From Suillus spraguei (taxonomy: Eukaryota; Basidiomycota; Agaricomycetes; Boletales; Suillaceae), in the NCBI GenBank assembly GCA_016800925.1, contig JABCPU010000157.1, positions 1 through 64,000 of the forward strand: a DNA stretch of 64,000 nucleotides, in the 5' to 3' direction. Shown piece by piece: positions 1 to 64,000 of the stretch (position 1 is its first letter; each line of letters begins with the position of its first letter). Made by a program: the position numbers and the translations under genes. The notes under the pieces are model-generated. The model was not told the DNA's origin. It saw nothing but the letters and a program-made list of their open reading frames with translations, and did no database searches.

Positions 1-239
1 GTGGATGACAGTAAGTTTGACATTTGGTTAGGTGTGATCTTAGGGTTGGCCACAATAGATACAAAATGTCGAAAATATTGCAAGTTTCAAATCTCATTCA
101 TTATTTTCCCATGATGTGCTAGTCCAATTACTTACGCAATGAGCTGTAATTGACAAACCTATAGATAAATATTAGAAGCTATAACTGGAAGGTATATAAA
201 GACAATCAGAATAAAAGACTCGAAATTATGGTCTAACTC
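1..239. other. No gene seen
   Basis: AT-rich sequence before the first satellite. I see no open frame with coding character, no splice-site pairs and no repeat unit on either strand. Confidence 0.5.
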
Positions 240-2012
240 CCATAGAGGATTGCCAGTGAACCAAGCAAGCTCCCAAAGGCGAAAATCATTGGTACCATCA
301 GCAACAGTATGACCTCCACAAAGGGGTGACAACAATCAAGAATGCCCCCAGAATTACCAAGTCAAAAAGCCCACAGAAGCGAAAATAGTTGGTGCTATTA
401 GCAACAGTGCGACCCCCATAAAAGGGTGATAACCAACCAAAAAAAAGGCACCAGAAGCGAAAATAGTTGGTACTGTGATCAACAGTTTGATCCCCAATCA
501 GAAAAGTCCTCAGACTCACCAAGTCAAAAAAAAAAACCGTACTGTTAGCAACAGTTTGACCCCCATGAGGGGTGGCAACCAACTGGAAAAGCCCTCAGAA
601 TCACCAAGTCAAGAAAACTCCAGAAGCGAAAACAGTTGGTACATTAGCAATGGTTTGACCCCCATGAAGGAGTGGAACCAACAAGAAAAGTCCTCAGAAG
701 CGGAAATAGTTGGCACTGTAGCAACAGTTTGACCCCCATGAGGGGTGGCAACCAACCAGAGAAGCCTCAGATTTACCAAGTCAAGAAAGCCTCAGAAGCG
801 AAAACAGTTGGTACCATTAGCAATGGTTTGACCCCATGAAGGGGTGGCAACCAACAAGAAAAGTCCTCAGAAGCGAAAATAGTTGGCACTGTTAGCAACA
901 GTTTGACCCCCATGAGGGGTGGCAACCAACCAAAAAGCCCTCAGATTACCAAGTCAAGAAAGCCCCAGAAGCGAAAACAGTTGGTACCATTAGCAATGGT
1001 TTGACCCCATGAAGGGGTGGCAACCAACAAGAAAAGTCCTCAGAAGCGAAAATAGTTGGTACTGTTAGCAACAGTTTGACCCCCATGAGGGGTGACAACC
1101 AACCAAAAAGCCCTCAGAATCACCAAGTCAAGAAAGCCCCAGAAGCGAAAATAGTTGGTACCATTAGCAATGGTTTGACCCCATGAAGGGGTGGCAACCA
1201 ACAAGAAAAAGTCCTCAGAAGCGAAAATAGGTGGTACTGTTAGCAACAGTTTGACCCCCATGAGGGGTGACAACCAACCCAAAAAGCCCTCAGAATCACC
1301 AAGTCAAGAAAGCCCCAGAAGCGAAAATAGTTGGTACCATTAGCAATGGTTTGACCCCCATGAAGGGTGGCAACCAACAAGAAAAGTCCTCAGAAGCGAA
1401 AATAGGTGGTACTGTTAGCAACAGTTTGACCCCCATGAGGGGTGGCAACCAACCAGAGAAGCCCTCAGAATCACCAAGTCAAGAAAGCCCCAGAAGCGAA
1501 AATAGTTGGTACCATTAGCAATGGTTTGACCCCCATGAAGGAGTGGCAACCAACAAGAAAAGCCCTCAGAAGCGAAAATAGGTGGTACTGTTTAGCAACA
1601 GTTTGACCCCCATGAGGGGTGGCAACCAACCAGAGAAGCCCTCAGAATCACCAAGTCAAGAAAGCCCCAGAAGCGAAAATAGTTGGTACCATTAGCAATG
1701 GTTTGACCCCCATGAAGGAGTGGCAACCAACAAGAAAAGCCCTCAGAAGCGAAAATAGGTGGTACTGGTTAGCAACAGTTTGACCCCCATGAGGGGTGAC
1801 AACCAACCCAAAAAGCCCTCAGAATCACCAAGTCAAGAAAGCCCCAGAAGCAAAAACAGTTGGTACCATTAGCAATGGTTTGACCCCCATGAAGGGGTGG
1901 CAACCAACAAGAAAAGTCCTCAGAAGCGAAAATAGGTGGTACTGTTAGCAACAGTTTGACCCCCATGAGGGGTGGCAACCACCAGAAAAAGCCCCCAGAC
2001 CCACTAAGCAAA
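240..2012. repeat. Dimeric ~175-bp minisatellite with stem-loops
   Basis: About ten repeats of a higher-order unit. The marker GGTACCATTAGCAATGG recurs at about 811, 983, 1157, 1333, 1508, 1684 and 1862, giving spacings of 172-178 bp. Each unit has two related halves. Half A carries ACCATT-AGC-AATGGT and half B ACTGTT-AGC-AACAGT, so both form a six-base-pair stem with the same AGC loop although the stem sequence differs. Both halves then read GTTTGACCCCCATGA and GGGGTGGCAACCAAC. The 5' part (240-800) is more diverged. Short open frames of 80-100 codons appear on both strands only because units of near-constant length repeat; I do not think they are genes. Confidence 0.9.
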
Positions 2013-2089
2013 AGATGCAACATTTAGATAGTGATAGAAATTGAGTGAGTGGTGAGGAAGAAAGAAGGAAGAAAGAGACGATTTTTGGT

Positions 2090-2315
2090 TCAAGTTGAGC
2101 GCATTTTTGCTTATTAAGCATTGCCAAATAAAGCCCATCACCTGCAAAATCAAGACAAGATTTGTAGTTGACCGCATTTTTGCTTATTAAGCATTGCCAA
2201 ATAAAGCCCATCACCTGCAAAATCAAGACAATATTTGTAGTCCAAGTTGACCGCATTTTTGCTTATAATCAATTGCCAAACATGGCCTATTAGCTGAAAA
2301 TTCAAGAAAGAAGAT
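2090..2315. repeat. ~75-bp tandem repeat, three copies
   Basis: The block starting GCATTTTTGCTTAT occurs at 2101, 2174 and 2253 (spacing 73 and 79 bp), followed by ATTGCCAAATAAAGCCCATC and a CAAGACAAGATTTGTAG-like tail. The third copy is diverged. It joins the 175-bp satellite to the 299-bp satellite without a recognisable gene between. Confidence 0.85.
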
Positions 2316-2379
2316 TTGTGGTTCATTTCATGTTAGAGTCATGCTGTCCTCTTTCCCTACCAACTGTGCCCAGAGGCCT

Positions 2380-4430
2380 GATTTTATGTAGATACTGATG
2401 CATTAAAGCATGCTCATCGCAATTTATGATCTTGAAGATGGATTGAAGATAGTCCCAGAGCATTCCCAGCGCATGGGAATATAAACATGTCAGTTTGCCT
2501 GATACCCCCCACAAAGATCGATTTTTCTAGGCTTCCCATGACTCGCTTAGTCTTCAAACACATTTTTCCTGGAGGATTTTGACATCCCTGAAGACGATGG
2601 TCAAAGCCATTTGTCCAGGAAAAATCGTGTTCTTGAGATATGCAAGGTGCCCCTCCCCTCTCCTACTGGACATATCTTGTTAACATGCAAATACCGATGT
2701 ATACATGGCTGTTCCTATTGTTTTTGGATGCTACAAATCGATTCAAGATGGTCCCAAAGCATTCCCAGCATGTGGGAATCCAAATATATATCAGTTTGCC
2801 TGGTGCCCCTCCCCTCTTCTACTGGACATATCTTGTTGACATGCAAATACAGATGTATACATGGCTGTTCCTATTGTTTTTGGATGCTACAAATCGATTA
2901 CAGATGGTCCAAAAGCATTCCCAGCATGTGGGAATCTAAATATATATCAGTTTGCCTGGTGCCCCCAACCAAGATCGATTTTTCTAGGCTTCCCATGACT
3001 TGCTCAGCCTTTGAAATTATCTTTCTGGGGGGCTTTTGATGCTTCTGAAGATGATTGTCGAAGCCGTTTGTTCAGAAAAAATCATATTGTAGAGATATAC
3101 AAGGTCCCCCTCCCCCTCCTACTAGTCATATCTTGTTAGCATGCAAATGCCGATATATATATGGCTGTTCCTATTGTTTTTCTATGTTACAAATCGATTG
3201 GAAATGGTTCCAGAGCATTCCCAGCAGGTGGCAATGTAAACAAGTCAGTTTGCCTGGTACCCCCTACAAAGATCGATTTTTCCAGACTTCCCATGACTTG
3301 CTCAGCCTTCAAACTCATTTTTCCTGGGGGCTTTCGATGTCCCTGAAGACGATGGTCGAAGCCATTTGTCCAGGAAAAATCGTGTTTTTGAGATATGCAA
3401 GGTACCTCTCCCCCCTCCTACTGGTTATATCTTGTTAACATGCAAATACCGATATATATATGACTGATATTATTGTTTTTTGATGCTAGAAATCGATTAG
3501 GAATAGTCCCAGAGCATTTCAAGCCTGTGGGAATCTAAATATGGAAGTTTGCCTGGTACCCCCCACAAAGATCGATTTTTCTAGGCTTCCCATGACTTGC
3601 TTATCCTTCAAACTCATTTTTCCTGGGGGCTATTGACATCCCTGAAGATGATAGTGAAGCCCGTTTGTCCAGGAAAAATCGCATTCTTGAGATATGCATG
3701 ACCTCCTCCCCCTCCTACTGGTTATATCTTGTTACTGTGCAAATACCGATATATATATGACTGATATTATTGTTTTTTGATGCTAGAAATCGATTAGGAA
3801 TAGTCCCAGAGCATTTCAAGCCTGTGGGAATCTAAATATGGAAGTTTGCCTGGTACCCCCCACAAAGATCGATTTTTCTAGGCTTCCCATGACTTGCTTA
3901 TCCTTCAAACTCATTTTTCCTGGGGGCTATTGACATCCCTGAAGATGATAGTGAAGCCCGTTTGTCTAGGAAAAATCGCATTCTTGAGATATGCATGACC
4001 CTCCTCCCCCCTCCTACTGGTTATATCTTGTTACTGTGCAAATACCGATATATATATGACTGTTATTATTGTTTTTTGATGCTGGAAATCGATTAGGAAT
4101 AGTCCCAGAGCATTTCAAGCCTGTGGGAATCTAAATATGGAAGTTTGCCTGGTACCCCCCACAAAGATCGATTTTTCTAGGCTTCCCATGACTTGCCTAT
4201 CCTTCAAGCTCATTTTTCCTGGGGACTATTAACATCCCTGAAGATGATAGTGAAGCCCGTTTGTCCAGGAAAAATCGTGTTCTTGAGATATACAAGGTCC
4301 TCCTCCCCCCTCCAACCTCATATATGATGCTGTACTTCCATTTGACCTAAGGCCGATACTGTAAATGATGTTCCTAGTGTTTTGAAGGCCTACAAATCGA
4401 TTGGTGATGGTTTCAGACTCTCTGGAAGTC
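2380..4430. repeat. ~299-bp satellite, about seven units
   Basis: The marker AAAGATCGATTTTTCTAGGC (with variants) lies at about 2512, 2971, 3267, 3567, 3865 and 4164. The last four spacings are 296-300 bp. The first spacing is 459 bp because an inner block of about 155 bp (from CTCCTACTGGACATATCTTG to the GGGAATC block) is itself duplicated at about 2660-2940. Units 3 to 5 are almost identical, whereas the ends are diverged, as expected for amplification from the middle of an array. Each unit contains ATGCAAAT and several ATCGATT motifs. I see no coding potential that survives in all units. Confidence 0.9.
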
Positions 4431-4620
4431 GTTAATATTGAGATTTGAGTTATGAGCGAAAATAGCAGTATTTTGCCTATATCTCCATATCCAAACCGCC
4501 GTTTTCTTTAATTCTTGGCTCATATCGTTCCTGAATATACCCTCTATGATATGTACCAGCCCAGAAAGAGATATTTTTTTCGAAGTTTGAAACCTATTTC
4601 TGTTTTGACCATATAAATAC
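4431..4620. other. No gene seen between satellites
   Basis: A short unique stretch between the 299-bp and 905-bp satellites. No coding feature is supported. Confidence 0.4.
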
Positions 4621-7030
4621 GTTTTTATCCTAAGCAACGAGAAAGCTAACTAAGCCTCTAAGGGGCGGGGGGGTGGTTTTGACTAACAACTTTAACAGGG
4701 GGGATCTAACGTATGGCAAGTCCTGTTATTGTTATACTTGACTATTGTATTGTTATTGTATTGTATGTTATCGTATAGTGTTGTCTTGTATAGTACTGTA
4801 TTGTATGATATGGTGGTATATGGTGTTTGTTATCCTTGACTTGAGGCGTAGCTTTAGGCGAAAACCTTGTCAGGACTGGTCTTGACTTTGCTTTATTTTT
4901 GCGATTTTTACTATTGGATTGCTTGATTTTTGTTTAATCTGAAGCGTAGGTTTAGGCGAAAACCTCGTCAGGACTGGGCTTGACTTTGCTTGATTTTTGT
5001 CTGATGTGAAGCGTAGCTTTGGCGAAAAACTCGTCAGGACTGGGCTTGACTTTGCTTGGCTGGCGCGCACCCTCTGCGCGCCGCGCGCACTGAGGATGGG
5101 GTGAACTCCCTGGCTTAGAAACTTTACCTCTGGCTGGCGCGCACCTTCTGCGCGCAGTGCGCCATGAATTTGGCAGGCGCGCATCCCTAGGACGGGGTGT
5201 ACTCCCTGCCTTAGAAACTTAGCGTAGGACAGGACAGGACAGGACAGGCCAGGGCAGGACAGGACAGGACGGGCCAGGCCAGGCCAGGACATGCTCATAT
5301 ACTTTGCTTGATTTTTGTTTAATGTGAGGCGTAGCTTTAGGCGAAAACCTCGTTCAGACTGGGCTTGATTTTACTTGATTTTTGTTTAATCTGAAGCGTA
5401 GCTTTAGGCGAAAACCTCGTTCAGACTGGGCTTGACTTTGCTTGATTTTTGCTAATGAATTGTATGGTATTCGTTGACTATTGTATAGTACCGAGAACCG
5501 AGACACCGAGACACCGAGACAATACGTTTTTATCCTAAGCAACGAGAAAGCTAACTAAGCCTCTAAGGGGCGGGGGGGTGGTTTTGACTAACAACTTTAA
5601 CAGGGGGGATCTAACGTATGGCAAGTCCTGTTATTGTTATACTTGACTATTGTATTGTTATTGTATTGTATGTTATCGTATAGTGTTGTCTTGTATAGTA
5701 CTGTATTGTATGATATGGTGGTATATGGTGTTTGTTATCCTTGACTTGAGGCGTAGCTTTAGGCGAAAACCTTGTCAGGACTGGTCTTGACTTTGCTTTA
5801 TTTTTGCGATTTTTACTATTGGATTGCTTGATTTTTGTTTAATCTGAAGCGTAGGTTTAGGCGAAAACCTCGTCAGGACTGGGCTTGACTTTGCTTGATT
5901 TTTGTCTGATGTGAAGCGTAGCTTTGGCGAAAAACTCGTCAGGACTGGGCTTGACTTTGCTTGGCTGGCGCGCACCCTCTGCGCGCCGCGCGCACTGAGG
6001 ATGGGGTGAACTCCCTGGCTTAGAAACTTTACCTCTGGCTGGCGCGCACCTTCTGCGCGCAGTGCGCCATGAATTTGGCAGGCGCGCATCCCTAGGACGG
6101 GGTGTACTCCCTGCCTTAGAAACTTAGCGTAGGACAGGACAGGACAGGACAGGCCAGGGCAGGACAGGACAGGACGGGCCAGGCCAGGCCAGGACATGCT
6201 CATATACTTTGCTTGATTTTTGTTTAATGTGAGGCGTAGCTTTAGGCGAAAACCTCGTTCAGACTGGGCTTGATTTTACTTGATTTTTGTTTAATCTGAA
6301 GCGTAGCTTTAGGCGAAAACCTCGTTCAGACTGGGCTTGACTTTGCTTGATTTTTGCTAATGAATTGTATGGTATTCGTTGACTATTGTATAGTACCGAG
6401 AACCGAGACACCGAGACACCGAGACAATACGTTTTTATCCTAAGCAACGAGAAAGCTAACTAAGCCTCTAAGGGGCGGGGGGTGGTTTTGACTAACAACT
6501 TTAACAGGGGGATCTAACGTATGGCAAGTCCTGTTATTGTTATACTTGACTATTGTATTGTTATTGTATTGTATGTTATCGTATAGTGTTGTCTTGTATA
6601 GTACTGTATTGTATGATATGGTGGTATATGGTGTTTGTTATCCTTGACTTGAGGCGTAGCTTTAGGCGAAAACCTTGTCAGGACTGGTCTTGACTTTGCT
6701 TTATTTTTGCGATTTTTACTATTGGATTGCTTGATTTTTGTTTAATCTGAAGCGTAGGTTTAGGCGAAAACCTCGTCAGGACTGGGCTTGACTTTGCTTG
6801 ATTTTTGTCTGATGTGAAGCGTAGCTTTGGCGAAAAACTCGTCAGGACTGGGCTTGACTTTGCTTGGCTGGCGCGCACCCTCTGCGCGCCGCGCGCACTG
6901 AGGATGGGGTGAACTCCCTGGCTTAGAAACTTTACCTCTGGCTGGCGCGCACCTTCTGCGCGCAGTGCGCCATGAATTTGGCAGGCGCGCATCCCTAGGA
7001 CGGGGTGTACTCCCTGCCTTAGAAACTTAG
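4621..7030. repeat. 905-bp tandem repeat, 2.7 copies
   Basis: GTTTTTATCCTAAGCAACGA starts copies at 4621, 5526 and 6431, exactly 905 bp apart. Copy 3 stops at about 7030 and runs directly into the next minisatellite. The only differences I noticed between copies are run-length changes in two poly-G tracts of copy 3. The unit holds a TTGTATTGTTATTG-rich low-complexity stretch, several copies of the dispersed core GCGTAGCTTTAGGCGAAAAC, a GCGCGCACC-rich part and a pentanucleotide AGGAC run (about 5223-5293 and 6128-6198). A 142-codon minus-strand open frame repeats in copies 1 and 2 but is low in complexity, so I do not call it a gene. Confidence 0.93.
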
Positions 7031-7990
7031 GTTGCGTCACTGTTGCACCAAGTTGCACCAAGTTACACCAGGTTGCACCGAGTTGCATCACCGTTGCACC
7101 AAGTTGCACCAAGTTACGCCAGGTTGCGTCACTGTTGCACCAGGTTGCACCAAGTTGCACCAAATAGCCGGGCGCCCGGCTATTTCACAAGTTACACCAG
7201 GTTGCGTCACTGTTGCACCAAGTTGCACCAAGTTACACCAGGTTGCGTCACTGTTGCACCAAGTTACACCAGGTTGCACCGAGTTGCATCACTGTTGCAC
7301 CAAGTTGCACCAAGTTACGCCAGGTTGCGTCACTGTTGCACCAGGTTGCACCAAGTTGCACCAAATAGCCGGGCGCCCGGCTATTTCACAAGTTACACCA
7401 GGTTGCGTCACTGTTGCACCAAGTTGCACCAAGTTACACCAGGTTGCGTCACTGTTGCACCAAGTTACACCAGGTTGCACCGAGTTGCATCACTGTTGCA
7501 CCAAGTTGCACCAAGTTACGCCAGGTTGCGTCACTGTTGCACCAGGTTGCACCAAGTTGCACCAAATAGCCGGGCGCCCAGCTATTTCACAAGTTACACC
7601 AGGTTGCGTCACTGTTGCACCAAGTTGCACCAAGTTACACCAGGTTGCGTCACTGTTGCACCAAGTTACACCAGGTTGCACCAAGTTGCATCACTGTTGC
7701 ATCACTGTTGCACCAAGTTGCACCAAGTTGCGCCAGGTTGCGTCACTGTTGCACCAGGTTGCACCAAGTTGCATCACTGTTGCATCACTGTTGCACCAAG
7801 TTGCACCAAGTTGCGCCAGGTTGCGTCACTGTTGCGCCAGGTTGCACCAAGTTGCATCACTGTTGCACCAAGTTGCGCCAAGTTGCACCAGGTTGCGTCA
7901 CTGTTGCGCCAGGTTGCACCAAGTTGCGCCAGAATCCATGAGAAAAGTGGCTGAATAGGCGGGCGCCCGGCTATTTCGACTGCAGGTTGC
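7031..7990. repeat. GTTGCACCA minisatellite with 201-bp units and palindromes
   Basis: Built from 10-15-bp variants of GTTGCACCAAGTTGCACCA, GTTGCGTCACTGTTGCACC and AGTTACACCAGG. A higher-order 201-bp unit is visible because a 24-bp palindrome (AAATAGCCGGGC and its exact reverse complement) lies at 7162-7185, 7363-7386 and, with one change, 7564-7587. A decayed copy lies near 7953-7975. Long open frames of up to 308 codons run through it in several phases on both strands. This reflects the repeat composition and not protein coding. Confidence 0.92.
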
Positions 7991-8069
7991 ATCAGATGGT
8001 CGTCTCGATTTGGAAGTTACGCCGAGTTGCGTCGTGGTTGCGTCGTCCTGGCTACCCTAGACAGCCCCG

Positions 8070-8350
8070 TTAAGATAATTAGGCGTAGCGTTAGGCGAAA
8101 ACCTCGTCAGGACTGGGCTTGACTTTGCTTGATTTTTGCTATTGGATTGCTTGATTTTTGTTTAATCTGAAGCGTGGCTTTAGGCGAAAACCTCGTCAGG
8201 AGTGGGTGTGATTTTGGGTATTTTTTTGCTATCGGAATGCTTGATTTTGCTTTTTTTTGTTTAATCTGAAGTGTGGCTTTAGGCAAAAACCTCGTCAGGA
8301 CTGGGCTTGACTTTGCTTGATTTGTGCTATTTTTTTGCTATCGGAATGCT
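8070..8350. repeat. Dispersed repeat cluster, core GCGTAGCTTTAGGCG
   Basis: Three or four degenerate direct copies of a roughly 60-80-bp sequence that reads GAAGCGTGGCTTTAGGCGAAA, then a CTCGTCAGGACTGGGCTTGA block, then GCTTGATTTTTGCTAT. The same sequence is inside the 905-bp satellite, again at 19,690-20,160 and in part near 62,640. Here it forms the left edge of the gene-fragment mosaic, in the same orientation as the right-hand cluster. Confidence 0.85.
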
Positions 8351-8483
8351 TTATTTTGCTTTATTTTGTTAACCCGAGTTTCCATCCTTCACATGAGACT
8401 GAATCTGAAAATCCTGGGCGAAGCAAAGGTTCTGCATCTTTCAAATCTGCTTAGACCAGCAGCACTAGTGCTGGAACATTTGG

Positions 8484-9440
8484 ATGTCACTAGAATTACT
8501 TCATAAACTCTACTTTCTCCGCCTTTTACCTTTGTTGACAAACTTCATGGGTCCCTCGCCGGATCCTAAGTTTGATGACCTGATGAGTTCTTTGGGAAAG
8601 ATAGGTCAGAAACATCCAAAACCTGTCATAGACTCAATTAGGTGCTGGAGACGCAGTCATCATGAAAATGTCAGCCCCAACATACTTAAGCATCATGCTA
8701 GTCAATCACCTTCATGGACACGTGGTGCGAGAGTTCAAGAGCTGTCTACCTTGCTGACTGAAGGAAAGTCGCTGGTGTCAATATACATCATGTGTCATGC
8801 TCTGATTGCCGTCTTGTCCGTTTTGTCCAAAGATGCACTGGGTTTTACCCTGGAGGAAACAACGTTCAAGCAGTTTAAGAGACCGGACTTGAAGCTCCTT
8901 GCATGGTCAGCTAATCATCGGCTTAATGCTGAACTGTATGCTACGCTGCTCGGACACTTAGCAAACGTTCGGTGAGCATGGCGTCGTTACTGTACCATTA
9001 TCCAAACTAATTATTCGCCAGCTTTGTGAGTGTCACGGATCGTTTTCTTTGCGAGCTCGAGCCTGTAATGAAGGGTCAAGTGGTGAAAGACCTCGATATG
9101 GAGTACAAGCATCTAGTGAAAGGGCTCTGTCACGTTCACCTGAGAGTGAGATCCTGTCATCTGTATTTTTGTGTTCATGTATCAGCTAGGTATGGCCGCC
9201 AGAGGCCTTTGAGGAGGGAGCCGAGTTTCTGGACTTATTAGCCAAGTCTTTCGCAAATGCGCATGGTCTTCGGTTCAAGATTGCTTTTGCCGATACGTTG
9301 ACTCATCTCTTGCACCCCATTGGAAAGGTATTTCCTATTTGCTGGCTGGTACTGGTACACGCTAATATAACCTCAAGACGGCGCAGGCCGAGGTCAATCA
9401 CCCACAATGAGAAAAGGCAATCGAAAGGATCTATTCGTAA
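8484..9440 (+). pseudogene. Fragment of Mor2/Tao3/Furry-type cell morphogenesis protein
   Basis: In fungi the full protein is a very large HEAT-like scaffold of the NDR-kinase (Orb6/Cbk1) polarity network. Only part of the N-terminal conserved domain is here. Recognisable stretches include HPKPVIDSIRCWRR, LLGHLANVR, FVSVTDRFLCELEP, WPPEAFEEGAEF and FANAHGLRFK-LHPIGK. Introns with GT-AG ends lie at about 8972-9021, 9146-9188 and 9329-9378 and restore the frame each time. In the last exon the reading TAQAEVNHPQ is followed by TGA and then EKAIERIYS; relatives have Trp there, so this is a TGG-to-TGA nonsense change. Both ends are cut: the sequence loses similarity before about 8544 and after about 9440. 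It is a captured or decayed fragment, not a working gene. The family assignment rests on remembered sequence but covers about 230 residues. Confidence 0.8.
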
Positions 9441-9714
9441 TAGTCTATCTATGAAATGGAATGAACCTTCACATCTCGCGAGGGTCGTCTTAGAAACATG
9501 AGATTGTATATCCTCGAGGTGCGCACATATCAGCCTAGAATCTGAACAGATCAACCAAAACTGTCAGAATCCACCAAACGAAAATGTGAATGGGGCCTTA
9601 GGCCAGAAAAATGCATGCAGGCTAAGGACAGAGTGAGTCTAAGGAATATCCGTCGAAAAGGCAGGAAGGATTACAAGTGACAGCCGAGTTATATCATTCT
9701 GATCAGTGTGAAGT
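9441..9714. other. No gene seen
   Basis: Between the Mor2-like fragment and the next open frame I recognise nothing on either strand; it is probably more captured or decayed sequence. Confidence 0.35.
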
Positions 9715-10146
9715 TTGCATGCGCTCTTGTTTCATGTCGATCCCGAGGCGGAGCAAGAAACTATTTACTTTCAACTGCCGCAGCAAGGCCTGTGCACCGG
9801 ACAGAGAGGTCAATATGAAACTCTAGAACAACCCATGACGGAAATACAAAGATATTATGCAAGAATGCCCACCAAGAGCCCCTGTTTGCGGAATGAAGAC
9901 TTGGGAGTCCTGGTTCAGGACTTGCACGAGCTAAGCGAGTTCTTCCAGAAGACGAAGCCTCAGGCGCAACTCCTACCGAGTCAGCAGCTGGAAGATAGAG
10001 TCGCCTCCATTCTAGCTAGATCTACAGACGACTCCAACGACATGCCTCAGACTCCATTCGGGGATGTACTCCAGATCGGTGGAGCTCTGATCTTAAGTCT
10101 GAGGTTGACGCATTCAAATATGACTCTCCAGCCTTTTACTCGCTGA
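9715..10146 (+). CDS. Unrecognised 143-codon open frame
   Basis: An open frame with balanced, hydrophilic composition, rich in Gln and Leu (for example QDLHELSEFFQKTKPQAQLL). I do not recognise it. No signal peptide or membrane segment is visible. It lies in a mosaic whose other members are truncated gene pieces, so it may be one exon of a captured gene and not a complete protein. The ATG at the start is not strongly supported. Confidence 0.25.
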   Translation: MHALLFHVDPEAEQETIYFQLPQQGLCTGQRGQYETLEQPMTEIQRYYARMPTKSPCLRNEDLGVLVQDLHELSEFFQKTKPQAQLLPSQQLEDRVASILARSTDDSNDMPQTPFGDVLQIGGALILSLRLTHSNMTLQPFTR

Positions 10147-10335
10147 CTAGCGCCATAAAATGATAGGCATACATACAAAGATCTAAGGCATGCTCACGGT
10201 CTGAAATGAAGGTCCATGTTGACGATAGAAATGGTGGACATGCCCACTTCTGCGCATCCTTCAGGTGTCAACTTAAAGCGAAATACGACACTTGAAAAGA
10301 CGGAGGGACAAGACGTAAAGTACCAGCACAACACT

Positions 10336-10913
10336 TTACTCAATCGCAACCGCATTGCTGAGCGCTTCGGTGACAGGGACGAGATAGAAGATAGGTCGAG
10401 TGCCAACCATACTGATGCACGGAATAGTCATGGCATCAAGGGGGGGAGTGATCTGAGGATCCGTTTCTCATTGTTGTCTTGATACGCGGCAATCGCTTCT
10501 GCAATGACCTGTGGTTCTGAATAAGACCTACTGAATATGGTTTTGTCATCTTGCAAACAAGCAAGATTGATCATCGATCGCAGATCGAGCAGACACACAT
10601 CTGTTTCGGCAACTCGCTGGTTATCGCCACAGATCCGTAGTGGGATATTATGACGTGCGGTGAGGATTAAGCCACGTTCAACGAAGCCGAGTATCTGAAG
10701 AGTTTTCTGAGCAAACGCGTCAATGAAACTTTCTTGAGTGACATTGGTAGCTAGGTCAAGATGGCCTAGATATTCGAAAACGGCGTCTGAGATATTCTCG
10801 TCATTAAGGCTGGGATTAAGGAGGGATGGATCTACACCCTCCAAGAGCGTTCCATGGTTTTGACGAAAAAACTGTTCAGGCGACTGAGGCGTGACGGTGA
10901 TGTTGTATGCCAT
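10336..10913 (-). pseudogene. Agaricomycete hypothetical protein, frameshifted
   Basis: Starts MAYNITVTPQSPEQFFRQNH and resembles a family of basidiomycete proteins of unknown function that I remember only by sequence. The typical block EPQVIAEAIAAYQDNNEKR is present. The frame then reaches a run of seven C (seven G on the plus strand, about 10,440) and shifts to a stop. One base later the expected continuation resumes, DAMTIPCISMVGTRPIFYLV then PVTEALSNAV, until a stop at 10,336. One missing C in the run explains the break. Further conserved sequence is lost downstream. It could be a sequencing homopolymer error, but its place in a pseudogene cluster favours decay. Confidence 0.55.
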
Positions 10914-11290
10914 GAGATCGTTGAAAGTCCAATCACTGCAGACCGGATAAGGCGAGCACCGTCAACCGTTTGCGATTGCACTTTTTAGGAGGGAGATCAG
11001 AGGAATATTTAGAACCCTATGATATTGATGAGCAAAACTCTGTCACCTAAGACCTAGCTGTTTCGTGTTTACTTGAGAGTTGTACAACAAGGGGCCATCA
11101 GCAAAACCGGAACCAGAGTTGTCCGGCAGCTCCCGAGAGGACTCTCACGCCACGTTGCTGACTTCACCCTCGACGCATTGTCATCGGTTGTCTTACATGA
11201 CTCTGTGAATGCGTCAAATATTTTATCAAAAATTATTCGGAGACCAATAATATTTGAGTCTTAATAAGCCGTTGCTTTATTGAGCATCTT
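10914..11290. other. Possible 5' region and an unrecognised 63-codon frame
   Basis: Upstream side of the minus-strand hypothetical protein. A plus-strand frame at 11,073-11,264 (containing RVVRQLPRGLSRHVADF) is open but unrecognised, and I do not call it as a gene. Nothing else is supported. Confidence 0.3.
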
Positions 11291-11806
11291 AAGCTTATAC
11301 TATCATTACAGGGAGCAGACTCGGAAAGAACGTCACCTCGGGAACAACAGATACGATTCAAAAGTACAATGACGTCTTCGATAGGCTTATGCAAAGCTTC
11401 TGGAACCAGGTTGCTTCCGATGTAGTCATACCCGTCCATGACATAGCTATACATGTCCATGATATGGGTAAGTGTTCGAACGTCCTCGTCACTTGGCATA
11501 TATTCACACCTTTTTAGAAGAAATCGGGCCTCGGCGGTATGATATTGCAGATGGCGCAGGACTAGATACCAGAAAAGAATGCCTTGAAGGGACGCGCACG
11601 GAAATCCTATCCCAGATCACGGACTGGGTCAGCAGAACTGGGGACAACGTTCCAGGCGTGCTGCGGATATCTGGCCCTGCAGGCAAAGACAAATCGGCCA
11701 TCGCCCTTTGGTCGGTGCTCTCTTTGTTGGTGCTCTCTTTGATTGGCGTTCGGGTTCCTGTTCGTGGACGCCAATGTCAAGAAAACACATCTCCTACTCT
11801 TGATTA
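11291..11806 (+). pseudogene. NACHT-type STAND NTPase, N-terminal fragment
   Basis: STAND NTPases act as signalling switches in fungal non-self recognition. Exon 1 (about 11,300-11,467) reads LGKNVTSGTTDTIQKYNDVF and continues DRLMQSFWNQVASDV; a GT-AG intron (about 11,468-11,517) leads to exon 2 with GLDTRKECLEGTRTEIL, then SQITDWVSRTGDNV, then the P-loop region LRISGPAGKDKSAIA. In agaricomycete NACHT proteins this P-loop normally reads GPAG-(A/K)-GKS, so the Gly before Lys has become Asp. The domain stops right after SAIA, where sequence becomes repetitive and then ends in a stop. No NACHT effector domain or repeats follow. A second decayed copy of exon 1 lies at 50,440-50,660. Confidence 0.72.
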
Positions 11807-11819
11807 AGGCGCGTCATTC

Positions 11820-12460
11820 TTGTCTGGTGTGGTCGCTACTTACGTGGCGGCCGTCAGGCCATCGCCCTTTTTAATGCAAATTAACATGAGGAGGAAATTA
11901 TGCGTGTCCAAAAATGCTGGAGGGCAAACTGTAACCAGCGAGACCGCCCTTCAGCTCCCACTCACTTACTACGGTCCAAGTGTGAGTGGTTTTGTTTGCA
12001 CATTCGTTTCTATGGCCGAAGAAATGTGCTTCAAGATAACTATACATTGTGTACTATACTGATGCCCTCACCTTCCAGATTCCCTCAGGCAGTACGGCGC
12101 TTGGACTTACGGTGGTCTCACCTCGCCAGCAGCTTCCACTTCCTCTCTAACGTCCTCTCCTACCGTGACATCTTCCACCTTCACCCCAACATCATCCTAT
12201 CTGCATCGTCTTCATCATCCTATCAGTCTACATCTACATCCCCTTCCACCTCTGCAACATCAAATCATTTTTTGAACGCAATTGCCTATGTCATACTAGG
12301 ACGACTACAGGGGCGCGGACGAAAGACCGTACACCATAGAATATGTGGACTCGAATTGGTTCAAATGAAAGCGGAGCAAACACGTAGAAGAAATGGAACT
12401 TGCGCGCATGCGTGCTAAGCTTGTTTTCCATTCTTCCTGTCGACAACTAACAATTAGTTC
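11820..12460 (+). other. Unrecognised, possibly captured, coding-like segment
   Basis: A plus-strand frame at 11,900-12,418 (172 codons) and overlapping frames have Ser/Thr/Pro-rich stretches around 12,150-12,260 (TSTSPSTSATS-like) but match no family I know. It sits between NACHT and XRN1 fragments and may be one more mosaic piece. Confidence 0.25.
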
Positions 12461-12888
12461 ATGTTAGTTCTTACGCGCCCTCAACGAGACATTTTTGATC
12501 AAGTACAGCAGTTTGTATTGCAAAACCCCAGGAAACCCTCACAGCACCGTACTGCGGCCCTGACAATGCCTAATACGTTTCCCGCTCGGGAACGGAAGTT
12601 CATCAGCACCCTGGCGGAGGAGTTGCATCTGTCGGTTACATGGGATGAGTACGATGAAGAGGATCAAAATCTTGTCACATGGCGGCTCCCAGGATTTTTG
12701 GACGAACCCTTGGCAGAAACTGATCCAGAGCAGGCTAACGGAGACAGTAATAGTGAGAGCGAGTAGGAAGATGTGGAGGAAGATGATGATGAAGGTAGGG
12801 CTGCAGTAGATCGAGTGTCAAAGAAATTCGACAAGGCCCCTGTGGTGGATGATGATGAAGAAGGTGGGGGTTTTGACGCACGACGCCT
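12461..12888 (+). pseudogene. 5'-3' exoribonuclease 1 (XRN1/Kem1) internal fragment
   Basis: XRN1 degrades decapped mRNA in the cytoplasm. This piece covers the conserved stretch TMPNTFPARERKFISTLAEE, then LHLSVTWDEYDEEDQNLV, TWRLPGFLDEPL, an acidic linker and VDRVSKKFDKAPVVDDDEE followed by GGGFDAR, all as in the basidiomycete enzyme between the first and second conserved nuclease segments. A TAG at 12,764 (after NSESE, where relatives continue with acidic residues) interrupts the frame. Immediately after GFDAR, where XRN1 should continue, the DNA is instead the antisense of an MFS transporter. Only a fragment of roughly 140 residues of a protein of about 1,400 is present. Confidence 0.78.
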
Positions 12889-13760
12889 ACGCCGACCAAA
12901 TCAAGGGACTTCCATTTTGCCCCTTTAGGCTTACGACTGCCTGCAGTCTCTCCGATTTGTGACGGTATCATGAAAATACAAATCAGCCGCGCATGCCACA
13001 AACCAGAAGACCCAATGGTAAGACACCCGTTGAACGAACATTGCAGAGACCACAAGACCGCCCACTATGTAAAGGAACTATGAGGGTTGTCTTACGATAT
13101 GCGGGATGCTCACTGTTGGCCACCGCACCACAGCCTGCAAAGAACCCTACTGCCCGAGCCTGTTCGAGTGGATCTGGAAATACCTTGACCAATAGTTTCA
13201 GAGCAGAGGGAATCGTCATCGCAGAAGCTAAGAAGTAACCTTCATCAGTCAGAACCAACACACCAGCGAGAATGATCACCTATTCCAGTGATTGCTCTCA
13301 GAACAAGGATAGGAACTGTGGTGTAAACGAATCCTGCGCACAACGAGAGGATACCAAGAGTGGACACTCCTCCAATGAATACAGTTTCTATGAACCATTA
13401 GATTAGCATGTACGTCAGGTATGCTAGGCAGCACAGTACTAACTTGGGTTGTATACGTCACTGAGACGGCCACTCTAAAACTATGCATTGAAGTGCAAAT
13501 CAGGACTTTACGGGATGGACACGCACGATAAGTAGGAATGATGAAAAAGTTAATCGGAACCCACTAAACACCCAAGTGGATTGAATTTTAGTCATACCCA
13601 TGGATGCCTCAAGTGCAGGAATCGCAGATAAGAGAGCCGACATACTCAAGGTATCTATAAATTGAGTAAGACAGAACATGACTAACAAAATGAGTTTGCG
13701 GGCAAGAGAAAGCCTTTGGGGTTCATGAATATTCGTGGAGAGGGGCAGAAGTGATGACAT
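12889..13760 (-). pseudogene. MFS drug:H+ antiporter (DHA14-like), N-terminal half
   Basis: Multi-pass plasma-membrane transporter family. From ATG at 13,760: hydrophilic start, then TM1 (LARKLILLVMFCLTQFIDTL), SALLSAIPALEASMG, STWVFSGFRLTFSSFLLI, an intron, SGRLSDVYNP (the family's loop between TM2 and TM3), an intron, VFIGGVSTLGILSLCAGFV, an intron, SAMTIPSALKLLVKVFPD then GFFAGCGAVAN, an intron, and FLYIVGGLVVSAMFVQRVSY followed by HWVFWFVA. It continues to WKSLDLVGVGVV and stops being MFS at about 12,889. Four GT-AG introns of about 40-55 bp keep the frame, and I saw no nonsense codon. The C-terminal half is absent, so it cannot make a complete 12-14-helix carrier. Confidence 0.8.
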
Positions 13761-13999
13761 TGTCCTGAAAAAATGCAGACAACATTGAAACGTTGCAGAC
13801 TATGTCGCAGTATTATAGTGAGATAGGTCAGGGACGTACTAGCTCGCGAATGGCAATCGAGCCAGACCCTGAGACATGCTGCGAAGCTCTCAACCATCGG
13901 AGGCGAATGGCTGGATGCTTATTTACTAATCGAGCCAGAATCCTGCGGGCTGAGGGCTTGAAGTACGGCGCGAAGCTCAGAACGTGGGCCTCGCGATTG
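13761..13999. other. Upstream side of the MFS fragment
   Basis: Probably the promoter-side flank carried along with the MFS fragment. Open frames here on both strands show no recognisable protein. Confidence 0.3.
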
Positions 14000-14857
14000 T
14001 CAAAAGAAGCAGAATTCTTCTGGAAAGATTCCAGAGTCTGAACCCTGCTTACGGGAGCCTTCCAGAGGCCTATATATAAATATATGATTCAATGAAATCA
14101 TCGAACGCTTGTATGATGGCCTGGTACCGTGACGAGCTGCAAAAGGTTTGTGTAATACGAAAGTTTGAAAAGGATTTATGAGAGGCATACCAGAGTTCAA
14201 CTTGATCATTCGATGGGTCTTTGCAGCGAGTCCGAGGCAGGATGTACCATTACGATGCCTGCGTACTTGTATTCTTGAGCCGTGGCTTCGCCTTCAGCTC
14301 GGACAGGATATGTGATTCTAGCCGAAACCCGAGAGGAACTTTGGATCAAGTCGTGGAGTCGGACTACGTGACAAAATTGACAAACAGCCGAATACTTGGT
14401 GAGAACCAACACGTATATTGCAGGTCCTCCTCAGTGAAAAGCGGCAAGAAAGGAATCACGGCGCGAATTAAGGCCTGATATATGTCCATCGCGGCCACTG
14501 CTGACAATTCTATATGGAGAAACCTTGTCGTAAAGGTCTGGTGGGCAATCTGTCCAGTACAAGATGAACAAATAGAGCAGAAAGCGATACATCTACACAC
14601 CTCGAAGAGCAAAACGATCTGGTGTTAGGGGTCAAAAGTAGTTATTGAGTCTTGCTTCTGTCAAGCCGATCGAGAATTCTAACACTTACATTACGTAGAG
14701 CGTCAGGATAGTACGCTTTCTCAGAACCCAACCAGTTCTTCAGCTTATTGGCAGTGTTTATATACTCGTTGACGTCTTTTGATGCGAGCCTGGTTGCAAA
14801 GACCGGGAAAATCTTCGCGTTGTCGGCGACGGCAGTCTGTGGACGAGAACTCATGAA
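14000..14857 (-). CDS. Unrecognised spliced gene or gene fragment
   Basis: A likely first exon begins near 14,854 with MSSRPQTAVADNAKIFPVFA and continues to NTANKLKNWLGSEKAYYPDA before a GT near 14,693. Downstream minus-strand frames hold LHDLIQSSSRVSARITYPVR and GEATAQEYKYAGIVMVHPAS, which have the look of real coding sequence, but the joins between them are not clear. I do not recognise the family. Given its neighbours it is probably another truncated piece. Confidence 0.35.
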
Positions 14858-15120
14858 GTCCTTGGATGCTGATGAAGCCGCAGAAAGCTGTTGGACTACA
14901 CGGAATTGACTATCTGTAAAATATTTAAAGGCTTAGACGCCCCATCAACCTTGCGGTCGTTATAGTTGTCATATCAAGTTGTGGCTCGCAGGTACAACAT
15001 GTACAGCTGCAACAAAGGCAAACAGTCTCATTGTCGGCATACTTTCTACTTTATGTAATTACGAATACTGAACATATATTCTATGTATCGTTTTCCTTGT
15101 TCACGCTGCGTCGTCAACAA
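14858..15120. other. Intergenic, 3' flank of the GMP synthase pseudogene
   Basis: No coding feature is recognised between the stop codon of the GMP synthase copy and the unrecognised fragment to the left. It probably includes 3' untranslated sequence carried with the fragment. Confidence 0.35.
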
Positions 15121-16990
15121 TCATAGCCACTCCACAGTCTAAAAAATGAAATCAACCTTAACTCGGATGAGACAAAATGACAGGACTTACAGCAGGGGGC
15201 TTCGAAGATATATCATAAGTGACACGATTGATCCCACTTACTTCGTTAGACGATATCCGACGCAAGACTTCGGGAGGGAACGCATACCTTGAAAATCAAG
15301 TTAGCATCGAACAGGACTAAAAAGTAAGACAAAACATACCAATCGGCAGTCATGAAGTCTTCCGACGTCACCGCCCTCAGAGCAATTACCTGTGTGATAT
15401 GTTAAGGCAGTAAAAGAGTGTGTGTCGTCCTCCAAACCTGCTCGTATGTGCGCTTGTCACCCATCACGCCTACAGCTTTCACCGGAAGCAAGATGGCCAT
15501 GGCCTGGCTAATTTGATTGTAGAGGTTCGCCTTGCGGATCTCCTCGATATAAATATGATCCGCTTGTTGCAGGATCTTCACTTGTTCGCGTGTGACGGGA
15601 CCCAAGATTCGAATGGCCAGACCAGGACCTGGGAAAGGATGACGTTGACCCAGAGGTGCTGGTATCGACAGCAGTCTCCCAAGTGCACGGACTTCATCTA
15701 CGTAGAACGGTGAGTGTAATCAATAATATGGGATTCCACCATTCGAACCTTTGAAGAGCTCGCGTAGGGGTTCAATTAACTTCAACTTCATGTCCTTGAG
15801 AAGCCCACCGACATTGTGATGTGTCTTTATGGTTGCACTAGGGCCCTTAAAGCTGATGCTCTCGATGACATCTGGGTAAAGTGTTCCTTGCAACAGCCAT
15901 TCAATCTTCCCCTTTGCCTCCGCTCCATTATCTTCCTTCTCGGGAGCTTCCTCGATCTTCGACGCTTCTGTCTGGAAAAAAACGTTGATGAACGTGTTCC
16001 CAATAATCTTACGTTTTTGCTCCGGATCTTTGACACCATGAAGTCGGGAGAGGAAGAGCTCAGAGGCATCCACCACGGTCAGGTTGACGCCAAGATCTTT
16101 ATTCAGCATGTCGTTGACTTGTTGTGCTTCGTTCAGACGAAGCACGCCGTTGTCCACCATGATTGCATGGAATCTGGTATGCGAGTAAGATACAAGTCAC
16201 GAAAAGAACGTAGGGGCGCACCTGTCGCCGATTGCTTCGTGCATTAACTTGGCTGCAACAGTGCTGTCGACGCCTCCGCTGACTGCGCCGATCACACGTC
16301 CTTTCGGGCCACATATCTCTCGGATGCGAACGATTTCCTTGCCAATAAATCCCTCCTGCAATCACTGTGAACATGACAATAAACGTAGCACCGTGATTAC
16401 TTCACCATTGTCCAGTTTGGTCGGCATTGGCATATATTCAACACAAATCGACCAATGAGCTGCCTTCCCTGCGGTGAATGTGTCACCTCTGGATGTAACT
16501 GAATGCCATAAATTGACTTGGAGTTATGTGCGATGGCGGCATAAGGAGCAGTGTTCGTCCGTCAGATGACATGGAAGTCAGGAGGCATAACAGACAGTTG
16601 ATCTCCGTGTGACATCCAGACCTTATCGCAAGTCAACTCGGCTTATGACAGACGAAACGAAAAACACGCACTTGCATCTGATCGCCGAGTCTTCGAACAG
16701 GGCATCGACGGAATTTCCAGATCCACTGGACCTGCTAATCTGAACCTCTGCAAGCCCGTAATAGCGATGATTGCATTTTGCTACCTGTCCCTTATAATTA
16801 CAGCAGAGCTCCTGGATCCTGCGTGAGTTAGTGTCCACCATGATGCTCGAGAAAACCAGACCTGGAGGCCATAACGGATACCAAGGATAGGAACACCCAG
16901 AGTGTAGATACCAGGGTCCGCGTGAGGTGCATCGTCGTCGTACACAGAGTATGGAGATCCGGAAAGGATGATCCCTGGAATTTTGCGTCA
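15121..16990 (-). pseudogene. guaA: GMP synthase (glutamine-hydrolysing), inactivated
   Basis: The enzyme converts XMP to GMP using glutamine in purine synthesis. The copy keeps most of the glutaminase domain, the ATP-pyrophosphatase domain with an intact P-loop ([16 protein letters not shown]), [24 protein letters not shown], the dimerisation domain ([20 protein letters not shown]) and the true C-terminus SSKPPATVEWL with stop at 15,121. Several short GT-AG introns are preserved. Lesions: the N-terminus before about 16,990 is missing; in the nucleophile motif GICYGLQ the Cys codon is CGT (GIRYGLQ); the frame breaks right after GLQ; and TGA replaces the expected Gly codon in [14 protein letters not shown]. 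His and Glu of the glutaminase triad (LHPEVTHSP) remain. The left arm of the gene is normal, so decay is concentrated in the glutaminase half. Confidence 0.88.
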
Positions 16991-17089
16991 GAAACGTGTT
17001 TCCATTGAGAGCAGGGACGGTGACGAGTACAGGGGCGTAGTCGAGAAAACATATAGATAGGGCTCCGCCCCACAGGACAATAAACAATG
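16991..17089. other. Junction between GMP synthase fragment and dispersed repeat
   Basis: The GMP synthase N-terminus should lie here but does not. The sequence is AT-rich and unrecognised. Confidence 0.35.
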
Positions 17090-17720
17090 ATTAAAAAAAT
17101 TTTAAAAAACACAGATCCAGACAATGCTCGCCACCAGTGCAGTGCATGACCCAGGTTCATCCTTGTAGTGCCTGGCTAGACTCAGCATAGGACTTACACC
17201 AAGCCATGTTCTGTTGATGGATATCAGGGTGGCTTGTCAGCCAGGTCCAACTCCCCTTGGCAGGAGAGGTGAAGGCAGCACGCACATATCTGAATGGCTT
17301 CAGTTCACGCACCAACCTGGCAGGGAGGCATTTGCAAGGCCAGACAACATATCATTCATGACGAAACACAAGTTTGCCATGATCTCAGTAGGAATCATGG
17401 CACAATGCCTCCCTGCGAAAAATAGTCGGACAAATATATGAATACATGAGACCACAACCGCCTTGCCTGCTCAGTCATGTCTGACTGGAACACCCTCCCT
17501 TGACAGGAAAAGGTCACATGGTGCACAAATATATCTGGATGACTCTAGAGCCCACATCCCTTGTCAGGGGGGCGTCCATATTGCAACCACGCTCAGACAT
17601 AGGATGTTTTGGAAGATGGAAGGAAAGGTTGAAGGTGAAGTAAGCAAATATAAACAAATCCTCAGGGCCAAACAAGGCAATACAAAAACCACATAGGAAA
17701 CTACATTGCAATAACAAGTT
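17090..17720. repeat. Dispersed repeat D1, copy 1
   Basis: A 500-600-bp family also found at 23,490-23,960, 42,625-43,095, 45,835-46,390 and 52,240-52,500, in both orientations. Landmarks are CATGGTGCACAAATATATCT, TCATGTCTGACTGGAACA, GGGGGCGTCCATATTGCAAC and GGCCAAACAAGG. Copies share a near-open frame (about 77 codons, GAQIYLDDSRAH), but it is broken in some. I see no terminal inverted repeats I can define. It is probably a non-autonomous element or the remains of one. Confidence 0.75.
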
Positions 17721-17765
17721 TCAACACTGGCATGAGTGGTAGTCAGAGTGAACGATTATAGAGCT

Positions 17766-18664
17766 ACCTTCGCGCTTGAGTCTGGAGATGATATGTATTA
17801 GTGAGTGTCATTTCGGGGCAGAACGGATGCGCTGACCTGATGACATCGATAGAAGTACCGCCGAGTTCGAAGAAGTTATCGCTCGCCAACGTCTCACTTT
17901 CCGCGAGATTGAAGATGCCAGCATATATCTTGGCAAGCGCCTTCTCCGTCTCGCTGGACGGGGCGACAAACGTAGCCCCACGTGCCTCGCTGAGAAGCTC
18001 ATCAGAGCGGGCAATGTGCTTCGCAAGTGGGCCTTGCTTGAACAGACTCGTCAGACGCGCACAAGGCAGTTCACCCAGAGTCGTCTTTTCCATCTGGTTC
18101 ACAGGAATCGGAACGATGAACTGAAGTGGCAGGGTGACCATTGTCACAGATATCACGAATGGCCCGATGCGTGGCAAAGAGCTTCGCGGAAGCGTCTGCT
18201 CCATTGAGGTCGAACATTGGCGAGTGGAAAATGATGAATTCTTCAGTCTCCTGACTAGGAGCACAGTCCGGAGCTGCAGCGAGGAACGAGGGTGTGACCC
18301 CCTCCGCTGTCCGTAGGTGGGTCTCAAGCTCAGGGATACCATACGAGACACCATGAACGACGACGGTGTCCTTGATACGACCGCTAAGGCACATGACACC
18401 ATTCTTGATGATCCCAACATTGCCGGTACGGTACCGCCCTCCACGAAACTGGAGGGCGTAGCCTCGGCATTGTTGTAGTACCGTACGAAGACCATCGGCC
18501 TGCGAACTTGGAGCTCGCCGCTCTCCGTCGCGACGCAGAGTGGCACTGTTTGTGGGGTCGACGATGCGCATCTCGCAACCATTGATGGGTCGCCCAAGGT
18601 CAAGGAACTCGTGAGCAGGCTCTGTTGCCAGGGCATCAACAGGGTTGTAAATGCATCCCGCACT
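17766..18664 (-). pseudogene. Adenylation-carrier fragment of an NRPS/PKS-like enzyme
   Basis: Adenylate-forming domains activate carboxylic acids and load them on a phosphopantetheine carrier. The order here is NPVDALATEPAHEFLDLGRP, MRIVDPTN, ATESGELQV and YYNNAEAT, YRTGNVGIIKNGVMCLSGRI (core motifs around the hinge), KDTVVVHGVSYGIPELE, NQMEKTTLG, a linker, then the carrier domain ending FFELGGTSIDVIR, in which Ser would receive the cofactor in a GG(T/D/H)S motif. After an intron the frame reads LKREG and is cut by repeat D1. The protein can be followed only by changing frame about three times (near 18,540, 18,430 and 18,150), so it is a pseudogene. Everything upstream of the last third of the adenylation domain is absent. 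Confidence 0.75.
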
Positions 18665-18689
18665 ATAGAAAATTAATCAGTTTATATTA

Positions 18690-19665
<976 letters not shown>

Positions 19666-19689
19666 TCCCAGTGGAGATTGCATGTCCGA

Positions 19690-20160
19690 TAAGGCCAGAA
19701 ACCTTCGGTTCTTTTGTTGTTTGCTATTTTTTTGCTATTGAATGGCGTGATTTCGCTTAATCTTGGGCGTTGGTTTAGGCGAAAACCTCGTTCAGACTTG
19801 GTTTCATTTTGCATGATTTTGCTTGACTTGTTGTCGTAGTCTCTTGTCATTGTATTGCTTGACTTGCTGTGGTATCGTATCGTAGCGTATTGTATTCCTT
19901 ATCCTTGTCTTGACTATCGTATGGTATCGTAGTCTGTCGCGTTTCTTATCCTCGTCTTGACTATGGTATTCCTGGTCAAAACCTTGTTCAGACTTTGCTT
20001 GACTTTGCTTGATTTTTGTTTAATCTGAGGCGTAGCTTTAGGCGAAAACCTCGTTCAGACTGGGCTTGATTTTACTTGATTTTTGCTATTTTTTTGCTAA
20101 TGAATTGTATGGTATTCCTTGACTATTGTATAGTACCGAGAACCGAGACACCGAGACAAT
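19690..20160. repeat. Dispersed repeat cluster, core GCGTAGCTTTAGGCG (right flank)
   Basis: Degenerate copies of the sequence seen at 8,070-8,350 and in the 905-bp satellite, including GGTTTAGGCGAAAACCTCGT (about 19,770), GTAGCTTTAGGCGAAAACCT (about 20,033) and a CCGAGAACCGAGACACCGAG tail (about 20,136) that is also present at 5,490 and 6,400. It is in the same orientation as the left cluster, so the two flank the gene-fragment mosaic as direct repeats. Confidence 0.85.
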
Positions 20161-20229
20161 ACATTTTCAAAATTCGAATATCTCGAGATAACCTGTTCCT
20201 AAAGCGAACCCACTTACATAATACCTATA

Positions 20230-20850
20230 TAATGAGACAGACATTTTCGGAGCCTGCTCTAATTTGTTTATGTAGTTGTGAATCTTGGCTTCTGAAGCTT
20301 GTCGTGTGGCATAGACAATCTTCTGTTTGCATCAAGTTTGTATCTTTGAATTAGAACGATGCGACTTAGATTGGGGTGATTAAACGAGGAAAACAAATTT
20401 GTGTCCCTCATTAAATCACCGGAAGCTACTGCAGGTCAACTCTTGCGCGCATGGACCAGCCTTTTGAATGATGCGACCTTACCTTGGGCCGACTTCACAA
20501 AGGAGACGAGTTTAAGCAACCAAATTTGTATCCCTTGTCAAATCACCCTAGGGGTCAGCCCTGGACCAGCCTTTTTATACTCCACATGAACCATTCTGGT
20601 CCCACGAAGAACCACCGGACCTTCTCTGGGATGGCTTCTTATTTGTCTTTTTCAGCCAATCATTGGAAAATGATATACATTCATGCTTCTTGTTTCCCCC
20701 AAAGTGCGCTGGCGCAGTTCCGGAACCCGGAATTTAGTTCTCCCAGAGGTCTGTTGCCCAGTTAATCCATGGGTTGTCTGCGCTCTACCACAACATCCAT
20801 ATCCGTCATTCCATCTGCCCAGAATGACCGCTATCGTCGATCATACTCTC
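20230..20850. repeat. Dispersed repeat D2, copy 1
   Basis: A roughly 620-bp sequence beginning around GAGACAGACATTTTCGGAGC and running through GCTACTGCAGGTCAACTCTT, ACCACCGGACCTTCTCTGGG and GTTCCGGAACCCGGAATTTA. The same order of landmarks occurs at 63,125-63,795 in the same orientation, with moderate divergence. No coding capacity is obvious. Confidence 0.8.
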
Positions 20851-20879
20851 GGTAGGCAATGCTGGAAGTAGCTAAAACG

Positions 20880-21296
20880 CAAGCAGGAAAAATAGTTGTG
20901 CATACCCTCATCACAGTGATTCATGCTATTCAACTCGTTGGACAATGTTAGGTCACGCATGAGACCACGCTTACTGAGCCAGAAGATAGATGCGACAGAA
21001 CCAGCAAAGAAAATGCCTTCGACAGCAGTGAAGGCGACCAAGCGCCGATCAGATATCCACTTCAGTAGCCAATCGCCCTTGCGCTTGACACAAGATCCAG
21101 GAATAGCACCCATGGCATCAAAGAGGTATTCAAACAGTGCAGAAGGCTCATCGCGTGGCATCCCCTGTCGAGATTCCCGCCGATACCAGACTCGGTAAAT
21201 TCCAGTCGACGGTTTACTATGGCTTACTGTGTGTTTGCTAGATGCCATGTCTAAGCCGGTTCCATTCTGCGAAAACTTTTCTATTACAATGGGCAT
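20880..21296 (-). pseudogene. Ribonucleotide reductase small subunit (R2), fragment
   Basis: R2 houses the diiron-tyrosyl radical cofactor for making deoxyribonucleotides. The core [17 protein letters not shown] then [37 protein letters not shown] and [14 protein letters not shown] matches the helices carrying iron ligands (Glu of AVEG; Glu and His of DEGMH). The usual residues between DRR and LVAF (STFAER-like) are missing, and a few residues are inserted before CDEG. Sequence before about 21,140 in the protein's N-terminal direction and after CLRF is not R2. It lies just outside the right GCGTAGC repeat cluster but looks like the same class of captured fragment. Confidence 0.72.
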
Positions 21297-21540
21297 CTCA
21301 TCCCACCATTATTGTCACGCCCCAGTGACAACGGTCAAGCTTGTGCTTGAAATCAGTGAATCTGGCTGGTCGAAGGTACAGTTGGGTTAGTTATGTGACA
21401 GAGTCCGGGGCCGCGATGACCGTGAATGATGCAGAGACAGGACAGCAAACGGGGATGACATGACAGACTGTAACGGTACTGATGATGGTACCGTTATGCT
21501 TTAAGTTGTTATGAGCGATTATTGTCTTACGGTTCATTCG

Positions 21541-21790
21541 GAATGCCTCGGAAACCCAAGTTCATTCCAGCACCTTCTCGTCTATCTGGCATACTGAAGG
21601 AACTGAATCAGGAGCCAATATTATCCCTGACCGGTCTACTGTGGATAAGCTTGAAGCTGGCCGCACGAAACGATAACTTCGGAGCACGGTATGCTAGTAC
21701 AAGGCTGCTGCTGAAGCAGCTGGTCTACCCATTCTTCCAGGCGAGGAAAAGGAACGCTTAGCACTGCTCAGAAACGGACTCAAAAATTGA
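21541..21790 (+). pseudogene. Possible mitochondrial ribosomal protein (L51/S25/B8-type)
   Basis: Begins MPRKPKFIPAPSRLSGILKE then LNQEPILSLTGL, followed by LKLAARNDNFGARY, close to what I remember of fungal small mitochondrial ribosomal proteins with an L51/S25/CI-B8 fold (motif LAARNDHFGARHF). After GARY the similar sequence is lost. The end AAEAAGLPILPGEEKERLAL then LRNGLKN-stop at 21,788-21,790 is in another frame and looks like the true C-terminus, which implies an internal deletion. The upstream 200 bp may be its promoter. The assignment is tentative. Confidence 0.4.
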
Positions 21791-22159
21791 GTACACGCAG
21801 CCCAAAGAATCTGGAAGTCATGGTGGAAAATATGTTGTCATCACCCGAGCGCCCAAAGACTGGAGCTGCTGTCATACTACCCTAGCCACGCGGCACTTTC
21901 TTATTTCAGCTATTAGGGACATGCATATATTACAAAAACTATCCTAAACTCATCATACTGGTGAATTTTACACAGAAAATGAACCGCCATCCGGCGAACC
22001 ATCCAGCAATCAACACAACTGCCGACAAATCATCAAGAGTGGCGCCTCCCATCTGGATATAACGCAAGCCATTCTTGATAATGGATGGGAGTGGAGGGGG
22101 CAAATGAGGCAGAGCTAGCGCTAACAAAGCCCGGGGGTAGATCGACTGAGGATGTGATT
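21791..22159. other. No gene seen
   Basis: Unique sequence between the last mosaic fragment and the edge of the giant inverted repeat. Nothing recognisable on either strand. Confidence 0.4.
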
Positions 22160-22234
22160 AAGTTTCTTCTGAACTGCATGATACAATGTTGGAGAGAGAG
22201 AGAATGTATATCAGCTATAGATTTTCGTCCCGAG
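22160..22234 (+). repeat. 75-bp direct duplicate at the palindrome edge
   Basis: This stretch, from GTTTCTTCTGAACTGCATGA to ATTTTCGTCCCGAG, repeats 22,710-22,784 inside the left arm in the same orientation. At 22,784 the arm continues TATCAG, whereas here it switches to arm end sequence GCGTCTGG. It marks a rearranged junction and not a gene. Confidence 0.85.
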
Positions 22235-22343
22235 GCGTCTGGAATGCATGAAGGAAGCTAGCAGGAATGCCAAGTGCAGGTGCAGAGAATTGGAGGGACG
22301 GCTACAATACATCAACAGGCGTCTGGGGAATGACTGTATCTAG
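22235..22343 (+). pseudogene. Truncated 3' end of the chimeric coiled-coil gene
   Basis: Mirror of 44,350-44,242. It encodes only the last 36 residues (RLECMKEASRNAKCRCRELE, then GRLQYINRRLGNDCI) of the complete gene in the right arm. It has no start, promoter or upstream exons because the arm ends at 22,235. Confidence 0.85.
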
Positions 22344-22599
22344 TGCTTGCTATATGTTTTCCGGTTGTCTATTGTTAGATTTATACTGTTGGAAATGCAG
22401 AGAGAGTGTTTTCTAATGGCTGATAGCCCAATACGTTACGGCCTGGACAGCTGCCATATAAACAGAGTGTGTTTCTCAGTTCGTTTCTGTGTGTGGTGTG
22501 GTACCGATGTGACACAATAGTGACCAGCAGTGACTCCTTTGCGACGATCTTCGCCACAAAACAAGCATTTCTATAAGACAACTCCCAGCGTTCTATCAT

Positions 22600-22880
22600 C
22601 CTTCTATCATGCCAGAACAAGATGCTCAGATGCCTGGTACTTTCAGTATGGCCCGTCATGGGAGTACAGCGAGCACCACCTCCTATCGGGCACCATCAGT
22701 GCTCAATCCCGGTTTCTTCTGAACTGCATGATACAATGTTGGAGAGAGAGAGAATGTATATCAGCTATAGATTTTCGTCCCGAGTATCAGTGAGTGCCGC
22801 AGCATACCTATTCACTTGAACTAATGACTTGTCTTATATAACACAGCTATTGCACATCCAATTTGTTGTGTACGAGCATC
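22600..22880. repeat. Repeat R, left-arm copy
   Basis: Contains the block GAGCACCACCTCCTATCGGG, CACCATCAGTGCTCAATCCC and the GAGAGAGAGAATGTATATCA stretch. The same block is at 43,705-43,990 (mirror) and also in the spacer at 32,290-32,617, so it occurs more often than the palindrome alone explains. Confidence 0.8.
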
Positions 22881-23059
22881 CTACCAGGTAGCCAGCTGTT
22901 CATAAGACTGGTGGCTTTGCATAGCACACGCTAACATATATGCACATCCTGCTGGATCTCACAAGCAGATAAAGTGACTGCGGCAGCATTTGTGAAAGAT
23001 GGTGCGCATCAAAGCTATTACTTCTGACGCTCACGCCAATTATGATTCCCAGCATTCAA

Positions 23060-23540
23060 GGAACGAACAAATTTGCAACAGCGCGAGTCAGGAGAATGAT
23101 ATCGACAACTGACGATGATCACCGCACTCAAGAACTTTGTCAAAGACTTTGCAACACGCTATACCCAGCTTTTCAGGTTCCCCTCAATTGGTAACAGTCT
23201 GCATACTGGCCCCATGACCACCATGTCCAAAGCGGTAAAGTGCAACTGCAAGCTGGTCGGCAAGGGGAATTTGCTGGTTCTGGGAGTTGTTGTTGGTAAA
23301 CACAGAATCAGATGCAAGTTTGGTGAAGATTTGGCCAAAGGTATATGGGGATACTCGCAGACTCTCGCGAAATTTGTCAGGACGTCGTGGCTTTAGTATA
23401 TCTAGCACATGATACATTTGAGATGGGCCACGAGGAAGCTGATTGCGAGCCATCTGGTAGCGGTATATTGAAGGAAACCGGAGTGGCCTGTTAGCCAGGT
23501 CCCAACTTCCCTTGTCAGGAGAAGTAGGCAGCACGCACAC
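23060..23540 (-). pseudogene. PIF/Harbinger-type transposase, N-terminal fragment (left arm)
   Basis: Reads PSQMYHVLDILKPRRPDKFR, ESLRVSPYTFGQIFTKLASD, then ADQLAVALYRFGHGGHGASM ending QTVTN-stop, which resembles the helix-turn-helix leader of agaricomycete DDE4 (Harbinger-like) nucleases ahead of the catalytic domain. After QTVTN a stop occurs and no DDE residues follow. Its 5' side overlaps repeat D1. The mirror copy is at 43,045-43,525 on the plus strand. Confidence 0.6.
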
Positions 23541-23960
23541 GTCTGAATGACTTCAGTTCACGCGCCAACCTGGTAGGGAGGTGTCTGCACCACCAGAAAA
23601 ACAACATATCGCCCATTAGGAACCACAAGTTCACCATGATCTCAGTGAGAATCAGGCACAATGCCTCGCTGCAAAAAAAAATCAGACAAATGAATACATG
23701 GGCACAACCACTTTTCCTGCCCAGTCATGTCTGCCTGGAACACTGTCCCTTGACAGGAAATGGTCACATGGTGCGCAGATATATCTGGATGACTCTAGAG
23801 CACACGTCCCTTGTCAGGGGGGCGTCCATATTGCAACCACGCTCGGACATAGCATATCACAACGTGGTGGGTGGATGGAAGAAAAAGCTGAAGGTGGAGT
23901 AAGCAAATATAAACAAATCCTCAGGGCCAAATAAACCACTACACAACCACATAGGAAAAT
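23490..23960. repeat. Dispersed repeat D1, copy 2 (left arm)
   Basis: Same landmarks as copy 1 (TCATGTCTGCCTGGAACACT, GGGGGCGTCCATATTGCAAC, a GGATGGAAGAAAAAGCTGAA tail) in the plus orientation. It precedes the Harbinger-like fragment. Confidence 0.8.
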
Positions 23961-24535
23961 ACATTTTCCAACATGCTCGAAGACTGAAATAATTGCATTG
24001 TAGCGCCGTGGACACTGCAGTTCCTGACTCTGCGACCTTGCTACGGTTACCGACTTATCTTTAATACTCTGTGTCCTCAGTCATCTTGATTTTCACTTGC
24101 ATTTTGCATTCCATGTGCTGCTATGTCCGACCGCTATAAAATGTATCGCCGAGACTTTTGTAAAGACGGGCAAGCTGGTAGCTGTGAATGTTTTACTGAA
24201 CCCTCTAATCCTGATTGATGCCCCTTGCTGACGCACGACTTTAGCAAGCATTCTGACGCTCTGCATCCCACAAGAGATGCACATATTTACTGTCATTAAG
24301 TATGTGACATTGCAAACTTTGCCTTAGCCAAAAATGTCCACGCAGTCCATCATTCACAGCCATGTTCGTACTGTTAACTGGTGAGCCCCCTAATTTTAGC
24401 TTGTGCACGAAATACAATAACAAAGTCAATATTCTTTTGTGGGCTATGGTACTGGTAAATGATCCGATAGCAAGTACAAGACAAATAGTTCCTTTGCGGG
24501 TGAGTATATGGCATGATTTATATATTAAGACTTAT

Positions 24536-26378
24536 TCAGTATACTATCCCGCCTCTGTTTCTCAAATGCTGATGGAATATGATGGCTGACGACCAAAACA
24601 AGAAACCTCCTAGGATGACCACGGCGATTGTACATGGAACTGTGGTGATCAACGAATGACTTTGTGTGGTAAAAATTCCTGCAAGAAAGCCCAAAGTGGA
24701 TAAAGCCACGCTGGCGGTTTATTAATAAAGCCATCCGTACAGATTGTAACAAGTTGATGTTGATTACCTGGTGGTCCGAAATAAAGCAGGAGCACTGTAA
24801 ATGACCACAACCCTGGTACAATTGTCATTGAGATGCTGAGACTTCATGTAGTATCGAATCAGCATAGAGAGACAATCATGGTGGATCACACATACTGCAA
24901 AATCTAGAGACTTCATCTTTTCACCGAAGTGACGAGCCGTGACACCTGCGAATATGCAGTGGACGCTGAATACAAGTGAAAGGGAACACAGAGTCCTTGT
25001 TATGGCTTGAGATCCAATATCTGGAATAGCGAGTATACTAGCGTCTACCGCCATGATGACGCCCGCCTCGATGATGCAAGATGTCAACTTGGACGGCTTT
25101 CCCATATCAATATAGGAATATGCGCGTACCAGAGTGCTGTGTTTCACATTATCCTCGTTGAAACGGTCGACGAATTGGCTGATGTCCAGCGAGTTGACAA
25201 TTCCGTCCACATAGATATTGTCTATATGTTCCAAAACAAGTGCCGGTACTCCGAACATTGCAGCAGTCGCCAGTAAAAGAGGAAGGGTTCGCTTTCGCTT
25301 GGTGCCCTCTACAGAGTGAGACCTCATCAAACGAGCTTCCGGTAAACCGTAGTAGTTTAAAAATTGATGATGGCCTTATGTTATAAGTTAATGCAAAACA
25401 CTAGCTGCATTGGAGCAAAAGACACACGTAACATGCACCATATCCTTCCTAGGACTTCAGGATAAGTTCCGCTTATTTCAATGTATAAGTGGGCAATACA
25501 AACGTACCGCAAAATGCTACTCCTTGTTCCGTCATGAAATTATTAGATGAAGGATCACTCTCTACAAGATTTCGTTTGAACGTGAAGCACTAGTATATTT
25601 GAGTGACCTACCGAATCTGATAATACAGGATAATATTTTCTCTGCTTCCTCGTTGTTCCGAAACAACGAAGCTGCAGTCGATTGTTCTAAGGTCAGCCCC
25701 TCTGTAATGCATATTGAAATCAGTTCTGTAGTGTCTGCACTAGAATGTCGTACCTGCTAAAAACCATTCCAAGTGAGCTCGTAGCTCGCCCGCATCAGAA
25801 GGCCTCATTTCGTAATGACGCGGAAAGAAATCGACATGCTTCCTAATTTACATGCACATTAATGTCCAAATGCTGTTATACCATCTACCAATCACTATTA
25901 CCAAAATTGTGCTTCAAGTTCAAGACCTGCAAATTCAAGTCAGACCGCGCAGCGAGTTGGCAGGACTTTGGAACTTGCGTTTGTGGTTCCACTCCCGTGC
26001 AAATGCACACTCCTGAAAAAGCAGATGTGCGTCAAATGCATGAAACCAAGCAATGACATGCTGCTTTATGTCTGCACAGTAATATTCATAGCGATCGCCA
26101 TCCTGCCTGGCTATGGGTTCAACAACCAGAAACCACGTATCTTCCTGCAGTGTTCTGCGTGCCGCATCTATCCAATTATTTAGGTCACGCAATCGAAGGT
26201 GTGAGTATTCCTTTATGTTGGCTGCTGTATATGTTTTCTGTGCCATAGTGAGAGGGTGATGTGGACACAACCATATGTGACTTACTGTCTTTCTAGCAAA
26301 ATAGTACGTGATGCCTGCCGGGTGCACGATCTCCTCCCAATCGCCATACGTTTCGTTCCTGCTTATCATCAGCTTCAA
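24536..26378 (-). CDS. WW-domain multi-pass membrane protein (left-arm copy)
   Basis: Mirror of the right-arm gene at 40,207-42,049; see that entry for exons. The visible exons are all intact in this copy too, with a WW-like motif, an alpha-helical middle, five hydrophobic segments and a stop at 24,536-24,538. The mirror exons and all splice sites I checked are identical. The two copies should make the same protein if their promoters work, and transcripts running through both arms would be mutually complementary. Confidence 0.75.
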
Positions 26379-27382
26379 TGTGTTTCAATCGAGCAATTAG
26401 TCCCAGACCGAAATGCGTCGACTTGTTTCGACTGGATGCTATAATCAGGACCTAACAATGGATTACTGGGAAGAAGTATGTAAAGGAATGTGCTTAAGAG
26501 ATCAGTGGAAAAACCTTAACTGTATTACTGCTTTTGAATACCGCTGCCACTCAGACGGCCACGAAGGTATACTTCGACTTAGTAGATATTGATCAGAGTC
26601 TGTTTGGAGGCTCTGAACCATTTCTTTGTTTCAATATACACATGACATTTTCAGTGTTAGCAATTTCATGTCCAGATATATTCTCCGCACTACCGGAGTT
26701 TATATTATAACGGGGCGAGGCAGTACTATCCCTTCCACTGTAATCAGCACCCCAGAGAAGTTGGAACTTTCATAAAACTCACACTTCTAGCTACTTGAAC
26801 ACAAAATTCTTAGCATAGATACGATCTTTGCTCTAATACTTATCATAGTCAGCCTACAATCTGTACGCCCCAAATATTTTCTCTTCTGGGATGGTATAAC
26901 CTAACATTGCATATCGACATGTAAATCGGGCCAAGATGTGATGTGCAGGTTGCGAAATATGCAATTCTGACATATGCTACTTGCCAAGAAAAATACTACT
27001 CAGTTTTTATGGGGTGTTGTAAAAGCACGGTGGTTCGATTTTCAATTTTGTGTCTCAAATGCCGATTGATGACTGTATACATATCGTGGTCTATCACTGT
27101 GGGACACTCTGACACACCATACCTTCATGAATCCATCTTGTAACTTCCACGAGTGGAGCCCACACGATGCGCAGCAGTTCTTAAAAGTCAAGTGAACTAT
27201 CCAAGATATCGATGGAGAAAGGTCACTGGACAGTCACGCAAGGCATGCCTAATAGCTATAGCTGCCCACTATCTCTTGCCCCTGTCTGCGCTCAACAAAA
27301 AGTTGGCATTTACAGAAAGTGGCTTCCGTGCAACTATAATTAAACACAAGTGGGATACCGTTGTTGCTGTGGCATCAGATGA
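26379..27382. other. Unassigned arm sequence (left)
   Basis: About 1 kb upstream of the WW-domain gene. Part (26,520-26,730) resembles the decayed reading DLVDIDQSLFEGSEPISLFQ seen more openly at 51,317-51,565 on the minus strand, but in this arm the frame is interrupted. No gene is called. Confidence 0.4.
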
Positions 27383-27694
27383 TCATCCGAGGACCGACAT
27401 ACCTACATGATGAACCAGGAAGGTATTTGAAGGCGTACCTTTTCCTTTAACCTTATATAGTGATTTATCGTTCTCTGCAAGCATAGTCGCGAGGAATTCA
27501 AGGTAATTAGGTGCAGAGACATGAAACACAAATTCTTTGACCTTCATAGACTTCACCTCCTTGACTTTGGTTTTGCCATTGTTTTCTGTTGAGGTTCCTG
27601 TATATGTATCAAGATTTACAACAACAACAACAGTCTCAAATTGAGGTATTTCTGGCTCAGGGGGTATGGAAGGCAAAGTCATCACTGAAAGCAA
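27383..27694 (-). CDS. Unrecognised small fungal protein (left-arm copy)
   Basis: Mirror of 38,891-39,202, described there. The same open frame and the same ending. Confidence 0.45.
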   Translation of the reverse strand: MLSVMTLPSIPPEPEIPQFETVVVVVNLDTYTGTSTENNGKTKVKEVKSMKVKEFVFHVSAPNYLEFLATMLAENDKSLYKVKGKGTPSNTFLVHHVGMSVLG

Positions 27695-27984
27695 GTCTAC
27701 TGTCTACCTGAATGGTCCAGTGGTTACTGGGTTCGGATGTGTCCGAGATGCAAATTCAACTTTTGCGTTTCCGCATAATTATCGAAACAGCTGTAAAAAA
27801 AAGCACCTATGTGCATAAGGAAACCCGACCCCACATATTCAAATGTGCGAATTATTCCCCTTTCTGCAGTGTGTCAGTATTTGAATTGAACTGTGGCGTG
27901 AGAATATCACGTGATGTGAAGCTCATACATTTGTCTTCCGTGAATTTCCCTCTTTCCTCTTAACTATTACCTTTACTGGTGGTT

Positions 27985-28165
27985 TTCATGGGCATTCACT
28001 GTCGATGATGGTGTGGCCACTTCGCTCCTGGCTTCTGTTGCGGTTTCTCGCCTTTATGGGCGCTCACTGTCGATGATGGTGGTCACTTCACTCCTGGCTT
28101 CTGTTGTGGTTTCTCGCCTTTATGGGCGTTCACTGTCGGTGATGGTGGCCAACTTCACTTTTTGT
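27985..28165. repeat. ~63-bp tandem repeat (left arm)
   Basis: Two and a half copies of a unit with TCGATGATGGT, CTTCTGTTG(C/T)GGTTTCTCGC and CTTTATGGGCG(C/T)TCACTG. The mirror is at 38,420-38,600. No coding role is evident. Confidence 0.8.
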
Positions 28166-28536
28166 CGTCGCATTCTTAGAGTGCATTATAATACTGGACA
28201 ACTCACGCTACAAGAATGGTCCTTCTCTTGTCTGCTGTCCTGGTCCCAGTAGCCTCCCAAGAATCTAAGTTCTCTTTTGTGTCAGTGGGCCCTGCAGGAC
28301 TCTGGGCGGCTTTTGCTTGCCTTTGCCATTGCTGAATTCTGGCCAGCAGCAAGGCGTGTCTCCAGCAACTCCCTCATCGTGGTCATCGGCAGCCACACCA
28401 CTCGAATAACGCGCCGTTCGGCGATCGAATAACACCGGATTTCAGAGTCTGTACAGCTGATGCTGAACGAAAACAACAAACCATTGAAACCAACTCGTTT
28501 TCCACAGACAGTCGAAAACAGCGTCGACAACGAACT

Positions 28537-29310
28537 TTGAACGTCCTTAATGCCATTCTCATTGGATTCATGAACTTATCTATGTATGCTAAGTACTACC
28601 TGACAGGTAAATATACTTGTAATTATTATATAATTTTGCTTCAGACACACCAGCGGCACGGACTACTCAAGATGCCACAACGAACGCAAAGGCAAGTGCA
28701 AGTACAAAATTTAATTATGTTTACATTGCAGGTAAAGAAAAAAATTTGCCTGCGTCGCCAATGGAGGCTCGAAAGTCTTACAGGGCATGAGTTCAACAGC
28801 TCAGATGGTGTTCTCGAGAATGGAGACTCCTCCTTTTCAGACTTGAACTCCAATACTAGTATGTCCCTGAGTTCCGACTCGAGCTCCCCCACCACTGGGG
28901 GCTCCTTGTCTTCTACGTCCGAGTCAGACACCAATGAACCTTCAGACGACTCGTCTGTATACTCTTCGCTGCGGGAGCCTTCATTTTCAACACACATTCA
29001 AGCATATGATCATATTCCGATTGTTTCTTCAAGGACAATGATGAGGTTTGGTGTCGGGCAACTGTGAATGTGACCTTGTATCGTCGTAGGTGAGTTTCTT
29101 CGGTTTCAGTGTTTCTGAGATACATTTGAGTACTTGGGCCTTGAGGGTATCAAAAGATTTTCATCGTTCGAAAGCTTGATGATTGCAGGTTCTCCACTTC
29201 TCTTCGCTTTTGGTTTCTTCATTTCAGAGTAGGAAAACATTACGAGAGTATATGAGATTGAAACCATAAGTGGTAGAGGTACTGACAATGTCTTACGGGT
29301 CATCCTTCAG
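28537..29310 (-). CDS. Unrecognised spliced gene, acidic/serine-rich (left-arm copy)
   Basis: Mirror of 37,275-38,048, described under the right-arm copy. The plus strand also has a 176-codon frame here, but the minus strand has the more protein-like reading. Confidence 0.35.
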
Positions 29311-29584
29311 GTATTCAATAGCATTTTACCCTCCTTAGGCTTGAGAGGGGTGACCAGGCTTGTGCTTCGTAATTTACAGTGAGTCTACTAGTTCATCCAA
29401 GGTGGGTTCTACAATACAGTACACTTTCTCATAATGTATAGCGACGGGAGCTGCCTTTTCGCTATACAATATGAGAGATATACACTACCAAATAATTCCC
29501 TCGGCAGAGGGGTCAACCAAGATTGGGGGTGTCAATGCATAGTCCAGAAATCAATACATTCAGCGAGTACATCGAAACGGTATG

Positions 29585-30187
29585 TTACTTAGTATTCCAT
29601 AATTGATCCAATGTAGCCTGCTTTGCATTCTGCAATTGCTCGCGTCGTGGTGTTGCTCGGAATGCGCGAAGTTTATGAATAAGATCAAGTGAAGAATCAG
29701 CGCCAGCTCGCGCAATACACGCAACTTCGAGCTTTTCACACAGCGGAATCAATTCAGCAACACAGACCTTGGGTTGATCATCCTCGTCTTCATCATCTGA
29801 TTCTACTTCAACCAGCTCCCCGCTCCTAATTCCTTGCCGGCGCCGAATTTCTGCAACAATTGCGTCATCATCTTCATAAACATAAACAGTTACTTCCCCA
29901 ATGTTCTTCTCTTCTTGAGGGTCGAGAATCTCGTCAACAGACAGCGGTGTGCCAATGATCCGTCTTCGTGTTGTAAGCTCCTCTATGGACTTCATCAATT
30001 TATGTTCGAGAGTTTGGAGCTGAGGTGACTTGGTGAGAAGTGGAATTTTGATAGTGAGCCCAGTTCGTCGACATGCAACTGATGCAAGTTTCTCGACAGT
30101 TTCGGCCGCTTTGGCAGGTTTTAGACGTGACTGGCGTTTCTTAGGGCTGCGCACCATTGGGACTAGATTGACTATAAAATTTTCCAT
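29585..30187 (-). CDS. Pogo-like DDE transposase C-terminal domain (left-arm copy)
   Basis: Mirror of 36,401-37,003; see that entry. The 200-residue open frame is identical in both arms. Confidence 0.6.
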   Translation of the reverse strand: MENFIVNLVPMVRSPKKRQSRLKPAKAAETVEKLASVACRRTGLTIKIPLLTKSPQLQTLEHKLMKSIEELTTRRRIIGTPLSVDEILDPQEEKNIGEVTVYVYEDDDAIVAEIRRRQGIRSGELVEVESDDEDEDDQPKVCVAELIPLCEKLEVACIARAGADSSLDLIHKLRAFRATPRREQLQNAKQATLDQLWNTK

Positions 30188-30949
30188 CTTACTACATTGT
30201 TATGCATCAGTTTCTGGCAACTCCGCAGTAGTCCTACTCAGTACAAACCATATCTCATAGTGTATATCGGACCTCCGAAGGCTATACATTATACATTATA
30301 CAATTTTTAGGGCGTCTACCCGCATACCACGATGGGGGCTGCCAAAACTCGATACAAGATGAGATTTATACATTACTAACGTATGCATTATGAAAAAGTG
30401 TACTGTAATAGTTTCATCCTGAGGATTGTGCGGGTCCCTAACAGCCGCTGTGATCGAGTCGTCGTCAGAGTCCATAGAATCAGATGAAATCGAGTCGGGC
30501 ATATGAAGTTTCAAGATAGCTGTAGCTAGTATGCGTGATAGGACGCGTCATTTGCTCCTATGTATGTATGATTTATTTATTTATTCTTTCTCAAAAGGGC
30601 GTATACTGTTATCATTTATGCAAACGGCTATAAATCGTGGCAAAATTGTTGGGTATTTTGAGAATATCAGGCCTCAATCTGCATGATATCAGCCATTGGA
30701 GTCCATATTGGAAAATAACCAGAAACAACCAGTCAATGTAGCATGTAGTGACTTTTTCGTTTGAGTATAATTTGGTGCACTTCGAAACATTTAATCCAAT
30801 TGCAGTCGATGTAGTCACTCACCTCGCCAGTGGAAACATAGTTTTCCCTTGCACATGATATGTCGGTTACCTCATTGTGAGGATGAAACATGAGCGAAAT
30901 GGCCTTTGACTTTCTGGATACCTTCCCATTTGAATTCTGCACCTCATGT

Positions 30950-31045
30950 GGGTAACTCAATACTGTGGTTAGCTGTGGGTAACTTGATAGTGTGGTCAAC
31001 TGTGGTCGACGTGATACTGCGGTCTACTGCGGTTAACTGGATACT
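30950..31045. repeat. Degenerate TGTGGTTAACTG repeats (left arm)
   Basis: Four to five imperfect copies of a 22-24-bp unit such as GTGGTTAGCTGTGGGTAACT, about 200 bp upstream of the coiled-coil gene. The mirror is at 35,543-35,638. It could be a promoter-proximal minisatellite. Confidence 0.7.
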
Positions 31046-31247
31046 GTGAATAATCCATTGAATCGGAATCTTGGAGTGGTCCCGTCATCCGTTTGTAGAT
31101 TTAATGTAGATAATAGTGTGGTTAATTCGGCACCACTGTCCACAGTCCCTTCCTTTATAATCTCGTCCGTTTCCTTACGAATACCGTACTTTTTATTTCC
31201 ACTTTACTCATTCATCTTATCTGACGACTTTACAGTCCCATCTTATC

Positions 31248-31841
31248 ATGTCTGGTAAATACAACAAACGTCCCGCAGAGGAAGACCTGTTGGCTTCGAA
31301 CACGAGCAAACGCTCTAGGATTGCTTCAGGTGAAGGTTACAGGAAGGGCTCAGACGTGTGCCAGGTATTTACTTATCTAATTTCTCTTCCCATTGTCACA
31401 TCTAATGAAGTTGATTGTTAATAGGACGAGGACTTTCGCTCCATAAGTCCAGATTCAACTATCAGCTGGCAGGACCCACACGAGCTTTGGGAAACAGTCA
31501 ATCGCTTGAAGGCTGAAGTCAAAAAACTGTTGAAGGATCGTAAAAGGATGCTGCTCGAACATCAGAAAGAAGTGACAGGACATGAATTCCGTCTTGCATC
31601 CTTGGAATACGCAGCTCTGTGCGAGCGGGAACGCAGCGACGATTTGCAATCTGATGTCCAACATCAGAAAGTGAAGTTCAACAAGCAACAGAAATGTATC
31701 AAACGTCTTCAGGCGCGCAAGGAGAGAGATGGGAAGGATATTCACAGGCTAATGGACGTTGTACGTGAAAAGGACACGACGATCAACGACTTGTCAGATC
31801 GACTTGTTGAAGTCATTCAGAGCAATGCCAGTGATTTTTAA
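31248..31841 (+). CDS. Coiled-coil family protein CC1 (left arm)
   Basis: Two exons, 31,248-31,364 and 31,425-31,841, joined by a 60-bp GT-AG intron, give 177 residues. The N-terminus MSGKYNKRPAEEDLLASNTS is basic and has the family pattern M-S-x4-K-R-x-A-E. Exon 2 starts DEDFRSISPDSTISWQDP and then is a long heptad-rich coiled coil (RLKAEVKKLLKDRKRMLLEH through VREKDTTINDLSDRLVEVIQ). There is no signal peptide or membrane segment. Nuclear or scaffold function is inference from composition only. The ATG is supported by the homologous start in seven other copies. The last ten codons lie beyond the inner edge of the palindrome and differ from the mirror gene. Confidence 0.75.
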
Positions 31842-31879
31842 TTTTATACGTACATAGATTAGAATCTATCTCTTGCTTC

Positions 31880-32262
31880 CAGACTCACAAGGCCCACATG
31901 TGCTCCCGCTGCGAGGTATTCATGTACCCTTTTCCCGAGAACTCGGGGGACAATCACAGATATGGTTTTTGCGCCGATCAATCACTGGATCACCCATTGA
32001 AGCTCGCAAATACTTGACTAATCACCCCCTCACCATAATGCTAAACCTTTCCAATATTACTATTGAACCCGTTTTCTCAACTCCCAGTTTAATGGTGGTG
32101 ATGATAATGGCACATATCTCATCATCAGAGACATTTGCATGCCCACTGACGAAGGGCATGATTTATTTTTTGTATCTTACTCACCTTCTGGACATGATTT
32201 TGTTGGCACCTGGTGTTTCCAGAGTCGTAAGAGGTCTGGGACAATGAGACGAAGAGAGCGTT
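31880..32262 (+). other. Cysteine-containing coding-like segment downstream of CC1
   Basis: After a splice-acceptor-like CTTGCTTCCAG the frame reads QTHKAHMCSRCEVFMYPFPE then NSGDNHRYGFCADQ, a C-x2-C...H-x3-F-C pattern I associate with agaricomycete transposon-related proteins. Further on, GTYLIIRDICMPTDEGHDLF and FFVSYSPSGHDFVGTWCF also look coding. Shorter versions follow CC2 (minus, about 32,690-32,775: QTPKDHACSSCKTIIYPCP) and CC3 (minus, about 34,655-34,700: QTRQAHACSRCKKKYL). I cannot find the donor that would join it to the coiled-coil exon. Confidence 0.4.
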
Positions 32263-32289
32263 GGATTTAATCGAGATTCTGCTCCTTCG

Positions 32290-32617
32290 GACCTGGTAGG
32301 ATGCTCGTACACAACAAATTGGATGTGCAATAGCTATGTTATATAAGACAAGTCATTAGTTCAAGTGAATAGGTATGCTGCGGCACTCACTGATACTCGG
32401 GACGAAAATCTATAGATGATATACATTCTTTCTCTCTCTCCAACATTGTATCATGTAGTTCAGAAGAAACCAGGATTGAGCACTGATGGTGCCCGATAGG
32501 AGGTGGTGCTCGCTGTACTCCCACGACGGGCCATACCGAAAGTACCAGCGAGCGCCACCTCCACAGCGAGCACCACCTCCTATCGGGCACCATCAGTGCT
32601 CAATCCCGGTTTCTTCT
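32290..32617. repeat. Repeat R, spacer copy, ending in a 55-bp hairpin
   Basis: 32,290-32,540 matches right-arm 43,690-43,950 in the same orientation. Then 32,563-32,617 is the reverse complement of 32,462-32,516 with one mismatch seen, leaving a 46-bp loop. The loop contains two related CAGCGAGC(G/A)CCACCTCC blocks. Confidence 0.85.
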
Positions 32618-32826
32618 TATAAAAGTCGACGAGAGGGCAGGGCATTCACTAGATGGCTGAAGGAAGACTTTTTCGTATATTTGCTTCACCTTTTCAAGGA
32701 AAGAGCGTGGGTGGTGGACAAGGGTAGATGATTGTCTTGCAGCTGGAGCACGCATGATCCTTGGGAGTCTGAAAGCAATAGATAGGCCATTCTAATGGAT
32801 ATGTAACATACTATACATGTAGGAAG

Positions 32827-33429
32827 TTAAGAACCACTGGCAGTTCTCTGAATGACCTCATCAATTTGATCCGACAAGTCGTTGATCGCCATGTTCTTTT
32901 CAGACACAATCTCCAATAGCGTCGTGATATCCTTCCAATCTCTCTTTTTTCCTGCCCGGAGATGTTTGATATACGTCTGTTCGACATCGAGGTTCGCCTG
33001 CTGATATTCAAACTCAGCTTGCAGATCGTCCCTGCGTGTTCTCTCGCGCAGAGCAGCGTCTTCCAGGGATGAAAAACGGGATTTATAACTTTCCACTTCT
33101 TCCCGATGTTTGATCTGCATCCTTTCACGATCATTTAACAGATTTTGGACTTCAGCCTCTAAGCGATGGACTGTTTGCCGAAGCTCATATTGGTCTTGCC
33201 AGCTGATAGTTAAATCTGGACTTATGTAGCGAAAGTCATCAGAGTCCTGGTCCTATTTATAATCAACTTCATTAGATCTGGAACGGTGAAGGAAAATAGG
33301 ATAAGTGAATACCTGGTACGCGTGTGAGCTCTTCCGGTAGCTCTCATTCGAAGTGGTCCTGTAGCGCTTGTTTGCGTTCGAAGTGAAAAGGTCTTCTTCC
33401 GCAAGACGTTTTTCTTGTTGTTGAGACAT
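32827..33429 (-). CDS. Coiled-coil family protein CC2 (spacer)
   Basis: Two exons, 33,429-33,313 and 33,252-32,827, with a 60-bp GT-AG intron at the same position as CC1, give 180 residues. It starts MSQQQEKRLAEEDLFTSNAN; exon 2 begins DQDSDDFRYISPDLTISWQD and continues as a coiled coil (RLEAEVQNLLNDRERMQIKH to MAINDLSDQIDEVIQ). It is a clear paralogue of CC1/CC3 with many substitutions but no break, which suggests purifying selection. Its 3' flank (ATATGTAACATACTATACAT) and the stretch before the start are also related to those of CC1/CC3. Confidence 0.78.
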
Positions 33430-33524
33430 TGTGAGATGTGGCTGATGTCGTCAGGTAAGATGAATGAGTAGTGGGGAAATACAAAGTACGGTAATCATAA
33501 GGAAACGCACAAGATTATAAAGGA

Positions 33525-33800
33525 AAGGACAGTGGACAGCGGACACAGTGGATAGTGGATATTGGACAGTGGAAAGTGGACAATGGACAAGTGGGCAGTG
33601 GTGCTGAATTCACCATCATATTATCCACATTAAATCCACAAACAGATGACGAGCACAAAGTTGTAAAAGCAAGGGACTGTAGTGCCGAATCAGCTACAAT
33701 ATCGTCCACATGCTATCTATAAACGGATGTCAACCACAAGGTTATAAAAGAAAGGGACACTGGTGCTGGATCACCTATGATATTATCCACATTCAATCTA
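33525..33800. promoter_or_regulatory. Repeated upstream module of the CC1-CC3 subgroup
   Basis: A CAGTGGACA-type microsatellite (33,525-33,600), then three degenerate copies of a block with TTATCCACATTAAATCCACA and ACAGATGACGAGCACAAAG plus a GTTATAAAAG TATA-like element, about 100-350 bp before the CC2 start. CC1/CC3 have one such block (31,090-31,160 and mirror). The role as promoter is inference from position and conservation. Confidence 0.5.
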
Positions 33801-33809
33801 CAGACAGAT

Positions 33810-34640
33810 GATGGCCACAGATGAACCTCAACAGCTCTAACTGTCCACGTTCACTTAGAATCTGAGCAATCTACAGTACCCACTCTTTGCGCGCCCACAA
33901 CGTCCAAGACGAACACCAGGAGAAAAAAGTGCTGCTTTATCTTTAAGAGAGCAAGTAAATGAAACCAAAACATGACATATAGCTCTGCCTAATACAGCCT
34001 ACATAATACGTCGAGTCTGTCATGAAAGAAAATTTTAACACCAATATTAAGATCGAGGTTCGGCAATGCGGTCTTGAGATCAAGAAACCTTGCAGCGTCT
34101 TCAGTGTGGTTTAAAGTGCAACAATGATCTGAAGTTAGGGCTGCACGAGCATAAATGAGACTTGGAGACGTACCTACATAAGCGGGAGCGTAATATTGAG
34201 ATTTAGCTCCAGGAACGCGAACCTGAGATCAGGGAGTCAAAGAAGGCCCAGGTTATTGTTGAGCGTAGTGGGACGATCTCAGCGCAATGCGGGATGTGCT
34301 TTTGCCGCCACAATTGGACTACAAGAGAAGGAGAACGGATTTAAACTCAAGAGATGGTCCATTTGAATGATGAGAATAATGACGTCGTTGATATTGTCGA
34401 GGTGTAGTGGAGGGATAAGTAGACATGTTTTTTCGATTGTCCTATTCAGCTTCTGTCTCACACCATTGTATAGGTCCTTGCAGAACGCAAAAGAATACTA
34501 TACTGACGACTGAGATCTCTTTGACTGCTACACGAGGTATTAGGACACACGCCCATGCAACAAGTGCAAACTGTGTGTCAATGCTAAATTTTGAACTCCT
34601 AACTCAAGGACATATACAAAGCCTGGACACAGGGACTGGG
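33810..34640. other. Degenerate sequence, possible decayed coiled-coil copy
   Basis: No intact gene. Around 34,145-34,265 a plus-strand frame with two or three stops reads heptad-like sequence (LHKRERNIEI, LQEREPEIRESKKAQ), which could be the ruin of another family member. The rest is unassigned. Confidence 0.3.
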
Positions 34641-34746
34641 TAAATATTTTTTTTTGCAGCGGGAGCATGCATGAGCCTGGCGAGTCTGGAAAAAAGAAAT
34701 ATACCATTCCAATCTATATGTAACATACAACTATACATGTAGTAAG

Positions 34747-35340
34747 TTAAGAAGGAATGGCAGTGATATGAACGAATTCAACAAGTCGATCTGACAAGTC
34801 GTTGATCGTCGTGTCCTTTTCACGTACAACGTCCATTAGCCTGTGAATATCCTTCCCATCTCTCTCCTTGCGCGCCTGAAGACGTTTGATACATTTCTGT
34901 TGCTTGTTGAACTTCACTTTCTGATGTTGGACATCAGATTGCAAATCGTCGCTGCGTTCCCGCTCGCACAGAGCTGCGTATTCCAAGGATGCAAGACGGA
35001 ATTCATGTCCTGTCACTTCTTTCTGATGTTCGAGCAGCATCCTTTTACGATCCTTCAACAGTTTTTTGACTTCAGCCTTCAAGCGATTGACTGTTTCCCA
35101 AAGCTCGTGTGGGTCCTGCCAGCTGATAGTTGAATCTGGACTTATGGAGCGAAAGTCCTCGTCCTATTAACAATCAACTTCATTAGATGTGACAATGGGA
35201 AGAGAAATTAGATAAGTAAATACCTGGCACACGTCTGAGCCCTTCCTGTAACCTTCACCTGAAGCAATCCTAGAGCGTTTGCTCGTGTTCGAAGCCAACA
35301 GGTCTTCCTCTGCGGGACGTTTGTTGTATTTACCAGACAT
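34747..35340 (-). CDS. Coiled-coil family protein CC3 (right arm)
   Basis: Mirror of CC1: exons 35,340-35,224 and 35,163-34,747, 177 residues. It is identical to CC1 up to residue ~167 (SDRLVE), after which it reads FVHITAIPS where CC1 has VIQSNASDF. The switch coincides with the inner edge of the right arm at 34,777. The 3' flank beyond the edge is homologous to, but clearly diverged from, that of CC1. Confidence 0.75.
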
Positions 35341-36073
35341 GATAAGATGGGACTGTAAAGTCGTCAGATAAGATGAATGAGTAAAGTGGAAATAAAAAGT
35401 ACGGTATTCGTAAGGAAACGGACGAGATTATAAAGGAAGGGACTGTGGACAGTGGTGCCGAATTAACCACACTATTATCTACATTAAATCTACAAACGGA
35501 TGACGGGACCACTCCAAGATTCCGATTCAATGGATTATTCACAGTATCCAGTTAACCGCAGTAGACCGCAGTATCACGTCGACCACAGTTGACCACACTA
35601 TCAAGTTACCCACAGCTAACCACAGTATTGAGTTACCCACATGAGGTGCAGAATTCAAATGGGAAGGTATCCAGAAAGTCAAAGGCCATTTCGCTCATGT
35701 TTCATCCTCACAATGAGGTAACCGACATATCATGTGCAAGGGAAAACTATGTTTCCACTGGCGAGGTGAGTGACTACATCGACTGCAATTGGATTAAATG
35801 TTTCGAAGTGCACCAAATTATACTCAAACGAAAAAGTCACTACATGCTACATTGACTGGTTGTTTCTGGTTATTTTCCAATATGGACTCCAATGGCTGAT
35901 ATCATGCAGATTGAGGCCTGATATTCTCAAAATACCCAACAATTTTGCCACGATTTATAGCCGTTTGCATAAATGATAACAGTATACGCCCTTTTGAGAA
36001 AGAATAAATAAATAAATCATACATACATAGGAGCAAATGACGCGTCCTATCACGCATACTAGCTACAGCTATC
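35341..36073. other. Upstream region of CC3
   Basis: Holds the CC-type upstream block (about 35,430-35,500), the TGTGGTTAACTG repeats (35,543-35,638) and a stretch (35,640-35,930) with the reading VSDYIDCNWIKCFEVHQIIL that recurs in altered form upstream of CC6 (60,010-60,130). I do not call a gene. The mirror is 30,515-31,247. Confidence 0.4.
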
Positions 36074-36330
36074 TTGAAACTTCATATGCCCGACTCGATT
36101 TCATCTGATTCTATGGACTCTGACGACGACTCGATCACAGCGGCTGTTAGGGACCCGCACAATCCTCAGGATGAAACTATTACAGTACACTTTTTCATAA
36201 TGCATACGTTAGTAATGTATAAATCTCATCTTGTATCGAGTTTTGGCAGCCCCCATCGTGGTATGCGGGTAGACGCCCTAAAAATTGTATAATGTATAAT
36301 GTATAGCCTTCGGAGGTCCGATATACACTA
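36074..36330 (+). other. Unrecognised short frame and hairpin-like flank
   Basis: A 72-codon frame with an acidic start (PDSISSDSMDSDDDSITAAV), followed by TATAATGTATAATGTATAGC and GATATACACTATGAGATATG. The latter resembles, inverted, the TATACATTATGAGAAAGTGT stretch at 37,147, so the pair may be remnants of terminal inverted repeats around the transposase-derived frame. Confidence 0.35.
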
Positions 36331-36400
36331 TGAGATATGGTTTGTACTGAGTAGGACTACTGCGGAGTTGCCAGAAACTGATGCATAACAATGTAGTAAG

Positions 36401-37003
36401 ATGGAAAATTTTATAGTCAATCTAGTCCCAATGGTGCGCAGCCCTAAGAAACGCCAGTCACGTCTAAAACCTGCCAAAGCGGCCGAAACTGTCGAGAAAC
36501 TTGCATCAGTTGCATGTCGACGAACTGGGCTCACTATCAAAATTCCACTTCTCACCAAGTCACCTCAGCTCCAAACTCTCGAACATAAATTGATGAAGTC
36601 CATAGAGGAGCTTACAACACGAAGACGGATCATTGGCACACCGCTGTCTGTTGACGAGATTCTCGACCCTCAAGAAGAGAAGAACATTGGGGAAGTAACT
36701 GTTTATGTTTATGAAGATGATGACGCAATTGTTGCAGAAATTCGGCGCCGGCAAGGAATTAGGAGCGGGGAGCTGGTTGAAGTAGAATCAGATGATGAAG
36801 ACGAGGATGATCAACCCAAGGTCTGTGTTGCTGAATTGATTCCGCTGTGTGAAAAGCTCGAAGTTGCGTGTATTGCGCGAGCTGGCGCTGATTCTTCACT
36901 TGATCTTATTCATAAACTTCGCGCATTCCGAGCAACACCACGACGCGAGCAATTGCAGAATGCAAAGCAGGCTACATTGGATCAATTATGGAATACTAAG
37001 TAA
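36401..37003 (+). CDS. Pogo-like DDE transposase C-terminal domain (right-arm copy)
   Basis: An intact 200-residue frame: MENFIVNLVPMVRSPKKRQS, AKAAETVEKLASVA, SIEELTTRRRIIGTPLSVDE, an acidic stretch (VEVESDDEDEDDQPK), LIPLCEKLEVACIA and LRAFRATPRREQLQNAKQ then TLDQLWNTK. It is the kind of tail that follows the DDE nuclease in fungal pogo/Fot1-type transposases, where C-terminal acidic and CEKLE-type helices are common. The helix-turn-helix and DDE catalytic parts are absent, so it cannot transpose. The frame is open in both arms. It is either a recent remnant or a host gene derived from the tail. Confidence 0.6.
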   Translation: MENFIVNLVPMVRSPKKRQSRLKPAKAAETVEKLASVACRRTGLTIKIPLLTKSPQLQTLEHKLMKSIEELTTRRRIIGTPLSVDEILDPQEEKNIGEVTVYVYEDDDAIVAEIRRRQGIRSGELVEVESDDEDEDDQPKVCVAELIPLCEKLEVACIARAGADSSLDLIHKLRAFRATPRREQLQNAKQATLDQLWNTK

Positions 37004-37200
37004 CATACCGTTTCGATGTACTCGCTGAATGTATTGATTTCTGGACTATGCATTGACACCCCCAATCTTGGTTGACCCTCTGCCGAGGGAATTATTTGGT
37101 AGTGTATATCTCTCATATTGTATAGCGAAAGGCAGCTCCCGTCGCTATACATTATGAGAAAGTGTACTGTATTGTAGAACCCACCTTGGATGAACTAGTA
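37004..37200. repeat. Imperfect hairpin downstream of the transposase remnant
   Basis: AGTGTATATCTCTCATATTG...GCGAAAGGCAGC and TCCCGTCGCTATACATTATG...AGTGTACT face each other around 37,099-37,166 with only a few mismatches. It looks like a terminal inverted repeat or a short hairpin element. In the mirror (29,420-29,490) two of the three arm-to-arm base differences lie nearby. Confidence 0.6.
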
Positions 37201-37274
37201 GACTCACTGTAAATTACGAAGCACAAGCCTGGTCACCCCTCTCAAGCCTAAGGAGGGTAAATGCTATTGAATAC

Positions 37275-38048
37275 CTGAAGGATGACCCGTAAGACATTGT
37301 CAGTACCTCTACCACTTATGGTTTCAATCTCATATACTCTCGTAATGTTTTCCTACTCTGAAATGAAGAAACCAAAAGCGAAGAGAAGTGGAGAACCTGC
37401 AATCATCAAGCTTTCGAACGATGAAAATCTTTTGATACCCTCAAGGCCCAAGTACTCAAATGTATCTCAGAAACACTGAAACCGAAGAAACTCACCTACG
37501 ACGATACAAGGTCACATTCACAGTTGCCCGACACCAAACCTCATCATTGTCCTTGAAGAAACAATCGGAATATGATCATATGCTTGAATGTGTGTTGAAA
37601 ATGAAGGCTCCCGCAGCGAAGAGTATACAGACGAGTCGTCTGAAGGTTCATTGGTGTCTGACTCGGACGTAGAAGACAAGGAGCCCCCAGTGGTGGGGGA
37701 GCTCGAGTCGGAACTCAGGGACATACTAGTATTGGAGTTCAAGTCTGAAAAGGAGGAGTCTCCATTCTCGAGAACACCATCTGAGCTGTTGAACTCATGC
37801 CCTGTAAGACTTTCGAGCCTCCATTGGCGACGCAGGCAAATTTTTTTCTTTACCTGCAATGTAAACATAATTAAATTTTGTACTTGCACTTGCCTTTGCG
37901 TTCGTTGTGGCATCTTGAGTAGTCCGTGCCGCTGGTGTGTCTGAAGCAAAATTATATAATAATTACAAGTATATTTACCTGTCAGGTAGTACTTAGCATA
38001 CATAGATAAGTTCATGAATCCAATGAGAATGGCATTAAGGACGTTCAA
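37275..38048 (+). CDS. Unrecognised spliced gene, acidic/serine-rich (right-arm copy)
   Basis: Successive plus-strand stretches look coding: MKKPKAKRSGEPAIIK, ETEETHLRRYKVTFTVARHQ then TSSLSLKKQSEYDHMLECVL and KMKAPAAK, and an acidic run (SSEGSLVSDSDVEDKEPPVV). I remember similar order (a beta-rich VTF-VARH segment, then LKMKxPAAKI) in agaricomycete proteins of unknown role. Exon joins are not resolved and a stop occurs at 37,479, so it may be broken. The opposite strand has a 176-codon frame that I judge a shadow. Confidence 0.35.
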
Positions 38049-38419
38049 AGTTCGTTGTCGACGCTGTTTTCGACTGTCTGTGGAAAACGAGTTGGTTTCA
38101 ATGGTTTGTTGTTTTCGTTCAGCATCAGCTGTACAGACTCTGAAATCCGGTGTTATTCGATCGCCGAACGGCGCGTTATTCGAGTGGTGTGGCTGCCGAT
38201 GACCACGATGAGGGAGTTGCTGGAGACACGCCTTGCTGCTGGCCAGAATTCAGCAATGGCAAAGGCAAGCAAAAGCCGCCCAGAGTCCTGCAGGGCCCAC
38301 TGACACAAAAGAGAACTTAGATTCTTGGGAGGCTACTGGGACCAGGACAGCAGACAAGAGAAGGACCATTCTTGTAGCGTGAGTTGTCCAGTATTATAAT
38401 GCACTCTAAGAATGCGACG

Positions 38420-38600
38420 ACAAAAAGTGAAGTTGGCCACCATCACCGACAGTGAACGCCCATAAAGGCGAGAAACCACAACAGAAGCCAGGAGTGAAGT
38501 GACCACCATCATCGACAGTGAGCGCCCATAAAGGCGAGAAACCGCAACAGAAGCCAGGAGCGAAGTGGCCACACCATCATCGACAGTGAATGCCCATGAA
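38420..38600. repeat. ~63-bp tandem repeat (right arm)
   Basis: Mirror of 27,985-28,165, with CCCATAAAGGCGAGAAACC recurring about 63 bp apart. Confidence 0.8.
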
Positions 38601-38890
38601 AACCACCAGTAAAGGTAATAGTTAAGAGGAAAGAGGGAAATTCACGGAAGACAAATGTATGAGCTTCACATCACGTGATATTCTCACGCCACAGTTCAAT
38701 TCAAATACTGACACACTGCAGAAAGGGGAATAATTCGCACATTTGAATATGTGGGGTCGGGTTTCCTTATGCACATAGGTGCTTTTTTTTACAGCTGTTT
38801 CGATAATTATGCGGAAACGCAAAAGTTGAATTTGCATCTCGGACACATCCGAACCCAGTAACCACTGGACCATTCAGGTAGACAGTAGAC

Positions 38891-39202
38891 TTGCTTTCAG
38901 TGATGACTTTGCCTTCCATACCCCCTGAGCCAGAAATACCTCAATTTGAGACTGTTGTTGTTGTTGTAAATCTTGATACATATACAGGAACCTCAACAGA
39001 AAACAATGGCAAAACCAAAGTCAAGGAGGTGAAGTCTATGAAGGTCAAAGAATTTGTGTTTCATGTCTCTGCACCTAATTACCTTGAATTCCTCGCGACT
39101 ATGCTTGCAGAGAACGATAAATCACTATATAAGGTTAAAGGAAAAGGTACGCCTTCAAATACCTTCCTGGTTCATCATGTAGGTATGTCGGTCCTCGGAT
39201 GA
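38891..39202 (+). CDS. Unrecognised small fungal protein (right-arm copy)
   Basis: The 103-codon frame includes PPEPEIPQFETVVVVVNLDT, a short Lys-rich linker, VKEFVFHVSAPNYLEFLATM and LAENDKSLYKVKGKG. The second half resembles in layout the VTF-VARH/YDHML stretch of the neighbouring gene at 37.5 kb, so the two may be relatives. A GTAGGT donor lies at its end (39,180), so more exons may follow. Function is unknown. The likely true start is one of the Met residues near the beginning. Confidence 0.45.
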   Translation: MLSVMTLPSIPPEPEIPQFETVVVVVNLDTYTGTSTENNGKTKVKEVKSMKVKEFVFHVSAPNYLEFLATMLAENDKSLYKVKGKGTPSNTFLVHHVGMSVLG

Positions 39203-40206
39203 TCATCTGATGCCACAGCAACAACGGTATCCCACTTGTGTTTAATTATAGTTGCACGGAAGCCACTTTCTGTAAATGCCAACTTTTTGTTGAGCGCAGA
39301 CAGGGGCAAGAGATAGTGGGCAGCTATAGCTATTAGGCATGCCTTGCGTGACTGTCCAGTGACCTTTCTCCATCGATATCTTGGATAGTTCACTTGACTT
39401 TTAAGAACTGCTGCGCATCGTGTGGGCTCCACTCGTGGAAGTTACAAGATGGATTCATGAAGGTATGGTGTGTCAGAGTGTCCCACAGTGATAGACCACG
39501 ATATGTATACAGTCATCAATCGGCATTTGAGACACAAAATTGAAAATCGAACCACCGTGCTTTTACAACACCCCATAAAAACTGAGTAGTATTTTTCTTG
39601 GCAAGTAGCATATGTCAGAATTGCATATTTCGCAACCTGCACATCACATCTTGGCCCGATTTACATGTCGATATGCAATGTTAGGTTATACCATCCCAGA
39701 AGAGAAAATATTTGGGGCGTACAGATTGTAGGCTGACTATGATAAGTATTAGAGCAAAGATCGTATCTATGCTAAGAATTTTGTGTTCAAGTAGCTAGAA
39801 GTGTGAGTTTTATGAAAGTTCCAACTTCTCTGGGGTGCTGATTACAGTGGAAGGGATAGTACTGCCTCGCCCCGTTATAATATAAACTCCGGTAGTGCGG
39901 AGAATATATCTGGACATGAAATTGCTAACACTGAAAATGTCATGTGTATATTGAAACAAAGAAATGGTTCAGAGCCTCCAAACAGACTCTGATCAATATC
40001 TACTAAGTCGAAGTATACCTTCGTGGCCGTCTGAGTGGCAGCGGTATTCAAAAGCAGTAATACAGTTAAGGTTTTTCCACTGATCTCTTAAGCACATTCC
40101 TTTACATACTTCTTCCCAGTAATCCATTGTTAGGTCCTGATTATAGCATCCAGTCGAAACAAGTCGACGCATTTCGGTCTGGGACTAATTGCTCGATTGA
40201 AACACA
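39203..40206. other. Unassigned arm sequence (right)
   Basis: Mirror of 26,379-27,382. No gene is supported. The part from about 39,650 to 39,760 (CCATCCCAGAAGAGAAAATA) has a diverged relative at 63,880-64,000, and 39,880-40,206 has one at 51,310-51,670. Confidence 0.4.
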
Positions 40207-42049
40207 TTGAAGCTGATGATAAGCAGGAACGAAACGTATGGCGATTGGGAGGAGATCGTGCACCCGGCAGGCATCACGTACTATTTTGCTAGAAAGACAG
40301 TAAGTCACATATGGTTGTGTCCACATCACCCTCTCACTATGGCACAGAAAACATATACAGCAGCCAACATAAAGGAATACTCACACCTTCGATTGCGTGA
40401 CCTAAATAATTGGATAGATGCGGCACGCAGAACACTGCAGGAAGATACGTGGTTTCTGGTTGTTGAACCCATAGCCAGGCAGGATGGCGATCGCTATGAA
40501 TATTACTGTGCAGACATAAAGCAGCATGTCATTGCTTGGTTTCATGCATTTGACGCACATCTGCTTTTTCAGGAGTGTGCATTTGCACGGGAGTGGAACC
40601 ACAAACGCAAGTTCCAAAGTCCTGCCAACTCGCTGCGCGGTCTGACTTGAATTTGCAGGTCTTGAACTTGAAGCACAATTTTGGTAATAGTGATTGGTAG
40701 ATGGTATAACAGCATTTGGACATTAATGTGCATGTAAATTAGGAAGCATGTCGATTTCTTTCCGCGTCATTACGAAATGAGGCCTTCTGATGCGGGCGAG
40801 CTACGAGCTCACTTGGAATGGTTTTTAGCAGGTACGACATTCTAGTGCAGACACTACAGAACTGATTTCAATATGCATTACAGAGGGGCTGACCTTAGAA
40901 CAATCGACTGCAGCTTCGTTGTTTCGGAACAACGAGGAAGCAGAGAAAATATTATCCTGTATTATCAGATTCGGTAGGTCACTCAAATATACTAGTGCTT
41001 CACGTTCAAACGAAATCTTGTAGAGAGTGATCCTTCATCTAATAATTTCATGACGGAACAAGGAGTAGCATTTTGCGGTACGTTTGTATTGCCCACTTAT
41101 ACATTGAAATAAGCGGAACTTATCCTGAAGTCCTAGGAAGGATATGGTGCATGTTACGTGTGTCTTTTGCTCCAATGCAGCTAGTGTTTTGCATTAACTT
41201 ATAACATAAGGCCATCATCAATTTTTAAACTACTACGGTTTACCGGAAGCTCGTTTGATGAGGTCTCACTCTGTAGAGGGCACCAAGCGAAAGCGAACCC
41301 TTCCTCTTTTACTGGCGACTGCTGCAATGTTCGGAGTACCGGCACTTGTTTTGGAACATATAGACAATATCTATGTGGACGGAATTGTCAACTCGCTGGA
41401 CATCAGCCAATTCGTCGACCGTTTCAACGAGGATAATGTGAAACACAGCACTCTGGTACGCGCATATTCCTATATTGATATGGGAAAGCCGTCCAAGTTG
41501 ACATCTTGCATCATCGAGGCGGGCGTCATCATGGCGGTAGACGCTAGTATACTCGCTATTCCAGATATTGGATCTCAAGCCATAACAAGGACTCTGTGTT
41601 CCCTTTCACTTGTATTCAGCGTCCACTGCATATTCGCAGGTGTCACGGCTCGTCACTTCGGTGAAAAGATGAAGTCTCTAGATTTTGCAGTATGTGTGAT
41701 CCACCATGATTGTCTCTCTATGCTGATTCGATACTACATGAAGTCTCAGCATCTCAATGACAATTGTACCAGGGTTGTGGTCATTTACAGTGCTCCTGCT
41801 TTATTTCGGACCACCAGGTAATCAACATCAACTTGTTACAATCTGTACGGATGGCTTTATTAATAAACCGCCAGCGTGGCTTTATCCACTTTGGGCTTTC
41901 TTGCAGGAATTTTTACCACACAAAGTCATTCGTTGATCACCACAGTTCCATGTACAATCGCCGTGGTCATCCTAGGAGGTTTCTTGTTTTGGTCGTCAGC
42001 CATCATATTCCATCAGCATTTGAGAAACAGAGGCGGGATAGTATACTGA
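40207..42049 (+). CDS. WW-domain multi-pass membrane protein (right-arm copy)
   Basis: A WW-like motif (DWEEIVHPAGITYYFARKT) precedes an intron and then KTYTAANIKEYSHLRLRDLN, VIAWFHAFDAHLLFQ and EWNHK. Exons follow with LELEAQFWKHVDFFPRHYEM, SDAGELRAHLEWFLAEGLTL, EAEKILSCIIRF and HHQFLNYYGLPEARLMRSHS. The rest is membrane-rich: LPLLLATAAMFGVPALVLEH, VIMAVDASILAIP, TLCSLSLVFSVHCIFAGVTA, FTVLLLYFGPPGIF and TVPCTIAVVILGGFLFW, ending GGIVY-stop at 42,047-42,049. Inferred introns: 40,300-40,347; 40,607-40,658 (GC-AG); 40,684-40,742; 40,832-40,883; 40,974-41,023; about 41,078-41,210; and three later ones. Each keeps the frame. Agaricomycetes have many such WW-domain membrane proteins of unknown role; WW domains bind proline-rich peptides. 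The 5' end is not resolved. Confidence 0.78.
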
Positions 42050-42624
42050 ATAAGTCTTAATATATAAATCATGCCATATACTCACCCGCAAAGGAACTAT
42101 TTGTCTTGTACTTGCTATCGGATCATTTACCAGTACCATAGCCCACAAAAGAATATTGACTTTGTTATTGTATTTCGTGCACAAGCTAAAATTAGGGGGC
42201 TCACCAGTTAACAGTACGAACATGGCTGTGAATGATGGACTGCGTGGACATTTTTGGCTAAGGCAAAGTTTGCAATGTCACATACTTAATGACAGTAAAT
42301 ATGTGCATCTCTTGTGGGATGCAGAGCGTCAGAATGCTTGCTAAAGTCGTGCGTCAGCAAGGGGCATCAATCAGGATTAGAGGGTTCAGTAAAACATTCA
42401 CAGCTACCAGCTTGCCCGTCTTTACAAAAGTCTCGGCGATACATTTTATAGCGGTCGGACATAGCAGCACATGGAATGCAAAATGCAAGTGAAAATCAAG
42501 ATGACTGAGGACACAGAGTATTAAAGATAAGTCGGTAACCGTAGCAAGGTCGCAGAGTCAGGAACTGCAGTGTCCACGGCGCTACAATGCAATTATTTCA
42601 GTCTTCGAGCATGTTGGAAAATGT

Positions 42625-43095
42625 ATTTTCCTATGTGGTTGTGTAGTGGTTTATTTGGCCCTGAGGATTTGTTTATATTTGCTTACTCCACCTTCAGCTT
42701 TTTCTTCCATCCACCCACCACGTTGTGATATGCTATGTCCGAGCGTGGTTGCAATATGGACGCCCCCCTGACAAGGGACGTGTGCTCTAGAGTCATCCAG
42801 ATATATCTGCGCACCATGTGACCATTTCCTGTCAAGGGACAGTGTTCCAGGCAGACATGACTGGGCAGGAAAAGTGGTTGTGCCCATGTATTCATTTGTC
42901 TGATTTTTTTTTGCAGCGAGGCATTGTGCCTGATTCTCACTGAGATCATGGTGAACTTGTGGTTCCTAATGGGCGATATGTTGTTTTTCTGGTGGTGCAG
43001 ACACCTCCCTACCAGGTTGGCGCGTGAACTGAAGTCATTCAGACGTGTGCGTGCTGCCTACTTCTCCTGACAAGGGAAGTTGGGACCTGGCTAAC
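42625..43095. repeat. Dispersed repeat D1, copy 3 (right arm)
   Basis: Mirror of 23,490-23,960, minus orientation. Confidence 0.8.
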
Positions 43096-43525
43096 AGGCC
43101 ACTCCGGTTTCCTTCAATATACCGCTACCAGATGGCTCGCAATCAGCTTCCTCGTGGCCCATCTCAAATGTATCATGTGCTAGATATACTAAAGCCACGA
43201 CGTCCTGACAAATTTCGCGAGAGTCTGCGAGTATCCCCATATACCTTTGGCCAAATCTTCACCAAACTTGCATCTGATTCTGTGTTTACCAACAACAACT
43301 CCCAGAACCAGCAAATTCCCCTTGCCGACCAGCTTGCAGTTGCACTTTACCGCTTTGGACATGGTGGTCATGGGGCCAGTATGCAGACTGTTACCAATTG
43401 AGGGGAACCTGAAAAGCTGGGTATAGCGTGTTGCAAAGTCTTTGACAAAGTTCTTGAGTGCGGTGATCATCGTCAGTTGTCGATATCATTCTCCTGACTC
43501 GCGCTGTTGCAAATTTGTTCGTTCC
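43045..43525 (+). pseudogene. PIF/Harbinger-type transposase, N-terminal fragment (right arm)
   Basis: Mirror of 23,060-23,540. The frame from 43,045 covers the HTH-like leader and stops at 43,399-43,401 where relatives continue with Trp into the nuclease. Confidence 0.6.
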
Positions 43526-43704
43526 TTGAATGCTGGGAATCATAATTGGCGTGAGCGTCAGAAGTAATAGCTTTGATGCGCACCATCTTTCACAAATGCT
43601 GCCGCAGTCACTTTATCTGCTTGTGAGATCCAGCAGGATGTGCATATATGTTAGCGTGTGCTATGCAAAGCCACCAGTCTTATGAACAGCTGGCTACCTG
43701 GTAG

Positions 43705-43990
43705 GATGCTCGTACACAACAAATTGGATGTGCAATAGCTGTGTTATATAAGACAAGTCATTAGTTCAAGTGAATAGGTATGCTGCGGCACTCACTGATA
43801 CTCGGGACGAAAATCTATAGCTGATATACATTCTCTCTCTCTCCAACATTGTATCATGCAGTTCAGAAGAAACCGGGATTGAGCACTGATGGTGCCCGAT
43901 AGGAGGTGGTGCTCGCTGTACTCCCACGACGGGCCATACTGAAAGTACCAGGCATCTGAGCATCTTGTTCTGGCATGATAGAAGGATGAT
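43705..43990. repeat. Repeat R, right-arm copy
   Basis: Mirror of 22,600-22,880 and direct copy of spacer 32,290-32,540. Confidence 0.8.
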
Positions 43991-44241
43991 AGAACGCTGG
44001 GAGTTGTCTTATAGAAATGCTTGTTTTGTGGCGAAGATCGTCGCAAAGGAGTCACTGCTGGTCACTATTGTGTCACATCGGTACCACACCACACACAGAA
44101 ACGAACTGAGAAACACACTCTGTTTATATGGCAGCTGTCCAGGCCGTAACGTATTGGGCTATCCGCCATTAGAAAACACTCTCTCTGCATTTCCAACAGT
44201 ATAAATCTAACAATAGACAACCGGAAAACATATAGCAAGCA

Positions 44242-44947
44242 CTAGATACAGTCATTCCCCAGACGCCTGTTGATGTATTGTAGCCGTCCCTCCAATTCTC
44301 TGCACCTGCACTTGGCATTCCTGCTAGCTTCCTTCATGCATTCCAGACGCTGCTCCATCATCCTGATATTTGCCTCTAGGCATCGCCTTCCTTCAGGATC
44401 AAGCTTCCTCCTCTTTCTTATACTCCCGTCCCAATTGTTCGGCCGTTTGCCGAGCAGGATTACATCGCTTGAGGAATAAGATGGACTTTGTGAATGCGGA
44501 GGATCATCTTCTTGGACGGCTGTGACATGGGCTGCTTTCAGTGTAGTTAGACATGGTGGTATTGAGTGAACAGACATACTATTGCTGTGTGGCTCCTGGC
44601 AGGTTACACCAGGTTCGTCCGGTCGATACATGCAGTCTTGCATCATAGAGATGCATTGAGAACACCCAGAGTGCTGAGGTGCAATAGCCGTCATTTGTTT
44701 GTTGAGTGAGTGATTCGCTGAACCGTTGCATGGGATTATTAGTACATAGCGGGTTAGATTCAAATGACACAAATACCTTGTTTAGGATTTGGGGACCGTA
44801 AAATTGTAAGATCATCCTGAAATTCATGTCACATTTTGTATAGAAAAGTTTGATGGAAGAAAATACCATGGAGGTGTGAGTGTGCCCGGGTGACTTTACA
44901 GAGGAAATGTTGCGCTCTGCACACTGTTTTTTTGTACACTCGGACAT
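44242..44947 (-). CDS. Chimeric coiled-coil/cysteine-motif protein CC4
   Basis: Exons 44,947-44,867, 44,816-44,777 and 44,717-44,242 with GT-AG introns of 50 and 59 bp total 597 nt, 198 residues plus stop, in frame throughout. Exon 1 (MSECTKKQCAERNISSVKSP...) is nearly identical to exon 1 of CC5b. Exon 2 begins DDLTILRSPNPKQ like the CC5 genes. Exon 3 then departs: CSQCISMMQDC (C-x2-C-x6-C) with a following CQEP, a Ser-rich linker, VILLGKRPNNWDGSIRKRRK and a short coiled coil with CRELEGRLQYI. This second half parallels the cysteine-rich gene at 55.4-56.1 kb (CEYCRRMGNFC, CQER, VISLNEQPSDW, CRELEHELSHL). The gene straddles the outer edge of the palindrome. Confidence 0.75.
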
Positions 44948-45180
44948 AATAAATGATGAGTAGATGATTTAGGTTAATGGGTAAGACAAGAGGAATTTGG
45001 ATGGGTCTTTATACGTTTCAAAATGTTCCACAACATACTCGCGCACACAAATGACGATTGTCCACATACATACCTATTGTGTTCTGTACAAGCTGATGTT
45101 CAATTGAAAACCACACTTCGGAATGAAATTGATACCACGCATCCACAAGGGACGCATTGCTTGGTAAGGCAGTCTTTCAG
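44948..45180 (-). promoter_or_regulatory. Conserved upstream module of CC4
   Basis: About 230 bp before the ATG that closely match, inverted, 54,053-54,277 before CC5b and, less well, 53,613-53,830 before CC5a. Shared blocks include CCGAAGTGTGG, TGTGGACAATC, a TATAAAGA-like box about 60-70 bp before the ATG, and ATTAACCTA-CATC. Its role as a promoter is inferred. Confidence 0.55.
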
Positions 45181-45834
45181 GGCTGCACTCAGGTTGTTGC
45201 ATTGACATCCAGTGACACACTGAAGTACCAGCATTCCTTTCGGTATGACCATGCCAGGGAGCAAGACTAGTTGTTGAGCCGAGAAAACGAACGGAAGACA
45301 TCAGTTTCCTTGATGCCACCCTTAGTCAGAACTTATGACCCGTGGTTCGAATTCAGCTGGATTGTTCCAACATGTCGTGGACGCTCTCCCCACAAAGTCA
45401 CAGATCCATCATGCTTCTCACCTCTCACCAGCCAGCACTTCATGCGGTGCAAATGCTTCATCAACAACAGGATTGTCCTGTGGACCTCCCCTGAACACTG
45501 CTAGAGTACACTGGTGTCAGTAAACCCTAATCATTTCCGGACGACATGGCACGTGAAGCAGAACCAGTTATAACACGGCTGGCCTTCAAAATATCAGGAA
45601 ATGCTGTCTCAAACCAGCAAGCTGCCGCCAAGAGGTTTTAAACCCCCTTCCGTCTAACATCCTTGATATCAGATGTGATATTTATTGGCTTGATCAGTGG
45701 AATATTCAGCTTTTGAATGTGTTTCCTTCCTGCGGTATAGTGCCATTGAACAGAATGATACAACACAATGCGGAGACTCAAGCAGAAGGTACATGCCGTG
45801 TCTGCCGAGGGGACCGAACTTCCTATTGCAAATC
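45181..45834 (-). other. Degenerate coding-like sequence, unrecognised
   Basis: Minus-strand readings such as NPVVDEAFAPHEVLAGE and GSVTLWGERPRHVGTIQ (about 45,330-45,500) look like protein but fall in different frames with stops. I cannot name a family. 45,540-45,834 has nothing recognisable. Confidence 0.3.
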
Positions 45835-46390
45835 AATGTATTTTCCTATGTGGTTGTAACTCCACCTTCAGCTTTTTCTTCCATCCACCCACCACGTTGT
45901 GATATGCTATGTTCGAGCGTGGTTGCAATATGGACACCCCCTGACAAGGGACGTGTGCTCTAGAGTTATCCAGATACATCTGCGCACCATGTGACCATTT
46001 CCTGTCAACAGTGTTCCAGGCAGACATGACTGGGCAGGAAAAGTGGCTGTGCCCATGTCTGATTGTTTTTTGCAGCGAGGCATTGTGCCTGATTCTCACT
46101 GAGATCATGGTGAACTTGTGGTTCCTAATGGGCGATATGTTGTTTGCCTGGTGGTGCAGACACCTCCCTACCAGGTTGGTGCGTGAACTGGAGTCATTCA
46201 GACGTGTGCATGCTGCCTTCACTTCTCCTGGCAAGGGAAGTTAGGATCTGGCTGACAGGCCACCCTGATTTCCATCAACAGAATATGGCTAGGTAAGTCC
46301 TATGCTGAGCCTAGTCAGGCACTACATGGATGAACCTGGGCCATGCACTGCACTGATGGCGAGTGTTGTTTTGTATCAGTGTTTTATTCT
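45835..46390. repeat. Dispersed repeat D1, copy 4
   Basis: Minus orientation relative to copy 1. It shares with copy 1 the extended end (CATGCACTGCACTGATGGCG and GACTGAGCATAGG-like blocks) that the arm copies lack. Confidence 0.8.
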
Positions 46391-47567
46391 GATAGATGAC
46401 TCTTGGGATCCAGGTAGTGGTTCAGTGCTCTGTCGCAGACTGAGTCTAAAAGAAAATGCAAATTTTGGAAAAGCAAGGTCAAGAGATGACAGGTTGGAAC
46501 ATACATCTTTATCTTGCATTGGTTGGGATTTTATCAAATACCTACTGTATTTATTACATGCTTGGCGGAAGCTAGTTGATTGATCATTACATGGAACTGC
46601 TATTGTGGAAATTACACGAGTGATTGTAGAAGTTCAGCAGAACCTCTTGCCAGAGACAGGAAGGAAAGCCAGGAAATACGTTCGAGGAACATAGAGAGGC
46701 GGTTGAAATTTTGAACAGCTGGTTTTCTGAAATAGTAAATAGAAAGATCCACAACTTCGTGAAATTGCTCAAGCACTCCACTTTAAACTGAACACTTCAA
46801 GTGACTCATCCGTCAACTAGCTGTCGAACGCAAATATTCCCGAGAGGCTTCCAAAATTACCGGCCCAGTACCATTAAGCGAATTTTTATATTCGGCATCA
46901 ACGCTCCCCCAGTTCATTCCCGGCACCTTCACCTTCATCCCACACCTTTGCTGACAAAGGCTCCAAAAAAGCAGATTTCCACAGGGTCGTTAAATCAGGA
47001 TTGACATTATATACAAACACTGTATGATCCCCCGCATCGTTAAGTTTAAAGTACCTTTCAGGACAAGGGATGTGGAAGCCTCCGTTTGCATCTGCGATAC
47101 TTTATTTCATTAGTCACACTGGACCACTACCTAAAATCAAGAAGCAGGCTGCCATACTGCACAGCCTTCTTGCGACATCTGGCAACACCATCACTCATTC
47201 TCAACTCCCTGCGGTCACATCGAACTCCACTCCCAAGCTCGGTTGCATTGATCAGTCGTCCTTTCACTCGTCTCAAAACTAGTGTCACTGCTGTCATACC
47301 CATTGTGAGGTTCGTCACCTTATGGAGCAGGCAAAAGGATATCAACGATCATGAGCATCGATAGGAAGGTAGTAGATGCATAAGCAGATGCCATTAGCTC
47401 ATGGGCAGGCGTCGTGAGCCTGAACTTCCTCATGCGAAACCATTCTTCTCACGAGCCTACTAGATGTGTCATATTTGGGTGATCCATATTGAGGATGGAA
47501 AGCGTGAGAAGGGGAATATGCTGACCCATATAACATAGATCGTCCTTATCTCCTCCTGAGCCATATC
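46391..47567. other. No gene recognised
   Basis: About 1.2 kb of unique sequence. A 93-codon plus frame at 46,302-46,583 and a 92-codon frame at 47,086-47,364 are open, but I see no family, splice pattern or neighbour relation to support either. It may include the promoter of the next gene. Confidence 0.35.
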
Positions 47568-48942
47568 ATGTATCCAATACCAGACATAGACTCCAGTGGT
47601 CTTGATCATTGTCATATATATACGCCTCTCAACTTCCGACCTGAGGGAATGTCACTTCGTAACCGCCCGCCTACACCACCCAGAATTACCCGGACTTCAC
47701 TTCCGGAGTTCCAGTGCCGACCAGAACCCTCATGCGTTTTCAAAACACTTCCAGTGCCTCCTACGAAAGTACATTTACCTCCTAGGCATTTGACCCCTCT
47801 ACCACTCGCATCAAGTCCACCCCCAGGCACCTACGGCTCCATTTTGAAGTCCTTCGGGAGCGTTGCAGATCTGACAGTAACAAACGTTGTTACACAAGAC
47901 GTTCCGCCTGCCACATATGAGGCAGTTGTGCAAGAAGGGATAAATCACGAGGATTGGCAGGCCGTAAGGTGCGACATAAATTTGATCAGTTTCAGTCCAA
48001 TGATAAGGATGATGTAGGGTCGACTACAATAATGGTGTGCCCATCGTACACTGCCCAAACCTTGGCCACGAGATCCTTCCAGAACTGTTTGATGTGATGA
48101 GATACGCAGGAACATCGTACCCAAAGACATATCATGGCAGTAAAATCACCCAGGGCGGGTCAACAACGATTACTTTGGCAGCTGGATCAAAATCACCTGA
48201 TTTCAGCCTGTATGAAGTGAAAGACAGTAGTGGGCAGGTGCAACAAGCAACAAATGGGGTTCCTACGGTTGCCTTTGAAGTAGGATACCGGGAAGGAGAA
48301 AAGAAGTTGGCCTTGGATGCAGGCCGACTTATATGTCTGTCTAAAGGCATGATACAATTGGTGGCCACTCTCGACATCAATCACACGGTGGAGAAGCAGA
48401 ACAACGGAAGACGGAAACTGGAATCCGTTGTCTGGACTCATTGGGAGATGGATCCAGAGTATCCTCAGATTGTTAAGAGCGACCATACTTACGAGCTCAA
48501 CGAACTCCTTGCTGAAAGAGATGGAAAGGTTATAAAGGACACAGAGACCGTCCAACCAACACCCGATGCCTACCGGGCAGTAGTGAAGTTTGCTAAAACA
48601 TCCCACTGGATCAGAGCCTACAAGTCTGATACTTATAAGGTATTTAACATAGTTATTTTCTTGGATTAATCTGCTAACTTCAAGGACCTGGAGCTGTTCC
48701 CAGATCAAGGAATTAAGTCCATTCCGATCCTGTATCGTCACTTGTTCCGTGACCCTGACGAGAAGGACAGGAAAAGCCCTGCATTTACCTTTCAAACTGT
48801 GGATATCATGGCTACAATTTTTGGCCATGAAGATGTTCAGCGTGAAATGGATGCACAAAACCACAGGACGCAAGAAGATGCAGACTCAATTGACCAGGAG
48901 CTGCTTGCGAGGTTAAAAAAGCGTCGTTCAGACCAGCAATAG
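47568..48942 (+). CDS. PD-(D/E)XK-like fungal protein of unknown function
   Basis: The start MYPIPDIDSSGLDHCHIYTP leads through a Pro-rich stretch and TYEAVVQEGINHEDWQAV to a conserved core: IVHCPNLGHEILPELFDVMR, GSTTITLAAGSKSPDFSLYE, PTVAFEVGYREGEKKLALDA, GRLICLSKGMIQLVATLDI, then VVWTHWEMDPEYP. The D of SPDFSLYE and the E of AFEVGY fit a restriction-nuclease-like core, and agaricomycetes have many such proteins of unknown role. A clean intron at 48,640-48,684 (with CTAAC branch site) joins YKSDTYK to DLELFPDQGIKSIPILYRHL and the C-terminus KKRRSDQQ. The frame between about 47,975 and 48,040 changes twice without convincing splice sites, so this copy may be damaged there. Confidence 0.6.
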
Positions 48943-49429
48943 AACCATGATGTAACCATGTACAGGTCACCTGCTCACATACTAAAATTCAAGCACGAAT
49001 GATAACAAATGGTATGACTACATTTTAATAATGAGCTCACGTGCACAATGTTCGGGAGATTCTCAAACCTCATTGATGTTGGTTGTTATGCCAGACTTTG
49101 AGCTACATTTCAACTCCTCCGTTGTGTGTATGGCTGTAACATCGGCAGTACGGCAAACTACAGAGCTCCGTAAGCAAATAAATATGCTAGAGATTTGTGA
49201 TCTTTTTTCAACTCGAGCATGTCCTCAGGGAATTTTTGACAAGTTTTTTTTAAGTTTAATTTAAAAAAACGGTTCTCTAAGCTACATCAATGCTCACTGC
49301 AATGGCACTCCGAAGGGCAGTGACGAAGTAGATTCATTCCGTAGGGGTACAGTCACACGCAGCTCCTACTGACTTATCAGACAGATATCTTTCCAAAGGG
49401 CATAAATTAGAATAAAAAATAGTGAACTG
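48943..49429. other. No gene recognised
   Basis: 3' flank of the preceding gene, then AT-rich unique sequence with poly-T/A runs. No coding feature. Confidence 0.35.
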
Positions 49430-49970
49430 CCGAGGCGATTCAAGACGAGCACCCTGAAAGACCCATGTAGAACCATTTCTACATGGTAGTGAACTAGCAT
49501 GTGTTGGCATTTCCCTCAAGAAGCTGAAGCGGATTGCAAAGGAGAGGAATGAGGAGAGGAGGATGAACTTTCTCATTCGCATGAGTGAATATTCACCGGA
49601 GCAGCTTGGTTTCCTTGATGAAACATCCAAAGATGAACGAACATAGGGCAGGACAGCTGCGTGGGTGAGCAGCTACAGGCCAGCGTGCATGTAGCTGACC
49701 GACAAGTCATTGTTCCTGGACAGCGTGTCTCTCTGGACAAGGACTTCTTTCTCACTGTAGATGGCATGGTCGCCTCAAGTGTTCTCGAAGTTCACTACAG
49801 TAAAACATCTTGCGTTACTTCAATCTACAGTGGTATGTCACTGATTCCCACTCTGGTAAGCACTGTGAAGCTGACATACTACTTAGCTGCCAATGTGTTC
49901 CCCTTATCCTGGAACTTTATACGTCCTTGTAATAATGTACAATACGAAGATTCAGCACGGAGAGGCTGTC
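49430..49970 (+). pseudogene. Tc1/mariner-type (DDE3) transposase remnant
   Basis: The reading GISLKKLKRIAKERNEERRM then NFLIRMSEYSPEQLGFLDET and SKDERT matches agaricomycete DDE3 transposases from the end of the DNA-binding part into the first catalytic Asp (the D of FLDE). It continues in another frame with VPGQRVSLDKDFFLTVDGMV and ASSVLEVHYSKTS, the region leading to the second Asp. Stops and shifts occur after ERT and throughout. The second and third catalytic acids are not seen. Non-functional. Confidence 0.65.
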
Positions 49971-50439
49971 GCAGTTAGTTAGGGTTAGCAAAGGGTGCAC
50001 TATTTGACAAGAGGTTGGAGGATAATGTATCGAATTCCTTATGGTTTGGGGGTTTCTTGAGCGTCGTGGTAGGAGGTTTTGCAGCCTAACAACAGACCGT
50101 TCAGCGAGTGTACTCTCCATGTCATTACCTCGCGTGACCAAGACAGCGGCTCCGACACTCAAGTGCCGATGGTTGAGTGTGTAATGTGCGTTGTTATCTG
50201 GTAGGATGTAACAATAACCGGAAGTAAGACAGCCAGGCCTATTGCAGGTATAAAGATTTTGCAAAAGTTTGATCTGGTCCGTGAGCTAGATATTGAGAGG
50301 AAGTTCCTTGGCCAGCTTTTTCTGTTCGAAACAATTGAATATTGATAAATTGGAGACGTGATGCAAGAAACAACTGATTTGCTCCTACGTTCTTTTTCCT
50401 CTTCTGGCTGTCACTATTGTTACAAGCTTTGCACTCTGT
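49971..50439. other. No gene recognised
   Basis: Unique sequence; frames of up to 115 codons on the minus strand have no recognisable content. Confidence 0.35.
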
Positions 50440-50660
50440 ACGATCTGGTGCTTCTCCAACCGTCACAGGGAATATACTCGGAAAGAACGTACTGTGGGAA
50501 ACAACAGACACAATCCAAAAGTGTTCAATAGGTTCATCGCAAAATCCCGGGATCAGGATGCTCGTGCCGTATCCATACGCGTGCACGACACAACATACGC
50601 GTCCATCATATGAGTAAGAGTTCAGACGTCCTTGTGACTTGACATATATTCACGCCCTTT
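50440..50660 (+). pseudogene. Decayed leader exon of a NACHT-type protein
   Basis: Homologous to the exon and intron at 11,310-11,517: GGAAAGAACGT...ACAACAGA, AGTGTTCAATAGGTTCATCG, GTGCACGACACAACATACGC and the intron end ATATATTCACGCCCTTTTAG match in order. Translation resembles LGKNVLWETTDTIQK and VFNRFIAKSRDQDA. The frame is broken and no P-loop exon follows. Confidence 0.65.
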
Positions 50661-51309
50661 TAGAAGACACGTTGAACTTCAGCGTCCTTATCCTCAGTCG
50701 CTGCCATCACAAGCTAGAAAAATAAATATGGCAACCTGTGTTCATCGAGAATGATTGTATATTTTGAATCATGTAGTCCACAAGCCCGAAGTTCTTGTAC
50801 AAGTGCATGAAATATATCATTTCCATTTCTCATCTTGAGCCCATGTTTGATTCGGTCAGGATGTCCGTTGACAAACTCTTACACCAATGCATGCCCAGAA
50901 AGGCTCTTTATCGAGAAATGGTCATATAACGATGACAACGCCTATGATAAGTTGGACAACCGTTGCCGCTGCAATTCAGAGATAGAACCGGTGAATTTGC
51001 TGTCTCGCTGTAGGTGGCATTAGGCTAGTCATGTCACTATTGTTTGCATATATATACTCTATGGAAAAGGTCAGAAAAGGTTTATGAATGTTAAAGATTA
51101 AGTCTGCAAAGGGTTAGGAACATGAACCACAAAGATTAGGAGCCCTGCTGAGGTTTAGGATGTGTTTTAAGACTAAAAGTGTTGGGGCTACACACCGTAA
51201 GGGTTAGGTACAAGTCCTATTTAGGACCGGTTAGGCGACGCTTAGCGTGTGTTTGGTCTGCAAACGACAACGACATGTTAGAATTGAGCATCCCTCTAGC
51301 TGTCTAGGC
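50661..51309. other. No gene; GGGTTAGG-like motifs
   Basis: Between 51,060 and 51,250 there are several scattered GGTTAGG/GTTTAGG words. No array and no coding feature. Confidence 0.35.
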
Positions 51310-52500
51310 CCTTACATCAGGGACTGCTACTGCCTCGCGCCGTTACAATATGAGCTCCGGTAATGCGGGGAATATATCTGGACATGAAATTGCCACCACT
51401 GAAAATGTCATGTGTATGTTGAAACAAAGAAATTGGTTCAGAGCCTTCAAACAGACTCTGATCAATATCTACTAAGTCGAAGTATACCTTCGTGGCCGTC
51501 TGAGTGGCAGCGGTATTCGAAAGCAGTAATACAGTTAGGTTTTTCCGCTGATCTCTTAAGCACATTCATACCTTCGTCCCAGCAATCCATTGTTAGGTCC
51601 TGATTATAGCATCCAGTCGAAACAAGTCGACGCATTTCGGTCTGGGACTAATTGCTCGATTGAAACACATTGAAGCTGATGATAAGCAGGAACGAAACGT
51701 ATGGCGATTGGGAGGAGATCGTGCACCCGGCAGGCATCACGTACTATTTGCTAGAAAGACAGTAAGTCACATATGGTTGTGTCCACATCACCGTCTTACT
51801 ATGGCACAGAAAACATATACAGCAGCCAACATAAAGGAATACTCACTCACACCTTCGATTGCGTAATCTAAATAATTGGATAGATGCGGCACGCAGAGCA
51901 CTGCAAGAAGATACGTGGTTCCTGGTTGCTGAACCCATAGCTAAACAGGACAGCGATCGCTATGAAGATGGGCCATCAATGTCCTGGATACCACACAAGA
52001 TGATGTGAAGTACATCTATTGTGAGATGCAGAGCGTCAGAATACTTGCTAAAGCTGTGCCCTCCTTCACGAAAGTCTTGGCAGTACATTCCATGGCGGTT
52101 GGACATAGCAGCACACGAAATCCAAAATGCAACTGAAAATCAAGATGACTGGGGAGACAGAGTATCGAAGATAAGTCGGTAACCAAAGCAAGGTAGCAGA
52201 GTCAGGAACTGCTGTGTCCACGGCGCTACAATGCCATTATGTCAGTCTTCCAGTGTGTTGGAACTTCTTATTGCAATGTATTTTCCTGTGGTCGTGTAGT
52301 GGCTTATTTGGCCCTGGGATTTTGCTTACTCCACCTTCAACTTTTTCTTCATCTTCTCAACCACACATCACATTGTGTCCGAGCGTGGTTGCAATATGAC
52401 ATCCCCCTGACAAGTGACGTGTGCTCTAGATTCATCTAGATATATCTGCGCGCCATGTGACCTTTTCCTGTCAAGGGACGGTGTTCCAGGCAGACATACA
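51310..52500 (+). pseudogene. Third, deleted copy of arm material (WW gene and D1)
   Basis: 51,310-51,960 matches right-arm 39,880-40,500 in the same orientation: the block before the WW-domain gene, the WW-like exon (with one base lost so that TATTTGCTAG replaces ATTTTGCTAG), its intron and the start of the next exon. Then the copy jumps to sequence matching 42,300-42,880 (CAGAGCGTCAGAATACTTGC, AGATAAGTCGGTAACC) and ends in repeat D1. About 1.8 kb of the gene is missing. It is visibly more diverged than the two arms are from each other. Confidence 0.8.
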
Positions 52501-52549
52501 TCGCTTACAGTTGATGCGTTCATGAAAGCAGGCAAGGCCTAGCACTGTA

Positions 52550-52589
52550 CATCGAAAGTCTGGTTAAAATCTTAACCAGACTTTCGATG
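52550..52589. repeat. Perfect hairpin, 18-bp arms, 4-bp loop
   Basis: CATCGAAAGTCTGGTTAA, loop AATC, then its exact reverse complement. It lies in sequence with no recognised gene just after D1 copy 5. It could be a transcription terminator-like structure, a mini-inverted element end or a recombination scar; nothing here decides. Confidence 0.85.
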
Positions 52590-53100
52590 CACAATGCCGC
52601 AGCTTGTTCCATTGCAAGTTATAGGGCTGGCTATGACTACAGTACATCAAATGGAGTGAGGAAAGAACACGGTGAGTGACTCACATTGTTTGTTGCATGG
52701 CGCGGGTGTCAATTCCAGTTGCATTGGTGAAGAAGTGCTGAGAACAGGTCATACCTAGGGGGGTGATAATACCAGTGGCAGCCAGAACAATCACTGTGAC
52801 TGGGTTTGGCGGAGTGGAGTTGGGTGTGACCATGGAAGGCGTTGCGGTATGGCAGCCAGCTCCTTGATTTGAGCTAGTGGTCCAGTGTGACCAATGAAAT
52901 CCCTGTAATACATATCAGTAAGGGTGTGAATTGGAGTAAAAAATGGGAGGGAAATGAACTTCATTGCAACTTTAAATTTAAAGGATACTTATGGCAGGCA
53001 CACTTGACTGCGACTGCATGATGTGTCTGGTGGGCGGTCTTCTAAGCACAGGCACCCAATATGCTGGGCATGAACTTCAAATTCATGTGCTAATCTACAT
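52590..53100. other. No gene recognised; 3' flank of CC5a
   Basis: Unique sequence. The last 100 bp are the 3' flank of the coiled-coil gene that follows on the minus strand. Confidence 0.35.
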
Positions 53101-53612
53101 TTACAATGAGTTCATATGGTGATCATTAAGTAGCTGTCTCAGCGCCTCAACCAAGTTATTCTTCCCCTCAGTGACTCCGTCTGCAAGCCCCTGCATATAC
53201 ATTCGCCTGTCTTTTGCTTCCGCCTCCAGCTTATCAACTTTGTTTTGAAGTGCATTCAGGCGAGTGTGCCGATCATGTGTCTCTCTTTCTAGGCTTTGAA
53301 TACAGTCTCTATAACCTTTGAAGTGCAGCTGGTAAGCATTCGCTTCCTTCTCCATGTTGTCGATGTGCTGGCGCAAGACTCTGATTTCTCCTGTGAAATT
53401 TCGTCTGTCACATGGCTGCTCGCTGATGTCCGACTCAGGACTTGGGGACCGCAAAAAGCAAGGGTCGTCATGATGTTCGTTCTAAAATTTGTGTCATGTG
53501 TTGTGGAAAGAAGCGCGGCAGAAGAACATACCGCAGAGGTGTGCGTGTGCTTGCTTTTCTTCCGAGAAGAACAGTCGCCTTCTGCACACCGTTTTGTTAT
53601 ATTCTTGGACAT
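53101..53612 (-). CDS. Coiled-coil family protein CC5a
   Basis: Exons 53,612-53,532 and 53,481-53,101, with a 50-bp GT-AG intron, encode 153 residues. It starts MSKNITKRCAEGDCSSRKKS; exon 2 opens NEHHDDPCFLRSPSPESDIS and then is a coiled coil (GEIRVLRQHIDNMEKEANAY, LNALQNKVDKLEAEAKD, LVEALRQLLND). It is divergently arranged with CC5b, 665 bp between starts. The two have identical exon lengths and a matching protein plan but many substitutions, so both appear to be maintained. Confidence 0.8.
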
Positions 53613-54277
53613 GATGTATCGTGAGGGTAGATGGTGTAGGTTAACAAATGAGAGATAGGAGATATTTGCATGGGACTATATATATTTCACAATGTTCCAC
53701 AGCACACATGCATGCATGCACGCACAAATAATGCTTGTCCACATACATACTTATTGTGTTCACACTAATTCAGGCAATATACAAGCTCATTTGTGGTTGA
53801 AACCACACTTCGGAATGAAATCGAGGTGGGCCAGGTTGATACCATTGTTGCCTGCAGTACCTAGACAATGGGTCTGCAGGGTTGTGGCCTGAGTATGTCC
53901 TCAACACTCAATGTCTCATGGGAACATGATGCCCGTGTATGCTGACACCCACACAGCATCTATGGACATGGCCAATGGTCACATGAACTTATTGTACCTT
54001 GTGGAATGTTTGTGTTCTGCTACCATAAACGCTTGATATCGAAAGATTGCCTTACCAAGCAATGCGTCTCCTGTGGATGTGTGTTATCAATTTCATTCCG
54101 AAGTGTGGTTTTTTCAATTGAACATCAGCTTGCATAGAACACAATAGGTATGTATGTGGACAATCGCCATTTGTGTGCGCGAGTATGTGTGTTGTGGAAC
54201 ATTTTGAAACGTATAAAGACCCATCCAGATCCCTCTCGTCTCACTCATTAACCTACATCATCTACTCATCATTTATT
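53613..54277. promoter_or_regulatory. Shared divergent promoter region of CC5a and CC5b
   Basis: Its two ends (53,613-53,830 and 54,053-54,277) are inverted copies of one upstream module: ATGTTCCACA, TGTCCACATACATAC, CACACTTCGGAATGAAAT and a TATA-like box near each start. The middle 200 bp is unique. The inference is that the pair arose by inverted duplication including the promoter. Confidence 0.6.
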
Positions 54278-54789
54278 ATGTCCGAGTGTACAAAAAAACA
54301 GTGTGCAGAGCGCAACATTTCCTCTGTAAAGTCACCCGGGCACACTCACACATCCACGGTATGTTTTTCTATCAAGCTTCTCTATACAAAATGTGACATG
54401 AATTTCAGGATGATCATACACCTTTGAGGTCCCGAAGTCCTGGGTCGGACATCAGCCAGTATCCGTATCACACACGGCCTCTCAAGATCGAAATCAGACA
54501 CTTGAAAAAGCACATCCAGGAGATGGAGAAGGAAGCGGAAAATTACCAGCTGCGCTATGAAAGTTACAGAAGCCGCATTCAGGAACTAGAGGGTGAGTTA
54601 CGTGACCAGCAAGCTGGCTTGGACACTCTTCAAGATAAAGTTCATCGTCTCGAGGCCGAGGCTGAGTGCAGCCAACAGTATGGAGAAGGGTTCAAAGACA
54701 TGGTAGCTCGGGAGAAAAATGATTTGATTGAGGTGCTGAGAAAGCTACTAGACAATCGGACTCATTGTAAATGTAGCATTGGCACGTGA
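54278..54789 (+). CDS. Coiled-coil family protein CC5b
   Basis: Exons 54,278-54,358 and 54,409-54,789 with a 50-bp GT-AG intron; 153 residues. It starts MSECTKKQCAERNISSVKSP; exon 2 opens DDHTPLRSRSPGSDISQYPY and is followed by heptads (IEIRHLKKHIQEMEKEAENY, GLDTLQDKVHRLEAEAE, NDLIEVLRKLLDN). Exon 1 and the upstream region are nearly the same as in CC4, 9 kb away and inverted, whereas exon 2 matches CC5a. No break was seen. Confidence 0.8.
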
Positions 54790-55382
54790 ACTACATTGGG
54801 CAACGATACTTCCGTGAAATAATCATAACATAAATATGTAGTGACCATTTTACCATTGTTCAAGCAATCGCAAAATAAAGCAACGCATTTGTCCTGGTAT
54901 TTTCGAGCGTCGGTTAGCAGCTGGCACAACATGAAACCTGAAAGCTATACCTACCAAGACTAAGAACACCCCTTCCCCTTCGTTCCTCCAAGCTCTGCCA
55001 GGGTCGCCCCACAGAAAATTACAAAGGCTCGTGCTCCATTGCCATGCAACTTGAAGATATGTCATTGTGTTGGCCGCCATATCCGCTGGCTGAACCAAAC
55101 AGGAATGAAGGGAACCACAGGCAACACGAGCACCCAGTCATCATTGTACAAGGTATTAACAAAGTTGGAAAAACTGCCAACCTAAATCGTGCCCATGTAG
55201 AAACATTGCTACATGGTATAGAGCTGGTGAGAAATATGTCCCTTGCCATCTCAGCTTTGTAAGATATTTTGTGATTCGGCATGCAATATGACTGATGCAA
55301 CGGATAGCCTCAGTACTCAAAGGAGTCCATCCATGAAGTGGAAGGCAACGCTGAACATGATATTTTGTTATGTACGTATTTA
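54790..55382. other. No intact gene; possible transposase scrap
   Basis: Around 55,150-55,260 the plus strand reads NLNRAHVETLLHGIELVRNM, which faintly resembles the DNA-binding region of DDE3 transposases. Not enough to call. Confidence 0.3.
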
Positions 55383-56081
55383 CTAGTCTATAAGGCGTCC
55401 TTTCAGATGGCTCAACTCATGCTCCAATTCTCTGCAGGCTTTCTCAGCCCTGCAGTGCATGTCCCGCATTTCGGCCAGGTTCTGCTGGAGGTCCTTCCGC
55501 TCTGCCTCAAATCTCACACGTGCCTTCTCATCCAGCGGCTTCTCCACCCAGTCAGATGGTTGCTCATTCAAGGAAATGACTTCTTCACAGGTGTCAACCT
55601 CAGAGGAGGAGTCAGAAGATTGGCACTCTGCATCAGAAGATTGGGATTCTGCATCAGATGCATCGGTAGAATCTGAATCTTGGGTATCCTTCACAACTGA
55701 GCAATACATCTGTGAATGTGGAATAACAATATATGAAAATCACGACCTACCATTGCTACATCTCTCTTGACATGCAATGCACGCTTCGCCTGATCGGCCT
55801 CGGCAAAAATTTCCCATTCTGCGGCAGTATTCGCACCGTGGGGATCTAGGGCCAATTGCCGTCATTATTCCAGCAAGTCTTGGCCTCTTGCCTAACATTT
55901 GTAATTAGTATTAGTGAATATAATGCGTGAGGTGCGGCCACGGCTTACCTGGCAATAGCGAACAAAGGTTGCAGCATCTCCTACACGCTGATGCACTACA
56001 ATACGAATAGCACGCCTCCTTTGCAGCGGTACAGGATTCACATCCAGGGTCCCTCAACTTCCATTCCGGTGGTGGTATCAT
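55383..56081 (-). CDS. Cysteine-rich coiled-coil protein (relative of CC4 exon 3)
   Basis: Exons 56,081-55,949, 55,891-55,751 and 55,696-55,383 with introns of 57 and 54 bp (GT-AG) total 588 nt, 195 residues plus stop, in frame. The N-terminal half has two Cys clusters: CESC...CYSYC...CRRCCNLC, and CEYCRRMGNFC-x7-CIACQERC. The second has the C-x2-C-x6-C spacing of fungal zinc clusters but a short last gap. Then come an acidic Ser/Asp-rich stretch, VISLNEQPSDW, and a coiled coil ending CRELEHELSHLKGRLID. Zinc binding is inferred from spacing; I do not know the function. Agaricomycetes have many proteins that pair a Cys cluster with a coiled coil, often near transposons. Confidence 0.72.
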
Positions 56082-57019
56082 GATGGATGGTTGTAAATGG
56101 TTGAGTGTCAGAGAGTTGGAAAATTTAAAGTTTGACCTTGGGACGTTTTAATTGCTGAAGGATATGCCACAGTCCACCGACGGTCGCTTCCGAACAGGTG
56201 GGTTGCAATCGTCCAGCCACAGATATCGGGAGCCACAATCACTGTGGAAACGAGAAGATGACCAGACCCTACCTGGACACGCTCGAGCCCCTTGCGTAGA
56301 CACAATCCGTAGCTAGTAGTTAATCTGCACTCAGACCAGACGTGAACAAGAAGATTCACATCGCAAAATACAATCATTCATGGAGGACCATGGAGTATCT
56401 GATCCACGGATTGTGCTCTTTCCAAGCATGATGCAGGTTCACTAGTCTTCTTGCAATCATGCTAGCCAGTGTGTCTGCATACATCTTGTTCCTCATTAAA
56501 TATGCTTGCTTCTGATCTGGAAGTCTCCCTATATAAAATTATACACATTATTAATTATATAGTAAATACTTTTGTCCTATTGTACTTTACTGTGGTTGTT
56601 GTTCCGAAATTTCTCTGCACTTGACTGTAGGTGATTCCTCTTGTGCTTCAAGCAAAAACACAATTTCCAATGCTGAGAATCGGATTTTGTGCTTCATTGT
56701 TGAAGCGACTTGAGAGGTGTTTCACATGATTCTGAATTGAATTTTTGTAAATTCAACTGTACCAACTTTCAATGGTCGGACCATAATCGTGCACTCTGAC
56801 CGCCACTATGTTGTGCACATAGGGATGATCTAGGCACTGTCTTCTGCTGGTGCGGTCATGGTTTGGTTGGCATGGAGTATCAAATTCCTTCGATAGAGTG
56901 TGAGGACTAATCGCTGAAAGGAATTCGAATAAACCTATCGCAACGAGGTCAGCGTCAAGGACCAGAACCCAGTCGTATGACACAATAGTACGAAGTTGGT
57001 CAGAGGTATCATTAGGCAA
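56082..57019. other. No gene recognised
   Basis: Minus-strand frames at 56,108-56,377 and 56,753-57,019 (the latter with SYDWVLVLDADLVAIG) are open but unassigned. The latter is hydrophobic and could be one exon of a membrane protein. Confidence 0.3.
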
Positions 57020-57029
57020 CTACACAGCT

Positions 57030-57790
57030 ACAACCCCGGGTATCCAAGGCCACACCCGCACCGACACCCAGAAATATATATTACAGATATACACCCTGGG
57101 TACTACCCATCCAGGGTATACCCGGGGGTCTTGCGTAGGCGTAGCACAGTACATACAAAAAACACACCTGAAATTGCGAGGTAGTCCAGCGCCATTCATG
57201 AAAGACATGGATAGAGTGCGTGACGCTCGTTCCACCATAGAAGTACACTGTCAACGCGTTCGATATCAATACTGAGATGACGATTGAGTTCGTATCTAAA
57301 GCAGGGTGTGAGTGCCGAAAACAGAGTGGAATTAGCGAGCAAGGGCAGAGTGGGAGTAGCGAGCGAAGGCAGAGTGGGAGCGGCAACCAAGGCCAGACTG
57401 AGAGTGGCAAGCGAATGAATAATAAACAAGTTTGAACACGCAAACAAGTTCAGGCAGGTACGGACAAGTCCAAACCAGTGCAGACAAGCCCAGACAAATG
57501 AACTTGAAAGCTAGCAAGAGAGCAATTAAAAAAGGCAGTACACATATATAAATAAGCACATACCTGTATTATACAAACCTCAGACTCGAGATTGATGGTG
57601 TTGTGTTGAAGAACTGGCAGCAATATCAGTAGTTCATAGTAAGTGGTGACGAAGAAGAGTTGTGACACATTTGTCACATGGTACCAGCCAAACCCATGGT
57701 GCGGGTGTGGGTAGGGGTCGGATATCACTACCTCAGACCCATACCCGTACCCCAAACCCACACGGGTAACCCTGACTTGTGCAGTTGCCT
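57030..57790. repeat. CCCGGGTAT/ACCCGTACC tracts and a ~25-bp minisatellite
   Basis: Two degenerate CACCC/ACCCG-rich tracts (57,035-57,130 and 57,685-57,780) lie in roughly inverted order around a 25-bp tandem repeat (57,305-57,420; unit like AGTGGGAGTAGCGAGCAAGG). The arrangement suggests a small element with low-complexity ends, but I see no terminal repeats or target duplication. Confidence 0.55.
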
Positions 57791-57994
57791 AGGCGTATTA
57801 GCATTGCACCAAGGGTTCGAACTTCCATGCTTTCTCTCTCGACTCCTTTGATATTCTCCATTTGGGCCGCTGGTAGGATCCTGCTTCCCATCGTCTTCGA
57901 GCGACAAATTAAAAGTCGGTGGCCTGCACCTAGTTTGTGTGAGGGATCTACCTCAGGTCTATCTGTGTGCACAAGACTGATCATTATCTGTTAG
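57791..57994. other. No gene recognised; presumed LINE 3' flank
   Basis: Sequence downstream of the LINE coding remnant, possibly its 3' untranslated region. Confidence 0.3.
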
Positions 57995-58965
57995 GTCAAG
58001 GTTGGGGGGAGACGTCACCGAAAGTAGACCGTAGACAACCTGTGCTATTGACGAAACGAATGAGTCGAGCACATGCCTTGGGGTGGGACAACAAAAACGA
58101 CAGTGAAGAGGTGCGATGCCGAAGGACGGACGTAAGGACATGAAGCGCTCTTGCATAATGGGGACAGGAGAGTAGGAAGCGTATCACTGTTTCGGCCGTG
58201 TCATCACAAATTGGACAATTAGGCGTGGGGCTCTTGCCGATATGAAAAGATGCTGATCAAGGGAAATATGTCTAGTGCGGAGCCACAGTAGCATGCTGAT
58301 GTGTCGTTTCGGGAGATGCTGAGCGAGGGATATGAATGAGCCTTGGAGAATATTGGGATCTAGTTGAGTGGTGCGTTCATATCGGGGCGATTTGCGCCAG
58401 AACCTTCCCCAGCGTTCTGATAACTCATTTTCTGCGCTTGTTTCAGCGCCGAGATGCTGCAGGGGAGTACGCCTTTGCGAAGGTAGCGAGGGAGTCGTTA
58501 TCTAGGGCTGGATTCTGTGCGTGATTTGGCAGCCTGCTTAGCTTCCTGTTCTGCCAACACATTGCCTATCACTCCATCGTGCCCTGATATCCACCTGACC
58601 GTGATTTTCAGTCGACGATCGTGACTAGTCTTCTTCAAATCCGCTATCATACTGCAAAAGTGATCTATCAAATGATGTCCTGATTTTCTTGTGAAAACGT
58701 CACCGGATTTAATAGTAGCTGGTTGTCCACGAAGATAGATACAGGGAAAGTGACGCCGTCCTCCATAGATAAAAACTGGGCTGCTAAAGTGAGTCCGACC
58801 GCTTCAGCCTCGTAGACAGTATGGTCACCCGTGGTGCCCAGGTGATAACGCAGAATCTTTGGCCGCGGCTGGCCGGTACGGATGAGCACCGCCCCTGCAC
58901 CTATATCACCATTAATGCCTGGTCACTGTATATCTTGATTTCGTCCTAGTTGTCGTGGTGATCTT
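57995..58965 (-). pseudogene. LINE (Tad/I-like) 3' end with RNase H domain
   Basis: The reading EIKIYSD, then GDIGAGAVLIRTGQPRPKIL, LGTTGDHTVYEAEAVGLTLA, SIFVDNQ, LKITVRWISGHDGVIGN and LAEQEAKQAAKSRTESS is the RNase H domain typical of agaricomycete non-LTR elements. The four acidic positions are visible (Asp in YSD, Glu in YEAE, Asp in FVDN, Asp in GHDG). It continues to a tail with CPHYARA and SFLLSHPKACARLIRFVN. Frameshifts near 58,925 and 58,690 and stops below 58,550 break it. The reverse transcriptase and endonuclease are absent, as expected for a 5'-truncated insertion. Confidence 0.75.
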
Positions 58966-60009
58966 GGATGGCGAGTTCCCTGGTAGGGGCAATTGCAATA
59001 AGGATCATGTGTGGTTTGCATCTCCCAAGGTGCTACAGGAGCAATTGTCTTAGAAGACTACTCAGCATACTCCGCTTAAAGCGGAAGGAGATGCGGCGAC
59101 TCCTGTTTAGTTACATACCCCTCTACCTGGACATGACGCAACAGCTGGCTCGACAATGGATGCTGCACCACAATTAAGCAGGAGCTTCGTACATGACGGA
59201 ACTTCTCTTGAGGTCAAGATAGTCCCAGCAGATAAAGCACCACCTGCATACACGTCCGTGCCAATGAGTCATGCGTGATTCAACTCCACCTGTGTCATTG
59301 ATATTCAAGTCAACTCCATCCCTCGGTGATTGCCGTTCACCACATCCATCGTGCGATCCCTGTTACCTATACACGAATCTACGCCAGCAACACGCGAATC
59401 CACTCAACCGACAGATGAACCCATGTCACCCACACGCGAACGGTCACCGGGAGTCTGCCTTTCTCATACCAAGGTCGAGAAATTGGAGACTTCTATATCC
59501 AATGGACTTGTGGGTGCCTATGATGGGACATCGCTATCTCCACCAGACCCAACTCCATTAGACCATGACCAAGGCAGAGATAGGACAAATTTAGTAATTC
59601 CGATATCAACGAGCTTAATGGCAAGACGTAAGGCGATCCGATGTCTCATGGTAGGAACTCAATGATAACAACCCCAATCAAAGCTGATGAAGTATGGTTA
59701 CTGTGCCAACGTCAGTACGACTGTTTGGTATCCAGCCTGTCGCTAGATATACATCCAATAAGCGCTGCACCGGTGTTCACATCGTTTTTCGCGACGCCAA
59801 TGCCATGAGCATAATTCTCTGCTTATTCGCTGCAGTCACCAGAGCTTGAAACAGATTTATCATAAGGATTAAAAAAAATCGGATGATAAACATCAGAAGC
59901 TGTCCCACACAATTTGACCTTTATCTCCTGTGGTTGCTGATGAGCCGGGGGGTATGGGTAAAGGAACTTACCGCCTGCTAGATTGAGGGATAAGAATAAC
60001 ATCAGGCCT
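58966..60009. other. Unassigned; one 111-codon frame
   Basis: The plus strand at 59,330-59,665 is open and Ser/Thr/Pro-rich (TPATRESTQPTDEPMSPTRE) but unrecognised. It may be part of a retroelement leader or a simple degenerate repeat. The rest shows nothing. Confidence 0.3.
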
Positions 60010-60292
60010 TCATCTGCATGATATCAGCCATCCAACTGGGGGTCCGTGTTGGAAATCAACCCGTGAAAGCAGTACGTAGTCACCTTTACGTTTGACTCGT
60101 ACCACTACGCCAGCGCAGTTTTCTGTGCCCAAATCTTGTAACAAGCAGGCTCCTTTTGTTTGTCGATAGGTGTGTACACGGGTCATTTGTTTGTGTTTGT
60201 TATCTGAGTGCATTTGCACTTAAAATTCCTGTACTTTGTAATTCCTCCCCTCACTCCTCTGTGTGCTTGCATCTGTCAGTGTCACATTCTCC
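60010..60292 (+). promoter_or_regulatory. Conserved upstream module of CC6
   Basis: The proximal part (60,144-60,292) closely matches, inverted, 62,310-62,465 before CC7 (CTCCTTTTGTTTGTCGATA, TTTGTTTGTGTTTGTTA, TTAAAATTCCTGTACTTTG, GTGTCACATTCTCC). The distal part (60,010-60,130) resembles 30,665-30,850 upstream of CC1 (GCATGATATCAGCCAT and following). So even distant subgroups share upstream pieces. Confidence 0.55.
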
Positions 60293-60830
60293 ATGTCCCA
60301 ATACACAATCAAGCGGTGTGCAGAGGACGAACTTGCCTCTCCGAAGAATACCAAGCACAGCAGGCATTATTTGGACTCAGATACAACATACTGCATGGTA
60401 TGACATGTTATAATTAAATTTTCTGTGAAACATTAATTCATGTGAATTTCAGGTTGAGGAAGAATATATGCCTGCTTTCGGTTCCAGCGAGGCAGAACAT
60501 GTGTTCCGGCAAAAACTGGAACGCTTGCAGGTGGAGATGAAGTGCCTGGAGCAGGCTAGAGTTCAAGATAGGGAGGAAAGGACCAAGATTGAAGAAGAGG
60601 TTAAATGGAGCCACAAATTGCTTGATCAACTGGATGCAGCGGCGTTGTGCAATAATTCTCGAATTGCCCATCTGGAAGACGAGGTGCAACAGCTTCAGTC
60701 CACCATGAAGGACGTCAAGAATGAGATTGAGAAGCTCATAGGCCAAGGGATTCTGGACGAAACAGCAAAGCAGCATTTCCTTCAAGTGATGAGAGATACC
60801 CTTAAAATACTTGATAACACCAATGTCTAG
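60293..60830 (+). CDS. Coiled-coil family protein CC6
   Basis: Exons 60,293-60,397 and 60,453-60,830 with a 55-bp GT-AG intron; 483 nt, 160 residues plus stop. It starts MSQYTIKRCAEDELASPKNT; exon 2 opens VEEEYMPAFGSSEAEHVFRQ and is a strong coiled coil (LERLQVEMKCLEQARVQDRE, LEDEVQQLQSTMKDVKNEIE) with a C-terminal LQVMRDTLKILDN. It is convergent with CC7. No break was seen. It shares the family start and exon plan with CC1-CC5, but the coiled coil aligns poorly with theirs. Confidence 0.8.
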
Positions 60831-61797
60831 CAGACCAGTAAATAAGTTCAGTAATTCCGTGTGGCAGTGCCTCACAGACCATGTTGTGAGTTGCGAACCC
60901 GGTGTTAACTATATTGCCAGTGCTCACATTGTTGCAATGACGTCTTTTTGCAATGTGGTTGATCCGGTCCTGGTAAGAATTCAACTCGCACTGCAACCAC
61001 ACGATGAACTCCCATTGAAATACCATTATGAAGCCATATTAATCAGTGCGACGGATTGAAAGAGCTTGAATCACACACAGTTGAAGTATATTATTACTGA
61101 CTGTGATACAGGTCTGTTCCACTCCATGGTCCAGCAGTGATTCAAAGTCTGGAGTGAATCAAAGTCACAGTTGGGACCACGCAATCTCTCGCATAACATT
61201 TTTCTTGGTTCGCATCCATCCATACCTCATAGCAAAGGATCTTACATAGCAATGGCGCAACATGGGTGGCCTTTCGCACCCTCAAAATTTTCGGTTCTAA
61301 CGACACTCCGTGTAACCAAGGGCATATCTGGATATTAGAGGATTGCTGTAATTTCCCAAGCACCTGGTTCTGGAGAGCACTCATCCTCCCTTCCGACATT
61401 CAGGACCTGGATCTGGGAGCGCTCATCCTTACCCTTCAGCCAAGCTTGACATTCAGGGTCTGGAATTGGAGAGCACTTCCTGGGTATGATTGATTCTAAC
61501 TGTGACTTTCATGATTAACCTTACAGCTTCTGACAATAGGCTTTACTCCGCACCTCAAAGACAAAGAAAGCAACATCGCTCGCTATTGCTTCTGAAGGTA
61601 ACTTTCAATTTTGCCATTTAGGGTGTCTTGCCCAATGACCACTAACGCAATGCAGTTCCATCTTTCCAGGCAACCGATCTGGCACTAAAAATTGCAATTG
61701 CAATAGCTCCTTCAAGAGAGTTCCAGCCCTCATGGAATCCGTTGATCCAAATACCATCCGTAGGTATATCCTAATGTGCGATACACTAACTGAATTA
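60831..61797. other. Between convergent genes; small tandem repeat
   Basis: 61,360-61,480 holds two to three copies of a ~50-bp unit (CTGGAGAGCACTCATCC, GACATTCAGGACCTGGA). The rest is unassigned, including the 3' flank of CC6. Confidence 0.5.
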
Positions 61798-62309
61798 CTA
61801 ATTGGGGTTGCTAATGCGCACAAAACTCCACTGCCTCCTCCCAACATTCCCGCGACCTGTACGAATCTTCCACGCCGAAAATTTGTGCTTTTGTGCCTTT
61901 GTTTCCAACTGAAGCTGTTGGACCACCTTTTCCACCTCATCAAGATTACCAGAATTGTGATGCACATTTCGCTCTATTCGTTCAAGCAGTCTCCTCTTGC
62001 ATTTAACATCGTCTTTCATCCTCGTCTGTTTCTCCTTATCTTCAACCCTGAGCTGTTCCAGGTATCTGCTCGTCACCTGCAAGTGTTCTATGTGCTGTAG
62101 CAACCACTGCTCTGGCTCGTTCAGACTGAAAGCAGGGATATTTTCTTGCTCGTCCTGAAATTCACATGAAATGGTGATTCACACAAAGTATAATTATGAC
62201 ATACCGTCGAGTATGTTGCATATGAGTTCAAATAATGGCGGCTGTACTTGGTACTCTTCGGAGAGGCAAGTTCATCCTCTGCACGCCGCTTGCTTGTGTA
62301 CTGAGACAT
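61798..62309 (-). CDS. Coiled-coil family protein CC7
   Basis: Exons 62,309-62,205 and 62,154-61,798 with a 50-bp GT-AG intron; 462 nt, 153 residues plus stop. It starts MSQYTSKRRAEDELASPKST, 80-90% like CC6; exon 2 opens DEQENIPAFSLNEPEQWLLQ and then has a coiled coil (LEQLRVEDKEKQTRMKDDVK, VEKVVQQLQLETKAQ). After that the reading departs from CC6 and becomes basic and non-helical (KIRTGRGNVGRRQWSFVRIS), so the C-terminus is probably replaced or frameshifted. Confidence 0.72.
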
Positions 62310-62640
62310 GGAGAATGTGACACTAACAGATGCAAGCAAACAACAGAACAAGGTGAAGAATTCCAAAGTACAGGAATTTTAAGGTGGAATTGCACCCAGT
62401 TAACAAACACAAACAAATCAGTCGTGCACACACATATCGACAAACAAAAGGATCCCGACCATTATCTTCATAATCGACTATGCTGACGCCTCTAAGTATA
62501 AACATTTAATAAGTCGTGTTTGGATCAGCATACGTGTGTACTGTTTTCTCTCTTGTGTTGACCGTCATGATCTTTGTCTTTTTGATTGGAAATTGTATTG
62601 CACTTGTTGCTGATATCATAGTCTTGCTTATCATAGGCGT
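62310..62640 (-). promoter_or_regulatory. Conserved upstream module of CC7
   Basis: 62,310-62,465 is the inverted counterpart of 60,144-60,292. Beyond 62,470 the similarity ends. Confidence 0.5.
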
Positions 62641-63124
62641 CTGTTGAGGACAGGACCTCATTTTGACTTGACTTCATTTTGCTTGATTTTTGCGATTTTC
62701 TTGTTGTCTTGTTTCTGTGATGTTTATGTTATTTACCAGCCGCATAATCTTTGTATTGCACATGCAGGGAGCACTAGACTCCGTTTCCCTCCTCAAATCA
62801 CTTCAAGCTGCTGCAGGCAGCCCATTGCATACATTGAATTCCAAATATAGGATCAAAACAAACTCACAGTAAAACATGCTGCATTGCCAGCCCTTGATAG
62901 GGAACCTATAGACTGTTGCAAAATTCAGATCAGCATATAGATGTTCTAATGCAAATCGACCGACCTTGATGCAGTTCCAGTCAACATGGTGAGATCAGCT
63001 GTTCACCATTCACCCTCTCTGCTCCTGACAGCACAGTAGGTCTTATATCTTTAGTCACTTTGCAGTGTGTCAAGACTGTTCTGGAAATGCTTGATTAGTG
63101 CTCACCCCTGCATGTGATAGTGAG
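62640..63124. other. Short GCTTGATTTTTG remnant, otherwise empty
   Basis: 62,645-62,705 (GAGGACAGGACCTCATTTTG, TTTTGCTTGATTTTTGCGAT) is a remnant of the dispersed GCGTAGC-type repeat. Nothing else is recognised. Confidence 0.45.
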
Positions 63125-63795
63125 CCAGACATTTTCAGAGCCTGCCTGCTCCAATTCATTCATGTAGTTGTGAATCTTGGCTTGTGAAGTTTGTTATGTT
63201 GCATAGATAGTCTTTTGTTTCCATTAAGTGTGTATCTCTAAATTAGAATGATGCAATGTAGCTTGGGGTGATTAGACAAGGAAAACAAATATGTTTTCCT
63301 GATCAAATCGCCCTAAGCTGCTGCAGGTCAACCCTTGTGCACCTGGACCAGCCTGTTTAATAATGCAACCTTGGCTTGGGGTGACTTGACAAGGGAAAAA
63401 ATGAGGAACCAAATTTGTTTCCCCTGTCGAATCACCCTTAGCTGCTGCAGGTCAACCTGAACCAGCCTTTTACTCACGGACAATTCCTCCTTCTGCCTCC
63501 CAGGAAGAACCACTGGACCTTCTCTTGGATGGCTTCCTATTTGTTATTTTGTCAACTCTCTTTCAACCAATCATGGGAACATGATAAATGTTCATCCTGC
63601 CTCTCTGCCCTAAAGTGGGCTTGCGCAGTTCTGGATCCCGGAATTTAGTTCTGCCAGAGGTCTGTTGCCACATTCAATCTACCGGTTGTTTGCACTTTAC
63701 TATAACATCATTTCCACCATGTCTATTAGGTTGGATGAAGAATTCCATTTGCCAAGAATGGTGGCTATTGTTGATCACGCTCTAAGGCACTTGAA
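63125..63795. repeat. Dispersed repeat D2, copy 2
   Basis: Same landmark order as 20,230-20,850 (GAGCCAGACATTTTCAGAGC, GCTGCTGCAGGTCAACCCTT, ACCACTGGACCTTCTCTTGG, CCCGGAATTTAGTTCTGCCA). Slightly longer, moderately diverged. Confidence 0.8.
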
Positions 63796-63869
63796 GGAAT
63801 GTCCATTCATGTTGCAAGGTTGTCCTTCAACCCTGGCTTACTAATGAGGCAAACCTCATGGCAGTCACA

Positions 63870-64000
63870 TTGGCCTGATTTATATTTTGATATTTTGCAA
63901 AATTAATGTTGGGCTGTACCGTCCCAGAAGAGAAAATATCCAGATTGTAAAAATTGTCTGCGGCATTCTGAGACTACAATAAGCATGGTTTCCGTTGCTA
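63870..64000 (+). repeat. Diverged piece of arm sequence at window end
   Basis: The GATTTATATTTTGATATTTTGC, ACCGTCCCAGAAGAGAAAAT and AATAAGCATGG blocks match right-arm 39,655-39,760 in the same orientation. It is a fourth trace of arm material, cut by the window end. Confidence 0.55.

Follow-up and report, generated by a model that had tools for sequence, protein, structure and literature searches.

A 9.57-kb near-identical inverted repeat in Suillus spraguei and its possible origin by repair copying between inverted coiled-coil paralogs

Introduction

Primate Y chromosomes carry palindromes in which multi-gene arms of >99.9% identity surround a unique spacer, and breakage–fusion–bridge is a further process by which palindromes form. 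Several reports describe events of a related kind. Breakage–fusion–bridge cycles are documented for a fungal accessory chromosome (PMC3681731). In yeast, inverted repeats at double-strand breaks prime inverted duplications, the product of which is dicentric and later stabilized (PMC10622511); widely spaced divergent inverted repeats are a source of rearrangement, with instability in single-stranded DNA suppressed by heterology of >25% (PMC10164571); and long-tract gene conversion or break-induced replication occurs at a fragile site between homologous chromosomes (PMC8473981). In the mating loci of Cryptococcus, divergent copies of a pheromone gene form inverted repeats that are proposed to be inversion promoters and templates for conversion (PMC12510652). 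A literature search for large palindromes with near-identical arms in fungal genomes, covering few subscription papers, found nothing, and for inverted repeats or palindromes in Suillus the search returned nothing beyond one paper whose title concerns helitrons. Here we analyze a palindrome, P1, in a window of 64,000 nucleotides from S. spraguei. The best reading of P1 is a repair-copied inverted duplication seeded by inverted repeats.

Results

Self-BLAST and global alignment reproduce the giant palindrome described in the first-pass annotation, with the same arms, coordinate sums of 66585 and 66588, and a 2,965-bp spacer (Table 1). The arms differ by two substitutions and three 1-bp indels, and chance is not an issue as the source of 9.57 kb of inverted identity. 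The left arm carries T at 22421 and A at 22658, where the right arm has G at both corresponding positions (44164 and 43927, in left-arm orientation); at 22658, the G is shared by the right arm and the 97% identical copy in the spacer. All three indels (29324, 29456, and 29509) are homopolymer length changes (TTTT/TTT, TTTT/TTT, and GGGG/GGG), with the left arm longer each time. Substitution divergence is thus 2 in ≈9574 bp or 0.021% (95% interval, 0.0025–0.0755%). Two fused haplotypes would be expected to differ as alleles do; elsewhere on the contig that holds P1 (C322; 148,454 bp, no N), the separated haplotypes differ by 1.65% and 1.71%, and the arms of P1 are therefore not two such haplotypes joined. 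No allele of ≈19.7 to 53 kb of C322 was found in the assembly among the matches listed.

Table 1. Features of P1 and of related sequences in the window.
Feature	Position	Strand	Remark
P1 left arm	22235..31811	+	9,577 bp; self-BLAST and global alignment; putative newly copied arm
P1 spacer	31812..34776		2,965 bp; paralog G2 and repeat fragments
P1 right arm	34777..44350	-	9,574 bp; reverse complement of left arm; putative donor
73-bp insert at left outer junction	22162..22234	+	exact copy of 22712-22784 (= 43801-43873, right arm)
In-arm copy of the 73-bp insert	22712..22784	+	possible source; same sequence in right arm
G1, two-exon coiled-coil gene	31248..31838	+	crosses left inner edge; modeled by eye
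G1 tail outside arm	31812..31935	+	72.1% identical to G3 tail, 79.8% to G2 tail
Spacer copy of arm 22634-22889	32291..32548	-	97%
Exact 55-bp copy of 22666-22720	32563..32617	+	adjoins source of 73-bp insert, 9-bp overlap
G2, spacer paralog (BDR07DRAFT_1378780, P0003)	32830..33429	-	77.1% nucleotide identity to G1
G3 tail outside arm	34653..34776	-	79.3% identical to G2 tail
G3, paralog (BDR07DRAFT_1378781, P0001)	34750..35340	-	crosses right inner edge; equals G1 up to edge
H44, ORF through right outer edge	44245..44781	-	left-arm counterpart ends at 22235
H53 exon 2, coiled-coil family	53104..53481	-	inverted pair with H54
Gene block	53250..56349	+	inverted repeat at C322:138645-141718 (98%)
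H54 exon 2, coiled-coil family	54397..54786	+	identical protein at C322:140208-140597
H60 exon 2, coiled-coil family	60429..60827	+	inverted pair with H62
H62 exon 2, coiled-coil family	61801..62178	-	inverted pair with H60

The inner edge of P1 falls within a coiled-coil gene. In our model of G1, exon 1 spans 31248 to 31364, the intron 31365 to 31424, and exon 2 31425 to 31838. The edge is chimeric: the gene segments of G1 and G3 that lie within the arms are 100% identical over 679 columns, and identity then drops abruptly to 72% while homology persists for ≈124 bp more per side past 31811 and 34777. One edge of P1 thus lies inside the homology of older inverted repeats, G1 and G3, as expected of a repair-copied duplication. 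Three old paralogs explain the tails, since the G1–G2 and G2–G3 tail identities are near that of the G1 and G2 genes. Furthermore, family homology ends at nearly the same place in both comparisons with G2 (31935 for G1 and 34654 for G3), as expected of a gene unit and not of a longer old palindrome. P0002, a protein encoded on a separate contig of 4,911 bp, is identical to G1 through the left inner edge, although this contig may not be independent. G1 has three matches in this assembly, all on C322, and the P0002 contig is thus none of its other contigs. A search with a 31-base pattern taken from the tail of G1 found no match in viral_contigs or in genome_contigs, from which near records may have been left out.

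The outer edge is one-sided. H44 is open across 44350, and the left arm retains only 22233 to 22340 of it; a similarity to H55 spans 44466 to 44260, and hence 44350, and is weak (31.9% over 69 amino acids; E = 2e-5). Read with that weakness in mind, H44 and H55 suggest a donor that is continuous past the copied tract and a recipient that is not. The 1-kb outer flanks yielded no significant similarity to each other (best match 17 bp; E = 0.12), and the left junction contains a templated 73-bp insert that shares 0 bases at either end; these together are the signature of a non-homologous edge closed by end joining or template switching. The insert starts with GT and finishes with AG, which we list as a point against origin by repair copying. 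A genome search with the 73-bp piece returned 10 matches, and an introner was considered and rejected: relatives on contigs C869, C315, C191, and C333 also match beyond the GT end, and the piece therefore appears to belong to a longer repeat and not to be a precisely mobile intron.

A full-length second copy of the spacer was not found in the assembly, with 40 of 50 candidates scored. The 55-bp piece within the spacer is also complementary at 54 of 55 positions to 32462 to 32516. The sources of the 73-bp insert and of this piece (22712–22784 and 22666–22720) overlap by exactly GTTTCTTCT, and the same word stands at both ends of the segment 22162 to 32617.

Screens of the region returned 0 RNA families at the gathering score, 0 tRNAs in a scan with the bacterial code, and 0 Pfam families in six of six frames of the left arm at E ≤ 0.1, with stops read as X. 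When single exons or ORFs were queried, G1 hit 4 Pfam families, H54 51, H60 17, and H44 0; the matches listed for G1, H54 (25 of 51), and H60 are all below the curated cut-offs and mostly to coiled-coil families. Searches with the two-exon coiled-coil genes placed nearly all matches on C322 and its allele. We rejected the view of the arms as a transposon with long terminal inverted repeats, given no intact copies elsewhere in the genome among the matches listed: among 64 listed arm matches, the other arm alone reaches full length, and the longest others are ≈1 kb at 81% (39 of 280 candidates scored, which makes these counts lower bounds). Likewise, P1 is not a mating-type locus palindrome, as all 19 STE3 matches are on C47 and C692 and the 3 Homeobox_KN matches are on C325 and C647, with none on C322. 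Nor does C322 contain a run of at least three TTAGGG/CCCTAA units, and it thus bears no sign of a chromosome end.

C322 harbors two further palindromes. The second has arms of 8,031 bp that are 100% identical, and in its spacer two pieces of the gene block (76230–76396 and 76438–76480) lie side by side in opposite orientation. We do not claim the mechanism proposed for P1 here, since these pieces fit a fold-back with a small central loss and not a paralog-internal edge. The third is located at the end of C322. In that region C322 and the other-haplotype contig C582 (61,905 bp) are otherwise ≈98.4% alike, and both terminate in an identical stretch of 1,730 bases, the right half of this palindrome. 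C582 is a poor control for palindrome frequency because it carries an 804-bp inverted repeat and its own allele of the third palindrome (58497–61905, 97.8% self-complementary). The flanks of C582 switch within the gene block at 53250 to 56349, and an inversion of ≈85 kb on C322 is possible. The first-pass annotation had suggested that the arms of P1 can drive inversion and hairpin instability; the two additional palindromes and the possible inversion fit this suggestion at the level of the contig, while for the arms themselves it is a prediction.

Discussion

We propose that P1 is a recent and real inverted duplication in which a break in an old G1 was repaired by copying from the inverted paralog G3 and then by end joining, and give this reading a probability of roughly 60%. 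The identity of the arms, the chimeric inner edge, the one-sided outer edge, and the templated insert are observed, and from them we infer the break, the right-to-left direction, the order of the steps, and the enzymes. Before the event, the locus would have carried old G1 (+), G2 (-), and G3 (-), all of them old members of the two-exon coiled-coil family. Breakage of both DNA strands within old G1 would have left a right-hand end bearing the G1 tail (31812 onward), which may have invaded or annealed with G3, its inverted paralog ≈3 kb away, and primed outward synthesis along 34777 to 44350, i.e., 9.57 kb of long-tract conversion or break-induced copying. Fold-back priming is an alternative route that could yield the same sequence. 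Copying would then have halted inside H44, with 73 bp re-copied from ≈0.5 kb back, and the new end would have been sealed to 22161 of the left flank by end joining. The inverted pairs of the coiled-coil family would make the locus prone to such duplications. Other observations also sit uneasily with this scheme: the tails of G1 and G3 are 28% diverged, slightly above the 25% heterology limit of one yeast system, and the GTTTCTTCT overlap between the 55-bp spacer piece and the 73-bp insert is unexplained by it.

The first-pass annotation had posed a choice between a very recent event and ongoing arm-to-arm gene conversion. A recent single event is the better fit to the edges, given a homologous edge in an old inverted gene pair, a non-homologous edge with a 73-bp insert, and a one-sided ORF; later conversion between the arms may have followed. 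In a rival reading, P1 is an old palindrome, its arms are kept identical by continuing conversion as in the primate Y palindromes, and the innermost ≈124 bp escaped and diverged. The low divergence (2 substitutions in ≈9574 bp) is what conversion-maintained arms of the Y type would show, and the abrupt drop within continuing homology and the 100% identical arms of the second palindrome on C322 point the same way; yet the tails are as diverged as the G1 and G2 paralogs and end with the gene unit, so that an old palindrome is not needed, and conversion would have to cover 9.57 kb without ever reaching the last 124 bp. We regard this history as unlikely.

An assembly artefact was the main alternative at the outset, whether through a long read that is chimeric or mis-joined or through erroneous fusion of two haplotypes at an inverted repeat. 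Homopolymer length differences are a usual long-read error, and all three indels of P1 are of this type; the shared 1,730-base ends of C322 and C582 further suggest that palindromes gave the assembler trouble. Against this, the haplotypes differ far more than the arms do (≈1.7% versus 0.021%), and P1 departs from a spacerless hairpin read in that its flanks differ, its spacer measures 2,965 bp, its chimeric edge lies inside a gene, and its insert is templated. P0002 also reads through the left inner edge from another contig, with the reservation about independence given above. The differing flanks, the arm identity relative to that of haplotypes, the structured junctions, and P0002 weaken this alternative to the point of being improbable. 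Much less probable still is that a circular or mobile intermediate was inserted, which would account for the GTTTCTTCT boundaries of 22162 to 32617, for the exact overlap of the two source pieces in that same word, and for the abutting of the 73-bp and 55-bp end pieces in the arm, as in an opened circle. Against this, 32462 to 32516 pairs with the 55-bp piece at 54 of 55 positions, which makes the piece a nearly perfect hairpin copy of local sequence, a further event would be needed for the G3 edge, and no other full arm copy was found in the genome among the matches listed.

If P1 is a real repair-copied duplication, it is a natural example of an inverted duplication whose seed (diverged inverted paralogs), copied tract, direction, and end-joining scar are all readable from sequence, in a basidiomycete and at a locus that holds several inverted repeats of differing ages. 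P1 would then illustrate a way for inverted gene pairs to give rise to palindromes and to renew an orphan family of genes. It would also allow arm-to-arm conversion to be tested outside sex chromosomes, in a fungus whose two nuclei can be separated. A more speculative and unlikely extension is that C322 is a one-locus factory of orphan, fast-changing two-exon coiled-coil genes, a family that expands through repeated inverted duplication as each old inverted pair seeds another palindrome; a family so confined and so variable between haplotypes could mark a locus of self-recognition or meiotic drive.

Like primate Y palindromes, P1 has multi-gene, >99.9% identical arms around a unique spacer; its arms are shorter, C322 is not a mating-type contig, and great age and conversion belong to a rival reading of P1. 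The remaining comparisons are with the reports introduced above. The breakage–fusion–bridge cycles of a fungal accessory chromosome (PMC3681731) are likewise a palindrome-forming process in a fungus, although C322 shows no sign of a chromosome end. The Cryptococcus mating loci (PMC12510652) likewise present basidiomycete gene copies in opposite orientation, whereas the family here is an orphan coiled-coil family and no mating-type gene was found on C322. A kilobase-long tract from a homologous template is common to P1 and the yeast fragile site (PMC8473981), but in P1 the tract lies in inverted orientation at an ectopic site, and its outer end is joined without homology and bears a templated insert. 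Another yeast system (PMC10164571) likewise has inverted repeats that are diverged and kilobases apart and that can interact in single-stranded DNA; it differs in using experimental Alu repeats in a yeast mutant and in showing suppression above 25%, whereas the P1 tails differ by 28%. Finally, inverted duplications at yeast double-strand breaks (PMC10622511) share with P1 nearby inverted repeats, copying beyond them, and an inverted duplication as the product; P1, in contrast, is interstitial, between two different flanks, and its seed repeats are diverged genes.

Structure of the main palindrome

Alignment of 22235-31811 with 34777-44350 of Suillus spraguei, an ectomycorrhizal mushroom, bears out the first-pass annotation, which had described two near-identical inverted arms here (main palindrome, P1) and had counted two substitutions and three 1-bp indels between them. 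All three indels are homopolymer length changes, with the left arm longer in 3/3. The contig, C322 (JABCPU010000157.1), is 148,454 bp long and free of N; it belongs to an assembly of 86.2 Mb and 1,256 contigs, and its first 64,000 bases make up the window. In places this assembly contains separate haplotypes, with pheromone-receptor matches on both contigs C47 and C692, and the other-haplotype contig C582 matches C322:72920-55957 at ~98%. The arms of P1 diverge by 0.021% (0.0025-0.0755%) versus haplotype substitution divergences of 128/7,757 (1.65%) and 157/9,166 (1.71%) for C582/C322, and thus the arms cannot be an end-to-end join of two such haplotypes.

Both inner edges of P1 fall within two-exon coiled-coil genes, G1 on the left (+) and G3 on the right (-), the products of which are identical save for approximately the last 10 residues. 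Within the arms, the G1 and G3 segments show 100% identity across 679 columns; immediately beyond the arms, their tails are still homologous, with 72.1% identity over 104 columns. The spacer paralog G2 shares 77.1% identity with G1 over the gene segment and, in the tail, 79.8% with G1 and 79.3% with G3. Its homology stops at about the same place against G1 (31935) and G3 (34654). Therefore, three old paralogs (one +, two -) stood here, and the comparison indicates a recent origin for the identity between G1 and G3 up to 31811.

At the outer edges, the 1-kb flanks beyond 22161 and 44350 share no significant similarity (best match 17 bp, E 0.12). ORF H44 crosses the right outer edge, and its similarity to H55 (31.9% over 69 aa, E 2e-5) spans both sides of 44350; its left-arm counterpart is cut off at 22235. 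Adjoining the left arm, the 73 bp at 22162-22234 exactly repeat 22712-22784, with no shared base seen at either end. At position 22658, G stands in both the right arm and the 97% spacer copy, and the left arm therefore has the derived base. Together, these observations indicate that the left arm was copied from the right. The 73-bp insert starts with GT and ends with AG, as an intron would; this is probably chance, since its relatives at other loci match past the GT end as well.

Features of the window and of the remainder of C322, with one allele on C582
Feature	Position	Strand	Remarks
P1 spacer	31812-34776		
ORF H44	44245-44781	-	crosses right outer edge 44350
Second palindrome	C322:68188-76218 / 76483-84513		8,031-bp arms, 264-bp spacer; outside window
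Third self-complementary stretch	C322:145045-148454		96.7%; cut off by contig end
Allele of third stretch	C582:58497-61905		97.8% self-complementary; cut off by C582 end
Older inverted gene pair	53/54 kb		68%
Older inverted gene pair	60/62 kb		79%
ORF of repeated stretch	C322:100838-101569	-	starts MARTKQTARR
ORF of repeated stretch	C322:119270-119989	+	starts MARTKQTSRR
ORF of repeated stretch	C322:143709-144428	+	starts MVRTKQTARR
Cell morphogenesis N-terminal (PF14222) piece	8484-8972	+	
Ribonucleotide reductase small chain (PF00268) piece	20844-21308	-	

A coiled-coil gene family largely confined to C322

Exon 1 was found for 11/11 exons 2 tried, three of which (G3, H78, and H140) are copies of others; H44, H55, H75, and the fragment at 131.7 kb lie outside this test, and H44/H55 may form a separate group. 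The start motif M[SC]....K[RQ].AE is present in 11/11, part of it having been fixed by the search pattern, and a Lys at residue 21, outside that pattern, is common to 9/11 (exceptions, H54 and H140). Genome-wide, G1 has three matches, all on C322, and H54 has 12, with seven on C322, two on C582, and three short stop-bearing fragments elsewhere (40%). Among ~5.8 billion proteins (E ≤ 0.01), G1, G2, and H54 retrieved two, one, and one matches, respectively, in a search that needs shared 5-residue words and may miss distant relatives. Three of these four proteins are named S. spraguei, where G3 is entered as "hypothetical protein BDR07DRAFT_1378781" and G2 as BDR07DRAFT_1378780; the fourth, P0002, comes from a 4,911-bp contig and matches part of G1 without differences.

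The dN/dS ratio is 0.66-0.85 in the old pairs H53/H54, H54/H74, G1/G2, G2/G3, and H60/H62, 0.33-0.34 in the younger pairs H53/H74 and H55/H75, and 0.17 for H60 versus its allele; H55 differs from its allele by five nonsynonymous and no synonymous changes. Exon 2 is open in 12/13 sequences (H141 has one stop), which is no test because most were picked as open frames. The data fit weakly constrained, fast-changing proteins.

Other inverted structures and repeats

C322 is a candidate hotspot of inverted duplications. The arms of the second palindrome show no differences (95% interval upper limit, 0.046%), and C582 tracks its left flank, continues through the outermost 4.7 kb of the arm, and departs at 72920. 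The third self-complementary stretch may be an assembly end effect, since the final 1,730 bases of C322 and C582 are identical versus ~98.4% over the whole shared stretch. A 3.1-kb gene block (53250-56349) is repeated inverted at C322:138645-141718 (98%), and C582 runs from C322:72920 down through this block and then into C322:140532-148454, a flank switch that reflects either haplotypes differing by an ~85-kb inversion or a switch made by the assembler in the repeat.

The left end of C322 (262-7932) holds dense tandem arrays of 177-bp, ~299-bp, ~905-bp (99.9% alike), and GTTGCACCAA-type units; C322 contains no run of at least three TTAGGG/CCCTAA units. The left flank at 9000-12343 and 12879-19720 consists largely of repeats that have many 97-99% copies, complete or incomplete, on other contigs. 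A 78% direct repeat (47502-48923 and C322:115679-117096) carries ORFs in both copies, and the two window ORFs tested have no Pfam match. To the right of the second palindrome, C322 carries ORFs resembling helicases (DEAD, Helicase_C) and one resembling an ABC transporter (C322:104600-107362 and 91124-93001). The starts of the three ORFs with M(A/V)RTKQT closely resemble the histone H3 N-terminal tail; the one tested (C322:119270) has no Pfam match.

Origin of the main palindrome

A single event would explain each edge of P1: a double-strand break in the old G1 would leave an end bearing the G1 tail, which would anneal to the inverted paralog G3 and be extended by copying outward over 9.57 kb; 73 bp would then be recopied and the end joined to the left flank. 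We infer the break, the order in which the steps occurred, and the enzymes involved; long-tract conversion or break-induced copying, or fold-back priming with later left-flank joining, could yield the same final sequence. This model does not account for one feature: the segment 22162-32617 starts and finishes with the nine bases GTTTCTTCT. The word is the overlap between the source of the 73-bp insert and 22666-22720, of which the 55-bp spacer piece 32563-32617 is an exact duplicate. A circular intermediate would place it at both ends, but the 55-bp piece is also a near-perfect local hairpin copy (54/55).

Of the readings offered by the first-pass annotation, the edges favor a recent event; conversion between the arms is possible, and an assembly artefact is unlikely. 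P1 is known from assembled sequence, its indels are homopolymer changes, and the ends of C322 and C582 suggest an assembler troubled by palindromes, all as an artefact might have it. Yet the flanks differ on the two sides, a 2,965-bp spacer intervenes, the arm identity far exceeds that of alleles, and the junctions are structured. Furthermore, P0002 would support the left inner edge if its contig is independent: it matches G1 without differences across 31811 and does not derive from another contig of this assembly, where every G1 match is on C322.

The recent event favored here has parallels in yeast, where inverted repeats near a break are described as driving inverted duplication (PMC10622511) and several routes to long conversion tracts are reported (PMC8473981). 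In another yeast system, repeats separated by 30 kb are reported to interact when the DNA is single-stranded, and only heterology above 25% is suppressive (PMC10164571); with 28% divergence, the G1 and G3 tails sit at the edge of this tolerance, which weighs against the model. Near-identical inverted duplications belong to a recognized class; what is unusual in P1 is that its seed, tract, and scar can be read from the sequence and that it lies in an orphan-gene locus.
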